Below, piece by piece: positions 1-64,000 of a stretch of 64,000 nucleotides of DNA (the first letter of the stretch is position 1; each line of letters opens with the position of its first letter). Location of the stretch: the NCBI GenBank assembly GCA_949751835.1, contig CATKHK010000131.1, positions 24,148-88,147 of the forward strand, in the 5' to 3' direction. Below the pieces are notes generated by a model. It ran no database searches, had not been told where the DNA came from, and was given only the letters and a program-made list of their open reading frames with translations. The DNA is from Blepharisma japonicum. Taxonomy: Eukaryota > Ciliophora > Heterotrichea > Heterotrichida > Blepharismidae. The position numbers and the translations under genes were made by a program.

Positions 1-2
1 AT

Positions 3-2885
3 TTTGTTTATTTACAGGTTGCAAGTAGCATTAATTTGCGAAATACAACATTTTATAGAGGAAGTTCAAACGATAGTGGAGGGGCAATATATTCAAGCTC
101 AAGCTTGGTATCTGTCGACTCGTGCATTTTTGATGAATTGTTATCCCCAAGAGGAGGAGCAATTTATGCTACTTTTGATAGCACTATTATTGTTAATAAT
201 TCTAATTTTAAACGTTTATCAAGCTCGACAGCAGGCGGGATAATAAATGCGAATCAAGCCACTTTGATTATCAAAAATTCAAATTTTCGTGAGTTTTCTT
301 TTACTGGAATATATGGTAAACAATTAAAATATTTAGAAATATCGAACTCATCCTTTACTAATGGCCTAGGAATTGATGGTGGTGCAGTCAGTTGTCAAGC
401 ATGCAGTAAAGTAAATATCAATTTATGCACTTTTATAGATAATTCTGCATCTTTGTATGGTGGTAGTTTATATTTTGATTCTAGCAGTGAATTCGCAGAT
501 TTTTATAATATTTTTTCTTGCAAATTTATTAATAACATTGCGGCAAATGGAGGAGCAATTTTTGGAAGTGATGTTAACTTAAACATTTCATCATCAGTTT
601 TTAAACAGAATAAAGCAGATACCGAATTCGATCATGCAAAGATAGAATATGGAATTGGTGGAGGAATTAAAATAAGCTGCGCTAATATTCAATCATGCAA
701 GTTTAAAATTAAATCCAATAATTTCATAGAAAACTATGCAAAATATAATGGTGGAGCTTTAAGCTGAGACAATCAATTACCTGAGTTTTTCAATAACTCT
801 TACCAGAATAATACTGCTTTGTATGGAAAAGACATAGCTAGTTTCCCAATAAAATTGATGAGAATCAATGAAAGCGGAATTTTAGAAGATTATGGAAGTA
901 GAAGAAGATTGGGCGGACCTGTATCAAGCTCGAATTTAACTGAAATTGCATCTGGACAGAATTATAAAAACCAGCTTTGTGTTGCCTTAGTAGATAATAT
1001 GGATAATGTCATAACGACTGACAATTTAAGTGAAGCAGAGCTAAAATCAGTCAACTCAACAACCAAAATTTCTGGCAAAACCAAAGTTACAGCAGTAAAT
1101 GGTATTTTTAATTTTTCTGAGTTTGTTATTTCAGAAGAGCCAGGGTCAAATATACAAATAACAGTTATTTCCTCAGCAATTGATGCTGCTAAAATAAAAA
1201 AATCAGGCCAGAAATTTTACAGCCAAAATTTGACTTTTAATGCAAATGTCAGAAAATGTGAATTGGGTGAAGTTACATCGGGAAAAAACTGCGAAGTATG
1301 TCCTGAAGGGTTTTATAGCTTAAATCCAAATTTAATTTCTTGCTTGGCCTGTCCAGAAATAGCTGAATGCTATGGAAATTATACAATGGTTCCGAAGCCT
1401 GGATATTGAAGAGATAATTTATATACAGATAAGTTTTGAAAATGTCCCCATTCTCCAGCTTGTTTGGGCTCTCCTAATAAAATTAACCTCTCTTATACTG
1501 GTGAATGTGGAATGGCTTATCAAGGCAATAAGTGTCAAGCTTGCAAATCAGGATATTCACATACAATGGACAACAAGTGTGAGGAATGCCAAAGCGTTAC
1601 AGTAAATATTGTGACTACAACAGGAGTTTCTTTAGCGCTTATCATTTTATTATTTATTCTTGTAAGAGCGACGAGAAAATCTGCTTTTAGACCAAGATCT
1701 CATTTATCGATTTATATAAAAATATTTTTGAATTATATTCAAATGGTAATTTTAGCATCCACATTTAAACTCAACTGATCTGAAGAAGTTATAGGCCTAT
1801 TTAAAGTTCAAAACAATGCTGACTATGTCTACCAGCAAATTTATTCATTTCAATGCCTCTTCCATAACGAAAAGTCTCAAAGCTTGATTTATTATAGGAT
1901 ACTAATCATCGTAGGGTTAATTCCAGTTCTGATAATTATTATGTCATTTTTATTTTGAACTATTGTCAAAATATTGAAAAGATCTTATAAAACATTTTTT
2001 GATGATTTCATATCAACTTGTATTATTTTGCTGTTTTTAATCCATCCAAGTATAGTGAAAAAAATGTTTTCATCAATGAACTGCTCAGAAATAAACAGCG
2101 GGGAGTACTGGATTGAAGAAGATTTAGACATTAGATGTTGGGATTATGAGCATATATTTTATGTGCTGACTGTTTCTTTACCATCTATTATTTTGTGGGG
2201 AATCATTTTACCCACAGTTTGTTTAGCACATATGATAAAAAATAGAAAGTCTCTAAACGAGATAAGCATACGCCTTAGATTTGGATTTCTTTTCAATGGA
2301 TACAAAGAAGAACACTTTTACTGGGAATTTATCATTTTATACAGTAAAATTATTCTTATCTGCTGCTCAGTATTTTTAACGAGAATTTCTATTAAAATTC
2401 AGGCCCTTATTGTTGCAATTTTATATTCAATTTATCTCAGACTTCAATATTCCAATAATCCATACAATGAATACAAATTAAACCAAATGGAGCTGAGGGC
2501 AAAGCTTGTCTGTGTAGTTACCATCTATTGTGGACTTTATTATTTAATGGGATCATTAAGTACCCTGGCAAATATTTTTTTCTTTATATTGATTGTTATA
2601 GCAAATATTTATTTTCTAGTTTATTGGGCATATTATTTAATCAAATCGCTTTGCTCTGCGATATTTAAGAAAGTAAACTATTTAAGAAGTAGAAGAAAAG
2701 ATAGAAGTGAGTCTGCACTGAGAAGCTTAAGAAGTGTTTTTGAAGAGTCAAAATTAGAATCAAGGAGTGTTAATCTGTCAATTGCCTCAAATGACAATTT
2801 AATAAATGAAAGTCAAGCTCCAGTTGATACTGCTAAAAACAATAAAGAAAATTTTGAGGAAAGCTCTAAAATTATCAATGCCTAA
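3..2885 (+). CDS. Subfamily B LNR/beta-helix multi-TM surface protein, 3' part
   Basis: The 5' end lies outside the window. One continuous frame runs from base 3 to TAA at 2883-2885, about 960 residues, when TGA is read as Trp (TGA at 765, 1407, 1776 and others). It contains the last beta-helix turns (GGAIYA, GGGIKI and FxxN motifs), the juxtamembrane block KDIASFPIKLM, a Cys-rich stalk (GEVTSGKNCEVCPEGFY, then GYWRDN and CLGSP), and about 8 hydrophobic helices. These carry the family motif FGFLFNGY...FYWEF near 2281-2325. The tail has SIASNDNL..ESQA. It is nearly identical to 16640-19531, so the two are recent duplicates. The role is inferred to be surface adhesion or reception; the ligand is unknown. 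No frameshift is seen, so the gene is probably functional. Confidence 0.9.
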
Positions 2886-3447
2886 AGAAATTATTTGCTT
2901 AAGATAATAATTTTAAGCTTTAGCTAGATATATGAAATATAGGACCTTAATATCAGGTAAACAATATCCATTTTGATACTTTATTTTAAATTATTTTTCA
3001 ATTTTCTAAATCAGCTATTTAAAAAGTTGAAAACTATCTGTTTTATTTCTTTTTTAATTACTAAAACCATACAGAAGTTATTTTAAAATAATAAATGAGC
3101 CTTGATTTATGCGCTAAAACATTAATCTTATTTAATCTATTTATAAAAATTTAAAATACAATCTAATTTCTTTTAAATTAAATTTATACTAATGGATAAC
3201 TTAATACTCTAATTGAAATTTTTTAGTTTATTAAATAAACTCTCAATCATCATAATTGATAAAATTTAATTGCTAAATTCAAGGATATTTTAAAAATTTT
3301 TTTTGCTATCAAGAGACATTACAAATCTCTTGAAATGATATAAAATTCTTTAATCTGGGTTGCAGGGATATTTGAAATGTTTATATTATTAGGAACTATT
3401 GTATAAATCTATATATAAGAAAATGATTAAACTATTTGTAATTATAA
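2886..3447. other. Intergenic, duplicated B-to-A spacer
   Basis: AT-rich non-coding spacer between a B gene and an A-type N-terminus. It aligns along most of its length with 19532-20070, the spacer in the same position of the second dyad, including a shared TATATATAAG box at 3410-3419. No gene or RNA was recognised in it. Confidence 0.7.
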
Positions 3448-3937
3448 ATGAAATACTAATAATTTCCTTTACTCTACTGTTAACTAAGGATAAAGTCCTT
3501 GAATGCCACTTATCTGCTTGCCCAGATATTAGGATAAATTTAATTTAGAAGTAAATCAAAAATGTGATCATAGCTGTATGACTTCGTACTGCAATTTTGA
3601 TATAAAGCTGGGTACTGATGGAAAAATTAATGAAGAAAATTTAGATTGCTATGAAACTTGCATTAATTTCGACGGTTGCGACCCAGAAAAACTTGGAAAT
3701 GGGATATGTGACAATTTTTGTAATACACAAAACTGCAGATTTAACTGAGGAAATTGCACTTGCACTCCTGTCTGTTTATACTTAATACTAGGAGATGGTA
3801 ATTGTGATGAGACTTGTGATAATTGAAACTGTGTTCTTGATAATCACGATTGTGGGCTTTGTACAGATTGATGCTTTCATATTATGCTCGGGAACGGAGT
3901 TTGCGACTCAGAATGCAATAATGAAGATTGTTTATAT
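3448..3937 (+). pseudogene. Relic of a subfamily A N-terminus (signal peptide and LNRs)
   Basis: It is homologous to the first exon and LNR region of the A gene at 20071. It is broken in several ways. A one-base loss after codon 3 puts TAA-TAA in frame. The 15-nt intron (aligned at about 3531-3545) has lost its GT donor: it now begins AT, although the rest (TTTAATTTAG) is conserved. Homology stops abruptly near 3937 in the fourth LNR. The intact A gene starts only 59 bp further on. This is the downstream end of the segmental duplication that also copied the B gene before it. Confidence 0.85.
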
Positions 3938-3995
3938 CTCGAAATTCATAATTTATAAAAAATAACCCAAAAAAAATTTCTCAAATTCTAATAAT

Positions 3996-6900
3996 ATGAA
4001 TTACTTAGTGATTCTTAGCATTTTATGGTCAGCAAAAAGCATAGATCTAACCTGCCCTTTATCAGTTTGCCCAGATATCAAGGTAATTTTAAAATAGAAA
4101 GGTGATCATAGATGCAACCCTGAATGCATGACATCCTACTGCAATTACGATACAAATTTCCAGCTTAATGGATCACTACTAAAAGAAAGCTCTGATTGCT
4201 ACGAGAATTGTGTAAGCCTTGATGGCTGTGATCCTCAAAATCTAGGAAATGGTGTCTGTGATAGCTCTTGCAATACTGAAAACTGTGGATTTGATTGAGG
4301 CGATTGCACTTGCTCTCCAGGATGCTTGGACTCAATGCTTGGTAATGGAAATTGTGACGAAGCATGTGATAATTGAGACTGCGATCTTGATAACCACGAC
4401 TGTGGCCATTGCGCAGATGGATGCTTTCCAACTATGCTTGCAAATGGAATCTGCGACCCTGAATGCAATAATGAAGAATGTTTATATGATTATCAAGATT
4501 GCCGATGCTCAGATAATTGTTTATGGACTGATTATGGATCATGCAAGCCAGAGTGCATGGTAGCAAGTTGCAATTTCGATAAAGTAGATCTATATCCAAA
4601 TAATTGATGCCTTAATAATTCTTTGGCGATTTTCTCTTCTTATCAGCAGATCATCCGTGACAATTTTTCATATGTTGTGCATTTGGAAGATTGTTATGCT
4701 GCTTCTAATTATACATGCTCGTTAGAAAAGGCATTAGACTTTTTAAATTGCTATGAAGAGTGCAATATCCTGGAATGCAATTACGCAAATGGTAACTGTA
4801 ATCAGGAAACGAATTATTATTCTTTTTGTCAACGTTCTTATCAATCTTATAATGGATGCTTATCTTGCCGTTACTATATTAATTATTTACGGATTTTATG
4901 AAATAAAAATTGCTATCAATCATATGATGTTAACAACAATATTAAAACATTTCCAGATGGATATCCAGTTTCAATACCTATAATTGATACTTCATCATCA
5001 AAAAATCCTCATGTTTACTTTGTAAAATCAGAGGGTGACCCTAGCTCATATATTGGAAATGGAACATATTTTTACCCTTATGCAAGTATTTCGTATTGCC
5101 TTTCGATGATAATCCATGATTATTCAGTTATTTACATTTTAGGAGGAGATTATAAAATAGCTCCACATTACACTCCTAATAAAAATAACAGATATGTAGA
5201 ATACGCTATTCCATGAAAAGCTTTTAAAAATTTCTCTGGAAAAATTATAAAAATTAGTCCTTGAAACAGCACTTCAACAACTATAAGAAGAGAAGAAATT
5301 AATTCTCCAGACACCTTTGAGTTCTATATACAGAAAGCCAAACTCTTCGAGATAAATAACATCATTTTTGACTGGGAGGATACAATGCCAGATTGCTCAA
5401 GTGGCGAATATTGTGATTATTGCCCAGTTGTTGTCTATGATTCAGTATCAGATGCCTATTACAACGATAGAGGCGAAATCATAGACAAATTCTTACCCTT
5501 ATCCTGATGCTCCAGATATAATAGTGCTTTATTTTTCCTGTTAGTATCAAGCAACTTAGTTCTTACTAATGTAACTTTTACTAATTTCCGGATTGATTTT
5601 TCTTCAATTATATGCACAATGAATGGAAGTAACATAACTTTAAATAATGTCACTTTTGACAATATAAAAGTTTATGATCAAGACGGTTCAGCAATAATAG
5701 CAACAGATGTATGTGGTAGTGAACTAGACCCATACGAAGAAAAAATCAATCAAAATATCTATGGAAATCTGAAATTTGAGAATGGATCTGTTAGTAGAAT
5801 CAATAATGGATATGAAATAAAGGATGAAATCAATTTAAAAGGGTTTTTAAACATTGCAAATATATCTACTATTGTTTTTAGGAATGTTGAATTTCAAAAT
5901 AATGTGGTTTTTAAAAACTCATTGGCTGGAACCAGTGAAGCCTCACTTTTCTCTTTGAAAAATTTTCAATCACTTTTAATTGATTCTTGCTCTTTTTCAT
6001 ATAACTATTGCGATTTAGGTCTAATAAATATAGAACAGGACAACAATAATTTTACTATTGAAACAAATGATAGAGGAGAGATAATTTACTCAACATTGAG
6101 CCATATTCATATTTATATTTCGAATTTTATATCAAATTTTGGAAAAGCTGCTGGAATTCTATATGCAAATTATAAGGATGAAACCCAAAATTTCCTGATC
6201 GAAAATTCATTATTCATTCTAAATGGCGTTGAAGCTGGCACTTTGATCCACATTGAAAGTAGTTATGCCAATCAAAATTATTTACAGGATAGAGTTATAA
6301 GCCTGACTACTTCAAATGAAAATCCTACTGAAGGAAAATACTTAGCGAAATGAATGAAAATTCTTAACTCAAGATTTAATGAAAATCATTCAGGTGGGAA
6401 TGGGATAATTGACGTGTCTAAAATGATTAATATTGACTTAGAAAACATTGAAATTAGCAATAACGGAGCCACTTCCTCTGCAGCTATGAATGTCAATTCA
6501 ATAATTATAAAATATTTTATTGAAAATCCTGATTTATATATTAGACTAAACATAGTGGATCCTCCTGATTTAAATCTTCAGAATTTATCATTCATTTCTG
6601 ATTCTATCAATGCTAATCTATTGTCTGTGAACGTCAAAAATAATTACTCTAAAAATTCTTCTCCTGCGATCCTTATATCAAATACAATAAACATAACAAT
6701 AAAGTCGTCTAATTTTGAATATAATAGTGGATCAAGAAGTAATGGAATTTGCTTAATATTAGATGCAAATTCTTTAGTAACAATAAAAGATTCCGAATTC
6801 AATTCAAACACAAATCATGAATCTGAAAGCTTGGGAGCTATAAGCAGTCTTTCCAGCTTATTTCTGCAAAATTGTTCATTTTACAATAATTCTGGAGATT

Positions 6901-9900
6901 TAGGAGGTGCATTATATTTTGCAGGGCAAAGTCTTTATATAAATTCTTCTAATTTTGATTCAAATAGATCACCAAATTTAAATGGAGGTGCTATTTATTT
7001 TTCAATTTCGACTACCAGTAATATGACACAGCAATTTTATATTTATCACACCATTTTTGAAAATAATTTTGGAGGTGTTAATGGTGGAGGAATTTTTATT
7101 CAAAGAAATTCTGCTTTAAAGTACATATTATCACTAACTATTTTAAGCACTTATTTCTACAATAATCAAGCTTTAGAAGGCTCATGCATTTATATTGATA
7201 GCAACACTTTTATATCTGTAGATTCTTCGATCAGTAACTGTGACTTTCAAGAAAATAGGGCATGATTTTCAGGCACAATTTCAGTTCATTATATAAGTGG
7301 ACTGCTTTTTTTGACCCAATGCTCATTTATAAATAATTCTGGCGCTTATAGCTCTGTATTTAATATTGCGATAGGAGAGAATACTGAAATATCAACCTCA
7401 AAAATGATTTTTAATTCCTGCACTTTTCAATTTAATTCAGGAATTGCAACAATATCTCTAGATAATCCAAATATAAATTCTACATTGAAAATAAATGATT
7501 GCTTATATGAATACAATAAAGGGACAATATTTACACTGGATAACGATTATGTCCTTGATAATGGCTCAAGATACAGGCATAATTCCTCACCTAATTCTGG
7601 AGCAGCACTCAATTTGAAAAATTCAGCAGTTTTTCAATCAGAAAAAGCAACATTTCACAACTGCAGCAGTGGAATTGATGGAGGAGTAGCTTCAATTAGT
7701 TTGAAGTCTCGCTTTTATTGTTTTTCATGTGCTTTTATTCAAAATGTAGCAGAATCCTCAGGAGGTGCTATATATGCAGACACAGATGCTCAATTTCATC
7801 TTTATAGTTCTATATTCAACAAAAACACATGCAAAAATAGAGGCTCGGCAATATTCATGGCAACTAGTTCAGTTGGCTCCTCAATATACAATACAGAGAT
7901 AAGTGAAAACTATGCAAATAATGAAGGAACAATAACTCTTTTATCATCACTTATTTCGATTGTTTCCTCAAAAATGTCAAATAACTCTGCCAGTGGAAAA
8001 AGCCCAGGCATTTTCCTAGAGGACTCTGATGCTACAATAATAAATAGCACTTTTTCTAACCAAAAAGGAGATCAAGGATGTTTTATCCTATTGAGTATGA
8101 GCCATATGAAGGTGGTCAATTCAAATTTTCATGATGGCCTCTCAAATAGTTCAGGAATTGCTATACATGCGACATCTAGTACTGTCAACCTTGTCTCAAC
8201 GTCATTTGAAAATCTTTTTGCAGTTGACAGTGGAGGAATGATTTATCTATATGATAGTAGCACAATGTATTGTGAGAATTCAGTCTTCATTAGTTCAAAT
8301 AAGTCAATTGATACGTCTTCTAGCTCTCTTTTTATTTCAAATTCATCTTTTAAAAACTATAGTAATAGTGCTATCTCAGGGACACAAATATTCAGTCTAT
8401 CAATATATAGTTCAGAGTTTTTGGATGGTTATGGCATTAATGGAGGCGCTTTATACTGCTGGGAATGCAGTGACATTTCAATTAGCTCATCTATTTTCTT
8501 AAACAATTTTGCCGAAAATGGTGGAGCTATTTATATTTTAAATGAAGCAGATTTTTCTGAGTATTCTCAATGCGATATCACTTTCTCTACATTTATATCA
8601 AATGCAGCTTATAATGGTGGTGCAATTTGGACTAGCAGCATAAATCTGAATATTTCTTCTTCAAGTTTCTATGAAAACTATGCTGAATCTCGACTGACTG
8701 TAACCTTTCAAGAAATACTAGATGGAATTGGAGGAGCTATAAAAATTGCTTGCAAAAATTCTGATAGTTGCTATTTTAATATTTCGTCAAACAATTTTAG
8801 CAATAATTGAGCAACTTATAATGGTGGATCGATAAGCTGAGATGACTTTAAGCCAGAGTTTAAAAATAATACTTTTTCGAATAATTCAGCAGAATATGGA
8901 AATGATATTGCTTCTTTTCCTGTGATGATTCTTTTTATTAATAATACCAGCAATCGAGTTCTTGCAGATGATTTAGAAGGTAGCATGATTCTAACTCTAG
9001 ATAATATTGCTTCAGGTCAGAAAAATAATCCACCTTTGACCTTTGCTTTAGTTGATGATCTTCATCAGATAATCACAACAGATATAACAAGCCAAGCTCA
9101 ATTAAAAAGTCTTAGTAATGACACAATTATATCTGGGACCTCAACTGTGTATTCTGTTAATGGGATTTATCACTTTGATGACTATGCAATTTCGGCAAAG
9201 CCTGGATCCCTGATTCAAATTTATATTGAATCATCAGCAATAGATAAATCAAAAAGCAGTGCAATAGAGCAAGTGATTCAAATGCCAAGCCAATTCCTTA
9301 TCAATGTTAAAATGAGACTATGCATAATTGGAGAGGCCACTGTTGGTCTTGAATGTGAAAGCTGCCTTGAAAATTATTATAATATTGATGCCAGAGATTC
9401 TAAATGCTTAGATTGCCCTTCCTCTGCGATTTGCTACGGAAATTATACGATAGTTCCAAAATCTGGTTATTGGAGAGATAATAAATTTACCGACCGTTTT
9501 TGGAAATGCCTTTACCCACCTGCCTGCTTAGGATCTAAGGATATTAAAAATATTTCTTTTACAGGAGTCTGCGAAGAAGGATATGAAAATAATTTGTGCC
9601 ATTCCTGCAAGGAAGGATACTCAAGATTGTATAAAAACGAGTGTCAAAAATGCCCTGATATTGTCACTAATGTTTTAAGACTTCTTGGATTTTTTGCTCT
9701 ATTAGTCTTTATGGCAATAGTTATAATAAAAACTTCTCGGAAATCTGCTTTTGAGCCAGCCTCTTCTTTATCAATTTATATAAAAATCTTTTGAAATTAT
9801 TTGCAGATTATGATTATAATAGCTACTTTTAACTTGAATTGGCCCCATGAAGCAGTTCAGTATTTTTACATCCAGACATGCATAGATTATATCGGAGCAC

Positions 9901-10988
9901 AATTATTTTCTATTGACTGCTTTTTGCAGTCCTCATATTCGAAGGACAAAATTTATTATTTCAAAATTATGATTACGAGCATGACTCCATTTTCCCTCGC
10001 ATTTATTTGTTTGCTTTTTTGGATTATTATTTATGCGATCCAAAAGAAAAATCTAAGAGAATTGAAAAATGATTATATATCATCATTTATAGTTTTGCTA
10101 TTTTTGATTCATCCAAGTATTATCGATAATATGTTTAGTATTTTTAGTTGCAAAGAAATAAATAGTGGAGAGTACTGACTTAATGTGGATCTTGGAATCA
10201 GATGCTGGGACTATGATCATTTATTTTATGCACTTTTATTCGCATTGCCTACAATAAATATTTGGATTATCGCAATTCCAGCACTTTGCTTCATAAAATT
10301 AGTAAAAAGTAAAAGTGCACTAGAAGATTCATTAACAAGACTGAGGTTTGGGTTTCTATTTAATGGGTATAGCTCAAAGTATTATTACTGGGAATTTTTA
10401 ATTTTATATCATAAGGTAATTCTGATTGTGTGCTCAGTGTTTTTTTCAAATATTTCAATAAATATTCAAGCACTCACATTAGCCCTCCTGCTAACTTTAT
10501 TTCTCCACATCCAAGCTAAAAACAAACCATATTGTGACGATATGCTCAATAAAACAGATATATTCTCTAGAGTATCTTCTCTTACAGCAATTATAATTGG
10601 TCTTTTCTTTTTGACTGGAGATTTAGATACTGTTGGAAAAAATATTTTACTTCTAATTTTATTGCTTTCTAACTTGCTATTTATCATCTATATCTCAATC
10701 AAGATCCTAATGCAGTTTTATATGTTTAAAATAGCTATTGGTGTATTTAATAGGATTTTTAATTTGAATAAGGGAAGAAAATATGTAGTTGATGTGGACT
10801 GTGAGATCTCAAATAAAATTGATAAAGAATATACACCTATTACTTCTCAAAATCAAAAAATTATCAGTACGGGAATATTTTCAGAAGATTCAAATATCGG
10901 CCATCTTGCAGAATTTGAGAGAAGTGCTAACATTCCAATTGAAGTAGATCCACTTCCCTCAGAGCAAAGCGATTTAGTTAAAGAATAA
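3996..10988 (+). CDS. Subfamily A LNR/beta-helix multi-TM surface protein
   Basis: Exons are 3996-4082 and 4098-10988, 2,325 aa, ending at TAA, with TGA read as Trp. The signal peptide is about residues 1-16. Cys-rich LNR repeats run to about 186, with GNGVCDSSCN and similar units. A pectin-lyase-like entry motif follows near 340 (YFVKS..GNGTYFYPYASI). The beta-helix spans about 530-1630, with many NGGAIY/GGAI and FxxN turns. The juxtamembrane block is NDIASFPVMMI. The Cys stalk starts near 1773 (GEATVG.ECESC, GYWRDN, ACLGS, GYSRLYKNEC). TM1 is near 1887 and about 8 helices follow, including LIHPSI and RFGFLFNGY...YYWEF. The tail ends DPLPSEQSDLVKE. The fold and topology follow known LNR and beta-helix families. 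The receptor or adhesion role is inference. All frames agree, so it appears intact. Confidence 0.92.
4083..4097 (+). other. 15-nt spliceosomal intron
   Basis: The sequence is GTAATTTTAAAATAG. It lies between CPDIK and KGDHRC, the same place as the first intron of every family member. It carries an in-frame TAG, so it must be removed. A is at position 10, as in all nine introns in the window. Confidence 0.93.
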
Positions 10989-12358
10989 TATTAATCTTTT
11001 AGTTATAATTAAAATCTTTATGAATATCAAAACAGAACCAAATTAAAATAAAAAAATGGGATATTGAGAGACAATTTAAATATTACTGCTAAAAATTTTG
11101 AAAATTTCACCATTTTTGAATGTAGATATCTTGCATAAACATTCAATTCATTCTGCATATCAATGCATTTAAATAATTAATTAGTTTGTAATTTTTAAAA
11201 TTATTTAATTTCACCATTAAATTTCCAAAGGCGAGAAGTTTTATTTTTGCACCTTTAGGCTATTATTTTACTCCTAGCTTGCAGTATTTTGTATATTTTG
11301 CAGAGATTTTCTGAGTCACAGTTATTAAAATAAATGCAAATTTCATGGCAGCCAGATATCTCTTCTATATCTACCCATCAAGCTGATGATTATCATCATA
11401 ATTAAATATAAACTCATGCAGCCTATGTCATTTATGATCGACTTTCTAAAATAAAAATTTCTATAATAAAGGGCATGAAGATAAGCTGCATGTGAATTCT
11501 TTGCTTTCTGCTGACCGTATCAAAATAGAGATAAAAATCACAAAGGAATCCAATTAGTTTATTAATCACTTATATATAATTCAAATAATCTTTAGATATT
11601 GATTTATGAAGTCCATATATATAATATATGATAAAATTAAAAGCTTGAAAAATAATAAGCATCTTAACCCCATATATTTTTATAAAATTATGCAAGATTA
11701 GAGTAATGAATATGAACTACTGCTAAGCGCAGGAAAATCTTTAATAATTTACGTTTTACTAAAATAAAGCTGTGAATTGATAAATTTGACAAATAAAAAT
11801 TTAAAAGGTAATCTTATTTTTCTAATTTTTAATATTAAATTCTTGAGCTTAAGGTTGATAAATTTTATAAATAAATAATGAGGCTATTAGTCTAGTTATT
11901 ATAAGTTAAATATAAGAAGGTGTTAATTTTAAGGTGAATTATAATTAATGTTTTATTTAATCTCTCTTATAAACCCCATATTAATAAGCATCTGAACTAA
12001 TTATAATAATATGAAGCTACACACAGAGGATTTAGGAATGCTCTTGGATATAGATCCTATCTTTTGGCCATTAAAGAAATCAAAAGAATAGAGATAATGA
12101 TTGTTGATATTCACTATGCAGATATGAATTTATGGAATTATTTGATTTCCTATTATGACTATGCAGTTTTCAGATTCTAAAAATGAATTTTTATTGTAAG
12201 CTTAATTAAAAACAAAGAAACAGAAATTTGCTTGGGGTTTTCTACTCCAGAATTTGCGTTTATACATAAATTAAGTTAATGACTAAATATTTACTATCCT
12301 GCTGCTCCGTTGGTTTTCGATAATTATAATAAATCATAATTAATTATTTTTAATAATT
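10989..12358. other. Intergenic A-to-B spacer
   Basis: About 1.4 kb of AT-rich sequence without a long frame. A short stretch near 11056-11085 resembles the GYWRDNLYT codons of B genes and may be a tiny relic. A 26-codon open stretch from ATG 12011 has no support. Nothing else was recognised. Confidence 0.5.
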
Positions 12359-15300
12359 ATGGTATTTTGGCTAGTTTTTTTTTTAGGTCAGGCTTTTGGG
12401 CTCGATATTAAGTGCAATTTGAATGAGTGTCTTCCAATTAATGTAATTCCTAAGTAGCAAGGTAATGGTAATTGCAACTTGGAATGCATGAGTTTATCTT
12501 GCAATTATGACACTGGAGGATTAAATAGTGACTCAAGCAATGCTCAGTGATCAGACTGCATTGATGATTGCCTAATAGGTAAATGATGGTCGTGCTCTCT
12601 TTCAATGCTTGGCGATGGAATTTGCAATGAAGGCTGCAACACCCAAGAATGCGGATATGATTTCGGAGATTGTGGGTATTGTGCTCCATCATGTAAATAA
12701 TATTTAGGCTATAAATCTCAATTGGGAGGATCTTGCGATCTTGAATGTAATACGACTTCATGTTATTTTGACGCTGGAGCTTGCTTAGAGTGCGCTGTTG
12801 GGTGCAGTTCTGATATTTGAGGAAATGGAGTTTGCAATCAAGAATGCAATAATAAAGAGTGCAATTATGATAATGGAGATTGCTCAAACATTACATGTGC
12901 TTCCAATTGCTATACTTGAATGATAGATAATGGTATTTGTGATGAAGCTTGCCATGTAGAAGAGTGTAACTTTGATGGTTTAGACTGTGATTGCTCTCCT
13001 GGCTGCTTTTCTTCATTGCTAGGAGATGGAATATGCGATGAAATTTGCAACAGTCTTCAATGTGAATTCGATCGGGAAGATTGTGGATATTGTGCCAGTG
13101 GCTGCTATTTAGATATGCTTGATAATGATATCTGTGATGATATTTGCAATAATTTAGGTTGTAAGTATGATAATTATGTGTGTGGGTGCTCTCCAAGCTG
13201 TAAACCAGAAGATTATGGGAAATGCAAGCCAGAATGCTTAGTAAGTTCATGCTTCTATGACCAAGTAGCAAAAAGCGATGGCAAGTGGTGCGAAGACAAA
13301 GATTTAGTACTGTTCACAGTGTTTCAGCACATAATTTTAAATGACACAACCCAAATAGTCCGTTTTGATGACTGTTTAGCAGCATCTAATAATGAATGCA
13401 CTTTATCTAAGTATTCAGATCCAGATATAAGCTATAGCGAGTGTTTCTATAGGGAGTGCAATTATGGGATAACTACGACTAAAAGTGAAAATTGTGATTT
13501 GATCATCCCAATGCAGGACAAACATATATGCAGTTCTTGCTATAATGACTTTTGTTGAGTTTGCTTTGACTGCTATCATTTTGATAAATATAACTTTTTT
13601 ACAATGACTTTGTTCGATATAGAATTCCGTTTATTTCTTAATTACGCTAGAATTGAGGGATACAAAAATTTCTTTATCTTTCATGCAACTTCAATTCAAA
13701 AAGGTTCAGTTCCATCTGGTGATGGCCGCCGTGTCTCTCCATTTGAGACGATTGAATTTGCTCTTCAGTCTTTAGTTGAGCTAGGGAAAGAAATAAATAT
13801 TTTGTACTTAGCAAATGATGGAAATTACACTTTATCGGACTGCTATGCTATGAGAAAAATAGCAAATTTATTTGTTGTTTCTTATGATAGCAATAAAGCC
13901 TTAATCAAGATTAATGGATGGTCAGAGGTATCTTGTCAGCTTTTTTATGGAATTTTTAAGTTTAAAAACTTGATTTTCGATGGATCTGAGCAGTATGCTG
14001 CATGTAATGACTCAATATACTGTGAATATTGCGCATATAATTTTTATAACGAAAGTGATGGCTATTATTATAATGATAGAAATCAGCCTGTTTCCAAAAA
14101 TTTGCCGATAGATAATTGTAGAGACGATAGATCAAATTATCTTACTCTATTTGAGAGTAATACGATATTTACTATTATAAACACTGAGATAAGAAACTTC
14201 CGTTTTAACTATGATTCTATTTTTTCTAATAGCTATGGGGAATTGAATCTTTTTAACGTTACTTTTGACAATATAAGATTAAGAGGTATAGAAGCTGCTT
14301 CGGTTATTTATATATCAGAAAGTATCCTTTATTTAAAATATATAGGAGGCTCTGTGACAAGATTGAATAATGGGTATGAACTAGGAGACCCAATGAATTT
14401 TCGTGGATTTTTATATGTAGCAGATAAATCATCAATTTTGATTAAAAATGTCGATTTTAAGTACAACTTAGTCTACAAAAATCCTCAGAGTTCTCAGTCA
14501 AGTGCTTCATTGATATATATTATGCAATCAGCAGAAATAGAAATAGATAATTGCACTTTTATGTATAATTATTGTGAAGATGGATTGATTTATTCTAATA
14601 TAAAAATTACTGCTTACGACTCTAGTTATAATGAAACATATTACATGACTGTTTTAACTCAAACTTTTGTATATGTTCACAACACAAATTTTATATCAAA
14701 TTATGGAAATTTTGGAGTTATTCATATAGATTTTTTGGATAAGCTTTTGAATGTCCACTTAAGTAATTTGGCAATCGAATCCAATGGAGCAGAAAATGAT
14801 TCTATGATTTATATAAGAAATCCACAAATTTACGATGACTATAAGACCTTTACAATAATAAACACTCTAAGTGTTTCTAAAGCTAAAACTATTTCTCTAA
14901 TCATGTCTCCAAGATGATGCAATATCACTAATATTTATTTTAAAAACAACCACGCAAGAGGAATGCTTAATGCTACTAATTTGGTAAACTTCGAGCTAAA
15001 AAATTTGACTATTGACTCAAATGGATCTCCAATTGAAGATAAAGATATCAATACTTTGGTTATCGATTATTTTATTGAAAATAGGGATGTTGAAAACTTA
15101 TATTTAAGCAAGAAAAAGACTAATCCGCAAGAAGTCGATTGTGATTTTATGGTTTTTTTATCAAATCCATACAATTTAGATATGAATATTTTGAATATTT
15201 CAAACAATATCTGCAGGAATTCTTCACCAACTTTTAAAATTGAAAATTCAGATATTAGTGACTTGGCTTCAGTTAATTGTTTTGGGAACATTGGAAATGG

Positions 15301-18300
15301 CCCATTTTCAGTATGTTTTTATTTGTCTGGGTTACACAGCAGAAACATCATCAACTCTTATTTTGTTGGAAATATAAATTATGAGGCTACAGGTTATGGT
15401 GCTCTCCAAATAGAAAGCGAAAATGATTTATATATCACAAACTGCACATTTTTTAATAATTCAGCTGGTTCGTCGTCTGCTCTATACTTCTTAGGCCATA
15501 GCATTTATATTGACTCATCAACTTTTGAATCAAATGAGTCTAAGCTGGGAAGTGGAGGAGCATTATATTTCATCTCAATCCCTTCGAGTACAAAAGGCTC
15601 AATAATTATTACTTCAAGCAGCTTTAATTTAAATTCTGCTTGTATTTTTGGGGGAGCAGTTTATATTGAAGAAAAATCAACTTCGCCTCTATCTCTAGAA
15701 CTGATAATTTCCCAAGTAATCTTTACTAGAAACAGTGCAAATCATGGCTCAGCCTTGTATATCGATAAAACTGTTGCCTTAGTTGAAAGCTCAACAATAA
15801 TAGCTACAAATTTCACCGAAAATAATTCTTTTGAATACGGAACAGTGTCCCTATTATTTTATAGTGGAATTTTATCATTTAAATCTTGTGAATTCATAGA
15901 AAATTCTTCAATTTATGGTGCAGCCCTTTATATTGATATCACTCAAGATAAAAATAATTTGCGATCAAAGGCAGTTATTGAATTGTCGGCGTTTAGGAAT
16001 AACAAAGGAAATTCAATTATTTTTGGCGATAACCAGAACAGAAACTCATCAATTGAAACTAAAAACTGCTTATTTGAGTACAACAAAGGCATCGTCACAT
16101 CACTCAACTATGACTATTTTATTGACACTGACTCAATTTTTCGATATAATTCTGCTCCTTTTGGATCCTGTTTTTATCTTCAAAATTCTGCTATTCTATA
16201 TGCAAAGTCACAGTTTATTAATAATACAAGTAATGACTATGGAGGTGTCATAGCAATAAATTTCAAGTCGATTTTTAATTGTGATAATTGCATATTCATC
16301 CAAAACAAAGCTTTAATAGGCAAAGGAGGAGTGCTTGATGCAGAGCAAAATTCTCTATTCTATATATCGAATTCAAATTTCCTTCAAAACTCATGCGGAA
16401 ATGATGGATCAGCAATTTTTGTTTTTAACTGCAACTCTACAGATTCTTATATTATAGCGTCAAATTTTTCGAATAATAATGCTAATGGCGCAGGTGTCAT
16501 TACTTTGATAAGCTCAAAATTAATGATTTCTTCTTCCAATCTGAACAGCAATTCTGCTAAAGGCCATGCTTCGGGAGTAAAGCTATCATTCTCAATGGCA
16601 GATATCTATGATTCAAAGTTTGCAAATCAATCAAGCATTTATGGAAATTTTGTTTATTTGCAAGCTGCAAGTAGCATTAATTTGCGAAATACAACATTTT
16701 ATAAAGGAAGTTCAAACGATAGTGGAGGGGCAATATATTCAAGCTCAAGCTTGGTATCAATAGACTCGTGCATTTTCGATGAATTATTATCTCCAAAAGG
16801 AGGCGCAATTTATGCTACTTTTGATAGCACTATTATTGTCAATAATTCTGATTTTAAACATTTATCAAGTTCAACAGCAGGCGGGATAATAAATGCGAAT
16901 AAAGCCATTTTGACCATCGAAAATTCAAATTTTCGTGAGTTTTCTTTTACTGGAATATATGGTGAACAATTAAAATATTTAGAAATATCGAACTCATCCT
17001 TTACTAATGGCCTAGGAATTGATGGTGGGGCAATCAGCTGTCAAGCATGCAATAAAGTAAATATCAAACTATGCTCTTTTATAGATAATTCTGCGTCTTT
17101 GTATGGTGGTGGCTTATATTTTGATTCTAGCAGTGAATATACAGATTTTTATAATATTTTTTCTTGCAAATTTATTAATAACATTGCAGAAAATGGAGGA
17201 GCAATTTTTGGAAGTGATGCTAACTTAAATATATCATCATCAGTTTTTAAGCAGAATAAAGCAGCTACTGAATTTGATCATGCAAAGATAGAATATGGAA
17301 TTGGTGGAGGAATTAAAATAAGCTGCCCTAATATTCAATCATGCAAGTTTAAAATTAAATCCAACATTTTCATAGAAAACTATGCAAAATATAATGGTGG
17401 AGCTTTAAGCTGAGACAATCAATTACCTGAACTTTTCAATAACTCTTTCCAGAATAATACTGCTTTGTATGGAAAAGACATAGCTAGTTTCCCAATAAAA
17501 TTGATGAGAATCAATGAAAGCGGTATTTTAGAAGATTATGGAAATAGAAGAAGATTGGCTGGTCCTGTATCAAGCTCGAATTTAACTGGAATTGCATCTG
17601 GACAGAATTATAAAAATCAACTTTGTGTTGCCTTAGTAGATGACATGGATAATATCATAACGACTGACAATTTAAGTGAAGCAGAGCTAAAATCAGTTAA
17701 CTCAACTACCAAAATTTCTGGAAAAACCAAAGTTATAGCAGCAAATGGTATTTTTAATTTTTCTGAGTTTGTTATTTCAGAAGAGCCAGGGTCCGATATA
17801 CAAATAACAGTTATTTCCTCAGCAATTGATGCTGCTAAAATAAAAAAATCAGGCCAGAAATTTTACAGCCAAAGTTTGACTTTTAATGCAAATGTCAGAA
17901 AATGTGAATTAGGTGAAGTTACATCAGGAAAAAACTGCGAAGTATGTCCTGAAGGATTTTATAGCTTAAATCCAGATTTAATTTCCTGCTTGGCCTGCCC
18001 AGAAATAGCTGAATGCTATGGAAATTATACAATGGTTCCAAAACCTGGATACTGGAGAGATAATTTATATACAGATAAGTTTTGAAAATGTCCCCATTCT
18101 CCAGCTTGTTTGGGCTCTCCTAATAAAAATAACCTCTCTTATACTGGCGAATGTGGAATGGCTTATCAAGGCAATAAGTGCCAAGCTTGCAAATCAGGAT
18201 ATTCGCATACAATGGACAACAAGTGTGAGGAATGTCCAAGCGTTACAGTAAATATTGTGACTACAACAGGAGTTTCTTTAGCACTTGTCATTTTATTATT

Positions 18301-19531
18301 TATTCTTGTAAGAGCGACAAGAAAATCTGCTTTTAAACCAAAATCTCATTTATCGATTTATATAAAAATATTTTTGAATTATATTCAAATGGTAATTTTA
18401 GCGTCCACATTTAAACTCAGCTGGTCTGACGAAGTTATAGGCCTTTTTAAAGTTCAAAACAATGCTGACTATGTCTACCAGCAAATTTATTCATTTCAAT
18501 GCCTCTTCCATAAAGAAAAGTCTCAAAGCTTGATTTATTTCAGGATACTAATCATCGTAGGCTTAATTCCAGTCCTGATAATTATTATGTCATTTTTATT
18601 TTGAACTATTATCAAAAAATTGAAAAGATCTTATAAAACATTTTTTGATGATTTCATATCAACCTGCATTATTTTGCTGTTTTTAATTCACCCAAGTATA
18701 GTAAAAAAAATGTTTTCATCAATGAACTGCTCCGAAATAAACAGCGGAGAGTACTGGATTGAAGAAGATTTAGACATTAGGTGTTGGGATTATGAGCATA
18801 TATTTTATGTGCTGACCGTTTCTTTACCATCTATTGTATTGTGGGGAATAATTTTGCCCACAGTTTGCTTAGCAAATATGATAAAAAATAGGAAGTCTCT
18901 AAATGAGATAAGCATACGCCTTAGATTTGGATTTCTTTTCAATGGATACAAAGAAGAACACTTTTACTGGGAATTTATCATTTTATACAGTAAAATTATT
19001 CTCATCTGCTGTTCAGTATTTTTAACAAGAATTTCTATTAAAATTCAAGCCCTTATTGTTGCAATTTTATATTCAATTTATCTCCGACTTCAATATTCAA
19101 ATAATCCTTACAACGAATACAAATTAAACCAAATGGAGCTGAGGGCAAAGCTTGTTTGTGTAGTTACCATCTATTGTGGGCTTTATTATTTAATGGGATC
19201 ATTAAATACCCCAGCAAGTATTTTTTTCTTTATATTGATTGTTATAGCAAATATTTATTTTCTAGTTTATTGGGCATATTATTTAATCAAATCGCTTTGC
19301 TCTGCGATATTTAAGAAAGTAAACTATTTAAGAAGTAGAAGAAAATCTCAAAGTGAGTCTGCAGTGAGAAGCTTAAGAAGCGTTTTTGAAGAATCAAAAT
19401 TAGTATCAAGGAGTGTTAATCTGTCAATTGTATCAAATGACAATTTATTAAATGAAAGTCAAGCTCCAATTGATACTGCTAAAAATAATAAAGAAAATTT
19501 TGAGGAAAACTCTAAAATTATCAATGCTTAG
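12359..19531 (+). CDS. Subfamily B LNR/beta-helix multi-TM surface protein
   Basis: Exons are 12359-12442, 12458-12692 and 12708-19531, 2,380 aa, ending at TAG. The start gives a signal peptide (MVFWLVFFLGQAFG) matching the minus-strand B gene. About 7-8 LNR units fill residues 25-290 (GDGICNEGCN, GNGVCNQECN, DNGICDEACH and others). A pectin-lyase-like entry with SPFETIEFAL is near 455. The beta-helix spans about 570-1690 and ends at KDIASFPIKLM. The Cys stalk begins near 1839 and TM1 near 1953. About 8 membrane helices include FGFLFNGY...FYWEF. The tail has SIVSNDNLLNESQA. Its last ~960 codons are almost identical to the partial gene at 3-2885. It forms a dyad with the A gene 539 bp downstream. 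The surface receptor or adhesin role is inferred. Confidence 0.92.
12443..12457 (+). other. 15-nt intron 1
   Basis: The sequence is GTAATTCCTAAGTAG, phase 0, at the family-conserved site after the first Cys cluster. It contains an in-frame TAG, which forces splicing. A is at position 10. Confidence 0.93.
12693..12707 (+). other. 15-nt intron 2 (B-specific)
   Basis: The sequence is GTAAATAATATTTAG, phase 1 inside the Cys codon of CAPSC. It contains an in-frame TAA. The same position is interrupted at 29904 and on the minus strand at 43781, so it is a subfamily B intron. Confidence 0.92.
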
Positions 19532-19681
19532 AGGAATTCATTAGCTTAAGTTAATTCATTTAAGCTTCAGCTAGATATAAGATATAAGTATTATTTATAA
19601 TATAGGGATTTAATATCAAGGTAAGCAATATCCATTTTGATAATTTATTTCTAAGTTATTTTTTAATTTGTAAAATCAATT

Positions 19682-19765
19682 ATTTAAAAATTTGAAAACT
19701 ATGTTTATAGAGGTCATTTAAAATTTAAAAATTTGAAAACTATGTTTATAGAGGGGTCATTTAAA
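19682..19765. repeat. 41-bp direct tandem duplication
   Basis: Copy 1 is 19682-19722 and copy 2 is 19723-19765; copy 2 carries two extra G. The related spacer near 3010-3090 has a single version, so the duplication arose after the segmental copy. Confidence 0.85.
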
Positions 19766-20030
19766 AATAATAAATGAGTCTCGATTTATACGCTAAATCA
19801 TTAATATTATTTAATCTATTTATAAATATTAAATTACAATCTAATTCTTTTAATTTAAACTTATAATAATGGATTACTTAGATAAAAATTTAATCCTTTA
19901 ATTCAAGGATATTTAAGAAATTTTGTTTACTATCAAAAGGCACTACAGATCTCTTAAAATGTGGTAAAATTTTTTTTGCTTGGCGTGCAAGGATCTGAAA
20001 TGCTTAAATTATTAGGAATTACTATAAATC

Positions 20031-20040
20031 TATATATAAG
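20031..20040 (+). promoter_or_regulatory. Possible TATA-like element
   Basis: TATATATAAG lies about 30 bp before the ATG of the A gene. It is conserved at the same distance before the decayed A start at 3410-3419. AT-richness makes chance matches easy, and conservation may simply reflect recent duplication. Confidence 0.3.
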
Positions 20041-20070
20041 AACTGACGAAACCTATATTATAATTATTAA

Positions 20071-23000
20071 ATGAAATATTTAATAATTTCCTTTACTCTG
20101 CTGCTAGTTAAGGGTAAAGACCTCGAATGTCATTTATCTGCTTGCCCAGATATTAGAGTAACTTTAATTTAGAAAGGGAATCACAAATGCGATCCTGGCT
20201 GCATGACTTCATACTGTAATTTCGACACAATAATGAAGACTGATGGAAAAATTAATAAAGAAAATTCAGATTGCTATGAAACTTGCATTAATTTCGATGG
20301 CTGCGACCCAGAAAAACTTGGAAATGGAATATGTGACGATTCTTGTAATACACAAAATTGCGGATTTGACTGAGGAGATTGCACTTGTGCACCTGGCTGT
20401 TTAGACTCAATGCTAGGAGATGGGAAATGTGATGAGGCTTGCGATAATTGAGACTGTGACCTTGATAACCACGATTGCGGGCTTTGTGCAGATGGATGCT
20501 TTCCTATTATGCTTGGAAATGGAGTTTGTAATTCAGAATGCAATAATGAAGGTTGTTTATATGATTACAAAGATTGTAAATGCGCTGAAAATTGTTTATG
20601 GACTGACTATGGAAACTGCAAGCGTGAATGTATGGTAGAAAGCTGCAACTATGATAAAATGACCCAATATCCAAATAATCAATGCCAAAATATCTCTTTA
20701 GCTATTTTTTCTTCTTACCAGCAAATTATCCGTAACAATTTTTCATATGTTGTGCATTTAGAAGACTGCTATGAAGCGTCAAACAGCAAATGCACACTAG
20801 AAAAAGCTTTAGATTTTGAAAATTGCTATGAAGAATGCCACATTCTTGAGTGCAACTATGCAAATGGAAATTGTGATAATTACCTATGATTTCCGTTTTG
20901 CAAAGGCTACTATTCAGATTCTCGAGGTTTTTCATGCATAACTTGTGAAAAAAGATTTCCTTCATATCTTTATACTTTGACCTTATTAAATGGCCATTGC
21001 ACCACATGGCCATTTGTATCTCAAATCCCATCCCTTTTCCCAGACAACAGTTTTGTAGTTGTTCCTTTTATTGATACCTCTTCAGCTAAAATTCCTCACA
21101 TTTATTTTGTATGCCCTGATGCAAACTCAAACCCTGATTCTGGAGTTGGAAACTACTTCTCCCCCTTTAAATCGCTTTCCTTTGCTCTTAATAGAATTGC
21201 ACATAAATATTCAATCGTTTATTTATTAGAATGTGATGGATACAATTTAACAACCTACCATACGGCTTTTTCTGCTGATTTTGTAATAATAGATGATAAT
21301 TATACCTTTGCAGGAAAGCATGTAAAGTTTACCCCATTGAATAACTCAAAGATAACTATTAGAAGAGTTCTAGATGATAGGAACGGAAATCATTATTTCG
21401 CGTTTCAATTTCTATTTATAAATCCCTCAGTGATTGAGATGAGTAACATAATTTTTGATTGAAGAGATACTGTTTCAACATGCACCAATGAGAAATATTG
21501 TGATTATTGCCCTTATGTGAAATATGATTTAGAATTAAATAGTTATTATAGTGATCAAAACGAAATTATTGATAATTTTCTTACGTTAGACTGATGTAAA
21601 AAAGATGGATCTTGGAATTTTATACAATTTCTAAATGGCAATTTCATTCTTAAAAATGTATCTTTTGTAAACTTTCGAAATGGTTTTAATTCTATTTTAT
21701 ATATACAAAAAGATAGCAATGTGACGTTTATGGATGTGACTTTTGATAACATAAAAGTAAATGATAATTATAACTCATGAGTTATATGATGGAACGGATC
21801 AGGAATCGGAAATTTTAAATTTGAAAATGGGGTTGTAAGTAGGCTTAATAATGGATATGAATTGAATGATCCTATAAATACAAAGGGGTTTATGAATGCG
21901 AGCAATATTCACTCGGTCGTTTTCAGAAATATAGAATTTCGAAACAACGCAGTATTCAAGAACTCTGCAGCTGGTATAAGAGTTTCCTCGCTTTTTTTTA
22001 TAAATTCATTTCATGCTCTTTGAGTAGATTCTTGCACTTTCTTGTATAATTATTGTGATTTAGGAATATTTAATATCAAACAAGAATTGAAAAATTTACC
22101 AATGGAAATTGATGATTCTGGGACCTTTATTCTCTCTAAGCAAAATCATATTCATATTTCCAACTCGAATTTTTCATCAAATTATGGAATTACTGCTGGA
22201 GTTCTGTATGCTTTATATAAGTTTGAAGGCCAGAATATTCTGATTGAAAATTCCACATTTAGTTTAAATGGAATTGAAAGCGGAGCTTTGATACACATTG
22301 AGAGCAATTATGTTGACGAAAGCTATTTAATAGATAGGAAAGTCAATGCATCTATGTCTGATGGGAGTATTGTTGAAGGAAGTTTCTTAGCGAAAAGAGT
22401 AAAGCTTTGAAATTTAAATTTTACAAAAAACTATTCCGGAGAAAGCGGGGTAATTGAAATTATAAAAATGGTGAATATCGAGTGAGCTAATGTCAGGATA
22501 GACTCAAATGGGTTAATTTTGTCAGAGGCATGGAATGTCAATTCAATCCTTATAAAATATTATATTGATAATCCAGAAATCTATGCTAAATTCAATATCA
22601 GTAATCCTATTGATTTGAATTGCCAGTCTCTCTCAATGATATCAGATTCTATCCATTTTAGGATTAAGAAATCTAATATTAACAATAACTTTTGCAAGGA
22701 CTCTTCTCCAAGTATTGTTATTTCTAATACAACCAACTGCACAATAAAGTCCACATCTTTTTATGATAATAAGGGAGCAGGAAGTTATGGTATTTGTTTA
22801 ACACTTCTTGGAGACATACTCTACGAAGTTATGAATTCTGAATTTTATTCAAATATTAATTATCAATCAGGGAGTCCTGGAGTGATAAGTTGTCTTTCAA
22901 ACTTGTTAATAAACAATTGCACATTTTCGAATAATATTGGTGCTTTATACTTTGGAGGACAAAATCTCAGCATTTTTTCTTCTGATTTTTATTCTAATAG

Positions 23001-26000
23001 TTCTCCTACATCAAGCGGAGGTGCTATTTCTCTCTCAATTTCACAAGACAGCATATATAATTCGATGCTTTTTATTTCAAACACAACATTTGCAAATAAT
23101 TTTTGCTCTTTTAGTGGAGGGGCTATCTATATTCACAAAACAATTTCTTTGAATTTGCTATTAGCATTTAAATTTGAATACACAGATTTTTATAATAATC
23201 AAGCCAAAGATGGTTCCTGTATTTATATAGACAATTCTGTGGCGCTTACTTTAGATTCTTCAATTCGCAATTGTTCTTTTCAAGAAAATAAAGCAAGCTT
23301 TTCAGGCACTATTTTTGCCTATTACATAAATGGAATATTGATTTTTGATAGTTGCAATTTTGTTAAAAATACAGGAGTTTATAGTTCAGGATTTAATATA
23401 GATATAGGAGAAAACAAAGAAGAGATTACTTCAAAATTAATTCTGAATTCTTGCATTTTTCAGTTTAATTCTGGAAATAGAACACTTTCTATGGATAATG
23501 CAAATACAAACTCTACCTTAGAAGTTAATAATTGTTTGATTGAATATAATGTAGGCTCGATATTCACATTGGATAATGATTATATAATTATAAAGAATTC
23601 AAAAATTCAGCACAATTATTCTCCTAACTCTGGAGGAGCTTTGAACCTTAAAAACTTAGCAGTTTTTTTATCAGAGGACACAACTTATTTTAATTGTAGC
23701 AGTGATATTAATGGTGGAGTTGCTTCGATAAGCCTGAAATCTCAATTTTTTTGTTTTTCATGTTTTTTTAGTTATAATTATGCTGGCTCATCAGGAGGTG
23801 TCGTATATACTGATTCAGATGCTCAGTTCTATATAGCTGATTCCATCATTAGTCAAAACTCATGCAAAAATAAAGGATCAGCCATATTTATGGCTAGTTC
23901 TTTAGCTGATTCGTCAATAAACAATACAGAAATATATGGGAATCATGCTTATAGTGATGGAACGGTCTTTATTTTATCATCATCACTTTCTATATTTTCC
24001 TCAAAAATTTATAAAAATAAAGTTGATGAAAAAAATCCTGGATTATATATAGACGACTCAGTTGCTATAATCACAGACACTCATTTTTATGAACAAAGTG
24101 GAAATGAAGGATGCTTTATTTATATGAGTACAAGCTATATTAAAATTACTGGTTCAGAATTTTATGAAGGTTTTTCTAACAATTCTGGAATTGCAATACA
24201 TGCAACCTCTAGTAGTGTAGATATTTCTTCCTCAATATTTTCTGATTTATTTTCAAATAATGGAGGTGGAACAATTTATTTATATGAAGGTAGTAATCTT
24301 TCTATCGATGACTCAGAGTTTTTGAATTCTGGTTCATCGATTGATTCATATTCAAGCTCTATTTTAATAGAAAGCACACTATTTAAAAACCATTCAAATA
24401 CTGTTATATATGCAAGCCAAATTGAAATATTGGAAATATTAAGCTCGCATTTTATAGATAACTATGGAAGCAATGGTGGAACCTTATACTGTGTCCAATG
24501 CTTTATTATTTTAGTCAGTTCATCAACTTTTTCTAACAATTATGGAAAAAATGGTGGAGCAATTTATGTTCTAAACGAAGCAGATCATCCTGAAACTTCC
24601 CAACTTATTATTGATTCTTCTAATTTTAAATCAAATGTAGCTCGTAATGGTGGAGCAATTTGGACAAACAATATTAATTTAATAGTTTCTTCGTCAATTT
24701 TCATCGAAAATAAAGCTCAATTATTTCAATCAAAGAGCCTTAAAGAAATTTCAGACGGCATAGGAGGCGCAATAAAAATAAGTTGTCAAGGCTCAAATAT
24801 TATTTGCGAATTTAATTTCTCATCCAATTCGTTTGTAAATAATAGTGCTACTTATAACGGTGGGGCGCTAAACTGGGATGACTCAAAACCAGTTTTTGAA
24901 AATAATATTTTTGAGAATAACTTAGCATCCTATGGACCTGATATTGCCTCTTTCCCTATAATGATGATTATTCTAAGTAATAATTCAAGAAATTTAGAAA
25001 GAAAAGTTACTTCAGAAAGTAGTAAGTTAACTCTAAATAATATTGCATCAGGTCAGAACAATAATCCGCCTTTAGCTTTTATTTTAGTTGATGATCTTAA
25101 CCAAATAGTTACAACAGATACTACAAGCCAAGCGCAGATAAGTGCAGTAAATACTGGCACAATTATTTCTGGCTCTACAATAATTAGTGCACAAAATGGG
25201 ATTTATTATTTTGATGATTACATAATTTCAGCTGAGCCAGGGTCTTCTGTATACATTGATATAGTTTCTTCAGCGATAGATATACGAAAAATGAATACAT
25301 CAAAAGAGAGTCTTCAAATGTCATCTACCTTTTCTATAAATGTGAACTTGCGCCCATGCGAAATAGGAGAAGCTACTGTCGGTTTAATTTGTGAAATTTG
25401 CCCAGAATTTTATTATAATATTGATGTTAGAGTTTCTAAATGTTTAGATTGTCCATCTTCTGCGATTTGTTATGGAAATTTTTCTATAGTCCCTAAGCCA
25501 GGATATTGAAGAGACAGCAAATTCACAGATAAGTTTTGGAAGTGCCCTTATCCTCCTGCTTGTTTAGGATCTCCTAATATTTCAGAGTTGGCTTTGACTG
25601 GGGCTTGTGATAAAGGATATGAAAATAATATGTGTCATTCGTGTGAAAATGGCTACTCAAGATTATACAAAAATGAGTGCCAAGCTTGCCCTGATATAGT
25701 GAGTAATATTTTTAGATGAATTGGAATTTCCTTATTTTTACTTTTTATCTCTATCTTTACATTAAAAATAACAAGAGGCTCATGATATAGGCCAAACTCT
25801 TTTACTGCAGTTTATTTAAAAATCTTTTGGAATTATTTGCAGATCATGATAATTATAGCAACTTACAATTTAAATTGGCCATACGAAGCAATCCAATTTT
25901 TTTATATCCAGACTTCTCTCGATTATATAGGAGGGCAGCTCTTTTCTTTTGATTGCTTTTTACAGTTATCGAATTCGAGAAGTAAGATTTACCATCTAAA

Positions 26001-27021
26001 AATTTTGATTACCAGCTTGACTCCTTTTGCTATAGCATTTTTATGTTTGACTTTATGAATTTTAATTTATAAATACAAAAGTAAACGAATAAAAGAAATA
26101 AAAGATGATTACATATCTACTTGCATTGTATTATTATTCTTAATACATCCAAGTATAATTGACACAATGTTCAGCACTTTTAGTTGCAAAGAAATAAATT
26201 CCGGAGAGCTTTGGCTGAATGTGGACCTTGGAATTCGATGTTGGAATCGCAGCCACCTTTATTATGCTTTACTACTTGCTCTACCTACAGTAATTATATG
26301 GGTCATTGCAGTTCCTTTACTTGCCTTTATAAATTTAATTAAAAATAAGAAGCATTTAGAAGAAATATGAATGAAAAAGAGATATTCATTTATATGCAAT
26401 GGGTATAACTCAAAGCATTATTATTGAGAATTCTTAATTTTATACTGCAAAGTGATATTAATTAGTTGCTCAGTATTTTTGTCTAATATCTCAGTTAATA
26501 TTCAAGCTCTTACAGTAGCACTATTTTTGGTTCTATTTCTTTATCTTCACACCAGAAATGAGCCATTCAGCGAAACATTTTTTAATAAAGCAGAAACATT
26601 TTCCAGACTTGTATCTCTAATAACAATACTTATTGGTCTTTGCTTTTTAACAAATGACTTGGGTGCTGCTGCTAATTATTTTTTAGTTGTTCTCTTAATA
26701 ATGGCTAATGCAATTTTTGTACTTTATATCTTAACAAACTTCTTGCTTCAATTTACTATTGCAAATAGAATTATGGCTATAATAAAAAGAATTTTCTGTT
26801 GGAAAGAGGAGAAATATACTATCAATATTGTTCCTTATGATGAAAGTGACCAATCTCAAAGCTACAATGAGCAGAAAAGTCAGACAGGAAAACTTATAAG
26901 CACAATGATATATTCTGGCAACACAAAAATTGAAAATGTAAAGATCTTTAGAGAAAATTTGGGGAGTTCAAATGAAATAGGCCCTTTTGTTTCAGAACAA
27001 AGCATCCCTGCTTTTAGTTAA
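20071..27021 (+). CDS. Subfamily A LNR/beta-helix multi-TM surface protein
   Basis: Exons are 20071-20157 and 20173-27021, 2,311 aa, TAA stop. The signal peptide is MKYLIISFTLLLVKG. LNR-type Cys repeats extend to about 185. A CNDxxYC..YC-like cluster and the pectin-lyase-like entry motif (YFSPFKSLSFAL) are near 340-370. The beta-helix covers about 455-1615, ending GPDIASFPIMMI. A short Ser/Asn-rich block and a conserved domain follow (NNPPLAFILVDDL, TTDTTSQAQ). The Cys stalk is near 1756 and TM1 near 1873. About 8 helices contain LIHPSIID and a GYNSKHYYWEF variant; here the usual GFLF is SFIC. The tail has PFVSEQS. It lies 539 bp after the B gene and forms a dyad with it. Intact apart from TGA Trp codons. 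Confidence 0.92.
20158..20172 (+). other. 15-nt spliceosomal intron
   Basis: The sequence is GTAACTTTAATTTAG between CPDIR and KGNHKC, with an in-frame TAG. It is the functional counterpart of the dead intron in the relic at 3448. Confidence 0.93.
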
Positions 27022-27174
27022 TTGTTCTTATATTCAGTTTTTAATTGAGATTGTGTTAAAATAGGTATTTTGCGTTTTAATATAGAATCTAATATGAAAA
27101 TATAATTAAGTAATCAAAACTTGTTAAAAATGAATTATCATTTGCTATTAAACCAGAATTTTATATCTTAGTAT

Positions 27175-29455
27175 TTTAATCTTTTTATCTTCATTTACTG
27201 GTAATTTGGGGGAAAATGGAGGTGCAATTTATATTTCAAATGAAATAGATCACCCAGAAAGCTAACTAGCTACTATTTTTTCTTTTTAATTTCCAAAAAA
27301 ATATAGCAAGTAACGGTGGAGCAATCTGAACGAATAATATTAATCTACAAATTTGTTCATCACTATTTATAGAAAATACATCAGAGTCATTGGAAGCAAA
27401 GAATTTTCAAGGAAAATTAGATGGACAAGGTGGAGCGCTTAAAGTAAGCTGTAAAGGTTCGCAGTTAATTTGCAGTTTTAATATCTCATCAAATTCTTTT
27501 ATAAATAATAGTGCAACTTATAATGGTGGAACTATAAATTGAGATGATTCAAGGCCAATCTACGAAAATAATAGTTTTCAAAATAATTCGGCTCAATATG
27601 GAACTGTATGGCTTCTTTTCCAGTAATGATGATTTTTCTAAGCAATGATACAAGGAATGTGGAGAATCAAACATTCTCTGAAGATAGGATCAGGCCAAAA
27701 ACATAATCCTTTATTAGTTTTGGCTTTGGTTAACGATTTTTATCAATATGTTACCACAGACTTTACAAGCCAAGCTCAATTGCAAGCAATAAATGATAAT
27801 ACAATTATTTCAGGCTCTGCAATGATTAATACAAAAAATGGGTTTTATTATTTTGATGATTTCATAATTTCAGCTCAGTAAGGCTCTTCTGTGTCTATTG
27901 ATATCGTTTCTTCAGCAATAGATACTCAAAAAATGTATACACTAAGAGAAAGCCTCCAAATGTCATCTACCTTTTCTATAAATGTGAATCGTCGCACATG
28001 TGAAATCGGAGAAGCTACTGTTGGCTTAATTTGTGAAATTTGTCCAGAATTTTATTATAGTATTGATTCTAGAGTTTCCGCCCATCTTCTGCGATTTGTT
28101 ATGGAAATTTTACGATGGTTCCAAAGTCAGGATATTGAAGAGAAAATAAATTCACAAACAAGTTTTGGAAGTGCCCTTATCCTCCTGCTTGTTTAGGATC
28201 TCCTTATGTTTCAGACTTGGATTTGACTGGAGTTTGTGATAAAGGGTATGAAAATAGCATGCGCCATTCATGCACAATTGGCTATTCAAGATTGTATAAA
28301 AACGAATGCAATGCTTGTCCTAGTATAGTCAGTAATGTTTTTAGATGTATAGGAATATCCTTATTTTTACTTTTTATCTTGATACTCATTTTAAAAATAA
28401 AAAGAAACTCATGATATAAACCAAACTCTTCTTATTCTACAGTTTATATAAAAATATTTTGAAAATTATTTGCAATCATGATAATTATAGCTACTTATAA
28501 TTTAAACTGACCATACGAAGCAATCCAGTTGTTTTAATCCAGACTTCTCTCGATTATATAGGAAGACAGCTCTTTTCTTTTGATTGCTTTTTAATTTATA
28601 AAGTTAAACGAAAACAAATAAAAAATAATTATATATCTACCTGCATTGTATTATTATTCTTAATACATCCAAGTATGATTGATAAAATTTTCAGCACTTT
28701 TAGCTGTAAAGAAATAAATTCTGGAGAGTTTTGGCTAAATATTATCTTGGAATTAGATGCTGGGACCATAATCACCTTTTTTATAGTTTATTACTTGCTT
28801 TACCTACAATAATTATATGAGGGATTGCAGCCCCTTTTCTATGCCTTCTTAATTTAATAAAAAACAGTCAAGCCCTAGGAGAAGTATGAATGAAAAAGAG
28901 ATATGCCTTTCTTTTTAGTGGTTACAACGCAAAGCATTATTATTGAGAATTTGTAATTTTATATTACAAAGTGATATTAATTGGTTGCTCTGCATTCTTA
29001 TCAAATATTTCAGTTAATATTCAATCTCTTATTTTTGTGATTTTCCTTTATTTTCATACCAGAAATGAGCCTTTTAATGAAATATTTTTCACTAAAGTAG
29101 AAACATTTTCTAGTTGATCATAATAATTGCAGGTCTTTTCTTTTTGACAAAAAATTTGAATGCAGCTGCGACTTATTTTTTACTTTTGCTTTAATAATCA
29201 CAAATATTATATTTATAGTTTACAATTGTCTGCTTTCTGATGCAATTTTCTATTATAGCTATAACAATTTTTAGAATTGGGAGGATTTCCAATTTAACTT
29301 CAAAGAAATATGCAATTAAAGTCGTTCCTATAAATAAAAGTGAGCAAGATCAGAGCTTCAAAGATATTCAAGGCTCCTATGGAAAATTAGAGAGCACTAT
29401 GGTAAATAGACCCTTTTGTTTCTCAACAAAGCTTACCCTATATAAGCGAAACTAA
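27175..29455 (+). pseudogene. Relic of a subfamily A 3' half
   Basis: It is homologous to about 24510-27000 of the A gene before it, from the last beta-helix turns through stalk, membrane helices and tail. It is clearly broken: TAA then TAG at about 27264; a frameshift at the IASFP block (about 27600); TAA replacing codons near 27879; a deletion in the stalk near 28078 that removes a Cys pair; and further indels in the membrane part (about 28545, 28740 and 29115). The 5' two thirds are absent. It is older than the duplication of the neighbouring B genes, judged by divergence. It fills most of the gap up to the next B gene. Confidence 0.9.
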
Positions 29456-29557
29456 TAAATATTCGCTTACAAATGAATTCTATGCAATTTTACTTCAAGT
29501 TCTTATGCAAATTAATAAAATAAATTTTTCACATTTATTGATAATTGATATTTCCTA

Positions 29558-32500
29558 ATGCTTTTAACATTCTATAGACTTCTGTGATTTTCTCAAGCAT
29601 TTGGAATCAATATTGTATGCAATTTTTATGAATGCCCTCCAATTTATGTATTTCATAATTAGAGAGGTGATGGAACATGCCATATCAGCTGCATGGCTCC
29701 TTATTGCAACTTTGACATGCAAGAATTTTATCAAGCCACCAAAGATCCTACGAAATCAGATTGTTTACTTGAAGAGCCATGCCATCTCTTCAGTAATTAT
29801 CAATGTCTTGATGAATGGCTTGGTGATGGAACTTGTAACGAAGAATGTAATGTCCCATCATGTGGGTATGATTTTGGAGACTGTGGATATTGTGCTTCAT
29901 CATGTAAATCACATTTAGGCTTTCAATCCCAATTGGGAGGAACTTGTGATACTGAATGCAATACAACTTCATGCTATTACGATGCTGGGGCTTGCTTGGA
30001 GTGCTCTGTAGGGTGTAACTCAACTATATGAGGAAATGGAATCTGTGACCAGGAGTGTAATAATAAAGAATGTAATTACGATAATGGAGACTGCTCAAAT
30101 ATCACATGTGCACCTAACTGTTATAATTGAATGCTAAATAACTCAATTTGTGATGAAGCTTGTCATGTAGAAGAATGCGGATTTGACTATTTCGATTGTG
30201 ATTGTTCTCCTGGCTGTTTTTCTTATTTATTAGAAAATGATGAATGTGACGAAATTTGTAATAATTTAGCTTGCGAATATGATAAAGGGGATTGCGGATA
30301 TTGTGCAAGCGGCTGCTTTTTGGATATGCTTGTGAATGATATTTGTGAAGAAGTTTGCAATAATTTTGCATGCAAGTATGATTATTATGCCTGCAAATGT
30401 GCTGATGATTGTTTAGCAGAAGATTATGGAAAATGCAAGCTAGAATGCTTAGTAATGGACTGCAAGTACGATCAAATAGGCAATGATCCTACAAAGAGAT
30501 GTAATAATACAAATTTAGTTCTCTATTCCTTAATACAACAAACAATTAATCAAGATTTTGACATCCTAGTTAATTTTGATTCTTGCTTAGAAACGTCATC
30601 TTCTCAATGTTCTTTGTCAATGTCAGTTGATTCGGAATCATGTTATTCTGAATGCTTTTATAAAGAGTGTAACTATGGCCTATGCAACTTTTACACTGAT
30701 TGCTATTCTTTACCTTTAGATGCGCAAGCCATCTGCGACATATGCCAAGGTGAAGCCTTATTTACCTGTATTTGATTTGGAACAGGCCAGCTGCTATTCA
30801 TGTTAGGCCTTGGAATACAATACAATAGTAAATGGCTTACAGCAGGACTTCCAGATTTCAACATATTCTATGCAACTTCAAGACAAGTAGGATCTTCTCC
30901 ATCAGGAGACGGCAGCACTCACTTTCCTTATGAAACTCTTGACTATGCATTAAAATCTATTTCTCAATTAAAAGGACAAACTAATATTTTATACTTAAGA
31001 TGTGATGGAAATTATAGCTTAAATAATTGTGATGCTTTTGGGACTTATGATTCAGTCTATACAATAAAGGGAAGTTGTGAAAGTAAAGTTACAATAAAAA
31101 TAAATGGATGGAAAAAATTCAGATGTGCCATTAGTTTATATGTAAAATTCGAAAATATAATTTTTGATGGTTCTAAGCAATATACTACATGCAATGATAT
31201 AGAGTATTGCGAATATTGTTCGTATAACACTTATAATAAAAGTGACGGCTATTACTATAATGATAGGAATCAATCTGTTTCTAAGAATTTACCAATAAAC
31301 AATTGCAATCGTAATCAAAATTATTATCTTGGCATTTTTCAGATTATCAATAGCAAATTAACGCTGAAAAATGTTGAAATTAAAAATTTTCGCTTTAATT
31401 ATGATTCTATCATATGAGGATATGGGATTTTAAAGCTGTTCAATGTTAACTTTGATAATATACAACTATATGGTTCTGATAAAAATGCAGTTATATATCA
31501 TAATACTTTCTGAGGAGATAATTTTCAGCTAACTTATATAAAAGGGTCTGTAAAGAAATTAAATAATGGATATGAGCTAGATGATCCAGTTGATTTTCGA
31601 GGATTCTTATATGCAGCGGGCTTTTCTTCAATTTTAATAAAAGACGTTGAATTCAAATATAACTTGGTGTACAGGAAGCCAAAAAGTTCTTTATCAAGTG
31701 CTTCATTAATTTATCTAAAATCAATTAGAAGTATTGAAGTCAATAATTGTACTTTTATATATAATTATTGTGAAACAGGCATTTTCAACTCAAATCTAGA
31801 AGTAAGCACCTATCAAACTGATTATAATGAGACTAGTCATTTGACATACCTAGCTCAAGCTCATATTTATATCCATGATTCTAAATTTATCTCTAATTAT
31901 GGGACTCTCGGGGTTATTCATATCGAATTTTTAAGCAAGCTGCTCAATATCCATTTAAATAACATTACATTTGAATCAAATGGAGTAGAGAGCGATTCTT
32001 TGGTTTATATATATAACCCTACAATTTTAGATGAGTATAAAAATGAAACAGCTTCTAATATTGTCATTTATGGTAAAGGAACATTAAATCTAATCCTGCT
32101 TCCAAGATGATGCAAAATGGCCAGTATTGAATTTAAAGATAACCATGCCTTGAGTATTATTAATGCTACGAATTTGGTGAATTTTGATATAAATGATTTA
32201 TTGATAGAGTCAAATGGATCTCCGGAAGAAGGTAAGAATGTTAATACTTTACTTTTCGATTATTTCATCAAAAATAGGGATACAGAAAATTTATATATAA
32301 GCAGAGGAAAATCGAATGTTCAGTCTACTGATTGCAGTTTCATGGTTCGAATAGAGAAGCCTTATAATTTGAAAATTATAGATATAACACTGCGAAATAA
32401 TATATGTAGAAATTCATCACCTACTTTTCAAATTTATAATTCAGATATCAGATATCTAGCTTATATTAATTGCTTTGATAATATTGGATACGGGCCTTTG

Positions 32501-35500
32501 CCTGTATGCTTACATTTTGTAGGATTTTTTGATAGAAACATAACAAATTCAAATTTTATTGGCAATATAAATTATCATAAATCTGGAATTGGGGTATTTC
32601 AAATAGAAGGTGAAAATAATTTATATATCACAAATTCCTCATTTATCAATAATTCTGCAAATCTGATTCCTCTATACTTTTCTGGCAAAAGTATTTATAT
32701 TAATTTTTCAAAATTCGAATTTAACAAATCAATATTTGGTAATGGAGGAGGATTGCATTTAATTCTATCTTCTTCAATTCATATTGGATCAGTAATCATT
32801 TCATCGAGTAATTTTACTTGCAATTCGGTCAATGTTAATGGTGGGGCTATTTTCATAAAGGAAAAAACAGTTTCTCTCTTGAAACTTCAGCTTCTGGTTT
32901 CCCAAACAATTTTTTATGGAAATCATGCAAATTCCGGTTCAGCATTATATATTGATAGCTCTGTTATATTATCGCAAGATTCAGTAATAATTGGCTCAAA
33001 ATTTATAGAAAATGAATCAAAGATGTCTGGAGCTATTTCTTTATATTATTACAGTGGAATTTTGTCTATTTTGTCTTGTAGTTTTATTGAAAATACTTCA
33101 CAAAATATGGGAGCAGCTCTCCATATTGATATCCCAGAAGACACACAAAGTCTACGATCAAAGGCTGTGATTGAATTATCCACTTTTAGAAGAAATATTG
33201 GGGATTCTATCATTTATGTTGATAGCATAAATAGAAATTCTTCAATTGAAACCAAAAAATGCTTATTTGAATACAATAATGGCACTATTGTATCATTAAA
33301 TCATGACTATTTTATTGACCATGGCTCAATTTTTCAGCATAATACTGCAGCTTTTGGATCCTGCTTTTCTCTTCAAAATTCGGCAATATTATATGCAAAT
33401 TCGCAATTTTTAAACAACACTAGTGATGAATATGGAGGAGCAGTGGCAATGAGTTTTAAATCGGTTTTTTTCTGCGATAATTGTATATTTATCGGAAATT
33501 GAGTCAAAAAAGGAAAAGGAGGCGTATTAATAGCGGAGCAAGATTCTCAATTTTTTTTATCAAATTCAAGCTTCATTGAAAATTCATCAGGAAATGATGG
33601 ATCAGCAATTTTTGCATTTAATTGCAACTCTACAGCCTCTTCTATAGATAGCTCTATTTTTTTAAGAAACCATGCATTAGGCTCTGGTGTAATTGCATTC
33701 ATAAGTTCAATAGTCTCAATATTGTCATCTACCATTGATAACAATTCAAATGAAGGATATGCATCAGGAATAAAATTAACTTATTCAATAGCCAAAATTT
33801 CTAATTCCATGTTCGCAAATCAATCAAGCGCCTCAGGTAGCTTCATTTATGCTCTTGCAGGCAGTGATGTAGAAATAAAAAATACTACATTTTATAGTGG
33901 AAATTCAGAAGAAAGTGGTGGAGCAATTTACTCGAGTGAAAGTTTTATATTGATAGACTCCTCTGTTTTCACTGGCTTATCATCCCAGAAAGGGGGTGCT
34001 ATTTATTCTGCATTTGAAAGCGCAATTACCATAAAAAATTCTGAATTTTCTGATCTTAAAAGTTCAGTAATAGGAGGGATTATCAATGCTAACCAAGCTT
34101 CATTAAGTATAGAAGATTCAAGATTTGACAAATTTTATATGACAGGAATATATGGAAAACAGCTAAAAATGTTAAATATAACGAATTCAGAGTTTAGGGA
34201 TGGTTTTGGGTATAATGGAGGTGCAATATACTGTGAATCGTGCAGCAATATTAACATTAAATTGTGCACATTTGATAATAATAGCGTTGATTTATATGGT
34301 GGCGCTTTATTTTTGACTTCTAGTGGTGAAATAAATACAATCCATAATATTTCAGCATGCAAGTTTATTAACAATAGTGCCCAAAGCGGAGGAGCCATAA
34401 ATTCAGACGGTATGAACTTGAAAATATCCTTATCTGATTTTGAACAAAATAGAGCTATTTCAAAGCAAGATAAAGGAGAATATGGAATCGGAGGAGGAAT
34501 CAGGATTAGTTGTCAAAATTTCCAATCATGCAAATTTAAAATCCAATCATGCTATTTTACTGAAAATACTGCAAAATTTAATGGTGGAGCTGTTAGCTGG
34601 GATGATAACTTACCTGAGTTTATAAATAATTTATATGAAAATAATGTCGCTGAGTATGGAGAAAACATAGCTTCATATCCTGTCAAGTTAATGCAAGTTA
34701 ATATGGATGGGTCTTTGGAAGGCTATAAAAATAAAAAAATAGCTGATTTTGTATCAAATTCGAGCTTGACTGGAATAGCTCCTGGGCAGACTGTTAAAAA
34801 TAAATTACTAGTAGCCCTAGTGGACAATATGAATAATATTATACGAACTGACAATCGAAGTGAAGCAGAGCTAAAATCAATTAATTTAACTACTCAAATT
34901 TCTGGAAAAGTCAAAGTTAAGGCTAGCCGAGGAATTTTCAATTTTTCTGATTTTGTTATTTCGGAAGAGCCAAGGTCTGAAATTCAAATTATAGTCACAT
35001 CATCCGCAATTGATACAAATAAAATAAAAAAATCAGGAGAAACAGTTTTTAGCAAAAATATAACTTTTGATGTAAAAATCCGAGAATGCAAAGTAGGAGA
35101 AGTCAAATCTGGAAAAAACTGTGATGTGTGCCCAGTAGGATTTTATAGCCTAAATCCCAACTTAATTTCATGCTTATCTTGCCCTGATGTAGCTGAATGC
35201 TATGGAAATTATACTATTGTGCCTAAACCTGGCTATTGGAGAGATAACATGTATACAGATAAGTTTTGGAAGTGCCCTCATCCTGCAGCTTGCCTTGGCT
35301 CTCCTGATAAAAGTAACATTTCCTTAACAGGAGAATGCGGGAAGGTTTATAAAGGCAATAAATGCCAATCATGCCAAACTGGATATGTACATACTGTAGA
35401 AAACAAGTGCGATAAGTGCCCAGATAAAACGAACAATATTTGGATGATATCAGGAATCACTTTAGCGCTTATTATAGTTTCATTTCTCATTGTAAAAGCG

Positions 35501-36730
35501 ACCAGACAGTCTGCTTTTAAGCCTAAATCGCACCTTTCAATTCATATAAAAATATTTTTAAACTATATTCAAATGGCTATTTTGGCTTCAACATTTAAAC
35601 TCAACTGGCCAGACGAACTTTTAGAGCTTTTTACTATTCAGCTGAAATCTGACTATATTCATCAGCAAATATACTCGCTCCATTGCCTGTTTCAAAATGA
35701 GACATCGCAAGACTTGGTCTATTTCAGAACTCTTATTGTTACAGCTTTAATGCCAGTTCTTATGATAATTTTATCACTATTATTTTGGATGACATTTAAA
35801 AAGTTTAAAAAGACCTATGAAACTTTCTGAGACGATTTTATATCAACATGCATCATTTTATTGTTCTTGATTCATTCAAATATAGTGCAAACTATGTTTG
35901 CGTCAATGAATTGCACAGAAATAAACCAAGGGGAATATTGACTGGAAATAGACCTTGATGTTCGTTGCTGAAATAATAGTCATCTTTTTTATGTCTTCAC
36001 AATTTCATTGCCGTCCATTATTTTATGGGGAATTATTTTGCCTAAAATTTGCTTGGTGAGCCTTATAAGAAATAAAAATCAGCTTGACAGTATAAGCGTT
36101 CGCCTTCGGTATGGATTTCTCTTCAATGGATATAAAATAAAGCACTTTTATTGGGAATTTATTATTTTATATAGCAAAATTATTCTTATCAGCTGCTCAG
36201 TATTTCTAACAAGAATTTCAATTAAATTGCAAGCCCTTATTGTAGCTATTTTATACACAATTTATCTGCATTTGCAATATGTGAATAGTCCTTATAATGA
36301 ATCCAATTTAAATCAAATGGAAATAAGAGCTAAGGCTGTCTGCGTAGTAACCATCTACTGTGGGCTTTTTTATATAATGGGCCCTCTTGGTAACGTAGCA
36401 AGCTATTTTCTTTTTATGCTGATCGTTTTCACCAATTTTTATTTTTTAATTTATTGGGTATGGAACCTTTTAAAATCAATTTTGATGAAAATAAATCAAC
36501 GAATAATTGATTGGAAAAGTAAAAGTAAGGCAAATGATCAACTTAAAGATAGTAATTTAAAGAATGAAAGCAGAGAAGACTTAGAAAACATTTTTAGCAA
36601 AAGAATCAATGTCTCGATTGCGTCTAATGAGAATTTTTTAAGCGAAAGCCAAGCTTTGAGTCTATATAAGAATGAACACTATCAGAGTGAAGAGATTAAA
36701 AATGATTCTGAAGAAGTTAAGCAGAAATAA
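29558..36730 (+). CDS. Subfamily B LNR/beta-helix multi-TM surface protein
   Basis: Exons are 29558-29647, 29663-29903 and 29919-36730, 2,380 aa, TAA stop. The start was chosen because it gives a hydrophobic leader (MLLTFYRLLWFSQAFG) aligned to the other B leaders. LNR repeats reach about residue 297. The pectin-lyase-like entry is near 424 (SGDGSTHFPYETLDYAL). The beta-helix ends at ENIASYPVKLM. The Cys stalk starts near 1832 (GEVKSGKNCDVC, GYWRDNMYTDKFWKC, ACLGSPD) and TM1 near 1952. About 8 helices carry YGFLFNGY...FYWEF. The tail is longer and more acidic than in other B genes but keeps SIASNENFLSESQA. It converges on the minus-strand B gene with 301 bp between stops. Intact. Confidence 0.92.
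29648..29662 (+). other. 15-nt intron 1
   Basis: The sequence is GTATTTCATAATTAG, phase 0, with an in-frame TAG, at the conserved first-intron site. A is at position 10. Confidence 0.9.
29904..29918 (+). other. 15-nt intron 2 without in-frame stop
   Basis: The sequence is GTAAATCACATTTAG, at the same position as the stop-containing intron at 12693. It reads open (adds KSHLG), so retention would not break the frame. It is called an intron by homology and consensus. Confidence 0.8.
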
Positions 36731-37031
36731 TAAGAATAATTACATTTATTTACTTTATTTCTTTAAGGCAGGGCTATTTATTTAAATGACAAATTAGCCT
36801 GTTTTTCTCTTGTCTGATTATTATGGGAAATTTATTGCTAGCTGATTGAAGTTCTTAAAGTTGAAGTAGAGAATTTAAAGAAATCGAAAAATAAAAATAA
36901 GGTTATAATCAATGAAAAAATCAATAAATTCTTTTATAACTAAAAACTTGAGTTAAAATATCTGAAAGCTGGCTTTCAAATTTTATAGCAATAATTCATT
37001 AATTCTTCTATTTATAATTTTAAGTTTATTT
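36731..37031. other. Convergent 3' intergenic region
   Basis: 301 bp between the TAA of the plus-strand B gene and the TAA of the minus-strand B gene. The part next to the minus-strand stop (about 36951-37031) is similar to 63795-63891, downstream of another minus-strand B gene, so it is probably conserved 3' flank. No terminator hairpin was recognised. Confidence 0.6.
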
Positions 37032-40000
37032 TTAACTGTCTTCAGCTTGTTTTGCTGTTTCCTGATAGTTGCAATCTTTGCTTAAATTTTCAATTAATAA
37101 AACATCACTCGATGCAATAGAAGAGTTTATATTCTTCAAGTTTTGGCCATCTAAATAATTTTTACTTGGGTTCTCCTCTTCAATTTCACTTTTAACCTTA
37201 TTTTTATTTCGCCATCTGCTAATATTTTTTTTAAGTACAGCTCAAATTGATTTAAGAAAGTGAAATGCCCAGTAAATTAAAAAATAAAGATTTGCTATAA
37301 CAATAACGACATAGAAAAAAACGTTTGTTCCATCACTTAATGAGCCCATTAAATAATAAAGTCCACTGTATATGGTAATAACACAAACTAATTTTGAGCG
37401 CAGATCCATTTGATTTAATATATACTCTTTATAAGGATTATTTGAGTATTGTAAACGAAAATAAATTGAGTAAATAATAGCCACTATTAGTGCTTGAAGT
37501 TTTAAAGAAATTTTTGTTAAAAATACTGAGCAGCAAATCAAAATGATTTTGGTATAAAGAATAATAAATTCTCAATAAAAATATTCGGTCTTGAATCCAT
37601 TGAAAAGAAATCCATAAGTAAGGCGGACATCTATATTGTCAAGTTTTTTTCTGTTTTTGATAATATTTATCAAACAAATAGTAGGCAAAATAATACCCCA
37701 TAAAATGATACTGGGCAAAGAAATGGTCAACATATAAAATATATGATCATAATTTCAGCACCTTATGTCAAGATCTTCTTCAAGTCAATATTGGCCAGAA
37801 TTAATTTCTGTGCAGTTCATCGATGCAAACATTTTTTTCACAATGCTTGGGTGAATTAAAAATAATAAAATAATGCATGTTGAAATAAAGTCATCCCAAA
37901 AAGTTTTGTATGAGGATTTGACTAGCTTAATAATATACCAAAAGAGGAAAGATAAAATTGACATCAAAAAGGGAATAAAAGCAATAATTGTAAGAGTCCT
38001 AAAATAAATCAAACTTATGGAGTCTTCATATTTAAAGAAACATTGAAATGAATAAATTTGTTGATAAACGTAGTCAGAGTTATTTTGGATTTCGAACAGT
38101 GCCAAAACTTCTGATGATCAATTCAGTTTGAAGCTCGAGGCTAAAATAACTGTTTGAGTATAATTCAAAAATATTTTTATATAGATTGATACTCGCGATT
38201 TTGATTTAAAAGCAGATTTTCTTGTTGTTTTTACCATTATAAATGATAATGTAAAGAGTAAAATCATAATTCCTAATAATATCAAAATATTGTTTTTAGT
38301 ATTAGGACATTCTTTACATTTATTACTGGATGTATGCGAATATCCAATTTTACAGGATTGGCATTTGTTGCCTTTATATGGCATCCCGCATTCTCCTGTA
38401 TAGGAAAGATTATTTATATCAGGTGAACCCAGGCAAGCTTGAGGATATGGGCATTTTCAAAATTTATCTGTATAAATATTGTCTCTTCAATATTCAGGCT
38501 TTGGAATCATTGTATAATTTCCATAGCATATTGCATTATATGGACAAGCTTGGCATGAAATTAAATTTGGATTTAGACTATAAAATCCTTCAGAACAAAC
38601 CTCACAGTTTTTCCCTGACTTTACTTCTCCTATTTTGCATTCCCTTATTTCTATATCCAAAACCAAATTTTGACTACAAAAAGGCTCCCCTGATTTTTTA
38701 ATTTTGTCTATATCAATTGCTGAAGAAGTGACCATTATTTGTATAGAAGATCCAGGTTCTTCTGATATAATGAATTCAGAAAAATTAAAAATTCCTTTTA
38801 GAGCAGTAACTTTGATAATTCCTGACAGTTGGGTTGATGAGTTAACGGCTAGCAGGCTAGCTTCACTTGAATTATCGGTTCTTACAATATTATTCATATC
38901 GTCAACTAAAGCAATTAGTAAGGGAACTTTTATAGCTTGTCCAGATGCTACTTCAGTTATATTGAAGTCTGATATTGGAGTATCTAAATTTCTTCTTTTA
39001 TAGTCAATTAAGCTTCCGTCTTTATTTGCTTGCATTAGCTTAATTGGAAAAGAAGCAATGCTCTGTCCATACAGAGCAATATTGTTTTTGTAATAATTAT
39101 TAAATAGTTTAGGCATTCTGTCATCTCAGCTAATGGCTCCTCCATTAAATGTCGCAACATTTTCAGTAAAACTAGTATTCTTTATAATAAAATTGCACAT
39201 TATTGTGCCAGAACAAGACATTCGAATTCCTCCACCACTTCCGTATTCTGCTTTGTTATTTTTTTGTAGTATTGCTTTATTTTTCTCAAAATTAGATAAA
39301 TGAATATTTATTCCTACGCTGCTTATCCAGATTGCACCTCCGTTTTGAGCAGTATTAGCATCAAATATACACTCAGAAATGTTATAAGGTTCCCTTATTT
39401 CATTACTCGTTGTAAAAAATAGTGCACCTCCATTTAAAGATGCGCTATTACTAGTAAAAACGCTCGAGTCAATATTAATTACACTGCATGAATCGCAATA
39501 TACTGCTCCGCCATTAATTCCAATGCCACTCATAAATGTTGAATTTATGATTTCTAAATTTTTTAGTTCTATCCCATATATCCCTGATAAAGTAAACTTT
39601 GTAAAAACTGAATTTTCAATTGACAGAGCTGACTGATCAGCATTTATGATCCCTCCTGCTGAAGCACCATTTATATCATAAAATTCAGAGTTATTGATAT
39701 TTACTGTGCTTTCAAAAGTAGCATAAATCGCACCTCCTTTAGAAGAAGACAACTGATTAAACTCTGAAGAATTTATTAAGAGTGTGCTAGAGCTTAAGTA
39801 GATCGCCCCTCCACCCTCAGAAGTACTACCTTTATAAAATGTCGTATTTTGAATGTTTATGATACTCTGGGAAAATAAATATATGAAGCTTCCATAAATA
39901 CTTTGCTGGTTTTCAAAGGTTAAATTACTGATATCTGCTATAGAAAATGTTAATTTGATTCCAGAAGCATACCCCTTTGCAGAATTTCCATTAATAGTTA

Positions 40001-43000
40001 ATGACAATAGCGAGATTTTAGAACTAACCAAGGTAATTAATCCAGAGCCTTCAGCATGGTTATTTATAAATTGTGTCATCTCAATATATGAAGTTGTTGC
40101 ATTACAGTTAAATACAGAAATAGTAGATCCATCTTTTCCGCATGAATTTTGTGAGAATCTTGAATTTGATATGAAAAATTGTGATTCTTGCTCAGAATCT
40201 AATACCCCTCCTTTGCCATTCGCAGCTTTATTTTGTATAAAAGTGCAGTTATCACAGTGAAAAACTGATTTAAAGGTAATTGCTATAACTCCTCCATATT
40301 TTTCACTTGTATTATTTAAAAATTGCGAATTAGCATATAGAATGGCTGAGTTCTGAAGGAAAAAGCAAGATCCAAAATTAGCAAAATTATATTGAAATAT
40401 TGATCCGCGATCAGAAAAATAATCAAAATTTAAAGAAGCAATAATACCATGATTGTATTCAAATAAACAATGTTCTGTGACAACTGTTGAATTTCTGTTC
40501 TGGTTGTCTACATTTATAATAGAGCCACCAGTGTTATTCCTGAAGGTAGATAGCTCAATTATTGCTTTTGAACGAAGCTCAGTGTTATCATCAGTTATAT
40601 CAATATGAAAAACTGCTCCAAAGTTAGAAGAATTCTCAATAAATTCACATGATTTAAATGATAAAATTCCGCCATAATAATATAAAGCAATAGCTCCTGA
40701 GGTGTGAGAGGAATTTTCTTTGAATTTTGAAGAAATTATTGTTGAGCCTTGAGATAAAGAAACAGAGTGGTCTAAATACAAAGCTGATCCATAGTCTGCA
40801 TAATTTTCTGTAAAATTTGTTTGAGAGATGATTAAATCAATCCCCAAAGGCGCTGTTGATTTTGTTTCTATATAGACTCCTCCACCATTTATTTGAGCTG
40901 AATTATTTTTAAAACTACTTGATGTAATAATAATTGATCCTTTGTCATTTGCAGAGGCTAAAACAAAATAAATTGCGCCACCATTCCCTTGTTTTGATTC
41001 ATTTGATTCAAATTTAGAGGAATCAACATAAATATTTTTACCTGAGAAATAAATTGTAGGTGCAGAGTTAGCCGAATTATCTATAAATGTGCTATTTGTG
41101 ATATACAAATTATTTTCACTTTCTATTTTGATTACTCCATTACCAGATATGTAGTAATTTTTATTTCCTATAAATGTTGAATTTATTATATTTCTATCAT
41201 AATGTCCTGCAAAATAAAAGCATGCTGGCAAAGGTCCATTTCCTGTATTCCCTATACAATTAAGTGACGATAGATTAAGAATATCTGAGTTATAAATAAT
41301 ATAAGTTGGTGAAGAATGTCTGCACGTATTATTAGCAAAGGTTAAAGGAATAATATCCAAGTTATATGTGGCTGATAAAGACACCATATAATTGCAGTCA
41401 ATTGTGCTTGCATTTTTTATTCTCTTGCTTATATATAAATTTTCAATATCTCGATTTTCAATAAAATAATCTAGGAGTAAGCTATTAATGTTTTTATCTT
41501 CCCCAGAAGATCCATTAGAATCAATGACCAAATCTTTCAAATCAAAATTTACTAAATTATTTGTAGTTATCATGGCTTGAGCATGGTTGTTTTTAAAAGT
41601 AATATTAATCATTTTACATCATCTTGGTAATAAATGTACCGTAAATATGTTAGAATTTGGCATTAATATACTGCTCGTTGTTTGAGTTTTATATTCATCT
41701 AATATTTTCGAATTACTAATAAATATTAAGGAGTCACTTTCTACACCATTTGATTCGAATGTCAAATTATGCAAATAAATATTTAAAAGCTTCCCTAAAA
41801 ATTCGATATGGATTAATCCTTGATTTCCATAATTTGATATAAAGCTTGCGTCATGAATATCTACATGTATAAGCTTTAAATAAGATAAAAAGGAAGACTC
41901 ATTACGGCTAGTCCCATAGCTTGTAATATCAATTTCTGTATAAAATAGACCTGTTTGGAAATAATTATACATAAAAGTGCAGTTTTCTATTTCAACATTT
42001 TGCATTTTGCTGATATATATTAATGAAGCACTTGATAGAGAGCTTCGCTCTTTAAGATAGACTAAATTGTATTTAAAGTCCACATCTTTTATAACAATGG
42101 ATTGTGAATTTTCAGAATATAAAAACCCTCTAAAATCAAAGGAGTCACCAAGCTCGTATCCATTGTTTAACCTTTTCACAAAGCCGTGAAAGTAAAAAAT
42201 ATCTAATCCTGTACTTTTTATGACTGCATTTGTTTCCTGGCCTTTTAACCTAATATTATCAAAATTAACATAAAATAGTTTTAATGATCCAGAGCCAGCT
42301 ACAATTGAATCATAATTAAATCTCAAGTTTTTTATTTCCACATTTTTAAAAATTAAATTAGAATTTTGCAAATTAAAAAGACTGATATCAGTAGCTTGAT
42401 CAGATTCGCAATAATTTATTGGCAAATTTTGTGAAATAGGCTCACTTCTATCACTGTAGTAGTATCTATCAGTGTCATTATAAGTACTATATGCACAATA
42501 TTCACAGTATTCCTGATCAGAACACGCAATATATTGCTCTCCGCCATCAAAAATTACATTTTCAAATTTAACTAGACCATTGATTATGAAAGACTCAAGT
42601 AATCATCCATTGATCTTTATTTTTATTTGATTTTCATCATATGTAGTCAGCGTTAAACTTCTAAATGATAAAGATGAATTAGAATGTCACAAAATATAAT
42701 TTCCATCATTTGCCAAAATCAAAAAAATAATTTTATTGGATAAATTTTCAATAGATTGTAGAGCGTACTCAAGTGTTTCGAAAGGAGAGTTAAAACTTCC
42801 ATCTCCAGATGGAGAAGAATTTTTTTGAGTTGAAGTTACATGATATATATAAAATTCTGAAGCCTTATAATTGTTTGTATAGTTTATGTGAATTCCAAAT
42901 ATATCGATACTCGTTTGATAGTTAAAATCACTGTTATATCAGCACGAAGAATTAATATTGCAGTGAATACAAATTGAAGATCAATTTAAGCAAGATAACG

Positions 43001-44105
43001 CTCAATTACATTTTCTACTATAGCATTCAGGGTAGAATACACTAGCGTTAAGAGACATTTCTAAGGTGCAAGTATAGTTAGACTCTAAGGAGCAAATTTC
43101 AAAATCCACCGGTTTATTCAAATCTAAGATTTCAAATTGCTGATAAAGTGTATATAAAAATAAATCTCTGCTCTTGCATCTTTTTTCAGGATTAATGCTT
43201 ATTTGATCTCACTTGCAGTCAGCTACTAAGCATTCTGGCTTGCAGTTTCCATAATCTTCAGCTTTGCAATCATTCGAGCACGCACATGCATAATTATCAT
43301 ATTGGCAGTCAAAATTATTGCAAACCTCGTCACATACATCATTTCAGAGCGTGTCTAAAAAACAGCCACTTGCGCAATATCCACAATATCCCTCATCAAA
43401 ATTGCAAGCTTTATTATTACAAGCTTGATCACATATTTGATTTTTTAATAATGAATCAAAACACCCAGGAGCACAATCGCAATCATTTCCATCAAAATTG
43501 CATTCCTCCACATAGCAAGCTTCATCACATATGGTATTATTAACCATCCAAGTATTACAATTAGGAGCACAAGTAGAATTTAAACAGTCAAAATTATCAA
43601 ATTTGCATTCTGGGTTATCGCATTCTTTATTGCATGTCCCATCTCCTCATATGGTAGAATTGCATCCAAATATTGAGCACTCTTCACATAATCAAGGGCG
43701 AAAAAAGCATGAATTTGAGTTGCATTCTTGATCACAAGAGTATTGACCTCCCAAATGATTTACGCCTGAATATTAAATACATGAAGAAGCACAATAGTCA
43801 CATAATCCGAAATAGAACCCACATATTGGAGCATAACATGTAAAATTACAACCCTGGAATGGAAGTCAAAAGAAACAATCGGCACTCGATTCGCACGGCT
43901 CATAACAGTCTGATTTTTGATAGTCATTAAAGTTTTTAAAAATATTGCCTGAGTCAAAGTTGCAGTAAGGATTCATGCAAAGTATGTCACAATTGCCATC
44001 ACCTTGCTGCTTAGAAATTACAATCAGTGGAGGACATTCATGCAAATTGCATGCAATATCTATTCCAAAAGCTTGAGTCATAAGGAATAATGACAAATAA
44101 ATCAT
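37032..44105 (-). CDS. Subfamily B LNR/beta-helix multi-TM surface protein
   Basis: Exons on the minus strand are 44105-44022, 44006-43782 and 43766-37032, 2,347 aa, TAA stop. The leader is MIYLSLFLMTQAFG. LNR units reach about residue 288 (NNTICDEACY, KNQICDQACN and others). The pectin-lyase-like entry has GDGSFNSPFETLEYAL. The beta-helix ends at QSIASFPIKLM. The stalk begins near 1811 (GEVKSGKNCEVCSEGFY) and TM1 near 1928. Helices include LIHPSIVKKMF. The motif is YGFLFNGF...FYWEF, with Phe for the usual Tyr. The tail has SIASSDVLLIEN and ends AKQAEDS. The tail is closer to the B gene at the right edge of the window than to the plus-strand B genes. All segments share one frame, so it appears intact. 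Confidence 0.92.
43767..43781 (-). other. 15-nt intron 2
   Basis: Read on the minus strand it is GTATTTAATATTCAG, phase 1 in a Cys codon, with an in-frame TAA. It matches the B-specific intron site, with A at position 10. Confidence 0.9.
44007..44021 (-). other. 15-nt intron 1 without in-frame stop
   Basis: On the minus strand it is GTAATTTCTAAGCAG, directly after codon 28. It reads open as VISKQ, so retention would insert five residues before the first LNR. The intron call rests on position and consensus shared with 12443-12457. Confidence 0.8.
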
Positions 44106-44427
44106 TTATAAGATAATAGAAAAAGTTAATTTATGATAAGCTAATTTATCTATCTTGATAAATTTATATTATGTAAATATTAGATTTAATTTTTATCTTC
44201 TCTTAGGAGTGAGGGGATATCTAACAAGCCTACAAATTTTTAAATTTATTTATATAGAGCATAACAAATTAAAGTTGCAAAATTAGAAATTATTTTTTTA
44301 TTTTACAAAAAGAACTCTATGCACTAATATGATTTTTTTAACTATATATTGTGGAATAAATTTTAATATTTTTTAAACGAGAGAATTTGTTTCTGGAGTT
44401 GTCTAGATTCTAAATGTCTTTATCAAT
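44106..44427. other. Intergenic, B 5' flank
   Basis: AT-rich. The part next to the start (44106-44170) is repeated beside the relic at about 44966-45035, so promoter or leader sequence was copied with the gene. Nothing else was recognised. Confidence 0.55.
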
Positions 44428-44965
44428 TGCTAATCTGCTGTGCTCTGAAAGGCAAGGGTCTTGATCAACAGAGGCAATTTCTTTAATTACTATAGAATTC
44501 ACATAAATTCTATACTTTGCTGACTATCAATACTAAATCATCGCATATAGAATTGTCAACCATCCAAGTATTTCAATTAGGAGCACAAGTGGAATTTAAG
44601 CACTCAAAATTGTCAAATTTGCATTCTGGGTTATCACATTCATTATTGCATGTCCATCTCCTCATATGATAGAATTGCATCCAAGTTGTTGAGCAGTCTT
44701 CACACAATCAAGGACGATAAAGCACGAATTTGAGTTACAGTCTTGATCGCAAGAGTATTGATATCAAGTAGCATAATTGCCTAAATATTAAAATACATGA
44801 TGGAGCTCAATAGTCACATAATCCGAAATAGAACCCGCAAACTGGAGAATAGCATGAATCATGAGATAATGGTATCAAATAAAAAGCATGCAACCCGCCC
44901 CACCTAATGTACATTGCCAATAACAGACTGATTTTTGGTAATCACCAAAGTTTTGCACAAATCAT
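44428..44965 (-). pseudogene. Collapsed relic: B-type LNR region joined to an A-type tail
   Basis: Read on the minus strand, 44965 to about 44540 is homologous to the LNR coding part of the B gene (43530-43935). Its start-codon flank is kept, but the signal peptide and first LNR are deleted. From about 44535 to 44428 it matches the C-terminal tail of A genes (DSQQSIEF, then in another frame a Gln-Asp-Pro-Cys and SEH stretch, like the A gene ending at 54801). Everything between (some 6 kb of gene) is gone, and frameshifts are present. It is either a large internal deletion across a B-A dyad or a join made by recombination. Confidence 0.8.
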
Positions 44966-45140
44966 TTATATAATATCAGAAAAAGCCAATTTTCTAATAG
45001 ACTAATTCATTTAGGTCTTGATAAATATTGATTTTCATGAATTTTAAGTGGAAATTAAATTTAATTTGCATATTCTATTAACAGAAAAAAATATGTTTTT
45101 ACTTTGCTTCAAATGATGCATAGCAGTGAACTATAAATAA

Positions 45141-48100
45141 ATGAATTACATGATAATTTTATTATATCTTTGACTGTCTAAAGGTACAGACTCAATATGC
45201 AGTGAACTACAATGTCCAGACATAAAAGTAAGTTTAATTTAGAAAGGGAATCACAAGTGTGATCCACAATGCATGACTCCATACTGCAATTATGATAGCC
45301 TGCTTAATTTTGAGGGGCAAGCTATAAAAGAAGGCTCTGACTGCTATGAGACTTGCATTAATTTTAATAGCTGTGACCCAAAAATCCTTGGAAATGGTAT
45401 ATGTGACGATTCTTGCAATACTCAAAACTGTGGGTTTGATTGAGGAGATTGCACTTGTGCTCCAGGATGTCTGAATTCTATGCTAGGAGATGGTAAATGT
45501 GATAAAGAATGCGATAATTGAGACTGTGATCTTGATAATCATGATTGTGGAGCATGTGCTGATGGATGCTTTCCAACAATGCTTGGAAATGGCAAATGTG
45601 ATCCTGAGTGCAATAATGAAGATTGCCTTTATGATTATAAGGACTGCCAATGCTCAGAAAGTTGCTTATGGGAAGATTATGGATTATGTAAGCCAGAATG
45701 CATGATAGCAAACTGCAATTATGATAATTTAGCTCAATATCCAAATAATCAATGCAAAAATATTTCTTTGGCAATTTTTTCTTCTTATCAGCAAATTATT
45801 CGTCAAAATTTTTCATATGTGGTTCATCTTGAAGACTGTTATAAAGTTTCTGATTATGAATGCATACTTGAAAAGGCTTTTAATTTTGATTTTAATAATT
45901 GATATGAAGAATGCGATTATCTTGAGTGCAATTATGGAAATGGGCATCAAGAAGATTATATCAATTATTGTATCCGCAGCTATAAAGATCAATACCATAC
46001 AGGATGCTTATCTTGCACTAATGCTATGAACGCTCCATATCTTGCTTGATTAGATGGGGAATGCAGTGGGAGAGCACAACTATATTCAAGCCCATCTCCT
46101 TTTCCAGACACATCTTATGTAGTTTTTCCTTTAAATGATACCTCCTCACCTAAAAATCCTCACATTTATTTCGTATGCCCAGATACAAACTCAAATCCTG
46201 AAAGCGGCGATGGGACTTATTTTTCTCCTTTTCGATCTCTTTATTATGCTCTATACAATATTAAACACAAACACTCAGTTGTCTATTTATTAGATTGCGA
46301 TGGCTACAACTTAACAGCATATAAGTCGATCATGTCACATGAAAATATATATGTAAATGAAGACGTTGCATTTGCAGGGAAACATGTTAAATTTACCACA
46401 CTGAATAGCTCAAGAATAACTTTACAAAGGGTAATAAATGATTGAAATGGAAGCAATAAATGGGGTTTTGGCTTTTGGTTTGAAAATGCTTTAAGCATTG
46501 AGATAAGTAATGTAATTTTTGATTGAAAAAATACTATTAGCACTTGTAATGATGATACTTATTGCGATTATTACCCTTTTGTGAGATATGAATCAAAAGA
46601 GAATATTTATTATAACGATAAAGGAGAAATTTTGCATGATTTTCTAACACCTGACTGATGCAAACATGATAAAGAACAAATGTTTATGAAAATCTCATCA
46701 AGCAATTTATTATTAAAAAATGTGAGTTTTTTAAATTTTAGAACTGGCTTTAATTCTCTTTTCTTGGTAAAAAATGATTCAAATGTGACTTTTTATGATA
46801 TTACTTTTGATAATATAAAGGTTAATGATGAGTATGAGTCCTGGATTATTCGATGGAATGGGAATGGCTACGGGAATTTTAAATTTGAAAATGGAAAGGT
46901 AAGCAGACTAAATAATGGATATGAGCTATATGACCCTATTAATACTAAGGGATTTTTAAATGCGACTGGTATTAATTCAATAGTTTTTAGAAATGTTGAG
47001 TTTAAGAACAATGCTGTTCTTAAGCAGTCAGTAACTAGGTCAAATCTGGCTTCATTGATTTTTTTAAATTCATTTCAAGCTTTGTGAATTGATTCCTGCA
47101 GCTTTTTGTATAATTTGTGTGATTATGGAATAATATATATTCAGCCTCAATTTAACAGCTTTCCAGTAGAATTTGACAAAGATGGGATTATTATTAGCTC
47201 TAAACTTAGCAATGTTCATATTTCTAATTCCAATTTCGCATCAAATTATGGAAGGATTAGTGGAGTTCTTTATGCTCTATATGAGCATGAAAGTCAGAAT
47301 TTTCTTATTGAGAATTCATCATTTACTGAAAACGGTATTGAAAGTGGCTCTTTAATACACATAGAGAGCAATCATTTAAATGAAAATTATTTATTAGATA
47401 GCTTATTAAATATAACTTTACCTGATGGAAGTATCATAAAAGGAAAATATTTGGCTAAATGAACTAAGTTTCAAAATTCAAATTTTACAAAAAATTATTC
47501 AGGAGGAGCTGGATTAATTGAAATTGTAAAAATGGCTAATCTAAAATGAAATGAATTGAAATTAGACTCAAATGGCTTACTTTTATCTGAATCAGCAAAT
47601 ATAAACTCAATATTTATGAAATTTTATATAGCAAATCCTTTAATTTATGCTAAATTCAATATAACTAATCCTAAGGATTTGAATTGCAAATCTCTATCAA
47701 TTGTATCAGACTCAAATAATTTCGAAATGGAGTCAATAAATGTTTACAAAAATTATTGTATGTATTCTTCTCCTAGTATTATTATTTCAAATACAACTAG
47801 TACAGTAAAATCAACCTACTTTAACGACAATAAAGGAGTAGGGAGCTATGGTATTTGTTTAGCATTTCTTGGAGACACACATTCTGAAATTATAAATTCT
47901 GGATTTCATTCTAATATCAACTATAAATCTGGCAGCCCTGGAGCTATAAGCAGCTATCATAATTTATTAATACAAAATTCCACATTCTCTAATAATGCTG
48001 GGACATTTTATTTTGGAGGACAAAATCTGAGTATTTTTTCTTCTCATTTCGACTCCAACAGTTCTCCTGAGTCAAATGGTGGAGCTATTTCTGTCTTGAT

Positions 48101-51100
48101 ATCATCAGGAAATATAGACTCTTCTATAATTTTTTTATCAAACACAATTTTCACAAACAATTCCTGCTCTTTTAATGGAGGAGCAATTTATATTGAAAAA
48201 ATAACTACATTAGATTCACGATTGACCCTCCAAATAGATAATACAGACTTTTTTAGAAATCTAGCTATAGATGGTTCTTGCATTTATATTGACAACAATT
48301 TAGAGTTTAATTATGATTCTTCAGTTACTAATTGCACTTTTCAAGAAAATACAGCAAGCTTTTCAGGCACTATTTTAGTTTCCTACCTTTATGGAATATT
48401 GATTTTTAACAACTGCAGTTTTATAAAAAATAGAGGAATTTATAGCTCTGGATTTAATATAGCTACTGGTGAAAATACTGAAGATTATTCCTCAAAAATT
48501 ATTCTAAATTTTTGTATTTTTCAGTATAATTCTGGCAATACAACAATTTCTATGGATAATACAAATATAAACTCTACTTTAGAAGTTTATGAGTCTGTAT
48601 TTGAATATAATATTGGCTCAATATTTTCACTTGATTATGATTATGCAATTGTAAAAAATACAAGGATTCAGCATAATATATCTCCTATTTCTGGTGGAGC
48701 ATTAAGTCTTAAAAATTCAGCAATTTTTAAATCTGAAAATACAAGCTATTTAAATTGCAGCAGCAAGAATAATGGTGGAGTTGCATCTATCAGTTTGAAA
48801 TCCCAGTTTATTTGTTTTTCATGCTTCTTTAGCATGAGTTATGCCTATTCCTCAGGAGGTGCTATATATGCTGACTCAGATGCTCAATTTTACATCTTTG
48901 ATTCGATCTTTAATAAAAATTCATGCAAAACCAAAGGATCAGCCATATTTATGGCGAGCTCATTAGTTTTTTCATCTATAGAGAATTGTGATATATATGA
49001 AAACTTTGCTTATAATGATGGTGCAATTTTTACTTTATCATCACAGATTTTAATATCTTCGTCAAGAATTTACAAAAATTCTGCCTTTGGAAAAAGCCCA
49101 GGTGTGTATATTGACGACTCAAGTGCTATAATCTCTAATACGACATTTTTTAGCCAATATGGGAACCAAGGATGCTTTATTTATATGAGCGCAAGCTTTG
49201 CAAATATAACGAACTCAGCTTTTCATGAAGGATGATCTAATAGTTCAGGTACTGCAATACACGCAACTTCTAGCAATGTAGAAATTTCTTATTCTAAATT
49301 TTCTGATCTTTATTCTAACGATTCAGGAGGATCAATTTACATTTATGAAGGCAGCAATCTTTTTATTAAAGGATCAAAATTTTTGAATTCGAGCTCATCA
49401 ATAGACTCGTATTCTAGTTCTGTTTTTATAGAAAACTCACTATTTAAGAATCACATAAATACAGCTGTATTTTCAAATCAAATGGACGAGCTAAAAATTT
49501 CAAGTTCAAAATTTATTAATGGTTTCGGAGTAAATGGAGGGGCTATATATTGTGCACAATGTAATATTATTTCAATTAATGAGTCTTGGTTTTTCGGCAA
49601 TTTAGGAGTGTATGGAGGAGCAATTTATATTACAAATGAAGCCGATCATCAAGAAACGTCCCAAATTACCGTTTCTTCTTCTAATTTTAAGTCAAATGTG
49701 GCTAGCAATGGTGGAGCGATTTGAACAAATAACATTAACTTGCAGATTTTGTCATCAGTTTTTATTGAAAATAAGGCTGAAGCATTGCAACCAGATAATC
49801 TTCAAAATATTGAAGACGGAGTGGGAGGTGCATTAAAAATAAGCTGTAAAGGCTCAAACTCTAATTGCTATTTCAATATAACTTCAAACTCTTTTAGGAA
49901 TAATAGCGCAACCTATAACGGTGGAGGAATAAGCTGGGATGACTCTAAACCATATTTTTATAATAATTATTTTGAAAATAACTCAGCCATTTATGGGCCT
50001 GATATAGCTTCTTTTCCAACAATGATGATTTTTCTAAATAATAGAGATAGACACCTACAAAGTAAAGCTATGTCAAATGATAGAAGTATTTTAGTATTAA
50101 ATAATGTTGCATCAGGCCAAAAAAATAATCCTTTATTAGCTTTTGCGCTAGTTGATGATCTTTATCAAATAGTTAAAACAGACACCACAAGCCAAGCACA
50201 GATACAAACAGAAATATCTAGCACAGTTATATCAGGCTCAACACTTGTTTATGCCAAAGATGGAATTTATTATTTTGATAATTATGTAATTTCTGCAAAG
50301 CCAGGCTCTTCTACTTATATTGATGTAATTTCTTCAGCAATAGATATACAAAAATCTATCAAATCAAGCGAAATTCTGGAAATGTCATCAAGTTTCTCAA
50401 TCCAAATTGATTTACGTTTATGTGAAATGGGGGAGGCTACAGTTGGCCTTACTTGTGAGATTTGTCCCAAAGGCTATTATAATATTGATGCCAACAATTC
50501 TAAGTGTTTGGAGTGTCCATCAAATGCAATTTGCTATGGAAATTTTTCAATAGTTCCAAAATCAGGGTACTGAAGAGATAGCAAGTTCACAGATAATTTT
50601 TGAAAATGCCCTTATCCTCCTGCTTGCTTGGGCTCTCCTGATGTTTCAAATTTATCTTTAACTGGGATTTGTCATAAAGGCTATGAAAATAATATGTGCC
50701 ATTCGTGCGAAACTGGTTATTCGAGATTATATAGAAATGAATGCCAAATTTGCCCTGACAATATCACTAATATTTTTAGATTGCTAGGAATTTCTGCATT
50801 ATTGATTTTTGTCACAATAATCATTTTAAAGACAACAAGAAATTCTTGATATAAGCCAAATTCTTTCTTATCAATTTACATAAAAATATTTTGAAATTAT
50901 TTGCAGATAATTATCATTATTGCGACTTATAATTTAAATTGGCCCTTTGAAATAACCGAGTTCTTCTTTATCCAGACATCCCTGGACTATATTGGAGGAC
51001 AACTATTTTCTTTTGATTGCTTCTTACAGTCATCACATTCTAAAAGCAGCATTTATTATATAAAGATTTTGATAGCAAGCCTAACCCCCTTTATTGCAGG

Positions 51101-52079
51101 TTTGCTTAATCTAATATTTTGAATTTTAGTATATACTATTAAAAAGAAATGCATAAAAGAAATGAAAGACGATTTTATATCAACATCTGTGATTTTGCTG
51201 TTTTTAATCCATCCAAGTATTATTGACACCATGTTTAATGCATTTAGCTGTAAAGAAATTAATTCTGGAGAATATTGGCTTAATGTAGATTTGGGAATCA
51301 GGTGTTGGAATCATGATCATATTTTTTACGCATTTTTGTTTGCCATGCCTACAATAGCTATATGGATTGTAACAATACCTTTGCTCTGCCTTATAAATTT
51401 GATTAAAAATAAGAGTTACTTAGGAGAAATTTGGATGAAAAAGAGATATGGATTCCTCTACAATGGATATAGAGTAAACTTCTATTATTGGGAATTTGCT
51501 GTTTTGTTTTATAAAGTAATTTTAATTGGCTGCTCAGTTTTCCTATCAAACATCTCAGCCAGTATTCAAGCTCTTACAGCAACTCTTTTTTTAGTACTAT
51601 TCCTTCATCTTCATTCAAAGAATGAACCCTTCAATGAAATATTTTTTAATAAGGCCGAAACTTTCTCAAGATTAGCTTCCTTGATAACAATTCTAGCTGG
51701 CCTTTGCTTTTTAACTAGCGGCTTGGGCACTATTGCTACATATATTTTACTTGTCATCTTAATATTTATCAACAGTTTATTTATCGCTTATATTTTAGCT
51801 AAATTTTTATTGCAATTTGCAATAATAGGCCGCATAATTACAAAAGTATGGAAATTTTTCTATTTAAGTGAGAAAAAATACACAGCTGAGATTGTTCCTA
51901 CTAACAAAAACGAGATCGATCAGAGTTGCAAAGATGTTCAAATAGACAACATAAAAATAGGGAGCACAGCAATACTTTCTGACAAAACAAAAATTGAAAT
52001 AGTGCTTGAGGAGGATTTAAGCGTTTCAGTAGAATTAGATCCTTTTTCATCTATGAGAAGCATATCTCCTTTGAACTAA
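45141..52079 (+). CDS. Subfamily A LNR/beta-helix multi-TM surface protein
   Basis: Exons are 45141-45227 and 45243-52079, 2,307 aa, TAA stop. The leader is MNYMIILLYLWLSKG. LNRs reach about residue 190 (GDGKCDKECD, GNGKCDPECN). The conserved SLAIFSSYQQIIR...HLEDCY block follows. The pectin-lyase-like entry near 335 has SGDGTYFSPFRSLYYAL. The beta-helix ends at GPDIASFPTMMI. The stalk begins near 1755 (GEATVGLTCEICP, ACLGSPD, GYSRLYRNEC) and TM1 near 1871. About 8 helices have LIHPSIID and YGFLYNGY...YYWEF. The tail diverges at the end (DPFSSMRS instead of SEQS). It is the only A gene here not directly preceded by an intact B gene on its own strand. Intact. Confidence 0.92.
45228..45242 (+). 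other. 15-nt spliceosomal intron
   Basis: The sequence is GTAAGTTTAATTTAG between CPDIK and KGNHKC, with an in-frame TAG. It is nearly the same as the intron at 20158. Confidence 0.93.
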
Positions 52080-52379
52080 GTTTAAAATTTTTTGTGTAAA
52101 TAATTTCTGTATTAATTTTTAAGCTTTTCTCATCCTCTTAATATAATGGCAAACAAGTCTAATATTATTTTCACAAAAAATAATTGATTATACTATCCAA
52201 AAAAGCTTATTATTGATCTAATAGAAAATATCCACAAATTGCATCGGCTTTATCGATAACTAATATTTACTATCATTATGAAAGATTTAAAAGCCTCTTA
52301 AAGTACTCTAGGTATTATTCTTTTCGCAAATGCTTTCTACTTGCCTGCAGTTCGCACACGGCTTTTGGACGTGTCAATT
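52080..52379. other. Intergenic, A 3' flank
   Basis: AT-rich 3' flank of the A gene. No gene or RNA was recognised. Confidence 0.5.
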
Positions 52380-52520
52380 TAACTGAGTATAAATTAATAA
52401 GGTTGAGATTTTCTCAAGATTAGCTTAACTAAAACATTTTTGGTCGATCTAGCACTTTAGCATATATTTTGTTTGCCTCTTCATATTCATCAATAATTTA
52501 TTAATTATTTTTTTTTATCC
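52380..52520 (+). pseudogene. Short relic of an A-type membrane region
   Basis: The run around TTCTCAAGATTAGC and on to the Phe/Ile-rich helix (about 52405-52500) aligns with 51640-51790 of the A gene just upstream (the ETFSRLA and next-helix region). Small indels break the frame. It is a third-hand remnant of a tandem A copy. Confidence 0.6.
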
Positions 52521-53379
52521 AATTTTTTGAAAGTATATAATAATAGACTGCATAAGCAAAGACTCAACATATGTTTAAGACTATGGCAAAAAATACTATT
52601 GGTGACTCAAAAACAATAACAAAAATTATAAAAAAAAAAATAACAGAAAAAATATAGAAAAATTTAGACTATAAATTCTTTTTGACAAATTAAACCAAAA
52701 AAGTGCCACCTGATGCAAAAATATAAGAAGTCTTTATAGAAAAAGTACAAAGGAAAAGGCGAATAATGAAACTAATAAAGTTAGAAAAAAGCCAAATTTT
52801 AGAGATATTGATAAGTCACTGAAACAATTACATCTATATACTACTAATTTTGCCAATTATATAAGGTGCAATCGCAAATTCTAGCAAATAACGCTTGCAC
52901 TAACATTTAAATTTGCGTTAAAAAGTTATAAGTTGTTTATGAAAAATTTTACAAAAATTGCTATGTCTTATTTATACAAAATTTGTTTGCCAACAGGTGG
53001 GAATCAGATAGAAGCCCTTGCATTGTTTTTCCAGGAAAAGAGATTATTGCTCCTGGCTATGTTGAGTTAATAAATTTGAAATTTTTAACCTTTGAGTAGA
53101 GTTTATTAATAATTGCTTCTTAATCTATTCTTAAAGTTAACCCATCTCTGAATTAAACCACTTCCTAAAAGTTTAAAGGAAAAAGATTTCGTCTTATCTA
53201 TTTCTTTCAATTGATTCCAATTCTTAAAAAACCCCTTAATTTATAAATCTTCTGGAGCATAATTTTTCATAAGGAAAAATTAAAATGATGATAGAGATAT
53301 TTTGCCTATAACAGTTGATATGCACTCCTAATTCCCTCAGAAAGCATTCATACAACCAGACGATAGGGTATCTCAAGGT
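52521..53379. other. Intergenic, nothing recognised
   Basis: AT-rich DNA without an open frame. A less AT-rich stretch at about 52990-53070 is unlike its flanks but gives no family match that I can see. Confidence 0.4.
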
Positions 53380-53980
53380 ATAAGCCAGATGCATGGTAGC
53401 AAACTGTAATTATGATGGCATAACTCAATATTCAAACAGCCAATGCCAAATACCTCTCTAGCAATTTTTCTTCTTATCAGCAAATTATTTTCAAAAATTT
53501 GTTATATGTGGCTCATCTAAAAGATTATTATGAATCCTCAAATTACAAGGGTTCTGTTGTAAAAGCATTAAACTTTAACATGAGAATCGAAGCATTACTT
53601 TCCAAAGCTGCTGCATCCTCAACTTCAATGATCTATACATAAAAGATGCTTGCCATGCTCTAGGAGTAATTGAAATTCGTTTTAACTCTGAAGAATCAAA
53701 AATACATAGGCAGGGGGCAAGTTTGTTCAAGCCTATCTATTTTTCCAGATAGATCTAAAGTGGTTGTGCATTATGAAGATACCTCTTCATCCAAAATCCT
53801 CATATTTATTCATATGCCCAATGTCAAACTTAAATCTGGAAGTGGAGAATGACTTATTTTTCTCTTTTTTGATCACTTATTTATGCTGTGCATAATATTA
53901 ATTATAAATACTCAGTCGTTTATTTGCTAGACTGCGATCGCTGTAACTTGACAAGATAGAGTATGAAGAAATCAACAACA
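53380..53980 (+). pseudogene. Relic of an A-type N-terminal segment
   Basis: Homologous to about 45690-46325 of the A gene: the last LNR, the ISLAIFSSYQQII block, the HLEDCY region, and the DTSS..PH.Y entry into the beta-helix. It contains deletions, frameshifts and in-frame TAA and TAG codons. Homology ends near 53975, where a GC-richer patch begins. Confidence 0.8.
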
Positions 53981-53999
53981 ATTACAGAAGTGGTTGAAC

Positions 54000-54690
54000 A
54001 GTTTAATAAATATTAAATGGTGGCATGAAAAGTCAATCTCTCAAGGCTGTTTTAAGCTGGGATCAACTTAATGTTATGATAGATTATATGATTCTTGAAG
54101 AACTTGACAGATTTTAAGGCCCTTAGCTCAACCAAAATGTGCTGGCCTGATCGGATATCTTTTGTGCGTATAAACAAAAAAGGTTCTGGTCAAGCTAAAA
54201 GCGAGGCAAGCCGGACTGTGAGGAATCTCTGTCCATTTTGGAAGCTCTGGATTGGTAGTCTTATGTCGACTTCATGATTTCATCACTTCGGAGTTAAAAG
54301 GAAGTTTTGATATTTATCTCTGCTGCGTTAAATACCACTGGGGTAATAGTAGCTTATCAAGTGCATTATGGGTAAACTCATGGACTCAACCTTGCCGCCT
54401 AACGAAAAGTTCGCTCAGTCTATAATTTCACCGATTTTTAAGTTCCATCTTCTTAAACGTCCACTTGCTCGAGCTTTTGTAGCATGTCCTCCTGGTTTAC
54501 AGTCAGAAAACTTGAAAACAGATTTCAACTTCTTTTCATAAATGAAGTATACAGCCTAGGATGCGATGCCCAGTATCACTCTCGATGGCTTGCTAATAGC
54601 CTAGGGATCATCCAGGCAATTATTCTGCTGCTGTCTTCTTCGTCTCAAGAGTTAAGGCTCTGAACATAGCTAATTAGCTTTAATAGAATT
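54000..54690. other. GC-richer patch of unknown origin
   Basis: Base composition changes visibly from the AT-rich surroundings to nearly balanced (for example 54180-54280 and 54380-54660). No frame longer than about 60 codons exists in the local code, and there is no match to the LNR/beta-helix family. A 60-codon run at 54095-54277 and a C-terminal-looking run in another frame near 54480-54665 could be shards of one degraded gene or mobile element. I do not recognise it. Confidence 0.45.
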
Positions 54691-54800
54691 GCTATCAATT
54701 TTTGAGCTATAAATAACCCAAACGGCATATTTTAATAAGTGCTTAAGGCTAGTTTCAACATATATTTAATTATGATTTAAGATATATGAATTAAATAAAG

Positions 54801-57800
54801 TTAGTTTTTACTTATAACGCTCTGTTCTGATGGACAAGGATCTTGTTCTAGAGAGTTGATTTCTTTAATTCCTGCGAAATCAGCTAAATTCATGCTTTGA
54901 TAACTATCAATTTTGAAACTTGCTTTTGAATCCACATCTTCTATTATGTATGCTGCTTTACGATCTAAATACAAAATTCTAATGATAATTGAAACCAATT
55001 TTTTGAATAATGAAAATTGTGATAAAAGCATTCATGTTATATAGATTATAAAAAGAGCATTTGAAAACAGTACAGCTAAAAGAAGCAATAAAGCAGGTAT
55101 GTAATCTAAATGATCTACTAAAAAGAAAAGGCCAGCCAAAATAGTTATAAGAGAAATTATCCTTGAGAAAGTTTCTGCTTTATTAAAAGCTAATTCAGTA
55201 AAAGGAATATATTTAGCTTGTATACGAAGAAATAAGGCTAATAAAATGGCTACTGTAAGAGCTTGCACATTTATAGATATGTTTGACAAAAAGGCTGAAC
55301 AAGCTATTAAAATTATTTTGTAGTATAAAACTACAAACTCCCAATAATAATACTTTAAGTTGTACCCGTTAATTAAAAATCCATATCGAAGCTTGATTCA
55401 TATTTTATCTAATGAATTCTTATTTTTTATCAAATTTATCATACAAAGTGCAGGAACTGCAATAAGTCATATTATGATAGTTGGAAAGGCTATTGTAAAC
55501 GCATAAAATAAGTGATCACGATCTCAGCATCGAATGCCGAGGTCAACATTAAGTCAGAACTCTCCATAGTTTATTTGTTTGCAGCTGTAAATATTAAACA
55601 TGGTATTTATAATACTTGGATGAATTAAAAATATCAAGATAACGCATGCTGATATATAGTCATTCTTGATTTCTCTTAGATTTTTCCTTTTTATTAAATA
55701 AATAATTGTCCATATTACGAGTGAGGAGATAACCATGAAAAATGGAGTAACACTTGTGATTAAAATTTTATCATAATAAACATTGTACTTTGTCTCAGAT
55801 GATTGCAAAAAACAGTCAAATGAAAACAGCTGAGCCCCAATATAATCAATGCAGGTTTGAATATATAGTAGGTTAGCTAATTCATATGGCCAATTTAAAT
55901 TAAATGTTGCAATAATAATCATGGTTTGCAAATAATTCCAAAATATTTTTATATATATTGATGAAAAAGACTCTGACTTTAATGCTAAATTTCTTGCAGA
56001 TTTTATGATGGCGACTGAAATGAAAATTAATAGCATAAAAATTCCAAGCCACCTGAAAACATTACTTGCTGTATCAAGACAAGGCTGACACTCGTTTTTA
56101 TATAATCTTGAATAGCCCTTTTCACATGATTGGCACATATTGCTTTCATATCCTTTTTTGCAAATTCCAGTAAAAGATATATTAGAAAGGTCTGGAGAAC
56201 CTAAGCATGCAGGTGGATATGGACATTTCCAAAAAACATCAGTAAATTTATTATCTCTCCAGTAATCAGACTTTGGAACCATTGTATAATTTCCATAGCA
56301 AATAGCCTTAGAAGGACACTCTAGGCACCTAGAATCTTCAGCATCAATGTTGTAATAGAATTCTGGGCAAGCTTCACAACTAAAGCCTATTGTTGCTTCT
56401 CCAACTTCGCATAATCTAAAATTTGTATTTATTATGAACCCTTGTGACATTGATAACGAAATGGATGAAGTATTACTTTTTGATGTATCAATATCTTGGG
56501 ATATTATCATAATTTGAGTTGATGACCCTGGCTTTGCTGCAATTATATAGCCTTCAAAATTAAAGATCCCATTGTTTGCCTCAACAATTGCAATACCTGA
56601 AATAATTGTACTATCACTTATAGCTTGCAATTGAGCCTGACTGTTAATATCTGTAGTTACTATTTGATAAAGATCGTCTACTAGTGCAAAGACAAGTGAT
56701 GGGTTATTATCCTGTCCCGACCCAATATTATTTAATGTCAAATCAGAGTAGCTGTCAGAGATGACTTGCACATCAGAATTTTCCCCAGCTATGCTATTAA
56801 AAAAAATAATCATAGTAGGAAATGAGGCAATATCGTTTCCATATTGCGCTGAGTTATTTTCGAAAATATTGTTATCTAATACAGGCTTTGAGTTATCTCA
56901 ACTAATGGCCCCACCATTATAAGTTGCACTGTTATTGCTGAATTTATTTGATGATAAACCAAAACGGCAAACTGAAATTGACTTTTGGCAGCCTATTTTT
57001 ATCGCTCCTCCTATTCCATCTATGAGGTCTTGCAAACTTTCAGTTTGAATAGCTTCTGCATGGTTTCCAATAAAAGTGGAATCATTGATTTTTAAATTAG
57101 CATTATCTGTTCAAATTGCACCACCATTTCCAGCTGAATTTGAAATAAATGAAGACGAAGCAATAATGAACTGATAAGACTCAGAATGATCAACATTGTT
57201 TTCAATATAAATTGCTCCTCCATTATCAGCATAATTATTAGTAAAAAAAGAAGAACTTACAGAAATGTTAGAACAGGCTGAACAATAAATAGCACCTCCA
57301 TTTGCTCCAAAACCATAAGAAAATTCTGAGTTGGAGATTTCTAAGTCTGAATTTACTGCTGAAATAGCAGAATTAGAATAATTTCTAAATAAACTATTTT
57401 CTATAAAAATTGTACTTGAAGATGCATCAAAGGAACTATTTGTATTTATGAATTTTGAGCTTTTCACAGAAATAGCACTATTATCATATAAATAAATTGC
57501 TGCTCCAGAAGTATTTGTATACAGCCCTGAAAATTTGGAAGATGAAATATCTAAAATGCTAGAAGTTGCACGTATAGCAACTCCGGATATTTCTGAATAT
57601 CCCTCCAAAAATTCAGAGCGTTCTATTTTTGCAGAACTTGTGCCTAAAAGAAGAAAACATCCTTGCTCTCCACTTTGATTAGAAAATATGGTATTAATAA
57701 TTGTGATAAGTGAACCTTCTAGCTCTATGCTTGGATTTTTTCCTGCTGAATTTTTATTAACTTTTACTGAAGAAATAAGTAGCTGAGATGAAGATAGAGA

Positions 57801-60800
57801 TATGGTGGCCTCATTGTATGAATAATTTTCAGTTATTTCAGAGCCATTTATTACTGAATTGGATGAAGTACTAACCATAAATATAACAGATCCAGATTTT
57901 TGACAGGAATTTTTAGATAATAGGGAGTCAATAATAAAAAATTGCGCATCTGAGTCTGCGTATATAACACCACCTGAAGATCCGGCATAATTTATTGTAA
58001 AAACACAGGAGTAGCAAAAAAACTGAGATTCCAAACTAAGCGAAGCGACACCGCCATTAAGTTTGCTACTGTTATTCAAATAGGTTGAGCCTTCTGAGTA
58101 AAATATGGCTGAATTTTTTATATTTAATGCCCCACCAGAGCTAGGAGAATAATTGTGCTGAATTTTCGAATTTTTATCAAAAAGGTAATCATTATCAAGG
58201 GAATATACTGATCCTGTGTTATATTCAACTAAAGCTTCATTTATTTCTAAAGTTGAATTTATACTTGAATTTTCAAGAGATATAATTGCATTTCCTGAAT
58301 TAAACTGAAAAATATTGCTGTTTATTATCATTTTTGAAAGTCTTTCATTGCTATTTTCTCCAATATTTATACTTAGAGCTGAACTAAAAGTTCCAGTATT
58401 TCCAATAAAATAGCATTCATCAAAAGTAAGCACTCCATAGGCATAAAAGGCGATAAAGGCTGCTGAAGATCTTGATTGATTTTCTATAAATTTACAATTT
58501 TTTATTGATGAATCTATAGAAATCGGAATATTGCTATCAATATAGACACCAGAACCACTTCGAGCCCGGTTTTTTAAAAAATGTGTATCAATAAATGATA
58601 AAGATAAAACAGATTTCAAAAAACTGCTTTTATGGAAAAAAATACCTCCTCCATCAAGATAAGAGTAATTGTTAATAAAGGTGGTTCTTGAAATACAAAG
58701 TGAAAAAAACTCATAATTTTCGGAAGCCATTAAAAAGTATATTCCGCCTCCTTGTGAATTTGGAGAATTGTTTGAATCAAAATAAGAAGAAGTTATATTC
58801 AGAGCTGCCCCGGTGAAATATAAAGTCCCTGAGCCTATATTATTCGAAAATGTGCAATTTTGTATCAATAAATTGGATGAGCTACTAATTGGTCCTGGAC
58901 TCCCAGGATGATTATTTTTATTTGAAAAAAATTCAGAATTTTTGATAATTATCGAAGAATTATCAATTATGCTTATACATACACCATCGATACCTGAACC
59001 ACTGTTATCAAAAAAATAAGAATTGTCAATTGTAAAGTTTTCAGATTTAGAAATAATAAAATTTGGAGAATAATTTTGACAATAATTATTTTGAATTTGA
59101 GTTGATTCCATTTTGAAATTTATTGAGTCTGAAATTGAAGATAATGCCATGCAATTTAAATCTATAGGATTTATTGCAGCAAGTTTAGGATAGAGATTAG
59201 AATCTTCAATATAATGATTTATTAGTAGAGAATTGATATTCATTGCTTCATCAGTTGATATACCATTTAAATCCATATAGACTTCCTTTATCTCAATATT
59301 TATCATTTTAACTAGTTCTAACACACCATTTCTGCAAGAATAATTTTTAGTAAAATTTGAACTTTTGACTTTTCCTCACTTAGCTAAATATTTTGCTGTA
59401 ATAGTATTCCCATCAGGCATCTTGACATCCAACAGTGAATCAGCCAGGTAATTTATATTTAAGCTATGGCTTTCAAGGTGAATGAGCGTTCCATTTTCTA
59501 TACCGTTCATAGTAAAAGTGGAGTTTTCAATAAATCAATTTTGAATTTCATCGTTATAAATTGCATATAAAATGCCAGCAGTTTTTCCATAATTTGATGT
59601 AAAATTGGAATTCTTAATGTAAATGTGATTAAGTTTTGAATAAATAATTTCCCCTAAGCTGTCAACTTTTGTTTGATGATAATAGTCTCTTTGCTCTATA
59701 TAAATTATTCCCAAGTCGCAGTAATTATATGCAAAGGTGCACGAATCAATTAAAAGTTCTTGAAATAAATTCAACGATATCAATGAAGAGTTGCTTATCT
59801 TCGTCAAAGATTGTTTTAAAACTAAATTATTTATAAATTCCACGTTTCTAAAAACAGCTGAAGTAATATTAGCCGCATGTAAAAAGCCCATAGTATTAAT
59901 TGCATCTTTAAATTCATAGCCATTATTAAGTCTGCTAACAATTCCATTTTCAAATTTCAAATTACCAGAGTCATATTGCTCATTATTGACGCTATCTCAA
60001 ATAAAAACTGCTGAGTTATTTCCATCATATAGCTTTACATTATCAAAAGTGACGTTATTTAGTGTTACATTTCCATTTATCACATATATTAGCGAGTTAA
60101 AATTGTTCCTAAAATTCGTAAAATCTACATTATTCAGCACCAAATTGCTTTGTCTAACTTCAAAAAAGTTAATATTTTGATTTTCCTTGCACCAAGCTGT
60201 AGATAGAAAATTAGATATAATTTCCCCTCTGTCATTATATGTAAGGCGTGTATTTTGATCATAAGTAGTGAATGGGCAGTAATCACAATAAATTTCATCA
60301 TTGCAAGATGAAAGAGTGTTAGACCAATCAAAAATGATATTATTTATTTCCAAATTCAGCACATTTTTCAATGAAAATCAAAATATAGCTTTTTCATAAT
60401 AATTATCCTTTTTTGTTTTTATAATTATCTTTGAATTATTAAGAGTTGTTATTTTTATATGCTTTTGCTGAAAGTTATCTAAAAAAATATCGGCATATCT
60501 AGCATCTGTACTTTCAAGATACCCAAACCATAATGATTGTGTGTACAAAAAGTAATTTCCATCTTCTAATAAGTAAACAACAGCATAAGCATGATAGATT
60601 TTAGAAATTCCAAAAAAGTGATAAGGATAAGAATAAAGACCATATCCTTCATCTTCAGCAACGTTAGCACTTACAAAATAAACGTGAGGATTTTTAGCTA
60701 CAGAAGTATCAATCAAAGGATCTTTAGAATAAGCATTGTTTGGAAGTATTCAATAATAAGAATAATCTTTTAGTCGTACACAGCCTCTCTCTTTCAAGGC

Positions 60801-61472
60801 ATTAATAATAGTGTTGCCATAACTTTCGCAAGAAAAGCAGCCATATGAATTATTATAGGATCGCTCGCAATCATTAATAAAAGGGATTTCGCAATTCCCA
60901 TTTGCATAGTTACATTCAAAAATATTGCATTCTTCATAGCAATCTGAAAAAGATAAGGCTTTTTCCAGTGTGCAATTGTAATTTGAAGCTGCATAGCAAT
61001 CTTCGATATGAACGACGTAGGAAAAATTATAACGAATAATTTGTTGATAGGAAGAAAAAATAGCTAAAGAAGTATTTTGGCATCATGAATTTGGGTATTG
61101 GGCTATTTTATCATAATTGCAACTTGCTACTAAACACTCTGGCTTGCAGATGCCATATTCAGTTCACAAGCAATTATCTGAACACTGACAATCATTATAG
61201 TCATACAAGCAATCCTCATTATTGCATTTCGAGTCACAGACTCCATTTCCAAGCATAGTTGGAAAACATCCAGAAGCACATTGACCACAGTCGTGATTAT
61301 CTAAGTCGCAATCTCAATTATTACACTCTTCATCACAATTTCCATCTCCTAACATATAATCTAAACAGCCAGGAGAGCAAGTGACATCTCCTCAGCTAAA
61401 ACTTAATATTAAAATTCATCAGAAGGACAATTTTCAGTTGTACGATGATTGCACTTGTGACTTAATTTTCAT
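54801..61472 (-). CDS. Subfamily A surface protein with rebuilt or damaged 5' end
   Basis: One minus-strand frame of 2,223 aa ends at TAA (54801-54803), with TGA as Trp. The body is intact. LNRs reach about residue 117 and the SLAIFSSYQQIIR block follows. A beta-helix entry is near 260. GGAI and FxxN turns run to NDIASFPTMII. The stalk is near 1687 (GEATIGFSCEACP) and TM1 near 1807. Helices include YGFLINGY...YYWEF, and the tail has DPCPSEQSVISKN. The start is unusual. The signal-peptide exon is decayed upstream, about two LNR units are deleted, and the former intron acceptor has changed so that an ATG (61472-61470) now opens the frame. The new N-terminus has a hydrophobic run (LSFWWILILSFSW) that could act as a signal. 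It may be a newly dead gene or one with a new start. Confidence 0.75.
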
Positions 61473-61613
61473 ATTAAATTTATATCAGAAGCTAAAAAAT
61501 AAAGTCTAAAGTTAACCACTAAAACTTAAATCAAATGAAAATATTAATCTCAATTGAGAGATCACTTTTTATACTTTTTAATCAATTTATTTCAAATTTA
61601 TTAGTAACCTTGA
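61473..61613 (-). pseudogene. Decayed first exon of the A gene
   Basis: Upstream on the minus strand (about 61555-61475), a weak alignment to A-type leader codons and the first CPDI segment remains, but with lost bases and stops. The 15-nt intron that should follow is reduced to about AAATTTAATATG and lacks GT and AG. Confidence 0.5.
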
Positions 61614-61750
61614 GGCTGGGTAGGGCAGCTTCTAGGGTGGCTGGGTAGGGCAGCTTCTAGGGTGGCTGGGTAGGGCAGCTTCTAGGGTGGTTGGGTAGAG
61701 TGGCTGTGTAGGCGGTTAGGTAGGATGGCTGATAGGAATGCTAGGTACGG
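61614..61750. repeat. G-rich 25-bp minisatellite
   Basis: Three near-perfect 25-bp units (61614-61638, 61639-61663, 61664-61688) are followed by degenerate GGTAGG-type units to about 61750. The plus strand is very G-rich, with repeated GGGTAGGG and CTAGGGT runs. This stands out sharply in AT-rich DNA and could fold as a G-quadruplex. No coding frame. Confidence 0.9.
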
Positions 61751-62699
61751 TTGAATCGTATGGCATGAAATTATTAATAACTTATTAAAAATTGACTATC
61801 TATCATTTGCATGCTTTTAAAAAATTAATTAGACACCTATAACAGTTAACAAAATTTTTTATAAATAATATATCTAAAATGATTACTATCGTAATGTTTT
61901 GTATAGTTTTCCAGCAACTTAAGTACTTTTTTTTGCTTTGCTTTTAACTAACATATGAATATATTGCGAAATTTTTGAAAAACAAGAAAAATTTTATATA
62001 CAATATTTGGCAAATTTATATACTACATGACAAAAAAATTGTTTTACTATTAATGCCAAACTAGTCGAAAACCATTAAACAACTATCTGAATTAAAATTT
62101 CATTCCACACATGAATTTTGGATCATTTTCAACTATAAGAATATATTAATTTGCATAAAAAAATAAGAAAGAATTTTTAAGGCAAATTTATAAAAATAAA
62201 TGATATAAAACTTTGCTAATTTCAAAATAATGAATCGCATAAAAGCTAAAAGATTGCAAGCATAGATGATTAAATTTACTGCCTTTCGAAACCAGAATTT
62301 TTTCTGGAATGCGATCCGATACAACAAAGCAGATTGGCTCAGAGATCCAAGGACACAGACAATGTAAGATTGTAGGAACTCTGGGCGAGTAATCCATAGG
62401 AGAGGTTAATTAAGATTAAATGAATTGAATTTTTTACGTAATAAGTATATCATGCTACCTATGATATTAGATAATATAAAAATTAAAAAGTAGCACAGCT
62501 ATGCTTGAGTATAGACTAAATTAAATTGCAGAGACATATTCACAATCAACCCGAGGTTGCTTTATAATAAAAGAATAGCCTTTATGAATTTAATAATTAT
62601 AGAGCTATAGCTTTAAAATTTTATATGAGAAACAAATACTAAATATTTTATTACAAAATGATACCTTTATTTATTTTCTTTTTAAGATAATAAGTAAAA
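61751..62699. other. Intergenic with one GC-richer insert
   Basis: Mostly AT-rich. At about 62280-62400 a less AT-rich block reads open on the minus strand (69 codons from 62397 and 64 codons from 62327 in another frame) but matches nothing I know. It could be a shard of an unrelated gene. Confidence 0.4.
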
Positions 62700-63180
62700 T
62701 GTTTAATACCTAACTATAATGGGCAAGGACCATCCTGGCCATTTGAAGCAGCTTCCTTAATAGATAAATCGAGTATAAGTTTTATGCTTCGTTGACTTTC
62801 TATTTTAGAATCTTAGCCATTTGTATCTGAGATATCTTCCTCTGCATAAACTTTCTTCCTTCTTAATTAAATAATATTTAAAACATTTTTAAAGCTAGGA
62901 AATTGATTCAATAATATTAAAAATAAATATAGTGCTTGAAAGCAATACAATAAAATGCCAAATTCCTAATTGAATCTAAATCATTTGTTAAAAAGAAAAG
63001 CCAGTCAAATTAATTATCAATAAAATAACTCTTGAAAAATTTTGTCTTATTTAAAAATGCCTCAGTGTATGGCTGGTTTTTTAATTAAATATTCATAAAT
63101 AAAATTAAATAGACAGTTTTTGTAGGTGCTTGCATACTATTGATGTCTTTGACAAAAATGCTAGACAAACACAAAAAATC
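62700..63180 (-). pseudogene. Relic of an A-type C-terminus
   Basis: On the minus strand it aligns with the last membrane helices and tail of the A gene at 54801-55310. It runs from the VKDINSMQAPTK-like stretch (counterpart of NISINVQALT) to the tail motif with ESQRSIK, IKE and QDGPCP. Frameshifts and stops break it. It sits between the right-edge B gene and the A gene, so a B-A-A order existed on this strand. Confidence 0.8.
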
Positions 63181-63590
63181 TGATCTCTGGGAAAAAGCCA
63201 TGGATTCAATTAGAATTCTGAATTCACACTTGGCTGCTGTTAAAATAGTACATTTGCCAAGGAAAAGGAGAAATAGAACTGTTAAAGATATGTTGTGCAA
63301 ACATTCATCACTTCTAGTGAGATTTTCTCTAAAGCAAGACCATATGGAAGTTGTTGAAAATAATCCTTTGCTTCTTTGCATCATTTTTTAGCAAGACACC
63401 TTGGAATGAAATACACAGCGTGCTGTTTTCAATTGAAAACTACGAATATTGTAGAAGCTCTTTGTCTATCTATCTAAATTACAGAGGATCTGGTTTTCAC
63501 CTACAAGATCAGCCATTCGATCTCTGCCAGACTTTTGCAAATTTTCCTTTTATCCATTCACCAGCATTAGACATCGTGGGTTAGATATTT
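63181..63590 (+). other. Possible broken gene fragment, unrecognised
   Basis: Two plus-strand open stretches meet here: frame 2 to 63391 (charged, HLAAVKIVHLPRKRRNRTVK) and frame 3 from about 63370 to TAG at 63584 (NYRGSGFHLQDQPFDLC). Composition and residue use look protein-like and differ from the LNR family. A single frameshift near 63380 would join them, so this may be a truncated shard of another gene. The minus strand is also open here, so the call is weak. Confidence 0.3.
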
Positions 63591-63618
63591 ATTACATTTA
63601 TAAAAATATTTTTTTAAT

Positions 63619-63729
63619 TTATGCCTCTTCTTCACTATCAGAACGCCTATTGAGAATATCAAGCATTCTAAGTGCCCTTGTACGGTTTTCGACTTTAGAG
63701 ATCGAATCTCGAGATTTCATGGATTGCAT
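63619..63729 (-). CDS. Small ORF or gene shard, unrecognised
   Basis: A 36-codon frame starts MQSMKSRDSISKVENRTRAL and ends RRSDSEEEA before TAA. The charged, helical C-terminus-like content and the GC-richer bases differ from the AT-rich flanks. It stays open upstream to about 63786 if TGA is Trp. It could be the tail of a gene whose rest was lost. Function unknown. Confidence 0.25.
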   Translation of the reverse strand: MQSMKSRDSISKVENRTRALRMLDILNRRSDSEEEA

Positions 63730-63891
63730 GTTGGTCAGTTCACCCAAGCATCAACCTCATGTCAAGATTATTCAAGGGGGTGTAATAACTTGAGCTTAAA
63801 ATATCTAAAAGCTTGGCTTTTCAAATTCTATAACTATAATTTATAATTGTATTATTTTATTGTATTTATGAATGAATATATAATTTTAGGC

Positions 63892-64000
63892 TTAGCTTTC
63901 ATTATTTTCTTCTTGTCTTGCTATATCCTGACTGCTGCAATCTTTGCTTAAATTTAAAGCCTGGCTTTCAATTAATAATATATCATTCGACGCAATAGAA
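63892..64000 (-). CDS. Subfamily B surface protein, C-terminal end only
   Basis: The minus-strand frame enters from the right edge and ends at TAA (63892-63894). The visible tail has SIASNDILLIESQA and SKDCSSQDIARQ, very close to the tail of the B gene at 37032-44105. The 3' flank (63795-63891) also matches that gene's 3' flank. The rest of the gene lies outside the window. Confidence 0.85.
   Translation of the reverse strand, partial: SIASNDILLIESQALNLSKDCSSQDIARQEENNES

What the first reader, a model, noticed from the sequence alone, without database searches (positions are those of the whole stretch)
1..64000. A dyad array of two receptor-like subfamilies, possibly a recognition system
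Six complete or near-complete genes, two partial genes and several relics of one family fill the window. B is followed by A on the same strand repeatedly: B(to 2885)-relic-A(3996); B(12359)-A(20071); and on the minus strand B(63892)-relic-A(54801). Both encode LNR plus Pmp-like beta-helix plus 8-TM proteins with different tails. Paired, co-duplicated surface proteins with fast copy turnover would suit cell-cell recognition, mating contact, prey capture or adhesion. The role is inference.
Basis: partly seen in the sequence, partly recalled or inferred. Interest (0 to 1): 0.75.

Follow-up and report, generated by a model that had tools for sequence, protein, structure and literature searches.

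The report
Linked surface-receptor gene arrays in Blepharisma
A stretch of a pond ciliate's genome is almost filled by copies of two sister kinds of giant cell-surface protein that lie intermingled and partly duplicate together; whether they work as a recognition pair is still unknown.

Summary
The window is the last 64 kb of an 88-kb contig of a Blepharisma-type ciliate (TGA=Trp, 15-nt introns, CCCTAACA telomeres). Family genes cover about four fifths of it: seven open, full-length genes (not six), two genes cut by the ends, and relics at five places. A and B are real: reciprocally monophyletic sister subfamilies (19 and 13 rows of a 55-row tree) of a genome-wide family with LNR repeats, right-handed beta-helix, cysteine-rich module, about nine membrane helices and a variable tail. 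They share arrays on six contigs; on C9 and C11 both A and B branch apart from the rest, so the linkage looks old. The claimed rule 'B followed by A' is not supported: B>A and A>B are equally common (8 and 8 of 21 same-strand neighbours); unlike neighbours exceed shuffles only marginally (P=0.036 overall, 0.22 on this contig). Block duplication is shown; A>B neighbours track each other (6 pairs, r=0.93), with uneven dS. Selection is purifying, without significant positive windows. Recognition remains inference; the nearest precedent is MRC2, an 8-TM pectin-lyase-fold subunit of Tetrahymena's mating-type recognition complex.

The parts
1..2885 (+). B gene, 3' part (complete in the contig: C131:19860-27032)
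   Evidence: code-4 ORF 3-2885; 91% identical to B1 over its length
3456..3937 (+). relic: 5' end of an A gene (A2-like)
   Evidence: tblastn 88% and 78% to A2; end of the 8.3-kb duplicated block
3996..10988 (+). A1, complete; intron 4083-4097
   Evidence: 2325-aa model, no stop; Pfam LNR over cut-off
12359..19531 (+). B1, complete; introns 12443-12457 and 12693-12707
   Evidence: 2380-aa model, no stop; LNR and Chlam_PMP over cut-off
20071..27021 (+). A2, complete; intron 20158-20172
   Evidence: 2311 aa, no stop; LNR and Beta_helix over cut-off
27173..29404 (+). relic: 3' part of an A gene, broken frames
   Evidence: tblastn pieces, 40-77% to A2
29558..36730 (+). B2, complete; intron 29648-29662
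   Evidence: no stop; LNR and Beta_helix over cut-off
37032..44105 (-). B3, complete; introns 44007-44021 and 43766-43780
   Evidence: 2347 aa, no stop; LNR over cut-off
44416..44869 (-). relic: B 5' piece followed directly by an A 3' tail piece
   Evidence: tblastn to B N-termini (44537-44869) and A tails (44416-44511) and DNA match to C150 A 3' ends
45141..52079 (+). A3, complete; intron 45228-45242
   Evidence: no stop; LNR over cut-off
53381..54003 (+). relic: piece of the 5' half of an A gene
   Evidence: tblastn and DNA matches
54801..61472 (-). A4, complete with a shorter alternative N-terminus
   Evidence: ORF 54801-61505; in-frame ATG shared with two C150 paralogues; LNR, Beta_helix and Chlam_PMP over cut-off
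62720..63162 (-). relic: 3' part of an A gene
   Evidence: tblastn 39-45% to two C150 A genes
63783..64000 (-). 3' end and flank of a B gene that runs off the contig
   Evidence: DNA match, 80% to C137:6038-6240 and 70% to C131:61088-61269, the 3' ends of two B genes

Best explanation
A and B are two anciently separated sister subfamilies of a Blepharisma family of giant polytopic surface proteins. Shown: gene models, domain order, sister clades, shared arrays on six contigs, block duplication, relics, purifying selection. Inferred: the proteins sit in the plasma membrane with LNR repeats and a beta-helix outside and a divergent tail inside, and act as surface receptors or adhesins. A and B stay linked because they duplicate as blocks, A followed by B being the best supported unit, and their products probably work in the same membrane complex, the beta-helix and LNR part touching a partner cell, prey or matrix and the membrane bundle and tail passing the signal on. 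This would work like the Tetrahymena mating-type recognition complex, in which the 8-TM pectin-lyase-fold protein MRC2 is reported to co-purify with MTA and MTB; the touching and signalling steps are my inference.
For: Pfam LNR over cut-off in seven of seven complete genes; Beta_helix or Chlam_PMP over cut-off in four of seven (B1, A2, B2, A4); ephrin-receptor-like and DUF7630 weak matches in eight of eight C-terminal modules. Sister clades, bootstrap 100 and SH-aLRT 99-100. C9 and C11 genes form their own branch in both A (96/91) and B (95/83) and alternate A/B. Duplicated 8.3-kb block. Mantel r=0.93 for 6 A>B pairs, best of all 720 orders; r=0.82, P=0.00012 for 8 pairs. MRC2 precedent.
Against: No expression, localisation or binding evidence. 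Without C9 and C11, five B>A or divergent pairs show no agreement (r=0.04, P=0.37). Runs of A alone and of B alone occur. A>B gaps are short in three of five pairs (170-227 bp), but two A>A gaps are as short (188, 123 bp), so closeness is no mark of pairing. dS of A and B differ in matched blocks, in both directions. No shared upstream motif was seen by eye. The A row C9_279867 is a long branch whose place is unsure. The membrane bundle matched no solved fold, but the model is poor.
Confidence: 0.4

Rival explanations
1. Ordinary multigene array: A and B arose as neighbours by tandem duplication, and later block copies carried both along. Linkage is history, not function; the two proteins do not work together.
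For: Order is close to random on this contig (P=0.22); three A genes in a row on C150; unequal dS in matched blocks; other subfamilies also sit in arrays.
Against: A and B stay linked in both old branches, while the sampled genes of other arrays (three each of C60, C85 and C93) group by array or with one or two others; A>B neighbours track each other.
Confidence: 0.45
2. Variable surface antigens: one copy expressed at a time, switched like ciliate immobilisation antigens (recalled), to change the coat.
For: Many copies with relics and signs of exchange.
Against: No window with significant excess of amino-acid change among 550 in five pairs; no telomere repeat in the window, so no sign of a telomeric expression site.
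Confidence: 0.08
3. Feeding or mechanosensory receptors unrelated to sex, used for prey contact or touch.
For: A large, LNR-bearing, membrane-spanning family with many subfamilies suits broad sensing.
Against: No direct evidence either way.
Confidence: 0.2

Closest known systems
MRC2 of the Tetrahymena mating-type recognition complex (PMC10901506, passages seen)
   Same: Large membrane protein with a pectin-lyase fold and several (reported eight) membrane helices in a ciliate
   Different: Its sequence is not held here, so homology is untested; no LNR is mentioned in the passages seen; named there as one gene, not an array
MTA/MTB mating-type pair of Tetrahymena (same paper, passages seen)
   Same: Two linked genes for large membrane proteins with cysteine-rich modules
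   Different: MTA/MTB are head-to-head with five helices; here pairs are mostly tandem, about nine helices, and many copies. The B3/A3 pair is head-to-head
Metazoan Notch (LNR)
   Same: LNR repeats
   Different: No EGF array, no ankyrin repeats found; polytopic
Chlamydial Pmp proteins
   Same: Pmp repeats and beta-helix
   Different: Helical membrane bundle in place of the autotransporter barrel (the barrel is recalled)

Membership tests
MRC2-like mating-type recognition subunit | pectin-lyase-type beta-helix | tested here: met
   Pfam Beta_helix over cut-off in B2, A2, A4 and below it in B1, B3; Chlam_PMP over cut-off in B1, A4; no hit in A1, A3, which align along that region to the others
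MRC2-like mating-type recognition subunit | eight membrane helices | tested here: inconclusive
   hydropathy and poor models suggest nine
MRC2-like mating-type recognition subunit | sequence homology to MRC2 | not testable with these tools
   no Tetrahymena sequence held
MRC2-like mating-type recognition subunit | co-expression and co-precipitation with mating-type proteins | not testable with these tools
   no expression or protein data
MTA/MTB-type mating pair | head-to-head gene pair with five helices each | tested here: not met
   same-strand neighbours dominate (21 of 25 adjacencies); about nine helices; one divergent pair, B3/A3, in the window
Notch receptor | LNR repeats | tested here: met
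   seven of seven genes over cut-off
Notch receptor | EGF array, single helix, ankyrin repeats | tested here: not met
   no such Pfam match at E 1 in seven proteins; at E 10 a weak laminin-EGF match in the C-terminal module; several helices
Chlamydial Pmp autotransporter | C-terminal autotransporter barrel | tested here: not met
   C-terminus is hydrophobic helices; no autotransporter match listed

The most novel reading that the evidence does not exclude
A and B form an obligate heteromeric receptor whose genes are propagated as A>B units, making these arrays the heterotrich counterpart of a mating or contact recognition locus, with many paralogous pairs giving a repertoire.
Probability: 0.13. 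Interest if true: 0.75.

Novelty: new variant of a known kind. Interest (0 to 1): 0.45.

Why it matters
In the passages seen of PMC10892320 the gamone 1 receptor is called putative, though its reference list cites a 2009 antibody study of it in B. japonicum, which I did not see. A large family of polytopic surface proteins with two co-arrayed subfamilies gives testable candidates, and RNA-seq of synchronised conjugation is public (PRJEB45374, named in PMC9942806). If A and B do pair, it would be a second ciliate case, beside MTA/MTB, of linked membrane-protein genes used for recognition, built from a different set of domains.

Tried and rejected
Rejected: the B>A ordering rule. Alleles as the source of most copies: the matched copies measured differ at synonymous sites by about 0.12 to over 1, far above the heterozygosity reported for two B. 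stoltei strains (3e-5 and 5e-3), if this genome is of that kind. Not rejected for one case: the first 3.5 kb of C131 and of C198 match place for place at 95.9%, so C198 might be a variant of the same locus. Diversifying selection: five close pairs, 550 windows, lowest P 0.32 (a window of B' v B1 with 14 amino-acid and 2 silent changes). Fold of the membrane part: two predictions had mean pLDDT 52 and 50 and the PDB search gave 20 matches at E up to 10, none at 0.001. Relatives elsewhere: none confirmed in viral contigs or in bacterial and archaeal genomes with the C-terminal module, none in plasmids with the A1 membrane part, as expected for a ciliate family. PDB sequence searches gave LNR and ephrin-receptor stretches, and one weak beta-region match to FtbP (E 0.28). 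Shared promoter motif: 110 bases upstream of 16 genes were looked at by eye only. Literature: ten searches showed, in the titles and abstract starts listed, no paper on such a family in Blepharisma; one search listed 10 of 856 and 20 of 28; only open-licence papers are held. The words notch, beta-helix, pectin and membrane protein do not occur in the main text of PMC9942806. Limits of counts: one search scored 86 of 112 candidates and 150 of 501, so family counts are lower bounds; the tree holds 55 places, the remaining matches being fragments, relics or genes not fetched. C198, C98, C1, C32, C9, C11 and the arrays of other subfamilies were read only in part. The A>B Mantel test outside C9/C11 rests on six pairs, of which two close couples carry most of the signal.

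Full report
What the window is. It is G000:C131:24148-88147, the end of an 88,147-base contig in a 45.2-Mb, 224-contig genome. In-frame TGA is read as Trp and introns are 15 nt. The genome carries 168 matches to three CCCTAACA repeats and none to the reversed control; of the places listed, those on C7, C11, C36, C47, C69, C78, C80 and C89 lie within 500 bases of a contig end, and for C4, C5, C6, C17 and C38 I did not see the contig length. PMC9942806 (passages seen) reports the same code, intron size and telomere repeat for Blepharisma stoltei. So this is a Blepharisma-type macronuclear genome; the species is not fixed.

Gene content. With code 4 the window holds seven full-length open genes, A1, B1, A2, B2, B3, A3 and A4, of about 2,200-2,400 codons, a B gene cut by the left edge and a B 3' end at the right edge. 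A4 lacks the usual first exon, but its ATG and the following hydrophobic stretch are shared with two paralogues on C150. Five places hold relics. Family genes fill about 81% of the window (my sum of the lengths in the parts list).

Protein anatomy. Pfam finds LNR repeats over the cut-off in all seven, right-handed beta-helix or Pmp repeats over the cut-off in four, and weak ephrin-receptor-like and DUF7630 matches before the membrane part in eight of eight C-terminal modules; genome-wide DUF7630 matches fall in the same arrays, 31 of the 32 listed counted over the cut-off. A1 and A3 have no beta-helix hit of their own but align along that region to the others (33-52% identity to A1). Hydropathy and the secondary structure of two low-confidence models suggest nine helices, which with an outside N-terminus would put the variable tail inside; eight cannot be excluded. 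No solved fold was matched.

Family and arrays. The A C-terminal module gives 88 matches in the genome and the B module 63, lower bounds that include fragments; LNR repeats lie in most of the same arrays. A 55-row tree gives A (19) and B (13) as sister clades (bootstrap 100, SH-aLRT 99-100), inside a wider family whose other sampled clades lie in other arrays. A and B share arrays on C131, C150, C137, C198, C9 and C11. In A the C9/C11 genes form one branch (96/91, with one long and unsure row) and in B likewise (95/83), so A and B were probably linked before these arrays separated.

Order and co-duplication. Of 21 same-strand neighbours among intact or edge genes on six contigs, 16 are unlike, 8 B>A and 8 A>B. 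Shuffling labels within contigs gives P=0.036 for unlike neighbours and 0.15 for B>A; over all 25 adjacencies P=0.072; on C131 alone 0.22 and 0.34, and with relics 0.54 and 0.61. An earlier count without the edge B gene gave 0.052. So alternation is at best weakly non-random. Block copying is direct: C131:19831-28084 and 36474-44709 match at 91.5% over 8.3 kb, from before the B start to inside the following A; a B-minus and A-plus pair is shared by C131 and C137 at 89% and 80%. A and B distances agree across A>B neighbours (6 pairs outside C9/C11, r=0.93, best of 720 orders; all 8, r=0.82, P=0.00012). For B>A or divergent neighbours all 8 give r=0.74, P=0.002, but the 5 outside C9/C11, of which 3 are same-strand B>A, give r=0.04, P=0.37. 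Synonymous divergence in matched blocks is unequal: A exceeds B in two clear cases (0.61 v 0.36, 0.78 v 0.27), and between C9 and C11 it is 0.86 for the closest A pair against 1.64 for B. Conversion or separate copying must also act.

Selection. Pairwise dN/dS is mostly 0.1-0.4, usually lowest in the cysteine-rich or membrane part and usually highest in the tail, where it reaches or passes 1 in two very divergent pairs (14 pairs). Sliding windows in five close pairs show no significant excess of amino-acid change. The copies are kept as working proteins, without the mark of an arms race.

Reading. The safe reading is a mixed array of two old sister subfamilies of giant surface proteins, growing by block duplication and decaying by deletion. 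The step to a recognition pair is inference. It gains some weight from MRC2, reported as an 8-TM pectin-lyase-fold protein of the complex that co-purifies with mating-type proteins in Tetrahymena (PMC10901506, passages), but homology to MRC2 could not be tested. Expression and localisation data would decide.

Noticed in passing
window 61614-61731: GC-rich minisatellite with a 25-base unit in the gap upstream of A4.
   Followed up: no
C150:8540-14861: Three mutually similar stretches of about 1.4-1.8 kb (82-86% identity), outside the A/B genes.
   Followed up: no
C1:970283-971737 and C32:14479-16533: An A gene near the right end of contig C1 and a B gene near the left end of C32, the only A/B match listed on each, suggest that the arrays are broken between contigs.
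   Followed up: partly
C131:576-3518 and C198:576-3530: Both contigs begin inside the same A gene and match place for place at 95.9%: an assembly break at a shared repeat, a recent copy or an allele.
   Followed up: no
C137:16480-23292 and 40605-47414: Two A genes share an 86.8% identical tail while the rest is 69-76% identical, a sign of tail exchange by conversion.
   Followed up: no
window 44416-44869: Relic in which a B 5' piece abuts an A 3' tail on the minus strand, as if a B>A pair had lost everything between.
   Followed up: partly
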